Shown piece after piece: positions 1-64,000 of a DNA stretch of 64,000 bases. This stretch comes from Bryoerythrophyllum caledonicum. Taxonomy: Eukaryota > Streptophyta > Bryopsida > Pottiales > Pottiaceae. Made by a program: the position numbers and the translations under genes. The notes below the pieces were generated by a model, which worked only from the letters and a program-made list of their open reading frames with translations, ran no database searches and had not been told where the DNA came from. Positions within the stretch are counted from its first letter, which is position 1, and every line of letters starts with the position of its first letter. The stretch lies in contig OZ020515.1 in the NCBI GenBank assembly GCA_963971425.1, forward strand, positions 33,925,856 to 33,989,855, given 5' to 3'.

Positions 1-2195
1 AGATTTTTTTCCATAAAACCTGCCGCAATATTTCTTGTCGAAGCCCGCTCCCAGCCAATGAATGCACATGTGAATGTTGTAGACCTATGACAGGTTTCTG
101 CAATCAGTGCATGTGTGTGATATGTAGCAAATTCGATTTCGATGCAAACACATTCCGTTGGCTGGGGTGTGACGTTTGTTCACACTGGACGCATTCTGAT
201 TGTGCTATGAGAGGAGGGTCTATAGCTATGGGTGTTAGTACGAAGACAGGGGCTGACCGTACTATTCCAAGTTCTCCTGAATTGATTTTCCGGTGTAGAG
301 CTTGTGGAAGCGTTTCTGAACTTCTAGGCTGGGCCAGAGACGTGTTTCAAAATTGTGCTTTGCGCTGGGAGAGGGACTCTCTCGGAAAAGAGCTGGATTA
401 TGTACGGAGGATCTTTCAAATGGCTGACGATGCGAGGGGAAAACATCTATGCTGGAGGGCTCAGGATGTTTTAGAGAAAATGAAGACCGGGCTTGATACA
501 AATGTGGCTATCAAGGACATGTTGTACTTCTTTCAAGGTGTGTGAAATCTTTACTGTGGTCTGCTTTACTGTCACTGTTCTTCTTTAGCCAAGGTGGACG
601 TCGTCATATTAGCCTATCGTAGTCTTCTTAAGCCCTACTTCTCCCAAGTTTGCATTAGTTATTGTAAAGTGCTAAATGTAAGAGGAACGTTGATTTGCCC
701 GACTTGCTCCATTTTGTTGGTACAGTAGTTGTAACCTTGACCTTATTTTTCAATATGATAATGTAGCAGAAGCTGAAAATGCGGAGGTCAAAGACGTAAA
801 TAGGGATGAAAGCAAAATCCTCGATAGAAAACAAGTTTGTGAGCGTGTAGCTGAGGTGGTTCGAGAAGCCATTGCAAAAATAGAAGGTGTCGCGGAAGAG
901 AAAGCAGCTTTTGTGAAGAAAGCTCGATCGGCACTTGAAGCTTCGGACAGAGAGCTCAAGGACAAGAAACAGGAGCTCGCTGACTTGGAGGTGTGTCAAA
1001 TCCCTTTCTTTCATTTGCTAGGATTCTATGTATGGTGAAGGTGTTGGAAATAGTGCAGCAATCAACATGTAATGTAAGCAATTTACATTGAATAATTTCG
1101 CAAATTTGAGTAAGATGTTGAATCGGTAACCCGTAAATTCTGCACTGACGAGTGAATCATGCTAATTTTGTTCCGTTCTCTATACTTCTGACACAGTATG
1201 AGAAACAAAGGAAGAAACAACAAATTGAAGAGTTGGAATCAATCGTGAGACTGAAGAGGGCAGAAGCAGAGATGTTCCAGTTCAAATCCGACGAAGCCCG
1301 GAGAGAGGCTGAGGGTCTTCAGCGAATAGTCTCAGCCAAAGCAGAGAAGGTTGAAGAAGAATATGCAAGCAGGTATTATTATGACCAGCTGAGATTGAAT
1401 ACCAGCTGATTTATACCGTAAGCTTTTTTTTGAGTGATGGTCGGAATATATTCCTTATGACAAAATGGTTTTCCTGGCTTCTTGTGTTTCCGGAGATTAA
1501 CGTTCCTAGTCCCAACAATCTGTTTAACCTCATCAGGTAAATGTCTCACAAGGATGTAGAGATGGTGATTTAAATCATTATTGCCGCATGCAGCTGTGAT
1601 TGATATGTATTTGGTGATCTATCCTAAAGGTATCTCAAGTTGCGTCTAGATGAAGCAGAAGCTGAGCGCCGTCTCCTTTTTGACAAGCTCCAGGTCAGAT
1701 GAAGCTATGTTCACATCTCTGGTATGGAAACGCTGTATGTCGATGAGCTTGAAAATTGTGTTCTACCACGATTTGTGGTGTTCTGATAATTTTGCATATA
1801 AACTGGGAGCAAAGTCTCGGTGTCGGGTATTCATGAATCTGTTCAGTAGTTCCGAGTGGGCAGCAGCTGGGTACGGCCTTGCATGATGTTTGAAATCAAT
1901 TGACCTGTAATGGTATCGATATTTGACGTGAGACGTAGTTGTAGGCTTTCTTCCCACTGCTAGCTCTGCTGCCCATTAATACTCACGATTAAAGTGATGA
2001 ATGCTCCAGGGCCCTGATGCTGTGCGCTTCCTGAAGGGATCAGATCCATCACAGATGCTTCTTCTCAACAAGATTCATGGGTTGTTTGAACGGGTGGGCA
2101 TGGTCTCTACGATGCCAGCTGAGAGTCCCTCCACTCCCAATCCGAATGCTGCAGGATCTATTCTCAAGCCTTCGACTTCTGGTCAAGGGCCTTAA
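1..2195 (+). CDS. OBERON-type PHD finger / coiled-coil protein, 3' part (5' end outside window)
   Basis: OBERON proteins (OBE1/2, also called potyvirus VPg-interacting proteins) are plant nuclear PHD-finger proteins needed for meristem and embryo patterning. Exons read as <3-537, 770-990, 1197-1372, 1630-1693 and 2010-2195, all with GT/AG borders and matching phases (1, 0, 2, 0). Exon 1 holds a Cys-rich stretch (CRN, CTCECC, GFCNQCMCVICSKFD, GCDVCSHWTHSDC) followed by the family block SELLGWARDVFQNCA, ELDYVRRIF and FFQ. Exons 2-4 encode a Lys/Glu-rich coiled coil (IEELESIVRLKRAEAEMFQ, DEARREAEG, RLDEAEAERRLLFDKLQ). The last exon has LKGSDPSQMLLLNKIH and stops at TAA 2193-2195. The reading frame is still open at base 3, so the N-terminus lies upstream. 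The four introns are 206-316 nt. The match is closest to OBE1/2 rather than the TITANIA (OBE3/4) branch. Family assignment is firm; the exact exon ends are inferred. Confidence 0.85.
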
Positions 2196-3511
2196 ATCTG
2201 TTCAGAAATCTACTATTGCAGCCCAAATCTAGAGGAAACCGTGCAACAGAAAGAGGCGGAGATACGGAAAGGTAAATCGGACCTCCTTTATAAAGTTAGG
2301 ACGTCTTAGCTAGTTGGGTTTTACAGAGTCACAGAATTGATGCATGCTTTAGGGAATTGTTTTCTATACGCGCATGCAGTTCTCGTTCAATCGTGCGTAA
2401 GCGGTAGAACAACTTTAAGAAGGCTGCAGATGATCAGACCTACAGACGAAGAACACTCACTTCTCGTCGTGATATTGGACGGTTTTGTACACAGGAACAT
2501 ATTTTTTTGTGCATACATAGATTTAACCGCTTCTAAGAAGCCACTCCTTACAGTGCCTTACCGCTTCTGACATGAGAACCCTTTGGATTATTTAGACCTT
2601 ATTTAATCATGGGGGGGGGGGGGGGGGATTTGGGTATTTCTCATTGTTTCAAAGCTTCAGTGTATTGAAAATGCCTGAAACAATGAAAGCTTCAGCTGGT
2701 TTATTGAAAACGTGTGGACAGGCAGCTGGCAATTCGAATTTGGAGAGTTCACGTCATTTTAACGACGCTGCTTAGTAGAGGTATGTAATTAGTTAACACG
2801 CTCCCCTGCCCTGCATGTTTCAACTTTAATACACAACTTTAATTTACAGGAAACATCAACAGGTGTTGCAAACACATCGTGATACTATTATTTTATGAAC
2901 TGATTTCACAGGTTACATATGAAAGTATTTTGCGCTTTCAAGCACGCAAGAAATCGCAAAAAACGTAAGTGGGCCTGAAATCATGATATCTACAAGTGGA
3001 CCTGAGATTAGACTATCTACATCGCACTTTCTCTCTACTCGACGGGACTGCCGCAAGTCGCCAGATTAGCATCTTGTGTGTGCCAAAACTATAAATAAAA
3101 ATAAAAATCATGTTACATTAAGGCACCGACCAGTTTGCGCGTCGGAGCCTACAATAAAAACTCACCCAGAACCGTCCCTCTACCCAAAACCGAACTCGTA
3201 CAGTTGACGCTCCGAATCTAATCTACTGTGGACAATTTCCTTTAGATTTAATACACAAAATCTATTAGATCTGGGATGAAAGCAACACGGCGTCAACGTA
3301 ATGAGGCCACCGCGCTAGCTCCCCTTTCACTTGCTGACTGGTTGCAATGAGACTAATCTGTTGGAGAGATGACTGTAGTGGTACCACTACTCCTAGTATT
3401 GTAATAGAGGATTCATTTGATAAGCAGATCAGACACTAGGATGGTCACAGTAAAAGTCAACATCTTGATTTTTTCATCACGACCCGTGTGAAATTCTGAC
3501 CTCGATGCTGT
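2196..3511. other. Intergenic, no gene recognised; 17-G homopolymer
   Basis: Downstream of the OBERON-like stop codon I see no convincing coding region. The stretch contains an uninterrupted run of 17 G at 2611-2627 and otherwise AT-rich unique-looking DNA. The first few hundred bases probably hold the 3' UTR of the upstream gene. Confidence 0.5.
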
Positions 3512-3843
3512 ATGTTTCAGACTTCGATGCACCACGCGACGCACCACACATTTTTAGACCAATACTCTCGGAGAGGAGCTGGTTTTCAGACGAAGACTAG
3601 CTCTCCGGATCGTGATGGGTCTTCAACCCAAGGCTCCAGCTCGTCGACGTCTAGGGCATGTGAACCAAGCAACTCCGCGGATGAGAGCACTCCATACGAT
3701 CCACACGAAGACAAGCTCAAGGATTCCAGTGATGGCCTCACTTCCAAACAGCTAGGAATGGTGCGTAGGCAAGCAGGTGGCAGGTGCCTGTGAAGGTTCT
3801 CGGAGAGTCTTCTCTGCAAGAGATGCCTGAATTCGAGAATGAG
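3512..3843 (+). pseudogene. Possible receptor-like kinase fragment
   Basis: A Ser-rich open frame (3512-3793) is followed, in another frame, by a short piece at 3781-3843 reading QVPVKVLGESSLQEMPEFE and then NEV across a GT donor at 3844. This resembles kinase subdomains II-III of plant receptor-like kinases, where a V(A)VKVL block with the ATP-binding Lys is followed by a EFxNEV block with the helix-C Glu. No glycine loop precedes it and no catalytic loop was found downstream, so if the match is real this is a broken fragment. The Ser-rich frame could be unrelated. The similarity is short and could be chance. Confidence 0.3.
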
Positions 3844-6133
3844 GTATAATTTTGACTTTCTCTTCTGTTTCACAGTGAGCTTGTTATCGAGGCGGATGGC
3901 GATCGTATTTGTATCCATCTCCTTCAAATGAAGGAATTAATACTAGAAGTTGTGATGTAGAAAGGAAGTTCCTATTTCTATCTCTAAAGGTTGGGAGTGT
4001 CTGGCTTTTTGATAGACACAATGGTCCTTGTTTTTGGTCTTCTTCCTCTAACTTTTCGGGTGATACTGGGACAGATGAGAACACTTGGAACTGTGAACCA
4101 TTGGATATCTCGACCCAGAGTACGTTTGCTATCACTTCCATTCAAAGTTGCTCTTAGTCATTTGTCATTCAATCACGTGTGTTGTCGTCATTTCTGGTTG
4201 TTAACATGGCTACAATTTAAAATCTGAAGTCTTGTTACATTCAACAGGAAAGTTCTATTATATGTCTATGAGGAATGACCATTTCATGTTAATTGATCTC
4301 CCAAGGTTATCCATGTTTGCTACTGACACAATCAATTGACCTCTAAGTCATGGTATATTTCTTCCTTTGAGGTGGACTGTAGTGGTTTCCATGAAGATTC
4401 TTGTGCCAACACGACCCAAATATGGTCAATCGGCCTTCATGGGTTAGAGCAAGGATGAGAGAAACCGTCTAAGTAAATAAGTAGAAATTCTTATTGAAAG
4501 CTCTTGCCGGAGATTATCATAAAGGCAAATTCAATCTCAAGGCATTGAAACAGGTGGTAGACATAGCTCAACAACGCACTTAGGTAAGTGGTGTAGATCT
4601 TCCAAAGATGAAGAGAGTGGTTTGACTGCTTGAAGTAGCAGAGGTTGTAGAAGATAAGAATGAGTTGACAGGTTTTCTACTTCTAGAGAGAGTGAGGGAC
4701 TTGAACCGTATGTACGACTACAGAAAATAAAGAATAAGAATAAGTTGCCACGGTTTCCACAGCTAGAGATGGTTTTGATTTGGATTGGCATGTGAATTGG
4801 GGCTTTGGAATGTTAAGTGCGTCTTGAGAAGTAGGAAAGATGCTTCTGTTGTTGAAGCAAATATATTCAAACGTTGAATATAGGTATTGTCTTTGTACAA
4901 TATGTTTGATGAATGTTGGTTTTCATCTTGGCTGATGACTTTCATACATAAGTAATATCCTTGTCTTACATTGCTCCCTATCTATTTGAATACTTAGTTG
5001 TTGCGAAATGCTTTTGTGTAGTTGTAGCTCAAAGTAGTAGTAGCAAGTATTTCATGGCTTTAATGTGTGAATCTTTGGTAGCCTACATGGGTTCTATTTC
5101 ACTACTTATGGGCGCCTCCTCACGCTTTGAGTGCTTAAAAATTGTAGATGATTTTCCTACTTTCTTATTTGGTTAGATGTAGTTTTCTTTTCAAATCTTT
5201 GAGACATATATGAGATTATTTCCATTGTTGTCTTTTTAATTCCTCTACCATTTTGGCTATAGACTTCTTTGGCTACAAATCTGGGTTTACTTTAATACAT
5301 TTATTGATTTTTGAACTGAGTTAATAGTGAAGCAACAGTTTTTCGGAGCCATATCTAAAAGAGTATTGATCTTCATGCTAACATGTGATTGGAAGAGATG
5401 CGCAACCCACTTGACTACCATCCTTCCAAATTTCAAGTCAAGAACTATAGCACCAACTTGAAGAGAGATTGCATTTTGAATGAACATAGGTTTATTGATT
5501 CAATTTTGGAATTGTTCAGTCACCTTCAATTGCAAGAATGAGTTCAGAGCCTTAGAAGCTTGCTTAATTTCATATAGACTTTTTCTATAGTGCTACACCA
5601 AAATATGGGTACCCCGTATCCGGGGGCCTAAACCATGTAGATTTTCTTAGGAGATCACATGAAAGGAAAACAATTTTGATTTCAAAGTATTGCATATTAG
5701 AGTCCTCTATAGCCACAAACAAAGAATATGGCTTAAATAATGACTTCCAAAAAAAATTCTTTTAGAGTTTCTTCACAAGAGATCAAGAGTTAGGAAGAAG
5801 AAGAGATGACGAATCGCTTTTTCTCTCACTTATAGTCTCTTAGAGACACTTGTTTTGTCAATGACAGGATTCATTACAATTATAACATGTAACTTTTTTT
5901 TGCTTTCAACAGAATTTGGTAATCACTCTTCTTTTTCTTTTTATTTGTCAGTTTTAGACTCCAAGTAGCCTTGGGAGAAAGAGAAGAGTGTTTATTGGCA
6001 TTGAGATTGTCTGCTTTATAAAGTTGAGCATCTTTTTGTTTTGTCTTCTTGCTCTTTAATTGTTGTTTGTCTATTGACTAGGTGAGACTAAATAAACCAA
6101 AAGATTTTGCTTCAACAAGGGACCCATTCCAAG
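3844..6133. other. AT-rich stretch, no gene recognised
   Basis: Only short overlapping reading frames without recognisable motifs are present. No repeat, RNA gene or transposon end could be supported here. Confidence 0.5.
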
Positions 6134-6352
6134 TGTTGGGATAGACGCCCATTCATTAACTCCAGGGTTACAATTGTTCAACTACATGTATCAGTACCAC
6201 TGATCCAGACATTACCACTAGTTAATACTAGTTAAGCCTAAGTGGCGTCACCACCTCAGAGTACGGTTCTTGCCCTATTTACGGGCGTATGTATTCACCA
6301 ACTACATAACCATATTCCCCTCAGGGGGACATCACTTTTTATCCTTCAACAC
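6134..6352 (+). mobile_element. Probable copia-type 5' LTR
   Basis: The segment starts TGTTGGGATA, a common start of plant copia LTRs, and ends with ...TTCAACA just before TTATCAGCACG, which resembles the initiator-Met tRNA primer-binding region next to plant copia LTRs. It lies about 285 bp upstream of a broken copia-type gag. No matching 3' LTR was found in the window, so the element is truncated. The borders are inferred from these motifs only. Confidence 0.4.
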
Positions 6353-6636
6353 ATTATCAGCACGACTCCCGCTAGCTAAGAGAGCTCTCCCAGTTTTGAT
6401 TATCCATAGTCTCCATACGAGCATTCCAGTAGTCAGAAACACTCATTTTTCTATGTTTTTTCTGTTCACAGGCATGTCAACAGTCCCACAGTAATTGTAG
6501 CATGCAAGTGTTACGATTTAGGGTTTTAGTATCACCACCACAGTCACGACAGTAGGATGACGACACACTACAGATGCACTGTAGCTCCAGGATCAAGTTG
6601 CACACACCGACAGAGATAGAAACAGAGAGAACCGTG

Positions 6637-7090
6637 ATGACAACTCACATTTGCACGCGTAACACACGCACTCAGCCGTTACTGTTCGATCCTCTAGAAC
6701 CTGACGGAATTAACTATTTAGAATGGCACAACGATGTGAAAGCATATATGTGTGCAAAGGAACTGGACGAAGCGCTGGAGCCCGAAGTTACGATTGAACT
6801 ACCGACTTCCTACAGATAGCAAGCCCTACTCATCCTCCACCGGCACCTAGACCTCTCACTGCGACAACAGTACATACAAGTGGACGAACCAGTGGAACTG
6901 TGGAACCTGTTAAAGGCGCACTTCTACCATGAGCAGACCATCTTCCTCCCTCAGGCACGGAGCGACTGGATCAACCTCGGGGTTTTAGACTTTCCCGACT
7001 TTCTGACTTTCAACGCGGAGCGACACCGGATCACACCCCGACTCAAACTCTACGGTGATAGAGTATAGGAATATGAAGTTTGAGAAACAT
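6637..7090 (+). pseudogene. Broken copia-type gag polyprotein fragment
   Basis: Plant Ty1/copia gag proteins build the virus-like particle. From the ATG at 6637 the frame reads LEPDGINYLEWHNDVKAYM, the GxNYxEW block typical of plant copia gag. After an in-frame TAG (at YR*QALL) it continues as ILHRHLDLSLRQQYI, ELWNLLKAHF, FLPQARSDWINLGVLDFPDF and ITPRLKLYGDRV, which follow the usual gag order. Further stops follow near 7066-7080. The CCHC knuckle, protease, integrase and reverse transcriptase are missing. The LTR-like segment upstream supports a decayed element. Confidence 0.7.
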
Positions 7091-7102
7091 TCACAGTTAT
7101 TG

Positions 7103-7700
7103 CACTATAAGAAACCCGTGTTTTTTGTAACTCGTTGAAAAACATGCCTGAACGTCAAAAAGAACATGATGTTGATGTCACCTAAAATCCGTCTGCATGA
7201 ACGGGCAAAAAACGTCCTAAAATTTGTCGTACCATGGTTGCCAACCTCTTGACATCCAAATAAACGTGGCCTGAAAAGTTTTGGAAAGGGCTCCACGTGG
7301 AGGGGGGTCCATGTCCACATCAACAATTTTTTCCTTTGGGCAACTCCCCCGGGAAATTTTTTCATCCAACTCCATTTTGAGCAGGCAGTGACGTGAAATT
7401 TAATATTTGCTGACTTAGACTCCCAAATTTCTGACGTGGATAGCCCACGTCAACTGACGTCATGGTTTTAGGACATAAGTGGTCCACACAAGGCTGTTAC
7501 TTTTGACGTTTGTTATGACATGCTCGTGTTGTTCATGACATCAATCCTGACATTTGCATGTTTTGCCAATATGTTGTCATTGACATTTGTCATACTAGAG
7601 TTCATATTCACTTGAACATCCCCTTGTTTTTGCGGACTTTTTTCCAAACATGCACTTAAAAAACTGCTACTCTATGTAATGTTCTCTTTAATGTGGGAGG
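7103..7700 (+). mobile_element. CACTA-like transposon end with ACGT-rich subterminal region
   Basis: The motif CACTATAAGAAA at 7103 matches the usual 5' terminus of plant CACTA (En/Spm) transposons. It is followed by many TGACGT, GACGTC and TGACAT words, including a strong palindrome at 7432-7452 with 8-bp arms TGACGTGG and CCACGTCA. CACTA ends typically carry dense subterminal motif repeats bound by their accessory protein. No matching inverted end was found downstream, so the 3' border is unknown and the call is tentative. Confidence 0.35.
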
Positions 7701-8870
7701 AACGTGTGATAATGTCAGTGGAGACGAGCAACACTGTCAGCTCTAATGTGAGAGATGAACATGTCATCAACGTGGCTTCACATATCCGGTAACATGGATG
7801 GTGGTCAACACTGGAACATTGTTGCTACATTCATCGCCTGCAACATCACATAGCATCCTATACATCTCTGTGGTCTACTAATTGAGTATGACATACAAAT
7901 TTTATCTCATCTAATGCGATAAAAAAAGTTAAATACTACTTAGTCACCTTTGACACAACCTGCGGAGGTTTGGATAGACTAGTTGGCTTTGGTGTTGGAC
8001 CTTTACGTCTTGCTGCCTTAGCCGTTTGTTTTGTTAAAAAAAACGTCAGGATTGACAGGAAGTTGTTATGTCAAAGACTCCAGTCCTCTTTTTGTTGCCA
8101 AACAAGTTGAGATCTTCTGAGTCAAACTGAACTAAGTGATCCACTTTAATTTTAGACAAAATATAAATTTGAATTTATGACGAGCATTTTACTAAAAAGT
8201 GGTACAAGGCATTCATCAGGAAGATTGAGATCAAGTGACTTCGGTGGCGTAAGAGAGAGATATTGCCTGAAGCGAGTTAGATAAAGCCTCTACTGTCTTC
8301 TCAAATCACCAAACAAATCCTATAAACTGCATATATCAAGTACAAAGTTTTGGAGTCAGGGCTTACCACTTACGTTTCACTTGATGTCAAACTGAACAAG
8401 AGCGTGTCTACCTGCATGTTTCTCGAGACGTCAATTCAAACGGATACAATGTTACAAAATAAAAAATCATAAGAACGAACCCTCCTCGTTGGAAAAGGTC
8501 TTGCTTTGTGCAGACATGTGTACACTCTTCTCAGCAATTCTCCTCCAAACCAACATGTAAACATCATATACTTTCCAACAAAACTATTTTCTAGTGCTCA
8601 AAACCGACTCCACCACATCCACAAGGCATCACCTCCTACTACACAGTGCCGACAATGATGTTGTTGATGGAGATGAAGATGAGCTTCACAAAGATTCAGT
8701 TGAACCATGGTGCCCTCCGAATTGCCACCTTCAAGAGCTGTGCACGCACACAACCAACCACAGAATCCATCAAAATATCCAAGCTCTAATTCTAGAACTT
8801 CAAATCCTACTACAACACGGAGCATGTGGAGTTGTTAGGCGTGACTATGGGGTGTTGGTTTGTTTTGTAC

Positions 8871-8931
8871 CTCGGCAATCGGGCTTATAGTAGCGCTTGA
8901 TGGGGCTGATGTTGTCCTTGGCGACGGCCAT
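8871..8931 (-). CDS. Possible first coding exon of an unidentified minus-strand gene
   Basis: On the minus strand an ATG at 8931-8929 opens MAVAKDNISPIKRYYKPDCR and runs into a consensus donor (GAG|GTACAA, exon end 8871). Upstream on the same strand lies a plausible leader of about 400 nt with CT- and GA-rich runs. The peptide is not assigned to a family. Further along the minus strand, near 8060-7960, is a basic stretch (KQTAKAARRKGPTPKPTS), but no linking exons could be drawn. It may belong to a host gene or to the CACTA-like element next to it. Confidence 0.25.
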
Positions 8932-9524
8932 GACTCTACATACAAACCAAACAATCTCCAAATTTCATAATTGAAACGTCAGAAGGTGCCCACACAAAAT
9001 TCAAGAAAACCCACCTCGAATTCAATGAGAATTTTAGCAATGAAGGACAGAAGATCGCAAAACTCTAAAAACCCTAGCGATCGTGCCTTTGCTTGCCAAA
9101 ATCCAACTCCAATCTTTGATCGCACCCTCTCTCGAGTCTCTACTCAAAACCCAACTCCAATTTTGTGACGAGGATGAAGAAGAAGTGCGTACGTTTAGAG
9201 AGAAGGTGGAGGAGAGGAATTGGTGCACATTGTGATGGTGATGGCGGAGGTCTGTGGATGTGTTTGTGCACGGATGCTTACAAAGTTTTTGCCTACCTAT
9301 GTAGACGAGCTGCCCATTTTTTGAATTTTTGCTTCCGGGCAACGGTCTGCAGTCATGCTACAATGCAAGACATACTTTGAGAATCTCATCCTGAAGCCCG
9401 TGTAAGCACAAAATCAGATTGCATTGGCATATTCTTCATCTAGAATTGTCGCATTGATGCTACACAAAGGCATAACTGCTAATTAAAGATTTAAAATTCC
9501 AATTGAGTTCAATCCAACTTTTAT

Positions 9525-10665
9525 GTGCAGCATTCAAAGTAAATTGATGTGGCGAAATTAATGTTGCGTACAAAACTAATTTTTGGGATCAGGCACCCAT
9601 GGTCAAAAAACTTGATTTTGAAGTTGTTGAGTGTACGCTTTGAGACATAACCAAACAAATGTGCTTTATGGAGGAATTGCCTTTGAAATGTATGGCAATT
9701 TCATATAAGTTCTGCATGTTGTTTCAAAAGACTTGTGGCAAGACATTGTCGCAACATCAATCAAGGAAGTTTTACCTACGCAGCCATGTTGAAGCATCTA
9801 CCTTACATTAGAATAAACATGTTGTTGCAACCTTTACAATGCTTACTAACTAGGAGAATTGAACATTTGCGGATTGGCTTTTGGCACTTGGAAAATGGCA
9901 AGCTAGACACTGTTGAGGAATATTATGTTTATTGTCCACCCAATATGGAATTGCCTCATTATATCGTAAAGGACATGATTGAAGTAATTTACCTTGAAAT
10001 TGCAAATGGCCATGGTAGAAAGATGTTTTTCAATGGTTGCATTATTCTTGCGACACGCAACAAAGAGGTGGCATAAATCAACGTTGTTGTGCTTGAAATA
10101 GTGCCCAAGACAAGTCAAACTCTCTTAAGCACTAACAAGGTGAATGATAAAGATGGCAACAATAAAATCTCATCCGAGCTTTGGAATAGATTGGAAGTCA
10201 ATTGGTGGCCACCTCATAAGCTCATGCTTAAAGTTTGTACACTAGTGATGCTTTTACGTAACTAAGACCTATTAAATCGACTATGCAATGGCACCAGACT
10301 CATTGTCTACTGCTGCTCGGCCCAAGTGCTTGAGCCGAAAGTCCTTACGTGTGATTGTGCATAGTATGTTGCATACATACCACGGATTCCTTTGGATTCT
10401 CATAACACCAGACTTCCTTCTCAAATACAACACAGATAGTTTCTAATATGTGTCGCGTATGCCATGACTATTAGCAAGTCACAAAGACAAACACTTCCAA
10501 AAGTTGATTAAACCTTATGAAGGGCGTTAATTTCCATGGAGAATTGTATGTTGTATTTTTGTGTGGGAAAGCTTCTGATAATGTTCCGGTGTTTTCGGAA
10601 GGTGAATCACATCAAAATGCCAAAATAATGTGCAATGTTGTTTATAACAAAGCACTTATGTAATC
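9525..10665 (+). pseudogene. Helitron PIF1-like helicase, C-terminal relic
   Basis: Helitrons move by rolling-circle replication using a Rep/helicase protein whose C-terminal half is a PIF1-family helicase. Despite stops and frameshifts, its motif order is readable: FWDQAPMVKKLDFEVV (Walker B, normally DEAPM) near 9580; RINMLL (normally INMRL) near 9810; the ILATRNKEV block near 10045; PPHKLMLKVCTLVMLLRN near 10210; LCNGTRLIV near 10280; IPRIPLDS near 10380; AYAMTISKSQRQTLPKV (helicase motif V/VI region) near 10460; FHGELYVVF near 10530; and the final NVVYNKAL near 10640. The Rep domain and Walker A part are absent, and no 5' TC or 3' CTRR end was identified. This is a dead fragment. Confidence 0.8.
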
Positions 10666-11051
10666 GCATTTCCTTTTACAATATGATTCACCAATGACCT
10701 TTCAAACTTTTGACAATTTTATGTCATCGGAGACCATCATTGCCCTGCGGAGACAACATGTATCTATATTAGTATCCAATATAATTTTTATATTAGGTAC
10801 CACAACCTTGGTGTGGTGGCTTGGGTCATGGCACATCGGTGAAGTGGTTGTGAGTTCAAGTCTCTAAGCTGGTGTGGTGCCTACCACCATTGTCCACCCG
10901 ACTATGGTGAGGGGTCTTAAGGCCTTGTTGTATATATACTTAAAAAAGCCCTTCGGGAGGATGACATGTTGGTTGTCTCTAGGGCACTTAGTGTAGGGAA
11001 GCACTTAGCGTAGACAAGTGTTTACCCTTGAAAGGGGGAAGTAGTTCAACT

Positions 11052-11803
11052 AGGGGGGCTTCACACATGGACCATGATACCGAGGTACCAAGTGCTACTA
11101 GCAATTTGATTGGTGTAGAGCCTCAAAATCGGCCTTGGTCGGGACCTTGGGGTTTCACACTTGGACCAAGGTACTAAGGGCCTCTAAAATGCCTACCTGG
11201 CAGCACTTTTTGGAGGTTTTGGCGCCAATAATTCAGTCATTCGAGGGAAGTTTGGGTTTCTATTCTTGTTTGGACCAAACTCTTGCCCAGGTGCCAAACA
11301 TTTTTTCATTAAAGTATTAAGATTTGAGAAGATCACATCCGTTAGATTAAAACAACAACTTATTTCACCCTCAAATATTTACCCAAATACTTTACCTAGA
11401 GTTCTTACCCAACGTTTTTAACTGAAATTTTTACCGATTTTTTTTTGGAATTTCCACCAAAAATGTTTTTATCTGAATTTTTTATGTCCTAGTGCTTGTG
11501 ATGGATTCTTTTGGTGTAATGAGCATTTTGACCATTTTCTTGTTTTTTTTGGCCAAATATGTGTTTCCTTATAGGCTCCATGGTTAGAGAATGTGAGAGG
11601 GAAATTTTATAAAAGTAAGACCCTTATGATGTAGAAATTGACTTGGGATTTGCCAAATGGTATGGGTCCCAGCCTCTCAACTTGGTACCTTGGGCTTTCA
11701 CACATGGACGGTCCCAAACTCCACGAATTGCATATATGAGCATTTTTTTCAACTCGAAAACTCGACACCTCAGCATAGTTTGGTCCATATGTGAAACGCC
11801 CCT
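11052..11803. mobile_element. Small non-autonomous TIR element, copy 1 (about 750 bp)
   Basis: The ends are imperfect inverted repeats: left AGGGGGGCTTCACACATGG and right (reverse complement) AGGGGCGTTTCACATATGG, both followed by ACCA. It contains no coding region. It interrupts the LINE-like tail of the SINE. Internal blocks (TTTCACACTTGGACCAA, TTTTGGCGCCA, a T-rich stretch) recur in copy 2, so the two are relatives. No clean target duplication could be seen, perhaps because of decay. Confidence 0.55.
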
Positions 11804-11887
11804 TACACTAACCTATATTCCATGGCCAGTGGCTTGGTGAAGCAAATGAACAAACTCTATATTCATGCCAGTGCTCATCAGAGATCG

Positions 11888-12453
11888 AGGGCCGCTTCAC
11901 ACTTGGTGGCCAAGTCGAGCGGCCGTCAATTTCCACCAATGAGATTGCTAGAATGGCCAAAGTCCGGACTTTGGGCCGTCACACTTGTGCCCAAATTCCA
12001 AAGGCCGTCGTCCTACACGGCAACACTTTTGGGTTGTTTTGGCGCCAAAGCGACGGCCTCTCGAGCAAAACTTGGGTCACCCATTTTAGTCGACCCAAAC
12101 TACAATCAAGAATCCGTCGATTTTTTTATTAAAATAATAAAAAACTAACAAGATCTAGAGCGTTAGATGAAAGAGACCGAATTTTTGGGCTGGTTTTTTT
12201 TGGCTCATTTTTTGGCTGATTGTTTTGGCTGATTTTTGTTGGTTGATTTTTTTTGGGCTGATTTTTTTTTGGCGTAATGATATGGGGTTTGGACTTTGGA
12301 CTTGGCCTTTGGGGCTTCACACCATGACCGGCCAAACCTTCAATCTATATTATTTAATGTATTTTATTGGCAAAAAGTTTGGCCTCTCGCCATCTTTTGG
12401 CCACTCATTTTGATGGAGGGTCACTCGACTTGGGCATAGTGTGAAGCGGCCCT
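11888..12453. mobile_element. Small non-autonomous TIR element, copy 2 (566 bp, 7-bp target duplication)
   Basis: The ends are near-perfect inverted repeats starting AGGGCCGCTTCACACT on both sides, and the inner part CCAAGTCGAG is also shared. The element is bracketed by the direct repeat GAGATCG at 11881-11887 and 12454-12460. The CAGGG/AGGG-type ends and a 7-8 bp duplication would fit a hAT-type MITE, but the superfamily is an inference. It is non-coding, with a T-rich middle containing repeated TTGGCTGATT words. It sits inside the SINE tail, next to copy 1. Confidence 0.75.
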
Positions 12454-13026
12454 GAGATCGTCTTCTTTGTCTTCTAAATTTTGTTTTTTGTTTTTAAGCA
12501 TTTCTTGCCACCTAGTACACCAAAATAGACTCCAACCTCCACTTGCAAGAGCCCACTAATCACAGAAGATGCCAAAGAAACAACACCCTCCACGTCCAAT
12601 CCAGCCACCCAACAGTGCCACCACAATGGAATTCCAAGTCAAGGCAAATAAAATCAACCCAGATCCACAGATAATCAAATAATCTCCCCCAGAAACAACA
12701 CGGAGACCAGATCACTCCACATGGTTTTAGAAGGTGATCTGTCACGGTCTACACTTGGAGGACTTGGGCTAGGCTTAGAGGACTTGGGGCTAGACTTGGA
12801 GGATCCCAGTTGGATTTGGGGTTGGTAAGTTGGGGGTGGGGGCCGGCGCTAGCGTACCCAGCCCAACTGGCGGGCGACGAGAAGCTTCTATTGGGCTGCA
12901 TCATCGCCACTACCGCACTAGTACGACTGGGCCCTGGCACCCATTTGAGGAGGTTGCCCAACTTGCGACATGTGCTCATGAGGTAGACTGCCTTTCATTC
13001 GCTCATCTTTACAGTTCCCCCCAATC

Positions 13027-13278
13027 ATGGTGAATGCAGCAGCTCGTGTATCGTCATTTGCCGAAGAAGTGCAGTGGCGTTCAAGGCTGGATGAAGATTA
13101 CTCTATCATCTGCGACAATCTGAAGCGTGTTTATCCCGCTAAGGATGGCAACCCGCCCAAGTACGCTGTCAGGACACACTCTCACTGGCAGTTGCGCGAG
13201 GGGAGTGCGTTGGAATCCTGGGCCAAACCAGCAGCAGCAGCAGCAGCATCAACATGGTGTGTGTTGCACAGCCCCTAA
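13027..13278 (+). CDS. Hypothetical short ORF, unrecognised
   Basis: An 83-codon frame encodes a hydrophilic start (FAEEVQWRSRLDEDYSIICD, NLKRVYPAKDGNPPKYAV) followed by an Ala run. Codon use is more even and GC-richer than in the surrounding AT-rich DNA, and a polypyrimidine-AG acceptor (TCTTTACAG) lies just upstream, so it could be an internal or terminal exon. No family is recognised and no partner exons could be drawn. It may be a gene relic. Confidence 0.25.
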   Translation: MVNAAARVSSFAEEVQWRSRLDEDYSIICDNLKRVYPAKDGNPPKYAVRTHSHWQLREGSALESWAKPAAAAAASTWCVLHSP

Positions 13279-13747
13279 CTCATCTTGATGCTTACTCATT
13301 ATTGCTATTGGTTGAGATCTTCCTGATGTCCCACCTTCTGCATTTCATTGCTATGTTCCTGGATCCAATCCCGTGGGAGTGGCAGCAGACTGGGTGCAGG
13401 CTAATTAGTAAGCAACACAATCAGTGCCGTTTGCACCGTGTCAGATGGTTGGACGCTCTTGTCCTGTAAAAATCGCCCATAATATCAAGTTTTTGAACTC
13501 CAGCGTCCTCTCACCATTATCACTGCACCCCACCGCTACCCAGAGTAACTCAAAGCCTCCACAACTTCTTCACACCCATTCAAAGGTATAATAAGAAATT
13601 CAAAGAAGAAGAATAAAGGTAAATTGAAAACCAAAAGTTAAAGTATCTACACATACTGTACCGTACGCGTTGCTCAGTTCCGTACATAATCAATTCACAG
13701 TGGAGAATGCACAAATTTTTTTGAAAAATGAAAGAGATTTATCTAAG

Positions 13748-13870
13748 TGATACCCATGCAATGCCTAGGGTGATACATGTGCAATACCTATGTGATATAT
13801 GTGTAATACCTATGTGATATATGTGTAATGCCTACGTGACATCCGTGTAATACCTATGTGATACCCATTT
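13748..13870 (+). repeat. 22-23 bp minisatellite, about 5.5 copies
   Basis: Units of the form TGATAYATGTGYAATACCTA plus TG are repeated head to tail, starting at 13748, 13771, 13793, 13815, 13837 and 13859 (partial). The middle copies are nearly identical and the outer copies diverge. No coding role is evident. It lies upstream of the A20/AN1 gene. Confidence 0.85.
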
Positions 13871-14080
13871 GTCTGAATCACTGTCCTTTGAGAAGAGAAT
13901 TAGTTCAGCACCTACCTATTGAAAGTAATTGACCCCTTCCACCAACGTACCAAAAACATCCAACGCCATTGCTCAAGCTTCCGATGAAAATAGGAATGGC
14001 AAGTAGGAAAACACGCAAACATGATGTTCCCAATCATGCAGAGTGGGGGGATTTAGTGGGCGGGGCAGCGAAGAAGGCAA

Positions 14081-14087
14081 TATAAGG
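14081..14087 (+). promoter_or_regulatory. TATA box of the A20/AN1 gene
   Basis: TATAAGG at 14081-14087 is the best TATA-like word upstream of the A20/AN1 gene and would place transcription start near 14110, giving a leader of about 450 nt. The leader is GC-rich, with a CCCG-repeat run (about 14198-14222) and CT-rich runs (14417-14445). Two ATGs precede the main start: 14099, likely upstream of transcription start, and 14154, which would open a 129-codon uORF ending at 14543. Confidence 0.45.
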
Positions 14088-14562
14088 AGGAAGCGGAGAT
14101 GATAAGAGAGCGGGCGGGGCCAACGGACGAAGGCGCACCAGCAAGAGAGGTTCATGCGGTCAGTGAGTCAGAGAAAGCGCCGACCACCCAGGAAAGCCCG
14201 CCCGCCCGCCCGCCCGCCCGCCAGCGCCAGCGCCAGCTGCAAGGAAAGCTTCCAATTCCGTTCGCGTGCTGCCCGGGCCGCCCGCTCGCTGGCTGCCCAC
14301 ACTCCTCGCCTTTCCCTTCAACTAGTCCTGCTTCACCGCGTCCCCGCTCCGGCCCAGTCGTGGCCCTCTCGCGTTTTAAGCTCTACCCCTCCCTTCCAGC
14401 CCCTTCATTCCGTCAGCCCCTCCTCTCTCCTCTCCTCTCCTCACGCCCAGATCGCGCTCTGGATCGCTGAGCTTTTCAGGAGGGTTGTTCTGAGCGAGCG
14501 TTTGGCCTGTGGCGGTCTTTGGTGGAGCGTGTGCGCTCCTTGAGAGAGTGAGACAGAGAGAG

Positions 14563-15084
14563 ATGGCGACGGAGCGTGTGTCGCAGGAGACTACTTCGCA
14601 GACGCCGCATGGGCCCGATATGTGCAAGAACGTGTGCGGGTTCTTCGGCAGCCAGGCGACGATGGGGCTTTGTTCCAAGTGTTACCGGGATTTGGTGATG
14701 GAGGCGAAGACGACGGGGGGTGAGGTTGCGGTGGACGAGCGTGGTAGCAGGGCCGCGGCGGAGGCGGTGCAGCCGCCGCAGAGCCTGCGTCAGGAGGAGG
14801 AGGCGGTGGCGTTGCCGGCGGTTGTGGCTGTGGCGCAGCCAGCGGTGGCGGTGGCGACGAGCTCGAGTCCTGTGGAGCGGCGGCTGCCGGCGCCGAACCG
14901 GTGCGGGTCGTGCAGGAAGCGGGTGGGATTGACGGGATTCAAGTGCCGGTGCGGGCACGTGTACTGCGCGTTGCACCGGTACAGCGATAAGCATAACTGC
15001 ACATTTGATTACAAGGCGGCCGGGCAAGAGGCCATCGCCAAGGCGAATCCGCTGGTGGTGGCTGAGAAGGTGGTCAAGTTCTGA
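14563..15084 (+). CDS. A20/AN1 zinc-finger stress-associated protein (SAP)
   Basis: Plant SAPs are small cytosolic/nuclear A20-AN1 proteins that bind ubiquitin chains and act in abiotic-stress signalling. The 173-residue product starts MATERVSQ at the ATG at 14563. An in-frame GTG-led extension to 14509 exists but has no family similarity. The A20 finger has C21-x3-C25-x11-C37-x2-C40. A low-complexity Ala/Val/Glu linker follows. The AN1 finger has C114, C117, C128, C130, C135, H138, H144 and C146, with the conserved GFKCRCGHVYC and LHRYSDKHNC core and ending FDYKAAGQEAIAKANP. Length, domain order and lack of introns are typical for the family. The gene is GC-rich unlike its surroundings, intact, and follows a TATA box. 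It is one of the clearest host genes in the window. Confidence 0.97.
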   Translation: MATERVSQETTSQTPHGPDMCKNVCGFFGSQATMGLCSKCYRDLVMEAKTTGGEVAVDERGSRAAAEAVQPPQSLRQEEEAVALPAVVAVAQPAVAVATSSSPVERRLPAPNRCGSCRKRVGLTGFKCRCGHVYCALHRYSDKHNCTFDYKAAGQEAIAKANPLVVAEKVVKF

Positions 15085-17795
15085 GGAGCGACCCCCGCCC
15101 ATTTTAGTCTTAAGTAGCTCTTAACTTCCTTCTTTTTATTGAGAGGTGAGATTTACGCCAAGATGAGAAACCGCAGGTGCGGCGGCAACCTCGCGGGGTT
15201 GGTGGTTCTTCCGCCCTCCCCCCCCTGGCTATGCGCACTCACCGCGTTTCCATTGTGTACAGATGTAGGGTAGGGTAGGCCATATGCAATCAATTGATAA
15301 TCCTCTTTATTGAGGATATTCATCATCACTGGGTTTTCCCAGAAACTCCTCCTGTCTCCGTGCACGTTGTCTGATGGCCCTTGCTGTTTTCGTTGCCTGT
15401 TTTCTGCCGTGCACTTCAGTGCGGTTGTTGCAAAACGCTCACAGCGACGTGAATGTTCACCCGATTCTCGAGATCAGTGAGCGTTGACAGTAACTTATTC
15501 ACCAAGTTCTCCTATTGTTAGCCTGAAAAGAACATAGTGTCCCATGTCAGAGCCTATGATTCCATGTACCGCTGATTCCTGAACATAACATAATTCCTTG
15601 TGAAAGAGAGTTGATTGATTCCTCGCTTGTCTGCAAATGCGTGAGCACAGGGCGGGGAGTATAGTCGACCCATCTTACGGCTAATCTCTGAATCAGCGAG
15701 CCTAATTAGTAATTACTGTTCGGCTCCCACGACATGTCAGCCGGCGAATATTGGATCGACTCGGTAGGTACCATTTTCTCATCAAAGTCCGTGTTCCGCA
15801 GGTCTCTTGCCATGTGTAAAGACGGGTTTAGATTTTCCTAAAATAATCTCTAGGTGTTGAGACATGCATCAAAGAAGAGGTGACTTCACTGCTCTCCCTT
15901 CCATCCATGTGGCTTTTGGAGGACATGGAATGTGAACAGCCTGTTTTCACACAGGATTTTGGTTGTGGGATCTGGCACATCCTTGCTTGCTAGGTGATGT
16001 GGTGAAACCTACTGATGTCCAATAGTGAGCACAGCTGTGGTGGCTTTATCATGGGACTGGAAAGTAGGAATGGATGTCTCAGTACCTTCCATGTATGGCA
16101 TCAGAAGGAATGTTACTGGGAATGTATTCCTGAGGTTAACTTCACTGTGGGTTGTTTTTTTGTTGTACTGTACACTTGGGTGAACCTGCCCTAATGGTTT
16201 TCTAGGCCACCCACTCAGGAGCTGGGAAGATGTGCCAGGATGTGGAACTACTCTATGTCGCCTTTTTAGCTGCAAAATTTTTGTCACTTTTTTAGGTGCA
16301 GAATTTTGGTAACATTGCTGGCAGCCCACATTTGTATGTTTGTTTGACAGTGTATGACATTTGACAACGAATGACATTGAAGTGATTCTTTTTACGTAGT
16401 GGTGGTAAGCATATTATTCCACTAAAATAACTGTTGATTGGTCTGGAACTCTCCACTGCCAAAATTGATTCCACCCTCCTTTTTGAGGCAGCCTAATAGA
16501 TGCCCCCCACTATAAGTCCCTGGATCTAATTGGTCAGATGTCAATATGTCATTGAATAGCAACAACCAATACTGTGTTACACTCTGCTTGGATATGCCAT
16601 GCATGCACACAATAACAAGTACATTTGATTGGAATGTGATACTTTGTAGGGAAAAACCCCAGGCACTTTGAGAGGAGCATCACCTAAATAGCAATTTACA
16701 AGAACACTTTTTTCTCACACTGCACTAAATACCGCAAAGAGTGCACAGTACTTCTCTCAAAGGCCATCCTCAAGTTGCCCCCCAACATGCTCAAGTATGA
16801 TAAGACTTTAGGTCTTTGCTGCATACTTTGTCAACTTGCCAGACTGAAGATAAAGATGGCAAGGCATCATGTTTGCGATGTCATTGGAATATGTACCCGA
16901 ATATAATTAGCATTGAGCAGAGAGCTGAGTGATATGAACACGGGGAGGGGATCCACTAATTCCAAGACACCCACAATCATCCGCTTGTTTTCTGAACACA
17001 GCACATGAAACTTATATGGACTTGTTCCTAACGTGCAAGAGGTCAAATGAAGCTTTCTTGGTTTCTGGAATTACAGTCAAATTGGTGGCCAGACGGCAGA
17101 GCTCAGGCCTCCCTGAACAGGTCCAATCTTGTGAAAATGACGTACCTGGGGATCTTGACGGTGGCTTTGGATTAAAAAATAACCAGTGAGGTAACGGATG
17201 GTTCTTAACCTCTAAATAACCATTTGTACTTGCCGGGTACAAATCAATCTGGGCTAGTAAACAAGCAAAAATAATTAATATTAATGACGTACTTGGGAAG
17301 GATGTAGCCAATTGTCTATAAAGCAGTGTGGAGAATCTTTGTGAGAGAGAATGTGCTAAGGTAGTGGTTGGTATTTCCGTGCAGTTCCAATTGTCGCACC
17401 CTATAGTCCGGGGCTGGGTCTTGAAATCCGCCCGGCCTGATTCAGAAAAGCTTCCAGTAAGGCGCCAGAAGGTGATCTGAGTGGATTCATATTTTCTGTT
17501 GGTTGAAATAGGGCTCCCTTGTGGGTGAAAAAATAATTTTTGTTGGACTAAATGACGGTGGAGGGAGGGTGCAATTAAGGTTTTGTAAGTTAAAAAAATT
17601 GTCCACTTTGGGGACTGATTTTGCAATAAAGAGGCTCTGATTGGCGCTTCCATGTCGGCAGTTTAGGGTTTCCTTGTGCACTTCCTTGCAAAGCTGTGAG
17701 GGTATATTTGCATATACAAATGGGTGTGTTTGTGAGCAAAAATCATGGTTTAGGTGGAAGAGCAAGAGAGACATTAGAGTGCTTAGTGAGGGGGC
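15085..17795. other. 3' flank of SAP gene and intergenic DNA, no gene recognised
   Basis: The first few hundred bases probably form the SAP 3' UTR. The remaining sequence has scattered open frames on both strands, the longest being a 213-codon minus frame at 17012-17653, with no motifs, biased composition or conserved blocks. I do not call them genes. Confidence 0.5.
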
Positions 17796-20345
17796 ATGAG
17801 TGTGGCAATGGACATCATAGTGGAAGACAATGAGGGTTATTTGAGTGGGGAGGACATAGTGCAAGAAACTCAAGTTTTAGCAAGCTCTCAACAACACATT
17901 CTAGCACATGGTCATGAAGAGAGCTTAGAGGAAGGTTTAAGGTTTGAGGATCATATGGTACAGTTTGAACATGGGTCAAAGAGGAGATATAGGAATTCAG
18001 CACCTACTCTACATGTCAATTCCACTCCAAATGCAAATCAGCAAACAATAGATGGTAATTTTAAAGAGGAGGGAGGGAGAGCAAGGAGAGTGAGCTTGAG
18101 GAGTTCAGCCCCTTTGAGGCAACAAAACTCCTCACAAAGTAATTTCAATAGGGGGGTGAAGCTGACAACCTCATGGGGGGCCCAAAAAGTGCTGGGAGAG
18201 TTGCTCCAAGCAACCAAGAAGTGCCTTGCAGTAGAGCTAGGAGGATTCCACTCAAAAAAACAGGAAACTGGACAAATGCACAACTTCAGGCAACCCTAGA
18301 TACAATTACTGATGATGGCATGAAGGTGAGAGTTGCTTCCCTTACCTTGGAATTCCAGCTAGTTCAATTCGTGATCACGTGTATGAAAGAGTGCTAAGGA
18401 GGGCAAGGGGGGCCAAACAAGTTTTGAAGCAAGATGAAGAGGTAAAATTATTGGAGTATTTATTTAAAATGCAAGATTTGGGCCACCTTTTAATCCCAGG
18501 GCAGCTGAGATTAAAGGTGGCCCAAGCCACCCAAATAAGAGAGACCTCTGGGAGTGCTGCAGGGGTTCCAGGAAGGTCATGGCTAAGAAGTTTCAAACAA
18601 AGGCACCCTGAACTAGCCTCTAGGAAGAGTCAGCCTAGAATTAGCAAGAGTTAGGGGCTTGTGTCCACCTACTGCTGCTAGCCTCTATAGCAACCTAAAT
18701 GAGCTGTAGAGTCCTGGAATTATCCACCATCACATATTTGGAATTGTGATGAGAGTGGGGTTCAAACTGGAAGAAGTGGGGGGAGGGCCATTGTACTAAC
18801 CAAAGTAGGAAGTAGATCTGTACATACAATTGAACCAGATTAGAGGGAACACTTATCAGTTTTGTCATGCATCAATGTTGATGGTGGAAAGATTTTGAAT
18901 TTCTATATTCTAAAGGGAACCTACTTTCTACAAGACTATGTGAAAAATTGTGAAGAGGACGCTGTTATGGCCATGCAACCCAATGCATAGATAACCAAGT
19001 GGTTAATTCATTCATGGATTTCGCATTTCATTGGGGCTTTGAAGAAAACATCAGGAATTGATCAAAAAAAGAGGTACTTACTTGTCTTGGATGGGCACAA
19101 TTTACATGTCACTCTTGAAGTTGTCACTTCAGCAATGAATTCTGGTCTAGACATCATCTTCCTACCCTCCCACACCTCCCATGCCTTGCAGCCCCTGGAT
19201 GTGAGCTGTTTTAAACCCTTTAAATCTGCATTCAGGCAAATCAGGGACTCCTGGACCCTACTTAACAAAGGCAAAAAGGTGGAAAAAGCTACTCTATGTA
19301 AGTAGACATCTCAAGCCTTAGAGCGATCACTCACTCCAAAGAACATCAAATCTGGTTTCAAGAAGACATGGATTTGGCCACTAAATGACACTACTGCAAC
19401 AAGCCGCATGGAACCTAGCAAAGGATTTGAAGAAGGAGGCCAAGAATTTCAGCACCTTAGTGAAGGAGAGTCAAGTGGAGATGAGTCTAGTGATGGCGAC
19501 GGAGCTGGAAGTCAGGTACAGTCAGACGTTGACCTCGGCAGGGATACGAGTGACCTCTCGAACATCCTGCCCGAAACTCAGATAGATTTGCAATCACCTT
19601 GGCAGAGGGTGAGGCTTGGAGGCGCTGCAAGCAGAGTCGCACCTTTCGAAGAAGACTGTGGAACAATGCATGCAGGGGCAAGGGACGACCTCGGCAGCAG
19701 GTGCAGACTTGGAGCTTTGGCAGAAGATAACTCGAGGATGTAGGCAGGTGGAGATCAGGGGCTCCTAGGCGCCGTGACTACAGCTGGGGCGGGGCAGGGA
19801 GGGTCTGAATCTGGATATGGGCAGAGAGGTGTAGAGATTGAGGGCAGACACTCGCGCTCCTCCAGAACTCGACATTTCAACGTAGATGTTCCAAATCCGC
19901 AGGAATGCAATTACGATTTAAACAACCAGCACATTAGCATAGACCCCGGATTCAAGGAGGAGTTCGAGAGGGGAGATGATGACAACGTTAGTGAATTTTT
20001 GTCCTTGTTGGAGCTAATCCCAGCTAAGAAGAGGAGAAACAATAGCCTCTCCTAGATTACACGCAGAGCATGATTCTAACATCTAGAGACTATATCAAAG
20101 GTTTAGAAGACATCCTAGCTAAAAAAGAGGCAAGAGCAGCTACTGCACAAAAGAAGGAGGAGAAAGAGGCAAACAAAGAGCAACGCAAGCTACAGAGAGA
20201 ACAACAACAAAAAGAGAAGCAAGATCGCGCAGCTCGAAGAGCACAGAAGAAGCATGAGAGGGAGATTCAACAACTTACAAGGAGTCGCCGTCGAGGGAGA
20301 ACACATCATGACGTCCCAGGAGCAGGAGCTTGTAGCAGTTTGTAG
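17796..20345 (+). pseudogene. pogo/Tigger-like (Tc1-mariner superfamily) DDE transposase relic
   Basis: Tigger/pogo transposases cut and paste DNA and consist of a psq helix-turn-helix, a CENP-B-type HTH, a DDE_1 catalytic core and a charged tail. Here psq reads WTNAQLQATLDTI then GIPASSIRDHVYER (18270-18390, one frameshift). CENP-B HTH reads LLEYLFKMQDLGHLLIP to WLRSFKQRHPELASRKSQ (18450-18630). The catalytic residues are all visible in one frame: D in WNCDESGVQTGR (codon 18748), D in VLDGHNLHVT (codon 19090) and D in HALQPLDVS (codon 19198), giving a DDD triad. The coiled-coil tail (LLDYTQSMILTSRDYIK, then Lys/Glu/Gln-rich) ends near 20345. Several TAG/TGA stops and compensating frameshifts make it inactive. 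The first 370 bp (17796-18170) may be an N-terminal extension or unrelated. Confidence 0.8.
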
Positions 20346-21110
20346 AGTGAGTATTCCTCCGGATAACACTCAATTGGAGCTAAATGTATCCCGAATATCC
20401 ACTCTAAATTCGTTCCCACAAAGACCTATTGTTCCTTTCTGAAATGATAGGTATAACTAACTACTACCACCCTATTCTCTATCGCTTAGCTTTCCTATTC
20501 ATCCCTCGATCTACTCATCTGAATCCTTCCGGATTCCGGATGTCTCTTCTTTCAACTTCCGGATCCTTTCGGATTCCGGACAACTTCAGATGGAGTTTTC
20601 TTCCGGAGTTTTTAACCGAGTGGCCGGGTACCACTGATCCTGCTTTGTGTAAGTGGCCGGATTTCCCACTGCCTTGTGACTTAAAGTGGCTAGACACCCA
20701 CTCTTCCTACTTCGCTAACCGGTAGTTAGTTTATTGCTTCTGGATTCGCACTCTCACATTATTCGAAAGGCCTTCCGGATACGGTCACTTAGAGGTTCAT
20801 CCGAACTACAACGACATTCCAATTGGTGCTTAGTGGTTCTATGGGATGAGTGTGGTAGATTTGCACATAGACTCCCTTCTAGGCATACACCTCAAGCTTT
20901 GTCCTCTCTCGTAAGGGGAAATTCCGGCCGCAACCAGAATCCGGGTTCACACGGATTCTCCGTGCCCTAGGAGCTACCAGGCTCACCCCTGCAGTATCCT
21001 CCCTCCCCCTCTAGGATACTTCCAGTCACTGTGGATCGTCAGACTCTACCTAACCTCTCCTTCAGCTCTTCCGGGCGATCTCCTGAAGCAAGCCCCGACC
21101 GATTGTACTA
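20329..21110 (+). repeat. Left long inverted repeat arm
   Basis: This arm pairs in inverted orientation with about 25290-26131. By eye the similarity starts at TTGT (20329-20332) and is clear through the GCCCTAGGAGCTACCAGG block near 20965-20982, weakening towards 21110. Indels are common and divergence looks like 20-25 per cent. Confidence 0.65.
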
Positions 21111-21667
21111 GATGCAACTCTTGTAACACATCACACATAAAATTTGCTACACATCAACCTCTGGGAATACGTTCCCACAAGGTTCCGGAAGTTAACCTAA
21201 AAATCCGGCAAAAACAAAAAAAAATTTAGTGATAGAATGTTAGAATGATAGGTTTGAACCATAGAATATATAAATAAGAAATAAGAAAACCTAGGGATAG
21301 CCAAGGTCCTTAAAAGCGCCTAGGACTTGCCATAAATCCAAGGGATCTGGAACCGGAGGGCACACTCACATCCGGAACCTGCCGGAGGCGTCCGGAACCG
21401 GAAGAAAACCGGAACCAGAAGTCACCCGGATCCAGAACCGGTCACGAGCCGGAACCGCCATCATGACCATAACGGGCCCCCGTACACCACCGAAAAGTAT
21501 AAAAGCAAGAAGCTAAATTTGGCGCCACTCACTTCTTGGGTTGTTCTTCCTTGCTCTCTACTTTCTTGATCGCCCTAGAATGGAAGTATTTCTACTTATG
21601 AGGGTGTGTGGTAAGGACAGTGCGTGCAGGTGAAACCGGAGAGACTGTGAGAGTTTTTTTTGTAGAC

Positions 21668-23680
21668 ATGGCGGAAGGTGAACCTTCCCGGGCTACTCGA
21701 GGTACGACGACGCAACCGGCGGTTCAGCGGGTGGTCCCAATTATACCGACAGACCCGGAGGAGAAGGCCGTCCTCGAACACTACCTCACCAACATGGGCT
21801 GCCGCGGGCTCCTCGACGTTGCGTGGGGTGCGAAGGAGGCGAAGCTGGTGGTGGAGTTACTCGGTGCACCGGACAACCAGTACGACGGCACCATACGAGC
21901 TCACCCCAAGACATGGGGTATTCCGGAGTGGTAGCGTACCTACTCTTTCAGTAGCGGAACCGTCAAGACAGCGGAGCGGAACGACGACATCCTCGGGGAC
22001 GAGTTCACGAAGCAAGCCGACCCCAAGGAAGGCTACAGTACCGACGACCTCCGGCATCAAGACGCGCAAATTGTGGTAAGATTCTTAAACCCGATTTTTC
22101 ACCCGGAGAAACCTAAAGGGGTGGTGTCTAAATGGGCCACCACCATACTAGGTTCAATGAGGGAGAAATTTAGTGTAGATTGGGCCTCGCTTATGAGCGA
22201 GATGATCAACCGGATGGTGAGAGGGCTCCAGAAGTCGAAGAGGGCTGGCACCCCTCTTCCCTCGTACCTCACTCACCTCTACGCACAACACGATGTGCTT
22301 ACCCCGGACGAGCAAGATGCATACGAGCTGCTGCTGGAGATCCAGAACTATGGGGGTCCGGAACCAGGAGACGATAACGAGGTTGCGGAGGACGCGGAGA
22401 CTTCCTTGCCCGAGACAGTTCCCCAAACCCGGAAGCAGAGCAGATCTGTACCGCGGGAGTCGACACCGGGACCATCTACATCAATTCAGCCAACGGGTGA
22501 GCAACCTCCGCAATACCCCAGGTCCGCTCCACGTGAAGGTCGCATTCCTCCGGCGGAGCCCCCGCACCTTGTTGGACTCGACGGGCTCGACCTACTGGAG
22601 CTCATTCAGCATGCAGGCTGGCGTGCGGCGATCGTGTGCCAATCCGAAGCACGATTACGAGAGATCTTGGACGGCATCCGGAGGGAGCTGGAGGTGGAGA
22701 GGGTCGTGGAGATACCGACAGCGATCCAAGAACTACAGAAGAACACGCTCCGACTCCAAGCTTTGGAGATCCAGCAGGCTGCTATCATCCGGAGTCGAGA
22801 CAAGTTTGCCGCCACATGCGATGAGACGTTTACGGCATTGACATCATCCAGGAAGAAGCTGAAGGAAGCTGAAGATCGAGCAGACGTTGCTGCATAGGCC
22901 TTGACAGAGGTACGCGCAACATTGGCCTTTCCGGTTGACACTGTCAACCGGAGTCTTCTCTTCACAGATCAGCTCGAGCAGGAAGGCAAACTGAATCGGA
23001 TCCAGATCATACGGTTCTTGCACGACCACGGCAAGAAGATGGAGAAGACATGGACTCGGATGCAGGAACTGGTGGCCAACCTGCCCACTCAGGGACCGGA
23101 GAACCGGAGCACCCAAGCACCGGAGAACCGGAGCACCCAAGCACCGGAGGACATCGCAGTTCGGGTCCGTATCCGGACGTCTCCGGACGAACCCGGACCT
23201 TCAAGCATACACCCGGAGGCTTCCGGGAAGCAGACGGAGACCCTAACCCCGTCGGAGCCTGCTGCACCCACGACCGGCAGTCCTCCCGGCAACCCGAGCC
23301 CTGGTACAGGAAGGCACTGGACGGAGTTACTACCGGAGGTAAGTCAGGGCGAAACCCTATCTCCCATCCGGCCTGCACCTACTCCTCCCTCATTAGGCCG
23401 CAAGAAGTCCACTCCACCACTCGCTAGGCGTTTGGCGATGGATCTTTCTAGTCCCGGAGCCAAATTCCAAGGCTTTGGGGAAGCTCCGGAGACCATTGTG
23501 GTGGATTCCACCTTAGAGCCCCCTCCACCGGCAGCATCACAGCCTCCAACTTCCGGAGCAGGATCACAAGACCTTCCGGCAGCTTCTACTCCCCAGCGGA
23601 GGAGGGCTGGCAAGGCCAAGGCAGAGGCATCTACGAGACGTACCAGTCCTAGGTTCAAGAACGTTGGATCACCCCCTTAG
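21668..23680 (+). pseudogene. Long ORF of unknown function interrupted by two TAG codons
   Basis: From the ATG at 21668 (MAEGEPSRATRGTT) a single frame of about 670 codons runs to the stop at 23680 and is broken only by TAG at 21932 and TAG at 22895. The first part has EKAVLEHYLTNMG and a Trp-rich patch. The second has FLNPIFHPEKPKGVVSKW and SLMSEMINRMVRGL, reminiscent of the gag-like 'plant transposon protein' domains, followed by a Pro/Ser-rich linker and coiled coil (RLREILDGIRRELEVERVV). The last part is Pro/Thr/Ser-rich and disordered with a basic end. No catalytic domain is recognised. It lies between the long inverted repeats, so it is probably the element's own protein. Splicing or stop-codon read-through instead of decay is possible but not shown. 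Confidence 0.5.
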
Positions 23681-25289
23681 GTAGGTTAGATTTAGGAGTA
23701 GTAGCAGCTTAGGGATCGGAATTAGGTAGTGATAAAGTGAATATTTTTAGATTCTCTTATATATGATCTTCACTTAATTCTCTGTTCATTTATTTCATGA
23801 CCCAGTGTCTAAGCTTATAATATTTGTTGAAAGCGACCTTTCATTGACAAAATGACTTGGCATACATGAAAAATTAATCTCATAATATTAGTAATCATTA
23901 GTAAAAATTAATACATCATCTACATAACACACTAAGTGTAGGTCAGATTCTCCTTCCCTGTGTGATTCCACATCAACATCATATCAAGACCACGTCAAGA
24001 TCATGTCAAGGTCACGTCAATGTTGACGTGGGACGTCAATATTGACGTGAGTTCATAACATACAGCGTTTTTAGACAAAGGATCTCATGCAAACAAATTA
24101 ATTTATGAACTCAGACTCAATTAGTCCATGACTTAGACAATATTAACATGCACAGACTTATGAATCAATGACTTCCCATGTGTTTCAACATTACGAAATT
24201 CACTACATAACTGCATGCATGACTATCCTCAGAACTTTAATTATTTACAAATGACGACCTGTCATCAACTAAACAAAACTAACAATTTCACCATTAATAC
24301 ATTGTCTTATTTAACTTACAGGTTTCTATCCATTGCTTGTCTCAGGCTTGCTTCTATCTCGAAATGCTGCATGTTCGCACTGGACTACAGCTTCACTCCT
24401 CAAACAAGTCTCCGAAAATGGGTTCTTTCTCCTATTCTATTTAGTCTAATCACTGCACAAGGAAACATTCTTCTAAAGTTCTACTCTCTTTGGACCATCT
24501 TCGGTTGGGCAAATCAATCATTTTATTCATAAACAGATCATCTATACACGTAGCTACTTGCTAACATTCTGAGTGAGGTTTTCATGAGAACAACATGCCA
24601 CTTATACTAAGTCGAGGTTGCTTGCAAGAACATGATTCCTGCCAGCTGTAGGCTTGAGGCCCAAGAACTATGTGTCCACGCCATCAAGCACAGATCTTGA
24701 TAAATCTGCCCGATTTTATAGGTGTAAAGAAAAGGAAAAAAGAGATGAGAACAAGAATGAGAGAGAACAAGGGTGGAAAAAGGAGAGAACTTGGGAGGGA
24801 AATAACTACAAAAAAAAAAGAAAATTTATGGGTGTAACAGTAGCGATTAACGATGGGGCCCAGAGTTGCACCTGGCTACTTAATCCGGAAACTAAGTCTT
24901 CCGGAAACTTGTAACACTTCCGGAATTTTGCGTACTTTTCGGATGTCCGGAATTCGGACCCGGGAAAATAGGATCTGAGATTCACTTTTCCGGATTTTTC
25001 GGGATAAGATCCTTAACTTTAGGGATAAGATCCCCCGGATTTCTTGTAGATAAGATAAACCTTAAAATAGGAATAGTTCTAAGTACTTAGTAGATGGGTT
25101 TTGAAAACTCATGGCCTTGTTTCTTTTCTTTCACGTTGAATATATTTTCAGAGCTTCCACTGGATTTGCTACCTAGTACTTGTGAAGAGAGTTATTTTAC
25201 GTGTGAGGTTCAAGGTCCGTTACTGTAGTAAGTATTTGTGCAAGTTTCTTCGAAGAGAAGGCTGTTTTGTTGAGCTAAGGAGTGAACCG
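23681..25289. other. Non-coding inside of the long-TIR element, with ACGT palindromes
   Basis: The segment is AT-rich without a recognised gene. It carries two adjacent palindromes built on TGACGT: an 18-bp near-palindrome at 24013-24030 and the perfect ACGTCAATATTGACGT at 24033-24048. These are bZIP/as-1-type sites or transposase-binding motifs. TCCGGA words reappear from about 24900 onward. Confidence 0.5.
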
Positions 25290-26131
25290 ACTTGGATCTT
25301 CAGCAAGGGAGTGTCCGGAATAACTAGAGGAGGTTGCAGAGGTGTTCATGATCACCTTTAGAAGTCCGGAAGAACCAGGAGGGGAAGAGATCTATTGCAG
25401 AGGTGCTTCTGGTAGTCTCTAGGGCACGGAATAGTCCGTGTAACCCCGGATGCCGGTCCAAAACCGGAGTTACCTCCACGATAGGAAAACCTGCTATGTG
25501 AGTCTAGAAGGAGTCCTCCCTAGTGGAACTACATCACTATCTTCATAGGGCTACAGAAGTTCTACCGGAATGTCGTTGTAATCGGGACGTACCTTTGCGT
25601 GACCGCATCCGGAAGGCCTTCCGGATGTCGTGAGAGTTACGTCTGGAAGCAGCACCATACCACCGGTTAGTAGATTAGGAAGAGAGTGATTGTCCGGTCA
25701 CTATAAATTCCGGGGCAGTGGGTGTCTAGCCACTTAAAGTCACAAGGCAGTGGAGAATCCGGCCACTTACACAAAATAGGATCAGTGGCCTTCCGGTCAC
25801 TCGTTTAAATCTTCCGGAAGCCACTCTGAGGAGGAACAGAGTTAAATCAAACTACCCTCCTGGTTTCCGGAAACCATTTCCGGAAACAACTGTATAAACC
25901 TTCCGGACACTAGTTCCGGAAAGTTTTGCTTGGGTTTTGGAATCCGGAAGCATCTGGAACTATTACTGAATAGATTTACTAACCTATGTGATAAATAGAC
26001 TAGTGGTTTTGGGATAAGTTGAAAGGATAAATAGATCTCTGTAGGAACGAAACCGGAGTGGTTTACTTTGGAAGCACTTAGTGACGATTGAGTGCATTCC
26101 GCAGGAATACTGACTTCGCAAACTACGACAA
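25290..26131 (-). repeat. Right long inverted repeat arm
   Basis: This is the reverse-complement partner of 20329-21110. It ends with ACAA at 26128-26131 mirroring the TTGT at the left end. Multiple TCCGGA words are present, several in the same relative place as in the left arm. Confidence 0.65.
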
Positions 26132-27170
26132 TTACATCAAAATATACCGAAAAGAAAACATCCATCTCCATCAGCCCTAAAAATTTCCAACACCTATAGG
26201 CCTCTTACAATTCAAACTCCAAGTCATCACTTCTTGACATAGGAAGAATTTCACCATCCAAAGTCAGGCACAACCTCCAAGGCCATCTATTCATGCTTCT
26301 TTAGTGGATTCTACATCTTCTTTGCCTTACACTTCATTTGAAAGTGCCAAAGAATCTGAGTCTACCACATCGTCCTCTAGTAATTCAAACTTGGAACATC
26401 TAGGTAGTTTTTGAGGCAAGTTCTGATATCCAGCAACACTACTTGGCCAACGTCTGAGGGCAACAAACCATGGTTGACCTGCCACCTTTGTTATGGTGTC
26501 AGCTTTGCATAATCATATACCGTGGACAATCAATTCTATAAATCTTGATTGCTTTGCCCTGGATCCTCCCAAATTTTGCCTGCCATTGGACTCGGGATGA
26601 TGCCTACTACAGGAATGATTATCTTTCGTAGACAAATGTAGTGGCAAATTCCAAAATTTTAATTAATGGGGGACTGAATTGGGTTGCTCTCCATAGTAGG
26701 GCACAACGTCTTCCGGCTTTTGAAAGTCATGTGGCATTCGTCTTAATAAGTCCACCTCCTCTACAATATCATACCACATGTCAATAACCTTGTTGCATCG
26801 GCTCTCGTCCATAGCAACTTCTTTCCTCTTCCAACATACCTCTTCCTCATCAAACAACCTTTGATATCCAAGTGTTCTATGTATATGGAGCATAATTTCA
26901 TCTACGAGGTTGCACCATTTTTCCACTGAGTTGCAGCATCTGCTTATGTGTTTACAATTTTTTTTTCCTATTTCACGAACTATGAGACGTCTTTGGTTCC
27001 TCACCTTGCCTATGTTTGCTTCACTACCTTCACTCTCTTGATCACTCTTCTGTCCATCAATATTAAAGGGTTTAGGTGATGGGATGCCGACACGACTCCA
27101 ATACAAATTCATCACTACAGGGCCGGTTTTTGACTCCCTATGACCATTATTTCTAATCATCTGACAATAA
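26132..27170 (-). pseudogene. Unrecognised minus-strand ORF at the LINE insertion site
   Basis: A minus-strand frame, open from the LINE junction to 26663, encodes a Lys/Glu-rich protein with KNCKHISRCCNSVEKWCNLV, YQRLFDEEEVCWKRKEVA and VIDMWYDIVEEVDLLRRM. The full open frame (to 27271) runs into LINE sequence, so its first 30 codons are an artefact of the insertion. A putative splice acceptor (TTATTGTCAG) lies just before ATGATTAG at 27158. On the far side of the LINE a second minus frame (56211-56011) may belong to the same pre-insertion unit, but phases do not join cleanly. Family unknown; 26132-26660 holds no clear coding sequence. Confidence 0.3.
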
Positions 27171-27183
27171 CCATTGCAGTAAA
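27171..27183 (+). repeat. Target-site duplication of the minus LINE (3' side)
   Basis: CCATTGCAGTAAA here is repeated exactly at 55975-55987, bracketing the minus-strand LINE. The LINE's (TTC)n tail, seen as GAAGAAGAAGAA on the plus strand, starts immediately after it. Confidence 0.93.
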
Positions 27184-27197
27184 GAAGAAGAAGAACT

Positions 27198-27219
27198 CCG
27201 GTCCCCATCGGGGGGCCGG
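27198..27219 (-). other. 3'-terminal hairpin of the minus LINE
   Basis: CCGG-T-CCCC and GGGG-GG-CCGG arms can pair just before the TTC tail, at the same place as the perfect hairpin of the plus LINE. The arms differ in sequence but keep complementarity, which suggests an RNA structure recognised by the reverse transcriptase. Confidence 0.6.
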
Positions 27220-27412
27220 CATGAGTGAAGTGTCCGTTCATTCCACCACTAAGTCCATGCCCACAGGGCATGGGTTAGTAGTATGGAACTACTTCCCCCT
27301 TTCGAGGGTGGACACTATGTACCCAGTATCAAGAAACCAATAACAAAGGGACCCTGGGAAAGTCCCAAAAAAGGGAGGGCAAGTATGGTGAAATGCGAAT
27401 GCAGGTGTAGAT

Positions 27413-29893
27413 CTATGGACGGGGGTTTGAAGTGTCAGGAAGGGGTTGGTTGTTTTCAATTTTATGTTTATGTAGGAGTATCGACATAGCATGTTGAATT
27501 GCAATAATGTTAATATTTGAAAAGGTGGTTTTGATTGAAGTGATGGGGATTTTAAATGTTTCTTCGAGGGTTGTCATTGAGGGAATGAAGGTGGTGGCTC
27601 TAGCACCCGCGGTGATGACAATGAAGGGGTCTACTGTCCATCCTAGTGCTTGGATATCGTCAAGTAGTGGTTGGTATTTATTTATTTCATTTGCAGTAGT
27701 GTCCGGAGAGAATCTGTCATTGCAATATGTGAATTCAATAAATTGGATGGTGAGATTGGGGTCTATGTGGTTTGGTTGGGGGTCTTTGTATGAAAGTCCT
27801 CTAACACATAGTAGGTCCGGTTTAAATCTTGCGTTACAATAGCATCTTTGGGTCTGACAAGTGCATGGTAGTAGCCAAAGAGGGACCGTATTTTCTTGTG
27901 GGTTGTCATTGAAGGTTCCGGCGTTCATGAGGATGAAACACCGGGATTTGGTTGATGATATAAGTAGTTTACGAATAGCCCATACAACTTTGTTATGTCT
28001 TTTGACAATAAGTGAGTGTATATGTGGGTTTTGGCACTTGAGTAGGACATGCAGCCATGTGTTTGGGTCCGTCGTGTTGCAATTTGGACATGTAATTGTA
28101 GGGAATCTTTCTATTCCAAAGAAGAGTTGTTTGCGGGCATTGCCCATATATTGTCCGGTGCGGAATTTGATTAGGCATGTGATTTGTGGATCCGTTATAA
28201 TGGGGTTTTTCCAAAAGTTGTTGGACAGTACGTTATGAATGTTTGGGTTGCCAGTCCATTTATCAATATTGGGGAAGTTTTCTGTAAGTTTTTCTAGGTT
28301 GTTTACAAGATCATGTTTCTTGAGGTATTTGTCCAAAAATCTTATGGGGCCTTTATCGGGAGTTTCACCCATAGAGGGCCATTCATATCTATGAAAGTAA
28401 TATGGGGTGGCATGGGCGTGTTCGTATGGGTGTATGGCATTCTTGTGGGTTTTTTCTCTTCCTTCCTTAGCTAGTTTGTCGGCTTGTTCATTGCCGTCGA
28501 TATTAGCATGAGCTCGGACTTTGTGGAGTGTAGTAGTCTGTGTACGATTTTGGAGCATTGCAACCATAGATGTAAGGATAGTTTTATCCGGGTGACTGTT
28601 GTGTAAGGTAGGATGTTTAATGTGTGTATTAAGGAGGTATAATACATTTATGCAATCTGTAAAAATATGAGCCGGTTTGTTTGGGTATTGAGTGGTGATT
28701 ATTTTGAGGGTTTTGTGTATAGCCATCATTTCGGCTCTTAGAATATTTTGGAGTCCATGTAGTCTTTTGCCTAATTTAATTTGTTTGGTTGAATTGTATA
28801 TCCCATAACCGGCTTTTTCTCGGTGCCAATGTCCCGGGCTTACTTCGGTCGGTTCTTTAAAGGAGCCATCACTGTAGTAGCTAAAGTTGGGGTCAAATTT
28901 AAGATCTGTATTAATTTGGTAGTAGGGGAGGGGGAGGTTCAATTCGGTAATTGGTAATGTGGAGATGTTTGTGTGGGGGGTTTTAGACCATTTTTTGTTG
29001 CGGTTTACACGGGTTGAAATAGGTGTGGGGGAGGCTATTGCGGTGTATACCTTGTTGATATTTAGATTTTTTGCTATCAAAGTGAGATGAGTGAGGTTTT
29101 CTAGAGTACCTATTTCTCGAGTTTGGTGATGTATGCATATGATACGTAGGGTTGCTGGTTCAAGGCGGGGTGTTTGTATTTGCGGTGGTATGGTGGGTTC
29201 TTTATAGGTCATAGAGTCGGCTTCAAATAGTACTTTGTTGTGGGAGTCCGGGAATGGGCCTAAATGTGGGTTAGAGTTGTGGTACCAACGAGTGTCGGGA
29301 GTGATAATAATGGTGATGTCGTGGTTGGGGTCATTATTTGCCGCTAGGCGTGCCCAATGTGTTGCTTGTTGTGTTTCTTCTTCGTTGTGAGGGTGTGCAA
29401 GGCCTATTCCGTTCCATTTATAATCAAAAGCTTTTCCAAGAGAACCAAAAATCTTATCGCGTTCGAATGGAGAGTAGAATTTTGAGATTTTTGTGGAGCA
29501 TGTAACGGGGGATGAGAAGTATGAGTGTGTGATATTCAGAGATGTAATAAAGTAGTCTAAGATAGGCTCAGGTAATGTGTAGTGTGCATTTTTAAGGGGG
29601 TCATTTTTGGGTATTCGGTAGTTATATCTTTGGTATAGCCAAACAATTTCGGTTTCAAATGTTTGGGGTATTGGTTCGATGTTAATGGGGGTTTGTAGTG
29701 CATTGTGATATTGGTTCCACAACCATTGTAGTCTAGCGAGTGGTATGGTTATTAGATGTCTACCATTATTTTCGTATGTGGGCATTATCTTGTTGTATGT
29801 TGATTGTATTTGTTTGTGCGAGGATGTCCATTTCGGGGTTACATTCGGTTGTAAAGATGTTAAGGAGGGGGATAATAATAGGTGGCGTGACAA
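27413..29893 (-). pseudogene. Minus LINE ORF2 part: RNase H, CCHC knuckle and PD-(D/E)xK-like domain
   Basis: This 826-codon frame is the 3' third of ORF2. RNase H catalytic residues are visible: YSDGSF (D), LRAEMMAIH (E), IFTDCINVLYLL (D) and DGNEQADKLAKEG (D), with HKVRAHANI before the last. Next comes a knuckle, CPNCNTTDPNTWLHVLLKC, that is C-x2-C-x9-H-x4-C, followed by KRHNKVVW. The C-terminal domain has FKPDLLCVRG, then FIEFTYCNDRFS and INKYQPLLDDIQALGW, the spacing of PD...E...K of restriction-like endonucleases in R2- and Dualen-type LINEs. A conserved GARATTFIPSM closes it. The frame is intact here but separated from the RT by frameshifts around 29.9-30.4 kb. Confidence 0.85.
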
Positions 29894-30395
29894 ATCTACT
29901 GTCTCGAGGTTGTGCTTGAGGGTGGTGTAATTGTATGATCTTTAGGTAGTAATTGTTTTGAGTTCTAAGGTAGTATTGTGTGAGGATTTCGGTGTTATGT
30001 AGGGAAGTATTTGGGTTGTGCCAAGGGAAAAGATTTTTTTGTGGTAGCCATTTGGCGTAGGTGGTGTTATTGTAGACCAGTGGCATAAGTATGACGTATA
30101 TTGTTTGCCTATGTTGTTAGAGTCAATGTGTTTTCTATGTTTGTGCGTGGTTATATTGTTTATTGGGTGCATGGAAGGATTTTTTATATATGTGTTGGAG
30201 GGACATTTGATCGTGAGTGTGGTGGGTTTAGAGGGATTGATGGGGGGTTGATGTTGGGGTGGGTGTCATTGTGATTGATGATGTATGGATCTTTAAGTGT
30301 GTATGGTGGGGCGTGAGTGGTGCAAGGGTTCGGGCATATAGGGAGGCATGGAGGATGACAGAATAATTGTTTAGCAATATTTAGTGCACTTTTTA

Positions 30396-32192
30396 TTAAT
30401 TTGTGAGGGGTACCATAAATTTTATGTAGTTCTTGTCGTCCATAAGGTGTGTTCCATTTGGTAGTGTAATTTGTTTTAGATCGGTAATGTTTGCAGAGAA
30501 AAGTTTTTGTAGGAGTTTGGCAGATAATTGTCGGTCAAGTCTAGGGAGGTTATGTATTTCATTTGCCCAATTTTGTTCAAGCGGGGCGGGGTCTAGAAGG
30601 AAATCTTCTAGTGTGCTTTTTGGGAATATTTGAGCTTCTGTTTTGAGTAGAAAAAGTGTGCAGGTAATGGGAGACCGGAGACAATCAGATTTTTTAAGTC
30701 TTTGGAGGTATTGTGCTCCTCCATAAATGGCAAGGATGTGCCGAAGGAGTCCACTGTAAATTAGTCCTAGTCTTCCCTTGTCGTAAAGTGCATTCTGGAG
30801 TTGTTCTCCAATGCAACGTAGATAGGCATTTTTGAGGGAAAAGGCTTCTAATCCGAATAGTTCGTGGGGGAGTTGTGTTATGACATTGGGCGTACAATTA
30901 GGGAGTCCACATACTTTCTTTTGTATGGCTATGATTTTTTTATCAAGTTTGTTTATGGCGGGCATGGAATAAGGGACCGCATAGAAACTATATGAGATAC
31001 CCGGTCGTATAACGGTATCAATCATTTTTATTTTTTGTTGCAATGTGGCCGGACATAATGTAAGATCCTTGCATTGTTTAATAAGTTTTGTAGTAGTCGT
31101 GTGAATTTGAATTTTCCATTTTAGCGATGGGATTAGGTTTATTCCAAGGTATATGTAGGGTTGATTTTGGTTGAGAACCGGGATTGGTTGGTTGTGATAG
31201 TGGATATTGGTAGCTTGGATAAGGGCTTTGAAGGCGGTTGGATTTATTTTGGATTTGTTTGGGCATCTAGTTACGGCACATTTTTGGACCCCGAGTTCCA
31301 TCCCAGTCCATAAACAGAATTTGTCTATTTTGTTTAATTGAATTTGGAGTGATTTAAGATGTCCGGAGATGGCCGCTAGATCGTCGGCATATGCGGCCGA
31401 GTTTATGGTGACTTTTGAGGTGCCAAATGTGTAGCCATTGTTACCCCTTTGGAGCCATCTCAATAGAGGTTCTAGAAAGATAATAAAGAGGTATGGGCTC
31501 AATGTATCGCCTTGGATGGTACCGCGTTGGATGGGGATAGGGCGTGTGGTACCAAAGAATTCTCCAGTGTATGTAGTGGTAGATTGGGAGTATATACTGC
31601 CAACTAGTGTGACTACGTCTACCGGGTATCCAAGATCGCTCATAATGGTTAGTAATCGGGGATGGTCAATGGAGCCAAATGCGTTTTTGAAGTCAATGTA
31701 GAGTATGTAGATGTCTTTGTTTGTGAGTTTTGCATCTTCTAGGGCGGCAATGAGCATTTGAAGTTTTCGTGTGGTACTTCTCTCGGCTCTAAACCCTTCT
31801 TGGCTTTCGTGTAATATTTGGTGTTTTTCTCTGTAGGCCGATAGTATTGATGTTAGTGTGCTAGTGAATAGCTTGTAAATGGTGTTAGCTAAGGCGATAG
31901 GTCGGTGGTTAGGTAGCTCGGATGGGTTGCCTTTTTTGTATAGTAGGATTGTTAAACTTGTTTTCCAAGATGCGGGGATGGATTTTTGTTTGTAACAATG
32001 AAGGAAGAATAATGATAGAAGGTCATGGAATCTGGGGGGCATGTTTTTTAGGATTGAGTTAGGTATATGGTCCGGGCCGGGGGCTTTGTTGGTTCCCAGA
32101 TGTTCAAGGCACATGTTGTATGTGTCTCTGTTATAATATGTATGGAGAGGTGTTGTTGGTTCGCCTCTTTTATCAATGGTAAATCCGTCCAA
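30396..32192 (-). pseudogene. Minus LINE ORF2 part: reverse transcriptase
   Basis: The 598-codon frame carries the LINE RT order: NKAPGPDHIPNSILKNMP (fingers), WKTSLTILLYKKGNPSELP, NHRPIALANTIYKLFTS, QEGFRAERSTTRKLQ, YILYIDFKNAFGSIDHPRL (motif A), RGTIQGDTLSPYLFIIFLEP (motif B), NSAAYADDLAAI (motif C, catalytic YADD), and the thumb region IRPGISYSFYAVPYSMPA. Residues match the plus-strand copy through the whole length with moderate divergence. Frames on either side are shifted, so ORF2 as a whole is broken. Confidence 0.92.
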
Positions 32193-32879
32193 ATCATGCC
32201 ACGGGTATTGCCTAACTCCGCACGTGCATGTTGGTGTATGTTGTGGTTGGAAGTGGCATGGAGGGGTGGATGGTTTATTGTTTATGGATTGTTGAAAATG
32301 TATTTCGTTTGCGATGTCATCTGGGCTGGTTAGAATGTTATTGTTATGATCTAAGATATAGTCTAGTGGCAGGTTTGTGTTATTTTTAAAGACTTTTCTG
32401 TTAATCTTTTTGGGTTGGTTTTGTGTAATTGGCGGTACTTAGATATGGCCTTTTTGACACATTCTCTTGCATATTTTGTGGTAATTTTTCTAGCATCTTT
32501 GTTGGCATCTTTTGCAGTGGTAGCAATGTCTTTTAGCCAGTCTTTGTGAGGGGTGTTGGGTGGTGGTACTTGTGGGATTTGGGGGTGACGGATGTTTTGT
32601 AGTTCGGAGAGTATTGGGTGGTTTCGCCAATTTTGGTTGGTTTTAGCAATGTAAATTGTTTTACGAATAGTGTGATATGTGACAAGATGTTGTTTCCATT
32701 TTTTGGCTAGTTTTCTTGGTAGATATCCCCCTTGTTTTGAGGTTCGGGGTGTGAGTTGTGGGATCGGGGGCGCTTTACAAGTTTTTTCTAGTATAGTAGA
32801 GATTTCTTTTATGAGTTTGTCAAGAGTCGTGCAAGCGTCTTGCCATTGTGTGTGTATGTGAGGTGTTGATGGTTAGAAA

Positions 32880-34100
32880 GGATATATGTAAGGGAGTCCA
32901 TTTGTGGAGAGTTTTTTTCGAAGAATATTGTATTAAAGTTGTCAAGGTTTTCTTTTGGGATGGGGTTTAGTATTTTAATATCATTTGAGTTGATGGTTGT
33001 GGGAGGCCTATTTATAAGAGTATTGTGGGGTATGTTGAGATGGATTGGGAAGTGGTCCGAGTTTAAGTTGGTAGTGGTGTTGGTGATTGATGTGTAACTA
33101 GTATGGTTAGGTGTTCTGATATAAAATCCATCAATTAGGCTAGTGTGTGTGTGTAATTTAGTCCACCTTGTCGAGAGTATTGTGTGTCGGTTGGGATTAG
33201 GTATAATTCTAGGTCATCCGTATAGTTATGCCATTGATAGTCTATGTCAAGTGGGGGGGTAAAAACCGCTCCATTTTGTCGTCCGATAAGGGCGATGTCT
33301 CGGTTAAAGTCACCGCAAAGTATAATTGTATGGTTAAGGTGTGTATTTATTTGTGAAGTAATGGAGTTTTGGATCTCTGGAATAAGCCTAGAGTCTTCTA
33401 TATGTGAGGGCATGTATAGATGAAGAATGATCCATGGTTGAAGGGGACGGTTAGCAATTTCAATAATTTGGAGATAAGGTGATATATTAACCGGGGTGGG
33501 GATTTTAGTAATATTCCCGGGGAAGGCATATGATTGGTGTATGAGCATGAGTAGACCACCTCTTGCCGGAGTATATGGCCTCCGTTGTTGGATGCATCGT
33601 GTAAGAGAATGAGTGTTGTTAAATATGAGTTTATAATTGGGGAATGTTTTTTGGATATATTTTGTGGATTTAGTAGCGGTTAATTTAGTTTCTTGTATGG
33701 CAATTATGGCGGGTGGTGTGTTGGTGTGAGCGGTTAGATTATGGATGCAAGGTAAAGCAGTGTTTAACGTTGAGGCGTTCCATGTAATTATATGTGTGTT
33801 CCTATTGTCTATATTGTCATTGTTATGAGGTGGAGGAGGAGTGTAGGCGGGTGTCTGAGTAGGGTGCGTGTAATCATGAATTGGCTCAAAGCATCTAAGA
33901 GCTTCGAGGATGAGATTGTGTGGGAAGTAGGGAAATTTTAGTTGTAGTTCATCAGGGGAGGGGGGTGGGATTTGGCTATGAATAAATTTATATAGGTCAT
34001 TGTGTAGAGAGGTTTTGTGTTCTAAAAGGTGTTGGTCTTCCTCTAAGAATTTAGTGTATGGGTGGAGTGTTTCTATGTGTCTTTCAGGGGGATTATATAG
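32880..34100 (-). pseudogene. Minus LINE ORF2 part: apurinic endonuclease domain
   Basis: This is the APE-type endonuclease that nicks target DNA in LINE target-primed reverse transcription. Visible are HIITWNASTLN (catalytic Asn), AIQETKLTATKS (catalytic Glu), LCGDFNRDIAL (GDFN) and, after a frameshift near 33140, SLIDGFYI and NSDHFPIHL (SDH, about 33060-33049). The frame reaches the junction with the plus LINE at 34101-34113 and continues into 49220 on the other side of the insert. Between 32192 and about 32880 the linker is heavily frameshifted. Confidence 0.88.
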
Positions 34101-34113
34101 AGAGGATAGGGTG
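34101..34113 (+). repeat. Target-site duplication of the plus LINE (5' side)
   Basis: AGAGGATAGGGTG here is repeated exactly at 49208-49220. The plus LINE fills the interval exactly, and removing it with one copy restores the minus LINE's reading frame. Confidence 0.96.
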
Positions 34114-36431
34114 GATTTGAGATGAAGACTGAGTGAGCTCCGAAATCTCTGGTGAGGGGAGGTGGGACTTAGCCTCAGGGAAAGAGTGTGGGCACCAAGA
34201 GGTGGCTGATCTTGGTGAGAGCTCCCCATACATTCTAGATCTGAGAAAGGAGAGAGGTCTGGGACACAGATCACGTTGGAAAGGGCTCACAAGCATCAGA
34301 TCTGGAGTTTGAGGAGTGAACGCAAGGGTGTTAGATCTATGGTGTGCGTCTTCTGAGAAGCCTGGGAGCAAGTGTTGGCACATAGATGTAATCTAGCCTC
34401 GTGCCACAAGATCTGCCCCAGATCTGTAAGCTGGATACCAAATCTGTAGGCCTCTCTCTTAGTCGATGCACCTCCCCAACCCAGTCTTTTACCTTTACAA
34501 TATAGCAAGACAAACCCAACGCAACTATATTACAGCAACAACTCTTCATAGCGCACGACCCACAACATTGACATCCTGGAGCTCAAGCAATCGAACGCAC
34601 AACCCTGGAGCACGCCACAAGCAACAGCAACAAGCGCATACACCACACATTCCAGCAACAAGAAGCGCATGCACCTCTGTAAGTTTATGGAGCATTCATT
34701 CCTCCCCTTTCTCTGATTAATGCATGCACATCTGTAGATCACACACCATTAGCCAACACTTGATGTCTCGCAATCTCTCTTCTTGATTCAACCTCGTAAA
34801 GTTACATAGATCACCAGTAGTGATAAGTAATAGCCAAACCAGAGAACACAACCTAACCCTAGATCACATAAAACCTTGCACACACATAGAGATTTCCACA
34901 TCTACAATAGAGTGCGGAAGCGCTGTGCATTTTTCTCTAGAATCTTGCAGGCACAGAAAGGGCGTTGCAAACGCACAAATCCACGCATCACACTTGAACC
35001 AGCACCACCCAGCCAGCGACAGAGTGAGGAGCAGCCTTGATACTCCTGGTTGAACCCTACAACCTGTGACAACATAAAACTTTAGCATTGCAACAGGTAG
35101 AAACCCAAATCAGCATCACCCAGCCAGCGACAGAGTGAGGAGCAGCCCTGGTACTCCCGGTTGAACCCTACAACCTGTAACAACATAAAACTTTAGCATT
35201 GCAACAGGTAGAAGCCTAGTAGAGCAACGACACAGGTGGAAACAAGCAGACTAGGAGTACACAACGCATTCAAGGATTTACACAACATCAAACAAAAGGA
35301 AAGACCTGGACAGAAACAGCAGACACTTCGACTCACATCAGGAATCCAAGGACGCCGGACTTGCAAAACAGGAGCAGGGTTAGATACCAGCCAGGAATCT
35401 GCAACTCAATTCAAGCAGAGGCAACATCATCCCAGACAGAGAATCAAGGATACAAGACAGGAGGAGACCAGCAACTGCTTGAAACAAACCGACCTAGTAC
35501 TCGCAGACAACCCGACGTCTACGTCAACGATAACAAACGTCAACCCCGTCCTCACTGAATCCTAAACGACGACACCAAATCCAACGAAGACCTAAAACTT
35601 GACGTCGACATCAAACCCACACACCTGGCGTCAACACGCCCGACGTCAACACCGAAATCCAACACCAACATCGACTTAGTTCTTGACTGTGAAACCTCAA
35701 CAGCAGATCAAGCAACAACGACCCAACCCAACGTCAATTTCGACAGCATCAAATCTCAGGATTGCCCAACATCGTCCTAGAGCCCGAAGGCATCGATCTA
35801 GACCTCGAAGACAACCGCGTCACAGACCCTGAAGACACCATCCCAGATCCCGAAGACATCGTCCCAGACCAGACGACTCGACCCAAACAAGCCCAAACCC
35901 ACGTCAACTTCGACGTCTAAACCTGCGCCCTCGTCAACATCAACAGTCCGAAGACACAAGCAACCTACTCCAGCGCACTCAGCGATCGCAAGATATAGAA
36001 CAGAGATCCTCCCAGAACACAAGCAACCTACCCCAGCGCCCTGTTATGAGTGACTCCCTGAAGGCACATCGACCCATCTAAAGGCGGCGACCCACGCACT
36101 CAGGCTGAGACCCAAGCACGCAAGCTGCGACCTCAAGCCTTTACAGCAACCTACCTGCATCTACAGCGACCCACCCCAACCTACCTTCACAACGGCCACC
36201 TAACCTGCGACCTACGCACTCAGGCTGCGACCCACCCAAGCGGACTTGTGACCCACGCAATTAGACTGCGACCTACACAACCTCCTATTCGCCCCCCTTC
36301 AATAACCCAGCGACCCACCGCCTCAACACCAACCTTCCTACATATCCAGGGACCTACCTCACCAACTATTGCCCTACCCCAGCCCCTGAACCCTTAGCCT
36401 AGTGACTTCAGTTTCACACCCTCCACCAGCT
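34114..36431 (+). promoter_or_regulatory. 5' UTR / internal promoter region of the plus LINE
   Basis: The 2.3 kb leader has no credible ORF. Its first 320 bp contain five AGATCT words (34237, 34298, 34333, 34409, 34420), a feature shared with the 5' end of the minus LINE. A 111-bp direct repeat occupies 35002-35112 and 35113-35216. The region from about 35480 to 36400 is C/A-rich and T-poor with many CGACC and ACCCA words, like the rest of the element's coding strand. LINEs carry their promoter in the 5' UTR, so these repeats are candidate promoter modules, as with mouse L1 monomers. Confidence 0.6.
35002..35216 (+). repeat. 111-bp tandem duplication in plus LINE 5' UTR
   Basis: Two head-to-tail units start GCACCACCCAGCCAGCGACA (35002) and GCATCACCCAGCCAGCGACA (35113). 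Both continue through GAGTGAGGAGCAGCC, GTTGAACCCTACAACCTG and CTTTAGCATTGCAACAGG. Only a few substitutions separate them, indicating a recent duplication. Confidence 0.9.
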
Positions 36432-38072
36432 ATGGACGCCATGGACACCGAAAATCCCCATCCAAGTGTCATAAAGATTACAACAACTGAAGATTTAGGC
36501 TCAAAGGCAAGCGGAGGTCCAACCCCATCCAAGAAAGCCAAAGGTAATTATCCCACCATCGAGGTCTCCATCCCTGACCTATCATCATTTCGATTTTGGT
36601 TAGGCTTCTCCACTATGGAAAAGCTTGCCATAGATGCAGGACAGGAGCCCCTATTCAGTGGAGAGGGCGTTAGAGACATGATAACCCGTGGAGTACCCAA
36701 AGAAGAAGCTGAGGAAGCCATTGGAGCTGATGTGGCCTACCCTAGGATACCACAACTCTTATACTCTTCGCTACGCAACGACAACATCGAGGGACAACAC
36801 TACAACCTTACTCAGGTACCATTTGATATCCCTACAAACCCTATCACTGGACTCTCCTATGACTTCCATGTGGCAATTCACTTCGAATTGCCACCTCACC
36901 CCATGCACCATGATGATGTGAAGAGACTAGCCCTAGCTAGGCTTGAACACATGAAAATCCCCTTAGGCACCAACCTCATGGATCCTATCGCCGTTTTATG
37001 TAAGGGGGTCAAAAAAGAGGGACAAAGAGGTATATGGTCAGGAATCATTAAACTACACCTCCTCAGACCAGAGGTGGACGCCATAGCCCTTCTTCGAGGT
37101 ACCCGATACTTCATCCTCCACCTAGATCCTACAGGACAGGCCTCCCTAGGGAAAGTATGCAAAACTTTCCACGCAGTAGCCCGAAAGAACCTATCAGTAC
37201 GAATCAAGAGTGAGTCCCTTAAGGGTGTGGCTGCCCACACCCTCTTCCAGGATGCAGTAACGAATAGTTTCTCGAGAAACTTAGAATTAGAGATTACAGA
37301 TGTGCAGAAGGTACAAGAGGATACACATGCCTTTATAGTTGCCCCAACTCCACAACAAGCCAAGAAGTTTGAGCTTTACCAGATCACCACACACCACGAG
37401 GTGATACCCGCGCGTGCTAGTAGCTCTGGAAGCCTCACCCCCGTTGATAGAGCCAAAAAAGACGCATTGACGGTTACCCTCTCCCAACTTCCCATTCTTA
37501 TGAGCGTGGCAGAAACCACGAATGCTATCCATCAAATTTTCGAGGCCAAGAATGTCATCTCCCTATGGTTCCACAGGCAGCAGAGAGGAATGCACAATGG
37601 TAGTGTCAATGTGCAATTTCCTAACCCCATCATCTACCGCCAATTCCTACACAAGACTTTCACTGTAGGGCGACATCAAGTGGAGATCTCCCCCCACCGC
37701 CGCAGCCTCGAAGGTGACGACCCACCCACCACCGCATTACTGGAGAAGTGGGGCTTTAATGACATCAATAAAGCCCTCGTAAACACCGTGGCGTCCCTCC
37801 AAGCTACCCCAGCTCCTGCTAGCATTACCAGGTCAGAAATGACATCCATTATAGATGCAGGAAACAAGAGACTGCGCCAGGAGCTCTCCACCCTCAGAGA
37901 GGACATCATCAAAGATACAAAGGCCTACACCGATAACCGCACCAGTGAGTTACAGGCGAAATTATCAAATGTGGAGCAGTTGATGACCTCTGCACTGATG
38001 GCTATGCAACAAATCACAGGATCGCGGCCTCCAACTATCCCAGCCTTAGAAGACCACTCAAACGTGGATTGA
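36432..38072 (+). CDS. LINE ORF1 protein, family unknown (plus copy, intact)
   Basis: ORF1 proteins of LINEs bind the element RNA. The first real ATG is 36432 (MDAMDTENPHP); a second at 36441 also has a favourable GCCATGG context. The 546-residue product has a short acidic/Pro start, a conserved core from about residue 48 (FRFWLGFSTMEKLA, EEAIGADVAYPRIP, HYNLTQVP, YDFHVAIHFELP, GTNLMDPIAVLC, GIIKLHLLRPEVDA, LLRGTRYFILHL, GKVCKTFHAVA), a region with ISPHRRSLEG, and a C-terminal coiled coil (KRLRQELSTLREDIIKD). The minus LINE encodes a diverged homologue at 52533-51220 with the same blocks, which shows that the protein is under selection. I recognise no RRM signature, CCHC knuckle or other known domain. 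It ends TGA 38070-38072, just before the low-complexity frame. Confidence 0.8.
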   Translation: MDAMDTENPHPSVIKITTTEDLGSKASGGPTPSKKAKGNYPTIEVSIPDLSSFRFWLGFSTMEKLAIDAGQEPLFSGEGVRDMITRGVPKEEAEEAIGADVAYPRIPQLLYSSLRNDNIEGQHYNLTQVPFDIPTNPITGLSYDFHVAIHFELPPHPMHHDDVKRLALARLEHMKIPLGTNLMDPIAVLCKGVKKEGQRGIWSGIIKLHLLRPEVDAIALLRGTRYFILHLDPTGQASLGKVCKTFHAVARKNLSVRIKSESLKGVAAHTLFQDAVTNSFSRNLELEITDVQKVQEDTHAFIVAPTPQQAKKFELYQITTHHEVIPARASSSGSLTPVDRAKKDALTVTLSQLPILMSVAETTNAIHQIFEAKNVISLWFHRQQRGMHNGSVNVQFPNPIIYRQFLHKTFTVGRHQVEISPHRRSLEGDDPPTTALLEKWGFNDINKALVNTVASLQATPAPASITRSEMTSIIDAGNKRLRQELSTLREDIIKDTKAYTDNRTSELQAKLSNVEQLMTSALMAMQQITGSRPPTIPALEDHSNVD

Positions 38073-38239
38073 CCAAGGACTACGGCCGAAGATATCACCA
38101 ATGTGGCAACACATGGGTGGACAAGGTTTTTACCTCCCTCCCCCACTCTTTTAGTATACTTTTCCAAATCTCCTTGTGCACTCACCTACTCCTCGAAATC
38201 ACTATCTCCTCTTGTATACTCTCCCCCTTTCACTACAAA

Positions 38240-41200
38240 ATGCTAGTTAATACCCTGATACTCAAGACATTAGTACCCTTCATACCCTCCCAATTAGATA
38301 TACCCTCCCAAAATCTCTACTTCCTCAGTTATTCTCCATCAATAACGACATATCACTCCACTCTAGTAGCCGCAGTATACTCTAGCCTCACCATAGTCTC
38401 TACACCCTCTTCATTAACCACCTCCTACTCTATACATACTCTACACTTCTACTACCACACACCCACAACTAAGCACATGTCTTGGAGTCCACAAGGTGAT
38501 TGCATGTACTGGTTTGGGGGTTTTTTCCCACGTATCAATGAACTCTGGCACTGCATATACCATTACAGTATGAATATTTTTTGGAAAAACACATATGGAA
38601 TACACACATTCAACACTCATACACCCTTACTATACCTCTACATTACAAACACTTCTTATACAACCACTCACAAGACATCAGTCCTACTCCCACAGACACC
38701 TTATTACACTACATACCCCCTTGAGTATACACCTCCCACAACCACAAAAACCACCACCACTACATACTCACCCCAAAAACCAGAAAGAATTGCATTCACA
38801 CCCACACACATCCACGCACAAAAATACATCAAAACAAACACACAAACACCCACACACTTACACTCAACCACAAACACATACACAAATACACATGAACATA
38901 TATACACTCAAACACACCCACACATCCAAACACACACACATAAACTACAAAATACACATACTACATACACACACAGACATATACATACAACTACACGTCC
39001 ACATCCGCAAACAAAAACCCACCTATACACAACCCCTAAAATACACACAAAAAATTATCTAAACAAACATACACAAGCTTACAGAAACACCATAAAAAAT
39101 ACACACCCGTATACACAGATTAAAATCACAAGAAAAAACAAAATCACAAGAAATCCCACAAACAAAAACATACACACATACATAAACAAAAATACTACAA
39201 TTAGGAAAACAAAAAATAAAAAATTCTTAAAACACACACACAAAACAATAAAACTAAAACAACACATTATACCATTACATTACAAAATCACATACGTACA
39301 TACATACTGGAATACGGATACGGATACAAAAACAACTAAAAATACAGATATAGACATGTATATAGATACGTACAAAAATACAGATATGGATACGCATACG
39401 AATACAAATACAAATACAAATACACATAAAAATAAAAAAACAGATACAACTACAAATACAACTACAAATACACATACGGATATAGGTCAGAATACACATA
39501 AAAGAATACATATAAATACGGAAGCAAGAGAAGTCATAAACACCGACACAAATATGAGTATGAACAATACTCAAAAAAGCAAGGAGAATAAAATAAAAAT
39601 ATATTATCAAATACCGCCAAAAATATCACAAAAAATAGAAAAAATATTAATAAACAACTTCCCACAAAAACCAAGTAAAACAAAAAACCTAAAATCCAAA
39701 AACACACCTCATAAAACAATTTCTAGACTACACACACAGAACCTTAATATGAACATAGATGTAAATACCGAAATGAACATTAAAACAAATACTAAAACGC
39801 ATACTAATACAAACATACGAATGAACACTAATACAAACCCAAATACAAACACACACAAACACACAAATACTAAAACTAAAACTGGGACACATACTAATAC
39901 AAATATATGTATAAACTTTAAAACAAAAGCAACTACAGACATATTTATAACTACATATCATCAAAAGGCATGGAACAATAAAATGGCTAAAAATAGGAAA
40001 ATCAAGGAGAGTAAAAAGAGATATACTAAATTAAATAGGAAGAAGATAGATATTTATAAAATTTCAAAGGTTTCAAATAGAGCAAGGAATATTAAAAATA
40101 AAAGAACAAAATTGGAGAGGATATGCAAGGAGAAAATAAAGGGTAAGGTAGAATACCATTATCATAAGAATACAAATAATAAGAACTTAACAATAAACAA
40201 TAGTACTAAAAATAGAATATGCTTCCTAAGAGAATCAAAAATAAGGGATGGAAAATTAACCAAAATAGTAACGAGAAATAATTATCATAAGAATTCAAAT
40301 AATGAGAACATAGCAACAAACAACAAGACTAAAAATATAATATGCTTCCTAAAGGAATCTAAAATAGGGGATGGAAAATTAACAAAATTAGTAACGAGAA
40401 CTAATTATAATAAGAATAAATGTATGAAGAGAATAGCTATAAACAGCAGTACTAAAAATAGATTATGCTTCCCAAGAAATTCAAAAATAACGGATAAAAA
40501 ATTAAACAAACTTGTAATGAGAAACAAAAATGTCAGAGTAAAAATAAATAGAGAAGATAGGAATAATAAAAGAGTACAGACTAAAAATAGAAATTGGAAT
40601 ATAAACTACATGGATAAATGGAAAATTAATAGTAATATTAAAAACTATATATATAAAGTTGGGGAGAATTTGCGATTAAATAGTAGAAATTTGTTGAGAG
40701 TATGTAAAATAATGAAAATAGGAGGTGGGAATCATGTTTCGCCGGCTGGTGGGGGGCCGGAGGCGCCAAAAATAGACTTACTAAAAATAGAAATTCTAAT
40801 AAAAGTAGGAATATATACGAATCTGATTGAAATAAATATCAATCTGTTTTTAGAAATCATTGTTTTAGACAAAATATGTTTAGAAAGAAATCTTTTAGAA
40901 AACTCATTTTTTCAATATACGGGTACATATACTGATACGTATACTGATACGTATACTGATACGTACACCGATGAGTATACTTATAAATATACTGATACAA
41001 ATACTGGTATGTATACTGATACACATACTGGTATGTATGTAAATACAAATACTTATATTTGTACAAATGCAAATACCAATACAAATAGTGGTACGTGTAC
41101 TCATACGAATACTAACACAAATACTAACAAAGATACTAATACAAATACCAAGACAAAAACCATGACATATACTAATACAAACATACAAAAGAATACTAAT

Positions 41201-42184
41201 ATAATACCACATAAAACTACATACACACACACAAAGACAACCACACACCATCAACGAAACACATACATATACATACACACATACAAAGACAAACACACAC
41301 AATCAAAAAAACACAAATACCAAAGCCACATTCAAAAACAAAAAATTCTAAAACAAAACAAGATACCCATCTACTACAAACTACTAATATTAATTGGAGG
41401 AGACATGGAGACTAACCCAAGACCCATGCCGAACATATTTAAAAGACACCCCGCTTCGCACAAAAAGTATACCAAAACATATTTCATACCAAATACTAAT
41501 ACAAACACCAAAACAAACAATTGTACAAACCACAAAGTATATAATAACACCGCATATGAAAAAAAGGACTTAAAAGCCACTTTAAAAACCAACATAAACC
41601 CACATACAAATAGTCTTAAACATAATAGTTACATATGCACACGGACAAAAACAACCAAGATAAAATACAACCAACCATACATACATCCATACTCTTCTAA
41701 AACAAAAACAACCACAAAAAATACATGGACAAAAAATAAACTAAAGACGAAAACAACTACACCTACTATAAAAATAAATAAACCCACAACTCACACACAA
41801 GATACAAACACCCACCTACCCCCAAACCAACAAGTTATTAATAACACAACAAAGCCTTTAAAATACACCACTAAACATATATACCACAAACTTCTACTAC
41901 TTCTAGGAGGAGACATTGAAACCAACCCGGGACCCATGCCCAATATACTAAAAAGACATCCTACATCACATAAAAAAAATGCCAAAATCTACTTTATACC
42001 TAGTACCATAAAACTCCAACCAGAATATGAACACATTGCAAAACCCTTCGCACCATTTCTAAAAAATACACATACAAAACACTTCCCACCCAAACATTGC
42101 CCAATACATACAACAAAAAAATACGCATCCACCACCCCACATCTTATATGCACTAATATTCACTACTCATCCAAACATAGATGA
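38240..42184 (+). CDS. Low-complexity Thr/Asn/Lys-rich N-terminal part of LINE ORF2 with 2A motifs
   Basis: A single frame stays open for 4.1 kb after ORF1; the first ATG is 38240 (MLVNTLILK). Much of it is T-poor, repetitive DNA coding for Thr/Asn/His/Lys runs (NTNTNTH, YTDT repeats at 40929-40976). It also holds three 41-residue repeats (40157-40525) and, near its end, two related modules each with a 2A-like motif and MPN(I/L)xKRHPxSHKK. The corresponding region of the minus LINE is also low complexity and ends in a 2A motif. The frame is lost near 42135, where the homologous sequence continues in the ORF2 frame; a 1-nt indel is likely. Long openness could partly reflect the lack of T, but the repeat modules and 2A motif in phase argue for translation. 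Which ATG is used is unknown. Confidence 0.5.
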   Translation: MLVNTLILKTLVPFIPSQLDIPSQNLYFLSYSPSITTYHSTLVAAVYSSLTIVSTPSSLTTSYSIHTLHFYYHTPTTKHMSWSPQGDCMYWFGGFFPRINELWHCIYHYSMNIFWKNTYGIHTFNTHTPLLYLYITNTSYTTTHKTSVLLPQTPYYTTYPLEYTPPTTTKTTTTTYSPQKPERIAFTPTHIHAQKYIKTNTQTPTHLHSTTNTYTNTHEHIYTQTHPHIQTHTHKLQNTHTTYTHRHIHTTTRPHPQTKTHLYTTPKIHTKNYLNKHTQAYRNTIKNTHPYTQIKITRKNKITRNPTNKNIHTYINKNTTIRKTKNKKFLKHTHKTIKLKQHIIPLHYKITYVHTYWNTDTDTKTTKNTDIDMYIDTYKNTDMDTHTNTNTNTNTHKNKKTDTTTNTTTNTHTDIGQNTHKRIHINTEAREVINTDTNMSMNNTQKSKENKIKIYYQIPPKISQKIEKILINNFPQKPSKTKNLKSKNTPHKTISRLHTQNLNMNIDVNTEMNIKTNTKTHTNTNIRMNTNTNPNTNTHKHTNTKTKTGTHTNTNICINFKTKATTDIFITTYHQKAWNNKMAKNRKIKESKKRYTKLNRKKIDIYKISKVSNRARNIKNKRTKLERICKEKIKGKVEYHYHKNTNNKNLTINNSTKNRICFLRESKIRDGKLTKIVTRNNYHKNSNNENIATNNKTKNIICFLKESKIGDGKLTKLVTRTNYNKNKCMKRIAINSSTKNRLCFPRNSKITDKKLNKLVMRNKNVRVKINREDRNNKRVQTKNRNWNINYMDKWKINSNIKNYIYKVGENLRLNSRNLLRVCKIMKIGGGNHVSPAGGGPEAPKIDLLKIEILIKVGIYTNLIEININLFLEIIVLDKICLERNLLENSFFQYTGTYTDTYTDTYTDTYTDEYTYKYTDTNTGMYTDTHTGMYVNTNTYICTNANTNTNSGTCTHTNTNTNTNKDTNTNTKTKTMTYTNTNIQKNTNIIPHKTTYTHTKTTTHHQRNTYIYIHTYKDKHTQSKKHKYQSHIQKQKILKQNKIPIYYKLLILIGGDMETNPRPMPNIFKRHPASHKKYTKTYFIPNTNTNTKTNNCTNHKVYNNTAYEKKDLKATLKTNINPHTNSLKHNSYICTRTKTTKIKYNQPYIHPYSSKTKTTTKNTWTKNKLKTKTTTPTIKINKPTTHTQDTNTHLPPNQQVINNTTKPLKYTTKHIYHKLLLLLGGDIETNPGPMPNILKRHPTSHKKNAKIYFIPSTIKLQPEYEHIAKPFAPFLKNTHTKHFPPKHCPIHTTKKYASTTPHLICTNIHYSSKHR
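40157..40525 (+). repeat. Three 123-bp (41-residue) coding repeats
   Basis: Units start at about 40157, 40280 and 40403 in the same frame. Each encodes Asn/Lys-rich sequence with TKNxxCF(L/P) followed by SKIxDxKLxK(I/L)V(T/M)R. Changes are mostly substitutions and the frame is preserved in all three. Confidence 0.85.
41399..41425 (+). other. Degenerate 2A-like motif (GDMETNPRP)
   Basis: The consensus for ribosome skipping is D(V/I)ExNPGP. This copy, preceded by KLLILIG and followed by MPNIFKRHP, reads NPRP: the Gly at the skipping bond is replaced by Arg (AGA), so it should not work. It lies 510 bp upstream of the intact motif and belongs to a duplicated module. Confidence 0.75.
41909..41935 (+). 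other. Intact 2A-like ribosome-skipping motif (GDIETNPGP)
   Basis: The sequence KLLLLLGGDIETNPGP fits the full 2A consensus, including the hydrophobic Leu run upstream. In such motifs the ribosome fails to form the Gly-Pro bond, releasing the upstream chain and continuing translation. Here it would separate the low-complexity segment from the enzyme part of ORF2. 2A-like motifs are known in trypanosome L1Tc/ingi and several animal LINEs. Confidence 0.85.
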
Positions 42185-42230
42185 ATGTAACCAACTTCTA
42201 AATCCACAAAATTGGAACACAATTACATGA

Positions 42231-45200
42231 ACTAATACACTCCTACAAACCTTACTAACCTTACAAAACCCACCAGAACGACACATTTATACTCCACACC
42301 CCTATACTGAATTCCTAGTCGACAACCAAAATATTATAAACCATGAGAACTCAATACATAAAAGACTGTACGACTTCTTACATAGTCAAGACATACCACC
42401 CTCAAATGATATAATAAAACAAAAATTCCCTTACCTCCCTAACAACCTCATAAATGAATCACTAAAACGCCTAGACCCTATACCAGAATACACCCACCCA
42501 CCCCCACCTCTTCCCTACATCCCTCCTCAAAACCAAAATCAAAACATTAGACCAAACCAAGAAAATACATACATAATCACATGGAATGCCTCCTCACTAA
42601 ACACTGCCCTTCCTAGCTTACAAACTCTAGTCGCAAACACAGACACACCACCGGCTCTTATAGTTATAGAAGAAACAAAACTAACCGCCACAAAATCTAC
42701 AAAATATATACAAAATATATTTCAAGACTATAAACTCATCTTTAACAATACACATGCACTTACAAGATGCATGCAACAAAGGAGACCATACACACCGGGC
42801 GGCGGTGGCCTACTTACATTAATACACAAAAAATATACATTCCCCGGCAACATCAACAAAATCCCTACCCCAATGCACATATCACCATACATTCAAATAA
42901 TTAAAATCACTAATCACCCACTACAATCGTGGTTAATCTTTCACATGTATATGCCATCCCATCCCGAAGATACTAGATTTCTCTTAGATATACAAAACAC
43001 TATTACAACCCATATTAATAATCATCCCAATCATACATACCTATTATGTGGAGACTTCAATAGAGACATAGCGCTAATTGGCCGCCAAAATGGAAACCAT
43101 CACACCCCCCCTCAAAACATTGATTACCAATGGCGCCGCTTCACAGAAAACTTAAACTTCACTTACATCAATACCGATACACAATTCTCTGGACAAGGTG
43201 GCTACAATTATAGTGATTGGAGTCTAATAGATGGTTTCTATATAAATACAAACAACAACACACAATACACCTCCACAACAAACAAAGATATTATTCTCAA
43301 TTCGGACCACTCACCCGTACAACTGCACATCCCAAATAACACACTAATTAGTAGAACTCCTACAATCCCAAACAAAGACACTATACGCATACTCAACCCC
43401 ATCCCAAAAACCAACATAGAAAAATTCAACACAAAATTCTTCGAAGAAAACACCGTACAAATAGACTCCCTCATAAACACTCTTGAAATCAATAGTCAAT
43501 TAACACAAGCACAATGGCAAGAAGCATGCCACTCTCTAGACAAACTCATCAATAAAATCTCTGATACACTAGAACAAACTTGTAGAGCACACCCAATACC
43601 CCAAATGATAAACAGAACCTCTCAACAAGGCGGGTATCTACCCCGCAAACTTTCTAAAACTTGGAAACAACACTTAACCACATACCATACCATACGTAAA
43701 ACCATTAGAATTGTAAAAAACAACCCTCAATGGCGTAACCACCCCATACACAACGAACTACTAACTATACAACACATCCAAATCCCTACCCCGCCGCCTC
43801 CGGACCTTCCCCACGATACATGGATAAAAGATATCGCGATAATTGCAAAAAATGCCAACATACAAGCCTGGAAAATAATTACAAAATACACAAAAGAAAA
43901 CATTAAAAAAGCCATCTCAAAATACAGACAACTATACGAAATCAGCCCCAAAAAAATTAACAAAAAAGTCTTTAAAAATCTTGAATCCCCACCAATGGAT
44001 TGTATCAAAGATCAATATAATAATATTCTAACTAGCCCTGAAGACATTGCGAATGAAATATTCAACCAACAAACAAAAACCAAAAGACCAACAGTACCAA
44101 CATGTAATTACCAGCCACAACATACAATAGAATGCACATGTGCAATACGCCAATACCCTTGGCACGACCTGGACGGATATACCCTTGACAAACGGGGCAA
44201 ACCAGAAATTCCACTACATAAATACCTCAACAGAGCCACATACGACACATGCCTCCAAAATCTTGGAAATAATAAAGCCCCAGGCCCAGACCGCATACCA
44301 AACTCAATACTCAAAAACATGCCTCCAAGATTTCATAAACTACTATTCCTATTCTTTTCTCACTGCTATAAACAAAAACAAATACCAAATTCATGGAAAA
44401 CAAGTGCAACAATTCTACTATACAAAAAAGGCGATCCATCCATGCTACCCAATCATAGACCAATTGCACTAGCTAACACAATATATAAGCTTTTTACCAG
44501 TACACTTACCCACATACTATCCTCATACGGCGAAAAATTCAAAATCCTACATGATAGTCAAGAAGGATTTAGAGCGGAGAGAAGTACCGCACGGCAAATA
44601 CAAACTATAATAGCCGCATTAGAAGACGCAAAATTTACTAACCAAGATATATACATACTATACGTGGACTTCAAAAATGCCTTTGGCTCAATTGATCATG
44701 CCAGACTTCTAGCAATAATGTCAGACCTTGGCTACCCAAAAGAGGCAACTACACTTGTTGGAAACATTTATTCCCAATCATCTACTTGCTATATTGGCGA
44801 ACACTTTGGGAAAACAAAACCTATACCCATCCAAAGAGGAACTATACAAGGGGACACCCTTAGCCCATACCTATTTATTATATTTTTAGAACCACTTCTT
44901 AGATGGCTAGAAAGAGGCAGTAATGGATATACTTTCGGCACATCACAAGTCACAATAAACTCCGCCGCATATGCAGATGACCTAGCCACCATAACTAACA
45001 AAATCAAATCAATCCAAATACAACTCCATAAAATTGATAGATATTGTAAATGGGCGGGCATGGATGTGGGAGTTCCAAAATGTGCCGTTACCGGATGCCC
45101 AAACAAATCAAAATTGAACCCTACCACTTTCAAAGCCCTAATGCAAACCTCTAACATCAACTACCGCAACCAACCAATCCCTATACTACACCAAAACGAA

Positions 45201-48200
45201 CCATACATATACCTAGGGACAAATCTTGTTCCCTCACTAAAATGGATAATCCAAATCCACACTACAACCACAAAGCTCATCAAACAATGCAAAGAACTAA
45301 CAACATGCCCAGCCACCATGAAACAAAAAATAAAAATGGTTGATACCGTACTACGCCCAGGTGTGGCATACAGTTTCTACGGTGTACCATACTCTATGCC
45401 AGCTATCAAAAAACTTGATAAAAAAATAATAGCCATACAAAAAACCATATGTGGATTACCAAAATGTATGTCAAACGCAATAACCCAACTACCACATAAC
45501 CTATTCGGACTTGAAGCTTTCTCCCTCAAAAACGCATACCTCCGATGTATAGGCGAACAACTGCAAAATGCCCTAAACGATAAAGGAAGACTTGGGAAAA
45601 TATATAATGGATTAACTCACTATGTCCTTGCCCAATATGGTGGCGCTGAAAACATACCGAGAATTAAAAAAAGTGACTGCATAAGATCACCAATAACACG
45701 AACATTATTCTTATTAAAATATATAGCTAAAGCCCACCTTAAAAGTACGCTCCCGAACTTCCTCACTAATCCTACAACAATAGAAATACTATGGCACCAA
45801 GAAACATTAAATCATAACACACTCAGTGCCCAACTCTCCCAAAAGCTTCTACAAAAACTCCTCTCAAAAAATATTTTTGAACTAAACAAAATTACCTTAC
45901 CTAACGGTACACACATCATGAACAATGAGGACTTCAAAACCTACCACTTCACCCCATCTAAACTAATAAAGAGTGCCCTAAGTGTTGCTAAACAACTATT
46001 TTGCCACATAACATGCCCCACTATATGTCATACTCCTTGCAACATACACCCATACTCTCATACACTTAAAGATCCATTCATCACCCTCAACAATAACATC
46101 ATCCCAAGAAATATTCCCACACCAACCAATCCCCCTAACCCTCCACATACATACCACCCCCACCCCCCAACATACATCCCCAAAAACCCTACCAAATACC
46201 CCATTAATAATATCATAAACCATAAACATATCCAACACACAGACACAAATAACATACAAAATACCTACACAAAATATCTATGCCAATGGCAACACAATGA
46301 TAATACATACAATAAATGGCTCCCCCAAAGAGACCTTTTTCCACGGCATGACACTAATACCTCCACACATAACACTGAAAAACTAAAACAATACTACCAA
46401 AAGATCCAAAACAAAAAATACTCAGATATCATCCTTGCCCACCATCCACAAGAACAATCCTTAGACTCAAGGTCCGTAACGCCACCCATAATTATCCCAC
46501 TCTTAAACATCTACACAACAGAATGCAACCCCGAAAATGATATCCTTACATCCTCAAACACAATTCAAATAAATAACAATCAAGCACATCTATACGAAGA
46601 AAACGGCCGACATTTACACACCATACCCATTACCCGGCTCCAATGGTTATGGAACCAATATCATACAAAATTACAATCCCCTACAAACATTGAACCAACA
46701 ACCCAATCCTTTGAAACCGAACTAATATGGCTTTACCAAAGATATAAATATCGAATACCAAAAACTGACCCTCTCAAAAATGCGCAATACACAATACCCA
46801 CCCCCATTTTAGACTCACTGATATCATCCTTTAACATTGAACACTCATACTTTTCCTCCCCGATCACATGTCCTACCAAACTAAATAAATTCTACTCACC
46901 GTACGAAAGAGACAAAATATTTGGATCCCTAGGCAAGGCCTTTGAACACAAATGGATCGGAAATGGAATAGCTCACCCCCACAACGAGGAAGACATAGAA
47001 CAAGCCATACATTGGGCTAGACTTGCCGCCAAACACGATCCAAATAACACAAAAACAATCATCGTCACACCGAACAACAATTGGTACCAAAACAACAACC
47101 AATATTCAAACCCATTCCAAGATTCCCACATCATTGCATTATTCGAAGCACACACAATACCATACGAAGAACCTAATATCCCACCCGAGCTAAAAAAACC
47201 CCGAATAGAGCCATCTACATTACAAATACTATGCGTCCATCATCAAAATCAAAACCTGGGCTCCCTAGAACAACTTGCGGAACTTACCTCCATAACAGAC
47301 AATCTAGACATACAACGACCATACACAAAACCGGCCCCACCAACACCCATACAAACCCCCGTAAACAAAAGTAAAAAATGGTCAAAATTAAACTATGACA
47401 ACAACACATTAAACTACTCTGTCATACCTCCCCCTCTCCCAGACTACCCAACTCAGACCACACCAAAATTTAACCCCGCACACAGTTATTACACTGACGG
47501 CTCCTTTAAACCACCGGAACAAATTAGCGCGGGCTCTTGGCGAAGAGAAAAAGCTGGCTATGGCATATATAATTCTACCAAAGAAATTAAACTAGCCAAA
47601 AGACTCCATGGACTACAAAATATCCTCAGAGCAGAACTCATGGCCATTCACAAAACACTACAAATCATCACAACAAAATACAAAAATGAACCTGCACATA
47701 TATTCACCGATTGTATAAATGCACTCTACCTACTAAACACTCAAATAACACACCCAATCCTTCACAACAGTCACCCCGACCAAACCATACTAACATCAAT
47801 GGTACAAATGTTACAAAAACGTACACAAATCACAACCCTTCACAAAGTCAGAGCCCATGCCAACATTGATGGCAACGAACAAGCAGACAAACTTGCAAAA
47901 GAAGGCCGAGAAAAAACACACAAAAACGCCAAAGACCCTCACGAACATGCTCATGCCACCCCATACAACTTTCAAAAAGAAGATTGGCCTTCCAAAGAAG
48001 ATACCCCCGACAAAGGCCCAATTAGATTTCTGGGCAAATATCTCAAAAAACAAGACCTCTACAACAACCTGGACACAATCTCAGAAAGTATTCCTAACAT
48101 AGAAAAATGGACTAACGATAACGACATAGACAATGAACTCTCTACAAACTTTTGGAAAAACCCCATCATCTCAGACTCACAAATAACGTGCCTCATCAAA

Positions 48201-48950
48201 TTCCGTACGGGTCAGTACATGGGAAACGCTCGAAAACAACTCTTCTTTGGAATAGAAAGATTCCCATCCATAACATGCCCCATATGCCCCTCAACAGACC
48301 CCGACACATGGCTACATGTGCTACTCAAATGCCAAAACCACCACATACACTCTCTAATTGTTAAAAGACATAACAAAGCGGTATGGGAAGTCCGAAAACT
48401 AATCACCTTCTACAATAAATCGAGATGTTTCATACTTATGAACGCCGGCACTTTTAATAGCAATCCACAAGAAAACACGGTCCCCCCATGGCTACTTCCA
48501 TGCTCATGTATGACCCAAAGATGTCATTGCAACGCTAGGCTCAAACCGGACATTCTTTGTGTCAAAGGTTTACCATACCACGACCCACCACCCGAGAACA
48601 TCAACCAAGACTACACCATTCAATTCATCGAATTTACATATTGCAACGATAGATTCTCCCCGGAAACAATACAAAACAAAATAGATAAATACCAACCCCT
48701 CATAGACGACATCATTGCCCTCGGCTGGAATGTGGACCCCCTTATTGTTATCACATCCGGCGCTCGTGCGACCACCTTTATCCCATCTATGAAAACTCTC
48801 GAAGATACCTTCAAGATACCCATTGATACAATTAAAACTACCTTTAAAAATATCAACACCATCGCTATTCAACATGCCATGTCTATTTTACTGCATAAAC
48901 GCAAAATCGAAAACAACCAAATCCTTCCTGATAGGCAAGACCCCCCTTAG
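42231..48950 (+). CDS. LINE ORF2 enzyme: APE endonuclease, reverse transcriptase, RNase H, knuckle, PD-(D/E)xK-like domain
   Basis: The frame is open for 2240 codons after the TGA at 42228; the first ATG inside is 42771, but that would cut off the APE N-terminus, so translation should enter from upstream. APE: IITWNASSLN (about 42570), EETKLTATKS, LCGDFNRD (about 43040), SLIDGFY, NSDHSPV (about 43305). RT: NKAPGPDRIPNSILKNMP (about 44270), YVDFKNAFGSIDHARL, RGTIQGDTLSPYLFIIFLEP, AAYADDLAT (44970-44981 for YADD). RNase H: YTDGSF (about 47490), LRAELMAIH, IFTDCINALYLL, GNEQADKLAKEG (about 47870). Knuckle: CPICPSTDPDTWLHVLLKC (about 48276). C-terminal nuclease-like: KPDILCVKG, FIEFTYCNDRFS, IDKYQPLIDDI (48544-48720). 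All catalytic positions are kept, so this enzyme part looks functional apart from the upstream frameshift and stop. Confidence 0.92.
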   Translation, partial: TNTLLQTLLTLQNPPERHIYTPHPYTEFLVDNQNIINHENSIHKRLYDFLHSQDIPPSNDIIKQKFPYLPNNLINESLKRLDPIPEYTHPPPPLPYIPPQNQNQNIRPNQENTYIITWNASSLNTALPSLQTLVANTDTPPALIVIEETKLTATKSTKYIQNIFQDYKLIFNNTHALTRCMQQRRPYTPGGGGLLTLIHKKYTFPGNINKIPTPMHISPYIQIIKITNHPLQSWLIFHMYMPSHPEDTRFLLDIQNTITTHINNHPNHTYLLCGDFNRDIALIGRQNGNHHTPPQNIDYQWRRFTENLNFTYINTDTQFSGQGGYNYSDWSLIDGFYINTNNNTQYTSTTNKDIILNSDHSPVQLHIPNNTLISRTPTIPNKDTIRILNPIPKTNIEKFNTKFFEENTVQIDSLINTLEINSQLTQAQWQEACHSLDKLINKISDTLEQTCRAHPIPQMINRTSQQGGYLPRKLSKTWKQHLTTYHTIRKTIRIVKNNPQWRNHPIHNELLTIQHIQIPTPPPPDLPHDTWIKDIAIIAKNANIQAWKIITKYTKENIKKAISKYRQLYEISPKKINKKVFKNLESPPMDCIKDQYNNILTSPEDIANEIFNQQTKTKRPTVPTCNYQPQHTIECTCAIRQYPWHDLDGYTLDKRGKPEIPLHKYLNRATYDTCLQNLGNNKAPGPDRIPNSILKNMPPRFHKLLFLFFSHCYKQKQIPNSWKTSATILLYKKGDPSMLPNHRPIALANTIYKLFTSTLTHILSSYGEKFKILHDSQEGFRAERSTARQIQTIIAALEDAKFTNQDIYILYVDFKNAFGSIDHARLLAIMSDLGYPKEATTLVGNIYSQSSTCYIGEHFGKTKPIPIQRGTIQGDTLSPYLFIIFLEPLLRWLERGSNGYTFGTSQVTINSAAYADDLATITNKIKSIQIQLHKIDRYCKWAGMDVGVPKCAVTGCPNKSKLNPTTFKALMQTSNINYRNQPIPILHQNEPYIYLGTNLVPSLKWIIQIHTTTTKLIKQCKELTTCPATMKQKIKMVDTVLRPGVAYSFYGVPYSMPAIKKLDKKIIAIQKTICGLPKCMSNAITQLPHNLFGLEAFSLKNAYLRCIGEQLQNALNDKGRLGKIYNGLTHYVLAQYGGAENIPRIKKSDCIRSPITRTLFLLKYIAKAHLKSTLPNFLTNPTTIEILWHQETLNHNTLSAQLSQKLLQKLLSKNIFELNKITLPNGTHIMNNEDFKTYHFTPSKLIKSALSVAKQLFCHITCPTICHTPCNIHPYSHTLKDPFITLNNNIIPRNIPTPTNPPNPPHTYHPHPPTYIPKNPTKYPINNIINHKHIQHTDTNNIQNTYTKYLCQWQHNDNTYNKWLPQRDLFPRHDTNTSTHNTEKLKQYYQKIQNKKYSDIILAHHPQEQSLDSRSVTPPIIIPLLNIYTTECNPENDILTSSNTIQINNNQAHLYEENGRHLHTIPITRLQWLWNQYHTKLQSPTNIEPTTQSFETELIWLYQRYKYRIPKTDPLKNAQYTIPTPILDSLISSFNIEHSYFSSPITCPTKLNKFYSPYERDKIFGSLGKAFEHKWIGNGIAHPHNEEDIEQAIHWARLAAKHDPNNTKTIIVTPNNNWYQNNNQYSNPFQDSHIIALFEAHTIPYEEPNIPPELKKPRIEPSTLQILCVHHQNQNLGSLEQLAELTSITDNLDIQRPYTKPAPPTPIQTPVNKSKKWSKLNYDNNTLNYSVIPPPLPDYPTQTTPKFNPAHSYYTDGSFKPPEQISAGSWRREKAGYGIYNSTKEIKLAKRLHGLQNILRAELMAIHKTLQIITTKYKNEPAHIFTDCINALYLLNTQITHPILHNSHPDQTILTSMVQMLQKRTQITTLHKVRAHANIDGNEQADKLAKEGREKTHKNAKDPHEHAHATPYNFQKEDWPSKEDTPDKGPIRFLGKYLKKQDLYNNLDTISESIPNIEKWTNDNDIDNELSTNFWKNPIISDSQITCLIKFRTGQYMGNARKQLFFGIERFPSITCPICPSTDPDTWLHVLLKCQNHHIHSLIVKRHNKAVWEVRKLITFYNKSRCFILMNAGTFNSNPQENTVPPWLLPCSCMTQRCHCNARLKPDILCVKGLPYHDPPPENINQDYTIQFIEFTYCNDRFSPETIQNKIDKYQPLIDDIIALGWNVDPLIVITSGARATTFIPSMKTLEDTFKIPIDTIKTTFKNINTIAIQHAMSILLHKRKIENNQILPDRQDPP

Positions 48951-49207
48951 GAACTTCGCCACTCTGTCTCTTCCTGATTGGCTGCCTGTTTGGTTTTATT
49001 TTTTGTTGTTTAGTTAGTTTGGTCGTGGTTGGTCGTTGTTGGTTGGTTTCTGGCTACTCGTTACATAGTGTCTACCCTCGAAAGGGGGAAGTAGTTCCAG
49101 TTCGCTAATTCCTTGTCCGGTGGGCATGGTCTTAGCAATGGAACGAACAGACACTTTATTCACGCCGGTTCCCTTCTGGGAACCGGCGTTCTTCTTCTTC
49201 TTCTTCT
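48951..49207 (+). other. 3' UTR, terminal hairpin and (TTC)n tail of the plus LINE
   Basis: After the ORF2 stop the 257-bp tail contains a block shared with the minus LINE and with the SINE (GAAAGGGGGAAGTAGTTC at 49080-49097). It also has a perfect hairpin at 49163-49188 (CGCCGGTTCCC, TTCT loop, GGGAACCGGCG), followed directly by TTCTTC repeats to 49207. The tail is a trinucleotide repeat, not poly(A). Confidence 0.88.
49163..49188 (+). other. Perfect 11-bp-stem hairpin at the LINE 3' end
   Basis: The arms CGCCGGTTCCC and GGGAACCGGCG flank a 4-nt loop, immediately upstream of the TTC tail. A compensated version exists in the minus LINE, so it is a likely recognition structure for the reverse transcriptase. 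A rho-independent terminator is not relevant in this eukaryotic setting. Confidence 0.8.
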
Positions 49208-49220
49208 AGAGGATAGGGTG
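49208..49220 (+). repeat. Target-site duplication of the plus LINE (3' side)
   Basis: This is the second copy of AGAGGATAGGGTG, identical to 34101-34113. It directly follows the TTC tail and belongs to the coding sequence of the minus LINE. Confidence 0.96.
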
Positions 49221-49647
49221 TTTAGTAATATATTTGTCCAATGAGTTGGGTTTGTATTGGTGGAATGTTGGTTGGTGATGTTGTTGCATTCGTCTATTGA
49301 CGGGTGTAGGGTGGTAATTATGGCAAATAAGATATGTGTGGATGGGTGGTTGTTGTTTTTTTTTTGAAGTATGTAGCGGGAGATGTTGGGATAAAGGGTG
49401 GAATAGGTTTGGTGAAGTATGTGATTATTTTTTAGAAGTGGCGCAAAGGAGGATGCTATGTGTTGGTACTCGGGGTGGAGTTTTATAGTATTTGGAATAA
49501 AATATATTTTTGATAGTCTTTTGTGTATTTTTGGATGGCTGCGGAAGATATTTGGCATTGGGCCAGGGTTAGTTTCTATATCTCCGCATAGTATAATTAG
49601 TAGTTTACTATGAGTAATGTTTGTGGCTATAAGTGGGAGGGGTGTGG

Positions 49648-49660
<13 letters not shown>
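49208..49660 (-). pseudogene. Minus LINE ORF2, N-terminal segment with 2A motif
   Basis: Read on the minus strand, a Gln/Asn run passes into SKLLIILCGDIETNPGP (2A motif at 49585-49559), then MPNIFRSHPKIHKRLSKIYF, IKLHPEYQHIASSFAPLL and HPSIDECNN, reaching the insertion point as ILLNTLSS. The same order occurs in the plus LINE after its intact 2A. Because the frame is uninterrupted here, this copy shows that the 2A module and the APE domain belong to one polyprotein. Confidence 0.85.
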
Positions 49661-49680
<20 letters not shown>

Positions 49681-49717
49681 CATTGTTGTTGTGGTTGTTG
49701 TGGTTGTTGTGGTTGTG

Positions 49718-51013
<1,296 letters not shown>

Positions 51014-51219
51014 GATTTTTCGTATTTTAATAGTATATGATTTTTTATGTATTATTTTATATTTTTTGTTTATATTTTTGTTACTTTTATTATGTTTTGT
51101 AGTATATAAATATACTATATTTTATATTTTATTTTTTTTGGTTTATTATTATAGGTTTTTTGGATTTTTATAGTATTTATTATAGTATATATATATACTG
51201 ATTTATTTATATTAGTTGC

Positions 51220-52533
51220 AGCGTTGTTTAACACTACTAGTTTGACATGTCCATCTTGCCTTCAATAGCGTGTTACTTCCATCCAAACTTTTTGGATGAG
51301 GGGTAAACATGACATATTTTCCATGGAGCTTCTTACTTTGCTTAACATGCTTTTTATAGACTGCCGCATTTAGGCACTCAATGTTACAAGTCCCTACATG
51401 GCGCCCATGCCTGGCTCAAGTTTGAAGAATATATCAACCACATTCTCCTCACCGAGAATAGACTTAATTCCATCCCCAAGTTCTTTCTCATTTTTTGTTT
51501 TATTAAGGTTTTTAGCAATGAGGATGAGACAGTTTTTTTTAGCAATTTCATCCTCATCCATTTTCCTAGTTGCAAATACCGGTAAGAAAATCTCATTGTA
51601 AAATGCGACTTTGTAGTCTTTGACCTTGGCTGCCTGCTCCGGTGAGGGAGTTTTGACCCATGCAAACTCGGAAAAGGTTTTCTTTTCTACCCCCGTTACT
51701 TCGAAGTCATGACCTCTTGCAAAACTCTCTTTAACAATTTCCGCATGTAAGTTATGTGGTTTTTTATTGACAAGATTCGGGCCAGATATTTTGACAGACA
51801 ATAGATGTGAGAAGGCAAGGGAATCGTATGATTTGCATACTTTCCCCTTGTGTGGAATACCTTCATTCAAGATAAGGACGAAGGGCCTTGTCCCATTCAA
51901 TAGTCCCCTCCCATCAACATTTGGATTTTTGAGGTGTAGCTTAAGGACCCCATTCCAATTGTCGGACTGGTGATAGCAAAAGATGGCTATAGGCTCACGG
52001 ATGCTAGTCCCAGTGGGAATATCCATATCTTTTAGTCTATTTTTTACCATATCTAGCACAATGTCTTTTGTCCATATTTGCTCCCCAAGTTCAAAATGGA
52101 TTGAGACTTGGTAATCCAATGCATAACCATTATTATCTACCTCAACTTCATTTGGAAGTTGTGTGAGATTGAAATGGTTGCCCTCTTTTCCATCCATTCT
52201 TTTGGATGGCCATTCGTTCTGGGGAACGAAAGGGTAGGCAGGCATGGCTTCAAAGCTTTCGCTCGCTTCTTTTTTATTTAGACCAAAACTGACCAATTCC
52301 TCAATGCTGGCAATTGGAATTTTGTAACTCCCATTTTCCTTTGCAATTGTATTCATTGTGTTGAATCCAAGCCAGTATTCAGTGTAAGGCAAACTTGTTG
52401 CTTTCACTTTGTTCTGGTTGGTGTTTGTGACGACTAAGGGGTACTGGCTGTCACTTACTGGGCAAGGGTTTTCTTCTACCACATCAACAAACAAGCGCTT
52501 GGAAGAGGTAGCGACATCTTGGTATAGAGACAT
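51220..52533 (-). pseudogene. Minus LINE ORF1 protein homologue (frameshifted)
   Basis: The likely ATG is 52533-52531 (MSLYQDVATSSKR), right after an acceptor-like CTTGCTGCAG. The conserved blocks match the plus ORF1: EYWLGFNTMNTIA, SFEAMPAYPFVP, HFNLTQLP, YALDYQVSIHFELG, GTSIREPIAIFC, GVLKLHLKNPNVDG, LLNGTRPFVLIL, GKVCKSYDSLA, and IFFKLEPG before a frameshift near 51405. After it, in the next frame, HGRHVGTCNIECLN and FTPHPKSLDGSN follow, matching MHNGSVNVQF and SPHRRSLEGDD of the plus copy. The coiled-coil end is lost or diverged. The long frame upstream of 52533 lacks similarity and is probably leader. Confidence 0.78.
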
Positions 52534-54664
52534 ACTGCAGCAAGCAAGATAGAAAGTGTCAATTGAGGTGGTGAAGCATATTGTCAAAAACATGCCCCTT
52601 ATCCTCTTGTTCTTAACTTCTCCCTCCATCATATGTTGAGGGCTTTTTGAAGTTAAGTTTAACAAGAAGGGGTGGAAAGTGATAACATTGGTGAGGTATA
52701 AACAATTGACTAACCTATTACCTAGGGATTGTGAGTGAGACATATTGACCCTTACACATACATACATACGGGAGGTGCCAAGATATTGGTCACCTCCCCA
52801 AGTAACTCGTTTAAATTTTAAGAGTAGCTTACATAACCATGGGGTTGCACAATAACCCAGCTGATGGCAGAGATCCAAATCCTGTAAAGAAAGTGTGAGA
52901 AGGTATTGACCTGAAAGTATGGTCATACCTTGCGTGTTATCGTGCGAGCTGCGGTTACATTTTGTCGATTGGGGCTGTACTGCTGGTTGTGGGTGAACAG
53001 CCTCCGGTCCTTGGGCTTGGCGCTTGCCCTCAGGTTTAGGAGCCTCTTGCTGTGTGTCAGCTGTTCTTGGCGCTGGTTCCTTGGGGCCCTGGTGCTGATG
53101 CCGGAAGATGCTGTAGCGGCCGGTACTTCTTGTTTTAGGTTTTGGGTGCCGGTTCCTTGGAGCCTCTACGCTGCTGGCACCTGGTTCTGCGTTCGCCGAG
53201 TGGTGGCGATTGATGGCCGTTGGGTGTAATCTTGAACGAGAGAAAGGGCTCGCAGACTTCGTTAGCTCCTCCGGCCTGTTGGCGCCGGCGATGGTGGTCA
53301 GAGGCTCCGCCTGCTTCTTCGGGTTGTGGACTCGGTGGACCTTCAGGCAATGGGCAGTCTGTGAGGGCAGTTGGATGCGGCACTAGGTGTGGAGCTTGGT
53401 GCGGGGCAAGGTTCGCGCGAACTTGCGTTCGTCCTCCCTGCTCCGAGTTGTTGACTGTTCCTTGTCTGAACACCGTCTGTGTCGCCGAGTTCTTGCCTCC
53501 CGCTTGGCTCTTTGCTTGGGTTCGCGTTCTTGCCTCCCGCTTGACTCGTTGCTTGGGTTCTTGCCTTCCGCTGCTGCGTCTTGTATGTTTGGCTTCGTGT
53601 ATTGCAGGTTTTGAATCTGGGATTGCTCCCAGATCTTGGGTCGGGGCTTCCTGTGGATCTGTCGTGTGCGCCGGTGGTCGGTCTTGTTCGCTTCCTCCTG
53701 TGTGTCTTCCACTTTCACGTGCACTGCTTGTGTTGCGACTTCTAACTTGGGCCGTCTCTTCGTTGTCCCTTGCAGGTATCGGAATGTCTGTAATGGACAT
53801 GCCAACATGAAGTTAGTGAGATTTGATCCACAATCAAGCCAAACAGAAAAAAACAAGTTTAAGAAGGAGGGAGCGTGTTGTTCTTCACTGGCGGGGAGTG
53901 TCCCGGTTGGATGTGCTATTCGCAGCGCTCTCTTCCTCTGATGCTCCACGTCTTCTGGCAGGTACGATCTCCAGGCTGCTTGGATGTTGTGTTGTGTCCA
54001 CAGCGCAAAGAGAGGGTGTCTACACAATAGGGCAATGTAAGAGGGTTTGGGAGTGAGGTGAGGGCATACTATATACCTTGTTTTGTGCTGGTGTTTGATG
54101 GATGTTGTTGTGGACGATGAACGTTTTCGTAGTTGGTCTTTTGGTCGTTTAGGTTCTCCAGGGAGTCGTTGAGTTGCTGCTGGTTGGTTGAGATGACTCA
54201 TGTGGAAGTTTGGATCTTGCTTTTTTGTGGATTTGTCGTTTAGATGGTGGTGGCGGCTAGGGTTTCGTCTCTGTTGATGTGGTTGGCCTTGATTTCTTTT
54301 GTATTGCGTGTACTTGGTCATACCTAGCTTCTTGTAACTATTTATTAGTGGTCTTCTAGAATGGAAGGAAGCAAATGGAATGGTGGAGTTACGTACCTTA
54401 TTGCGTGCGTACCTGTTGCTCAATTGGTGACTTGAGGTTTTTTTGATGTCATGTTGTTGATGTGTTTTGTGTCGGGGGTGGTGATGTTGCTGTAGTGGTT
54501 GTTTTGTTGAGCCTTGCAAGGAGTCGGATCTGGGGGCTTGTGTTTCCTGTAGTGTTTGTTGCAGAGGGTTCCTGCTTTGCTTTGTTGACTTCATAGTTGG
54601 CTTCGGTGTTCTTCTTCTCGCTGTTTCTTGGCTCGTTGTTGTGCAGCTGCTGAGACTGTGGCTA

Positions 54665-55139
54665 CTATTGGTGAAAAAGGGAGGAGCACACGTATTAGTT
54701 AGGTAGGGATTGCTGATACTTACCTTGTTCGGTGAAGCTGGTTTTGTGAAGGTTCGTGTTTCCTGTGTTGCTTGCTGCGGAGGGTTCTTGTGTTGTTTTG
54801 TTGACTTTTCTGTTGACTTCGGGGTTCTTGCTCTTTCTTGGCTCCTTGATGAGTAGCTCCTGAGACTGTGGCTGCTACTGGTGGAAAAAGGGAGAGCACA
54901 AGTGTTAGTTAGGCGGGGATTAGTGATACTTACCTTGTCCGGCGATGTTGGTTCTGTGGGGGCTTGCGTTACTTGTACTGTTTGTTGCGGAGGGCTCTGT
55001 TGCTTTGTTAGCTTTGCTGTTGACTTCGGTGTTCTTCTCGTTGTTGCATGACTCTTTGATGTCTGACTGTAGAGGCGGTAACTGCTGGTGGGAAAGGAGA
55101 AAGCACACTCATAGCTAGGTAAGGTTTGTTGTTACTTAC
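54665..55139 (-). repeat. Three tandem exon-intron-like cassettes, period about 206-210 bp
   Basis: On the minus strand, three donors read AAG|GTAAGT with intron starts at 55139, 54933 and 54723, and three polypyrimidine acceptors read CACCAG or CCAATAG with intron ends at 55085, 54878 and 54665. This gives introns of 55, 56 and 59 nt and exons of 151 and 154 nt between them. Exon parts share CCGAAGTCAACA, CAACAAA and CCCTCCGCA words. A fourth exon-like copy after 54664 lacks the donor. Confidence 0.7.
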
Positions 55140-55640
55140 CTTGTTTGGTGAGATTGGGAATATGTCGTAGGGTTCAACATGTTGCATCTTCGGCGGTGGT
55201 TGTATCTATCTCGTTGTCCTGATGTTGATGTGTGATTGTTGCAGGTGCTTCGGGATTTGTTGGTGATGTCCAGGCGGTTAGCTGTGAGAGGCGGCGCTCT
55301 TCTTGAGATCTTTTGTATTTTGTCGCTGGACTATTGTTGCGGTTGGTCTTGTGTGATTTCCTGGTACAGAGGATAGACATGTGTCTGATATTGACTTTGG
55401 CGACTAGAACAATCCTATCATTGCATGCTTTGTACAAACAATACTGTGGTATATTAAAGAGCAGAATACACAAGGCAGGCTTAGCTGATTTTGAAGAGTG
55501 ATTTGCTCCATGCTTGTGTCTTGTAACTTGGCGTTGATCTTGTGCGCAATGTAGGTAGTAGTCATTCTTCATGTAATATGATTGTATCCTGATTGAGGAG
55601 GTGGTGGGTGTGGTGTTTCTATCTAGTGGTATGATAACGT

Positions 55641-55786
55641 AGATCTAGATCTGTTTGTGTAAGAGTTGTCGTGAGTGATGCAAGATCTAGTGCTAGATCT
55701 GGGCCAACACAGAGCCCCGCTTCAGATCTACTCCCCCATACTAGTGCTAGATTTTTGCAACCCCAACAACATATGACAAAAGATCT
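55641..55786 (-). repeat. AGATCT cluster at the 5' end of the minus LINE
   Basis: Six AGATCT palindromes occur at 55641, 55647, 55683, 55695, 55724 and 55781. The plus LINE has five at its own 5' end, in otherwise poorly conserved sequence. Confidence 0.85.
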
Positions 55787-55974
55787 AGAGCTTGTAATCC
55801 CTTCCAACATACTCCACATCATAAAAACACCTTTCAGCAACAATCAAGGTACACAGAGGGATTCGCAATGAGGCCCAACAACTCTCATTGCCTTGTGTGT
55901 CTAGTTTGCGCCTAACACCTACACCCCTCCTCACCAGGTTATGCGGAGCTACTCCTGCCTCATCTCTCTCCCCC

Positions 55975-55987
55975 CCATTGCAGTAAA
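55975..55987 (+). repeat. Target-site duplication of the minus LINE (5' side)
   Basis: CCATTGCAGTAAA is identical to 27171-27183. Sequence after 55987 is the pre-insertion locus and continues what precedes 27171. Confidence 0.93.
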
Positions 55988-58417
55988 CATTAAGAACCTA
56001 GGTTAATTAATTACTTATAATTGGAGAAGTACACACCATTTGTTTCTCTAGACTCTTGTAGGGTCTGAGGAGGATGGGCTACACGTAGAGGGTTCCATTG
56101 AGGAGTAACCACAACTGCAGCAATGTCAACATGAAACACCACACAAATGTTTATCTCTGTACATTCCACAACATTCTCTATAGTACATCTATAACCTTCC
56201 AGACTTGTCACTCCCTCTAAAAAGGTTGCACCAATGTTGTTGAAATTGATATTGATGTCTATGGGTGTAGGTTGTTCAATAATACCAACCTTTTAGATTT
56301 AATGTTATTGTCTATGAGCATATGCTCATGAATAGACCAAACTTCACTCAAGCTACAGTCCCCCAATGTTGAGGATCGTGTATCGGAATTAGCCTAAAGT
56401 CCTTCTTTCTCCACTATCAAAAATCTTCATTGCAATTGATTTTATCCACTATATAATGGTGTTAAGAATTACATCATAAGACATGTAGTTTGCAACTAGT
56501 TTTAAGATGCATGAAAAATGTTCATCAATCTCTCTAGGTGGGTAAAATGCCGACATGTTTAAAACGGTACTCGCAACAGACGTTTGAGCGGTACTACTCA
56601 CAGCATGCAAAACTAATAATCTGAAAGTACGTGCAATCATACACATGACATGTCATGGTCTTCTATTGTTTGACACATTTCAAATGATCAAACATCATTC
56701 AAGTGTTCTCCAAATATCCCACTTGTATTTTCTTTACCAAGCCAATGCCAGAACTTTGGGCATTTTGAATACAAAGTTATTTTCAAAATTTTCACCTTAA
56801 CCTATGGTTTTGCGTCTTTGCATTCTTAAATAGTAATACATTTTGTACATTATGATTACCTACTAAATAATAATATTCCATATTTATTTGAAAGACAAAG
56901 TTCTTCTCTGGACTATCGTTAGTGAGCAACGTGAAGCAAAGAAGGGAGAATTGAAGGCACTATTGCTCAAGGCAGAAGAACCCTGCCCTTGTAGGCCTGA
57001 TTATGAGCCTCTCGAGCCAAAATTGACTCATGACAATGGCTATAGGGCAAGCCTTACTTAACTTCCAAAGCCATAATGATTACATGGATCTTAGTTTTAC
57101 ATTGCTAATTGACAATAGTCTAGAGAAGTATCTCCTCAATAGAGAGTTCAATGCTACTCATCATCTTCCGTGGATTGGTGAAACACATGACAAGTTCCTT
57201 TTGAAGACCATGAATCCATGGCTGAAGTTCTCTTGAAACCTTCTTATAGAAGAATATGTTGGATCAATCCCCTACGCTGATGTCAGGACAATCTTGAATT
57301 TAGGACAACTGAGTTGGCTCAAGATATTGTAATAGAAAGTCCTCAAAAGTGGAAAACAAGAATATGTAGATTTTGATGACTTTTCACTCTCATTAGCGAT
57401 GTGTGTATTTTGTATATTTTGTTCAAATGTATCCTTGTAGGATGTTGCTTATGCAGCTTACCTTACAAAATGTAACAGACTTTGTTGTTGTAGGCCCCAT
57501 GTTTGTCTTTGGCTTTTGTTTCATAATTCCCCATTACAATTATGACCTTTACACATACTTCTTCATCTCATCTTTTGTTTTGATATAACATCAAAGGATC
57601 CGTTTGTGTTGTTTATGACCTCTCTCAATTGTTATGTTGACAGCAACTGCACGACTAAAAGAAAGTTATCGTATGGTCTATGAACAAGGTGCTTTGTTTC
57701 GAGCAATAGGGTAACTACACCACAACGCTTCAATTGAAACAACATTGTAGATTGGCCGAGTCTTCTAGAGTTGTTCAAAATCCTTCTGAGGTCCTTTCAT
57801 GTAGGTATGTGGTTGTCTATGGTTCCCTTGCGCTTGAAAAAGGTTTTTGAAGTCCTCTTCTCTAAAGATATAAGGTTACAAATCCTTTTTGTTTAGGTGC
57901 GCAACAAGTGCTAAAGGCCACAATATTATCCTTTTTGCCAGAAGGTTCTCACGAGACTCTCAAAGGACCAGAAGACAAAGGAGTTTTGCCTTCTTAACAA
58001 AGAATTGATGGTTGATTACTAGCCAATGCGGCCGGTCTTTAACGGAGACTTAGCTTGCTACTTTCCAAAACCATGGCATGGTCAAATGGCCTTATCCAAT
58101 GCATCCAATATTATACCTAACATTGCAACAACATTGCTTCCGTTCATTATAGCGTTGCAAGCTTATGGTTGGATAAAGAGTTATTTTCGTGACCACTAGA
58201 TAGATGAAAAGTTTAGACAAAGGTTGGTTGAACCTTGGCACATTTAGCAAGTTCTACCTAGTACGTAGTCAATTTCCTCCATTGAATGGATACTCACCCA
58301 TTTTTTGTAGCCATTAGTTGTCATTCAGTTAATTCTATGAGTAAAGTTTGAATGATTTTTACTCTTATCCTTTGTGCTTATAAAATGCCTTTTTGATTCA
58401 TGAGTATTTTAACTATT
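55988..58417. other. Pre-insertion flank and AT-rich DNA with unassigned coding-like fragments
   Basis: A minus frame at 56211-56011 (GYRCTIENVVECTEINICVV) may be part of the unit broken by the LINE. Plus-strand pieces such as IVSEQREAKKGELKALLLKA near 56920 and PMRPVFNGDLACYFPKPWHG near 58030 look protein-like but are interrupted by many stops. I do not recognise the families. Confidence 0.35.
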
Positions 58418-58566
58418 CAAAGATCCTTGGATGTTACCTTTACTAAATCGGAAGATCCTTCAATGTAACCTAGATTAAGAGATCCCTTGGTGTACCTAGA
58501 ATTGGGAGATCCCTCACTGTAAATTGAATTGGGAAATCCCTTGATGTAACCTACATCAAAAGATTC
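58418..58566 (-). repeat. Degenerate minisatellite of about 36-39 bp
   Basis: Units built on GGGAGATCCCTYRNTGTAA are repeated about four times, alternately richer and poorer in mismatches. On the minus strand they keep an open frame with repeated (Y)xxGS(P/S)NxxY peptides. A real protein is not supported. Confidence 0.6.
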
Positions 58567-58718
58567 CTTATCTATATCTATAAAAGAATACAGGATGAAG
58601 GACGATCCTTTTGGATGAATGTGTAGATGAAAACGGAGCGTCAAATGGATGAACGCGTAGATGAAAAACACTTTTGGATGAAAAGCTAAAAGTTAGGGTT
58701 TTGGATAAAAGGACGGGA

Positions 58719-58790
58719 CGGGGATGGGGACGGGGACGGGGACGGGGGATGGGGACAAGGGGGCAAGGACAGGGGGACGATGGATTGGGG
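58719..58790 (+). repeat. GGGGAC-repeat G-rich tract
   Basis: Repeated GGGGACG units are followed by GGGGGATGGGGACAAGGGGG and AGGGGGACG. With more than four runs of four or more G, this strand could form a G-quadruplex. Confidence 0.75.
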
Positions 58791-59604
58791 GGGACATTTT
58801 TTTGGACACAAAAAATGTTGTGTCCGGAGGACACGGGTAACATTCTAGTTGTAACATAAATGGAATATTCCTTCATGTGGCTTATATTATTCCATATTTG
58901 AATGACCTAATTTAACCTTAATTATCAAATAATATTTCTTTTCATTCTTCATGCCTACATGAATGTTGCATTACTTGTTAATTTATACATTCTATCCTAC
59001 ATTAATTGAAATATTCTAGACGGCTAGTTGCAATACTTTGTTACAAAGGTATCCTTAAGGGATCTCCCGCTTCAGCTACCAATATAATTAAGTGAGCCAG
59101 AGTCCAAAATTCAATCTAAAGTTTGGATCTACTTAAATGAGGCATGAATGCTAATAAAAATAAATTGTATACATACATTTACATTTTACATGTGTTTTAC
59201 ATATATCTTCAATTTCATTATATATAGTACTATTTCACATACCAATTTACATTTGTAGGTTGATCCAATATCAACTTATATGGCATCCATATTTTATAAT
59301 CATTTTAATTTGAGATGATTTCTAATAACATTCTAGACATTTTAAGTGAGTAAAAATGTAAAATTAATTGATCAATCAAAGAAAATAAATTGGAGATGGA
59401 ATCTTAGTATATTATTACATTATATTTAAACTATAATTCAAATCAAAATATTCCCTAAAATAGATCATAAAAAATGTCATTTAACAATAAAATTGGAAAG
59501 CTAGTACATTATATTTTGTTGTTTTTATTCAATTTAACCCTTGAGTGTTTGGAGCATGTTTTTGCAAAAGCAAGATTTGTGCTTATTTATATGTTTCTTT
59601 TTTA

Positions 59605-59712
59605 CTTTGATGGAAATACAATGCCTAATTTATAGCATCTAACCTTACAACATTGATTCCAACCCATGACCTAAAGCTTGGAGAAATTTGGAGAACATCC
59701 AGCAGTGGTGAA
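59605..59712 (+). repeat. Dispersed direct repeat, copy 1
   Basis: The stretch TTTGATGGAAATACAATGCC...CTAACCTTACAACATTGA...CCCATGACCTAAAGCTTGGA...AACATCCAGC matches 61671-61778 with few differences. It is non-coding, and no terminal motifs define its type. Confidence 0.7.
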
Positions 59713-61670
59713 TAGTAATATTAGTCTCATAATATTCTTCAATAAATAAATCAAAAAATAAATTTAGAATGTATACAAGTTTCTATAATCTTCTAATACC
59801 ATTAGTAATTACTTAATATGAATACTAAATATTTTCAAAAAAATTAAGCCTAAATTATTAGAAACTATATACTTCAAAGGAAAAGACTTTGAACTTTAGT
59901 GCATTATAAGAAATCATCTTAAAGGTAATATGGCATCCTTTTTAAAACCACAAACCATTGGCTCTTTTTGCACCAATCAAAATACTATTTGGAATTTAAG
60001 AAGTTCAATAAAAATTGAAAAACATTTAGAGTTTGAGGTTGATCATTATTATAGGTCATCAAATTATGACCACTTTTATGCTTTAACCCCTAAAGGCCCA
60101 ATAGTCCCTTGAGGGAACACTTGAAGTTTCCAAAGGGGGCTTTGGGGCCTTGAAAGATTAATAGAAATATAGAGTTGCCTTTCACTAAATCAATTGCCTC
60201 AAAATGGGTTTTGGAAGAGTTATGGCATGTCTTTGTGTTATCAATTCTAAGCTTTTTAACTATTTGCATCCATCTTAAAAATGAAATTTGAAAGTCAAAA
60301 TTTATACATTTTGTCCATAAGGAGCAAGAATTTAATTTTCTTACCATTGTGTACTACGTGTAATATGTTTTTTTCTCATCTATTTTTTTCAACTTTAAAA
60401 AAGATGTATGGACTTATGATTTGGCCATTTGGGTTTTAATTAATCTAAATCTTCAATTCAAAAATGAATAGATTTTGAATAAGCCTTGTTTTGAAATCAA
60501 TGAGCTTCTAATTATAGGACTTATTTGAAAATCCTACACAATTTTTTGCACCCATATTTCATTACAAATAGAGCTAGCATAATCATTTTTTTCACATTTC
60601 CATTGACTGACAAGAAAAATAAATTAAAAATCTATCCTAGGAAGGAGATGAAGTACATTTAACCTCTAAGGTACTGTGACAAATTCACACCAAAAACACT
60701 TCAAAATTGTTGGATTCTATTGCAACGAATAAAGAAGAAAACAAAAAATTTCATTTCTAGTTTTGACCGTAGGATCTCAAATACAACTTAATAAGTAACA
60801 TACTCAAAAAAAATTCATAAACCTTGACCGCACAGATTGAAAGCTAATAGTAATTAAAGTCAAACAAATGGTTTATTTCCTTCCTTGCGTTCAATGGATC
60901 AGTAGACTTTGAATTCACCTGGTATCAAATTTTTGCACTACACAAGGTCTAAATCCATTACAATTGTGTTAAGCATGATGTCAGTTTCTTATACATCAAA
61001 TTTAGAAGTAGAAGAGGGGTGTAGCATAGTCAAAACAACTGTGCAAGGAGTAGAGGTTCAAAACTTGCCAATTCGGGTTTGATTTTTTGTAAAATTAATA
61101 TGTTTTAAATTGATAATCCAAATGGTCGGTAAAAAGAATTACACTACACATTGTTGTAAGGAAAAAAAAGGTTAAAAAATGAAGATCTCCAAGTTTTATG
61201 TGGAAAAGAAGAAGTTTTCTTGGTACCTTGCCCGACAATGTGTGACAATGTGTGAAAATGTTTGAAAAGTAGCATATTAAACAATATGCTATTTTTCACT
61301 AAAGACAAAACATTTTTTTGACAATATGAAGGGCGAAAATATTACTTGCTAATATTGAAAATCTCACATTCAACAAATAGTGCTAGAAAAGTGCTTAAAG
61401 TGGCCGCTCTTCCCATTTTCAAATTCGAAACCCTATCACTTTTCCATTATATGTCGGATTTAGGAAAAAATTGTTCTCCTACCAAGGTCTTAGTAATGTC
61501 CTTCTACATAAAAAATTTCAAAGCCGAATGTTGGAAATTGACACCATAGGAACCTGAACAAACTTTCAAAAAGCCCATTTTTGACACTTGGTCCTTCATG
61601 AGTTAACCTTTTACCGCTCCGGGATGTTTCAAAAAAACCAAGATTTCTGCTGATTTTTTTTTTTGAACTG
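59713..61670. other. AT-rich DNA, no gene recognised
   Basis: There are only short frames without motifs. The sequence is very AT-rich, with homopolymer A and T runs. It is the spacer between two direct repeats. Confidence 0.5.
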
Positions 61671-61778
61671 GATTTGATGGAAATGCAACGCCTTATATTG
61701 ATATCTAACCTTACAAAATTGAACTTAACCCATGACCTAAACTTTGGAGAAATTTTGCACAACATCCAACGGTTGATG
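61671..61778 (+). repeat. Dispersed direct repeat, copy 2
   Basis: This is the second copy of the 59605-59712 repeat, about 2.07 kb downstream in the same orientation. It could be an old pair of terminal repeats of a small element or two independent copies. Confidence 0.7.
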
Positions 61779-62424
61779 GAATAGATTATAGTGTTTAAAG
61801 TTACCGTATATTGATAGTGAAAACTATTGAATTTGGAGGGTGTACTACTTTAACCATCAATAGATTCTTGCAAGAATTTTTTTACTTTGAATTAGAGCAG
61901 TTCACATGTGCACTAGGTTGATAGCTTCGCATTGACATATCATATGTGAAGAAAATATTTTTACACAATTATTGGTGGTTTTTTTGCTTTTTTCTACTTG
62001 ATTGTATACAAAAGTGTTCCAACCTTATACGAATCAAAACGGAAGTTTCGTATGTGAGGAGAGAGATCGACAATCAAAAAACAATGAAGAATGTCTTAAA
62101 GACAAAAGTTCAATCAAAATTTAAGACCAAAATTGATGTGCATGTGTGTGAAATACAACATAGTATGTGGCATAGTATACACTGTATTCACTATATTTTA
62201 GTATATTTGGTGTATTTTGTGTTGTATTTCTAGCTTTTCCAAGAGTTCTATAAATCCAATTCATGATCTGATTGTTGGAGAGTGTTTGTGTAATGAGTGC
62301 GCAAATCGAAACCTCGTATCTCGAAGCCTAAATCCTCATGGATTTCATGCTAATTGAGATTTAGCACCTCCAGAGTCCCATTTCGGGCTTCCTGGGTCAA
62401 CTCCGCCATTCGCTTCACTTCAAA

Positions 62425-62470
62425 CACTATAAGAACATGCATTTTTTCTTAACAATGTTGCTTAACGTCC
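62425..62470 (+). mobile_element. CACTATAAGAA terminus-like motif
   Basis: CACTATAAGAACATGC resembles the start at 7103 and may be another CACTA-type end. No partner end or subterminal repeats were confirmed. Confidence 0.2.
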
Positions 62471-63624
62471 ACTTTAGGTAGTGGTTGGTATTTTGTGTAA
62501 ATTTCAGGTTTGCTTAGTTTGGAGTGTGAAACAAAAACTTTAAAATTTTTGGATGGTTTGCAAAGGTTGTGCAAGGACGTCTAAAACAAAACCTTTTTTT
62601 TTTTGACAAAGTCTACAATTATCTATGATATTGTAAAGCCTCTATCGTAGACTGCCCAGTGGTCGCCCATAGGATCCCTACTTTTCCATGAATTTACATT
62701 CTTAAAGTCATGGACTTACTATTATGATCATGACAAAAAGAGCTTCAAAATTTAGTTCTCAGGGAGGGGTCGTAAGTCGTGCATGTAAAAAGGGTTTACT
62801 AAAGGAGTGAGGTTGTAGGTGTGTGTACGGCGGGGCTCCAAAAAAGGCAGCTAGGCAAGGTGAGGCGACATAGGGGCCACCTCACACCACCCACATGGGT
62901 GGCCTATAACGTGCAATAAAGTGGCAGTTGCGGGCCCAAAGGGCTAGTGAACAGGTTGGGTGGAGCCTGACTGAACCACCCTACGACCTCACTGTCGCCG
63001 AGACAGCTCAGCTTCCCGCGCGGATAGGATCTGGTCTCCCGCCTTGGCCAACGGTTGCATTGCCCCGCTCCTCGCCCTCTCTGAGTCCGCCCACTCTCCT
63101 GCTCCTCGTCTTCGCTCCGCCTCTGCCTCTCTGCTCTCTGTCCAAAGTACATTGAGATCTCTCTCCTATCGTGCTCCACATGGGCTATGTTCTTGAAAAG
63201 TGACAGTGTTGTATCCACCTGGGAAGAATGGGCTTGCGTGGATATCATAGAAACCTCTCGGGACTTCTTGCATCATTGTCGTACCACAAATTATAAAATT
63301 TTGTTAGTTAGTTAGTTAGGGATCTTAAATATGACTAGTTAGATAGATATAAGAGTTAGCCCTGGACTAGTATTAACCTTCAAGGTAGATTAGAGTTAAG
63401 AAAGTTAGAAGGTATTTCAAAAACCTTAGAGTGGATAAAAAGTAGTCCAAGACCCGATCCTAGCTAGAGCGGGATAAGGAGCTCGGAAGGGGAAAACTCA
63501 AAGCTCGATAGTTGGAGTGGAGTGTAAGGAGCCCGGAGATAACAACTGAAGCCTGAAGGAAACTTCTAGGGCCCAAGCCCGGACTTCTTATAGAGCTGGA
63601 ACTTGGAGAGTGAACAGCACCAGC
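62471..63624. other. No gene recognised; GC-rich island at 62.9-63.2 kb
   Basis: The island has CT-rich runs and open frames on both strands (for example minus 63248-62904) that do not resemble known proteins. A GTTA repeat lies at 63304-63320. A promoter/leader or an LTR is possible but unsupported. Confidence 0.4.
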
Positions 63625-63880
63625 CGAGCCTAGAGGCCAGCACCAACGGAGCCTGGAGGCCAGTACCAACGGAGCCTGGAGGTCGACATCAACACGAATC
63701 TGGAGGCCAGCACCAGCAGAGCGCGAGGAGGAGGTCCGAGTAGGCAATCCAAGCAGCGGGGCGCGAGGAGGAGGTCCGAGCAGGCAGCCCAAGCAAGAAG
63801 CTGCACACGAGCTCCACCCAAGCTAGAGGCCGGTATAAGAACAAGCAGCGAAGCGCGAGGAGATCCGAGCAGGCAACACT
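63625..63880 (+). repeat. Two adjacent minisatellites (about 23 bp and about 40 bp units)
   Basis: From 63625, GAGCCTGGAGGCCAGCACC-type units repeat at about 63625, 63648, 63671 and 63696. From 63721, GCGCGAGGAGGAGGTCCGAG units repeat at 63721 and 63761, with a shortened one near 63850. They yield open frames on the minus strand by chance. Confidence 0.75.
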
Positions 63881-64000
63881 CGAGCACCAAAGACTATGAG
63901 GGTTTTGAGCAAGCATTAAGCGCGGAGGCGAGGGTTGCGAGCACGCGAGGATCACCGTGGAGCAAGCTAGGAACAAGACTCCAAAAGCGAGGAAGAACCC

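Follow-up and report, generated by a model that had tools for sequence, protein, structure and literature searches.

Nested full-length retrotransposons in a moss, probably of the Dualen/RandI clade

The 64,000-nucleotide stretch of moss DNA analysed here (the window) contains two giant LINEs, one lying inside the other, and raises the question of which lineage they belong to and how the nested arrangement arose. A preliminary description regarded them as complete members of one family, about twice the size of a typical plant L1. We conclude that the two elements, P and M, very probably represent two families of non-LTR retrotransposon in the Dualen/RandI clade, each in a full-length copy, and that P jumped into M.

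Borders of the nested pair

Element P is located antisense within element M, with the following borders.

27171..27183: M target-site duplication, copy 1, CCATTGCAGTAAA, exact 13-mer
27184..55974, minus strand: element M, 13,684 bp once P and one duplication (34114-49220), which split it, are left out
34101..34113: P target-site duplication, copy 1, AGAGGATAGGGTG, exact 13-mer
34114..49207, plus strand: element P, 15,094 bp, counting in about 5 bases of probable 5' filler (34114-34118)
49208..49220: P target-site duplication, copy 2, exact 13-mer
55975..55987: M target-site duplication, copy 2, exact 13-mer

These sizes agree with those proposed earlier, as do the two exact 13-bp target duplications: each 13-mer has exactly two occurrences in the window and none in 100 shuffles, and both sit at element borders, as the (TTC)n stretches at the 3' ends of P and M abut the 3' duplications. 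Removal of P and one duplication joins ILLNTLSS to LYNPPERH and restores the M ORF2 frame, as had been claimed. The genome search that the preliminary description had suggested also yielded the empty site. With a 360-bp query representing the joined, P-free junction, we scored the best 40 of 557 candidate genomic places, and the junction was uninterrupted in all 40, at 89-98% identity (35 matches span positions 1-360 and 5 span 353-359 bases). The insertion of a plus-strand LINE into ORF2 of a minus-strand LINE is thus borne out, including by an empty site in paralogues.

The 5' starts of P and M, which had been said to look homologous, gave a local score of 33, compared with a mean of 19.8 (sd 2.3, maximum 28) in 300 shuffles and a control-window maximum of 23, and genomic 5'-end matches lend further support. 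The other 39 main matches begin at base 3-9 of P (mostly 6-9) and at base 2-21 of M. Because relatives' matches begin further in, junction filler probably accounts for the initial ~5 bases of P and for ~8 in M.

Layout, 2A motif and accessory domains

P has the following features, all on the plus strand.

34119..36431: 5' UTR, with a 111-bp tandem repeat at 35000-35213
36432..38072: ORF1, 546 aa, with a weak coiled-coil-type match at its C end
38240..41911: low-complexity region before 2A, T/N/K/I-rich, open for ~1,224 codons
41402..41425: degenerate 2A, DMETNPRP, 510 bp upstream of the canonical 2A
41912..41935: canonical 2A motif, DIETNPGP
42231..48950: ORF2 enzymatic part, 2,239 codons open
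42576..43319: APE-type endonuclease domain (PF03372 1.8e-4, PF14529 1.6e-4, both below cut-off)
44433..45218: reverse transcriptase, RT (PF00078 1.6e-26)
46188..46415: chromodomain-like segment, weak (PF00385 0.0027, below cut-off)
46674..47105: PCIF1-like methyltransferase-derived domain (PF12237 4.4e-11), signature site HPHN
47484..47909: RNase H (PF00075 4.1e-12)
48276..48332: CCHC zinc finger, ahead of RLE
48543..48770: restriction-like endonuclease (RLE) core, KPD...E...K
49061..49188: structured, conserved 3' UTR with a terminal hairpin
49189..49207: (TTC)n 3' tail

M has the corresponding features on the minus strand.

27184..27330: 3' UTR, fold as in P, (TTC)n tail
27413..29941: ORF2 piece with PCIF1-like domain, RNase H, CCHC and RLE
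30396..32438: ORF2 piece with reverse transcriptase
33135..34113: ORF2 piece with APE, which joins the 2A piece once P is removed
49559..49582: 2A motif, DIETNPGP
49649..51014: (CAA)n array, 1,366 bp, within the M low-complexity region and encoding asparagine when read in the 2A frame
51397..52305: ORF1 remnant, by translated match to P ORF1
54615..55036: 210-bp tandem repeat of the 5' UTR

The ORF2 domain order is APE-RT-chromo-like-PCIF1-like-RNase H-CCHC-RLE, with Pfam matches above cut-off for RT, the PCIF1-like domain and RNase H. P ORF1 gave nothing above the curated Pfam cut-offs, and just scattered weak matches were seen among 15 ORF1 members. The earlier view that both elements are complete holds for structure and fails for coding capacity, since both window copies carry coding lesions and neither is intact; in P, a frame break and a stop lie between 2A and the enzymatic part of ORF2. 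The preliminary description had mentioned neither these lesions nor the 2A motifs and the PCIF1-like and chromo-like segments. Nor do the two form one family: they share 70% DNA identity across the 3' half only, with synonymous sites near saturation, and their sequences suggest two old families of one clade. The dN/dS ratio between P and M is 0.126 overall, 0.056 for the PCIF1-like domain and 0.069 for RLE, the values for the 370-640 stretch and for parts of the APE and chromo-like stretches being upper bounds because these are misframed.

In P, a 2A motif (GDIETNPGP) follows a long low-complexity region and lies upstream of the enzymatic part of ORF2. In two sibling copies the region and the motif are in frame with ORF2, and in one of them, c2a, a single 2,391-codon frame runs from 2A through APE and RT. 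Among the 120 homologues listed, 2A is found upstream of RT in nine, and upstream of APE in all eight of these nine that have a detected APE. The motif conforms to D(V/I)ExNPGP, from which cotranslational separation would be predicted. If the spacer were instead an untranslated, A/C-rich internal leader of ORF2, with the open frame and 2A as relics, its composition (47% A, 10% G), its differing length among copies and the frame breaks within it in c14a and c2a would be readily accommodated. However, one frame of the P spacer has 2 stops while the others have 99 and 113, the best frame in each of 300 shuffles has at least 68, and the canonical 2A recurs in M and in 6 of 10 scanned rows, one of them P. 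P ORF2 also has no ATG ahead of APE, its first methionine being residue 181, past the APE start. We therefore consider an untranslated leader quite improbable, and favor a translated region that ends in 2A.

The PCIF1-like domain (PF12237) scores 43.1 bits in P and 37.7 bits in M against a cut-off of 31.1, and single-sequence similarity to a solved PCIF1 chain is marginal (0.084). If the domain were an active N6-adenine methyltransferase, capping or marking element RNA, this would be in keeping with the strong constraint on it between P and M and with its presence in 98 of the 120 homologues listed. Yet P and M have HPHN in place of the NPPF-type signature, which we take to be the PCIF1 catalytic tetrapeptide, and N occupies the first signature site in 40 of 100 rows, so that we think such activity unlikely. 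In the open-licence literature, among the matches listed, we found no report linking PCIF1 with retrotransposons; surveys of adenine methyltransferases may reportedly have noted PCIF1-like fusions to retroelements.

We call the segment ahead of this domain chromo-like only, because its PF00385 matches, in P (0.0027) and in two of seven homologue fragments (0.0043 and 0.0015), are all below the curated cut-off. The fragment from the closest of the listed homologues gave no Chromo match. A profile of the stretch found a single one of the 120 listed homologues, the closest, and in a profile comparison with algal-type rows the aligned portion starts after it.

At the 3' end, P and M have a common fold in which 43 of 43 pairs are kept, with four double changes, a comparison of two sequences whose covariation was reached by 36 of 500 letter shuffles. 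The 5' ends fold no better than shuffles (z -0.29 and -0.79), and an Rfam scan of 34000-56100 found no known RNA, giving two chance-level matches far below gathering.

Relationship to known LINE clades

In the RT tree, P and M group together (100/100), and a clade of 26 rows (99/99), separate from R2 and L1, unites them with Parachlorella, Pleodorina and Haematococcus rows. The tree used 24 of the 120 homologues listed, its algal references are organism-named proteins rather than Repbase consensus sequences, and its L1 row is human L1 alone, with no plant L1, on a long branch of unsure placement. APE lies N-terminal of RT in both elements, with the expected motifs present by eye; its Pfam match is below cut-off in P and passes by 0.1 bit in M (24.6 vs 24.5 bits). 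In the C-terminal CCHC plus RLE block, an RLE profile matches R2 proteins at 4e-10, and the RLE stretch as a single-sequence query found no R2. APE, RT, PCIF1-like domain, RNase H and C-terminal block occur together in 64 of the 120 homologues listed. The first Dualen described carried a cysteine-protease domain, which is variable and not clade-defining. Pfam found no protease domain in the P or M pieces; among the 120 homologues listed, PF02099 (presumably Josephin) occurs in eight rows, and PF02338 and PF02902 (presumably OTU and Ulp1) in one each. A viral-contig scan confirmed no relatives.

The comparison with plant L1 made in the preliminary description fits poorly with an RT that groups with chlorophyte Dualen-type elements and an R2-like endonuclease after RNase H. 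Could P and M still be giant plant L1 elements that gained extra domains? ORF1 together with APE-RT-RNase H is known from plant L1 too, according to the available part of a review (PMC9033089), and P RT matches human L1 ORF2p (3.2e-22). But this RT is closer to R2 (1.2e-31) and groups with Dualen-type rows, and the tail is (TTC)n instead of poly(A). The RLE block, present and conserved, further disfavors a plant L1 origin, to which we give hardly any credence. The combination of an L1 RT, APE as sole endonuclease and poly(A) was absent, human L1 being the sole L1 row compared.

R2 shares the CCHC plus RLE block with P and M. It has no APE, its single endonuclease being RLE, and inserts at one rDNA site. 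P and M fall outside the R2 clade: APE is present here, and 37 usable 3' target flanks have no invariant base within the first 12 (G is first in 19 of the 37), which also argues against site-specific insertion. Target duplications of 11-13 bp were found in five of seven copies tested.

Chlorophyte Dualen/RandI elements are the closest counterparts of P and M: they too combine APE and RLE within a single protein, have RT and RNase H and share the RT phylogeny, and Haematococcus proteins also have the 2A motif. P and M differ in their land-plant host, the HPHN signature, the apparent lack of a protease domain by Pfam, the very long low-complexity region ahead of 2A in P, and an ORF1 whose one organism-named match is from a moss. 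Among the open-licence literature matches listed, there are algal reports of dual-endonuclease Dualen/RandI elements and we found none from land plants. Other 2A-bearing non-LTR elements (L1Tc and sea-urchin types) are known as APE-only elements. Like P and M, they combine a 2A oligopeptide with an APE-type LINE, whereas 2A in P follows ~1,200 low-complexity residues and precedes a two-endonuclease protein. Plant L1 and RTE elements are likewise LINEs with an APE-type endonuclease, RT and often RNase H, and the available part of the review describes no RLE block for them (PMC9033089). Zepp of Coccomyxa also nests into its own copies, but it is described, in the part of the source available, as an L1-clade element clustered at centromeres (PMC8226300).

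Copy number, self-nesting and a proposed mechanism

P is part of a young burst, with numerous relatives that look recently active: none of the best 40 of 3,823 candidate P 3' ends falls below 98% identity, and two full-length siblings share 98% identity. Because the clade is present in 5 of 58 preset 300-bp genome samples (95% interval 3-19%), some nesting is expected. Under a single 130-bp criterion, 18 of 75 pooled insertions were nested compared with 3 of 58 samples (p=0.0024), a count that includes J_L038 and T_L145, which may be 3' ends lying side by side instead of nested. A strict count that drops these two and the window copy gave 15/74 versus 3/58 (p=0.01), and young 3' ends alone gave 11/37 (p=0.0015). 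L036 and L039, seemingly one duplicated locus, were antisense-nested in a 9/39 count and are not counted as nested under the 300-bp or the 130-bp criterion. The antisense orientation was seen in 8 of 9 nested insertions from the 5' set (p=0.039), in 13 of the 18 pooled ones (p=0.096) and in 12 of the 15 counted strictly (p=0.035). Five of 18 fell near 2A (P 7000-8300; p=0.016), a region picked post hoc, with rows J_L061 and J_WINDOW placed by translated search; that placement gives these two an orientation at odds with the pooled count, on which we rely. Copy c6 likewise hosts an insertion at P 7200.

That this nesting reflects mere chance in a genome rich in these elements, with no targeting, is a real possibility, somewhat short of an even chance. 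The clade's share of the preset samples favors it, as do the results for the 5' set alone (p=0.052) and for the strict 15/74 against the 300-bp sample rate (p=0.052), while the pooled, strict and young-3'-end comparisons under the 130-bp criterion weigh against it. Selection against insertion in genes could be another source of a mild excess.

For a targeted mechanism, we infer catalysis, 2A activity and targeting from sequence. At 2A, the ribosome would free the low-complexity region from the enzyme. RT would recognize the 3' fold and prime at the nick in the target DNA, slipping along the TTC tail as it does so. One endonuclease would nick the first strand, probably APE because the targets are not one site, and RLE or host enzymes would cut the second strand 11-13 bp away. 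The chromo-like segment may steer complexes to chromatin where older copies abound, and nesting would result; the PCIF1-like domain may act as a binding domain, as proposed because its methyltransferase signature is altered. Taken further, and more likely wrong than right, is a speculative picture of LINEs with two endonucleases, a lineage that either arrived in mosses or was retained there, became a major recently mobile component of this genome and homes to the chromatin of its own older copies through the 2A-released low-complexity protein, the chromo-like reader and the methyltransferase-derived domain, with a possible hot spot near 2A and self-nesting as a survival strategy.

Dualen has been proposed as the stage of LINE evolution at which RLE gave way to APE, according to the available part of one source (PMC4640811), and the available part of a review gives L1 and RTE as the only LINEs of land plants (PMC9033089). 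The lineage described here would widen that list, would extend the range of LINEs in which 2A motifs are known, and would offer an instance of self-nesting in an element that also carries a reader-like segment. With such a lineage, abundant and recently active in a land plant, the roles of the two endonucleases in target-primed reverse transcription would become testable in plants amenable to genetics.

Nested insertion and divergence of P and M

The preliminary description had proposed two pairs of 13-mers as target duplications, and each pair proved to be exact and unique to its pair within the window. They bracket P, a plus-strand LINE, and M, the minus-strand LINE that contains it, among the following features:

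3-542, plus: exon of an OBERON-type PHD finger gene (PF07227, 9.5e-36)
14494-15081, plus: A20/AN1 stress-associated protein ORF (protein matches)
18316-19302, plus: pogo/Tc5-like DNA transposon remnant (HTH_Tnp_Tc5 8e-5, DDE_1 2.6e-15)
21602-23680, plus: neighbouring long ORFs, of which the two longest lack Pfam matches; perhaps gag-like retrotransposon sequence
27184-55974, minus: element M, insert left out, bracketed by an exact 13-mer pair
34114-49207, plus: element P, bracketed by an exact 13-mer pair

The closest organism-named match to the A20/AN1 ORF by identity is from the moss Ceratodon purpureus (67%), with Sphagnum proteins at 52-58% and the best identity among all matches at 80%; a Mucuna protein (41% identity) outranks that of C. 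purpureus by E-value. Taken with the gene content and the ORF1 matches described below, these similarities point to a moss or a near relative as host.

As had been claimed, removing P and one duplication restored the M frame, with ILLNTLSSLYNPPERH read in a single frame. The suggested search for an empty site was also productive: the joined 360-bp query was matched in 40 of 40 scored places (the best 40 of 557 candidates) at 89-98% identity, 35 of these matches covering positions 1-360 and five covering 353-359 bases. Because the joined empty site occurs elsewhere in the same genome, misassembly at the P/M junction is not needed to explain any observation.

The description of P and M as one family did not hold, as their blastn likeness was restricted to the 3' half (70.3% DNA identity over 7,386 columns), one 134-bp stretch excepted. 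Over 2,195 codons, pN was 0.22, pS 0.71 (near saturation) and dN/dS 0.126, with the lowest values (0.05-0.07) in the PCIF1-like, RNase H and restriction-like endonuclease (RLE) stretches. Near-saturated pS together with low dN/dS indicates that the two lineages have been apart for a long time and that both have retained their enzymes. The proposed homology of the 5' starts was borne out for the first ~50 bp; the other 39 main genome matches to each 5' end begin at P base 3-9 and M base 2-21, respectively.

Reading frames and domains

In P, tandem repeats occur in the 5' UTR (2.3 kb), and ORF1 encodes 546 aa. The first ATG of the second frame of P lies ~170 bases past the ORF1 stop and is followed by ~1,224 low-complexity codons and a 2A motif, upstream of which is a second, degenerate copy (NPRP). 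The whole spacer contains 2 stops in the 2A frame; its remaining frames contain 99 and 113, and the best frame of each of 300 shuffles always had at least 68. In the window, a frame break and a stop separate 2A from the 2,239-codon enzymatic part of P, which has no ATG ahead of its APE domain. Both lesions are missing from the siblings c14a and c2a, which carry other lesions, and M has coding lesions of its own. The frame that joins 2A to APE is open in M and, through APE, in c14a; in c2a a single 2,391-codon frame runs from before 2A through APE and RT. The probable native product is thus a polyprotein that contains the 2A.

In the low-complexity region of M, a (TTG)n array, nearly pure, spans 1,366 bp (49649-51014). 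Its length probably differs among copies, because the closest M sibling is ~1.07 kb shorter from its 5' end to the P site, judging from match coordinates.

RT, RNase H and PCIF1_WW of P scored above the Pfam cut-off and its APE below; the APE piece of M exceeded the cut-off by 0.1 bit. The PCIF1 signature site is HPHN in both elements, its first position being N in 40/100 and H in 26/100 aligned rows. In the C-terminal block, the CCHC finger and PD...E residues are invariant; a 12-row profile of this block matched R2 proteins at 4e-10, and a single-sequence search did not find them. The chromo-like segment of P gave a weak Chromo match (0.0027, below cut-off), and sub-threshold Chromo matches occurred at the corresponding place in 2/7 algal-type homologue fragments. 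A profile of this stretch matched only 1 of 120 listed homologues, and profile comparison with algal-type homologues aligned only past it, not across it.

Recent copies and self-nesting

In the searched genome (437 Mb, 894 contigs), four other copies matched the P 5' kilobase at 99%, and nine P-family copies were fetched for comparison. Two are full length, c14a (98.4%) and c2a (98.1%); their duplications measure 13 and 12 bp, with 15 filler bases at the 5' junction. Three (c14b, c7 and c2b; 12-12.9 kb) have both ends and lack most of the spacer; the duplication is exact in c7 (11 bp) but only imperfect in c2b, and no target duplication was found for c14b. Copies c10 and c6 end abruptly at P 5838 and P 7200, and c4 and c12 are partial and older. 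At P 7200, c6 (L012/L011) is cut by an apparent antisense 3' end of the same kind of element.

First-look candidates, which are not copy counts, were more numerous for the P 3' end (3,823) than for the 5' end (465). Among the former, each of the best 40, the window's own included, reached at least 98% identity; a further two rows represent second stretches, both partial (81 and 98%). Such near-identical 3' ends and the excess of 3' candidates look like the outcome of a recent burst in which 5' truncation was common. The 11-13-bp duplications, (TTC)n 3' tail, truncation and filler suggest that insertion would occur by target-primed reverse transcription.

The last ~147 bases of P and M are 86% identical, and the last 137 bases fold with z of -5.4 and -4.4 in the two elements. 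A consensus fold keeps 43/43 pairs in both, 4 via double changes; sliding the partners left at most 49% pairing, and 36/500 letter shuffles equalled the result. This two-sequence comparison is supportive, not proof, of a conserved 3' fold.

Nesting within the clade was assessed against 58 preset 300-bp background stretches (60 requested, 2 positions non-existent), 5 of which contained the clade (95% interval 3-19%). Flanks of 9 of 40 5' junctions lay within the clade (p=0.052). Of 39 3' flanks fetched from young copies, 37 were usable, the (TTC)n tail filling the other two entirely. Pooling 5' and 3' flanks, with two copies counted once and a common 130-bp criterion, gave 18/75 nested versus 3/58 in the background (p=0.0024), with 13/18 antisense (p=0.096). 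A strict count, which drops the window copy (found through being nested) and two side-by-side cases, gave 15/74 (p=0.01), with 12/15 antisense (p=0.035); against the 300-bp background rate, p was 0.052. Counter-selection of genic insertions could be a partial cause of the excess.

Homologues and distribution

An RT search returned 313 proteins, of which the 120 listed underlie our homologue counts; the organism-named ones are from chlorophytes (Parachlorella, Pleodorina, Haematococcus). Iterated profiles found RT, PCIF1-like, RNase H and C-terminal block in 89 of the 120, and these plus APE in 64. Nine of the 120 have 2A upstream of RT, and in all 8 of these with a detected APE it is upstream of APE too. 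PF00628, a PHD finger, occurs in 11 of the 120. Some listed homologues also have this domain, PF02099, PF02338, PF02902 or PF00145 (the last four being Josephin, OTU, Ulp1-type and DNA-methylase domains), so the clade of P and M seems to accumulate accessory domains.

Of the 29 rows in an RT tree, 24 are homologues picked from the 120, two are R2, one is human L1, and the others are P and M, which pair as sisters within a 26-row clade that includes the algal rows (99/99); the R2 rows and the long-branched human L1 lie outside. The ORF1 search gave 25 matches, the organism-named one being the Ceratodon protein KC19_VG146200, a label we read as meaning the V chromosome. A C. purpureus 'hypothetical protein' (P0264) includes the N-terminal part of this ORF1; moss gene annotations therefore contain fragments of these elements.

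Passages of a review give land-plant LINEs as L1 and RTE (PMC9033089), and sections of two other sources place Dualen in Chlamydomonas relatives (PMC8226300) and cryptophytes (PMC12747079). No report of Dualen/RandI in land plants was found among the papers listed by the literature searches. Because the domain content is largely common to metagenomic and algal homologues, novelty is limited to the reach of these searches: the element class is already known, and what is new, as far as they extended, is its host, its scale, its domain content and its self-nesting.
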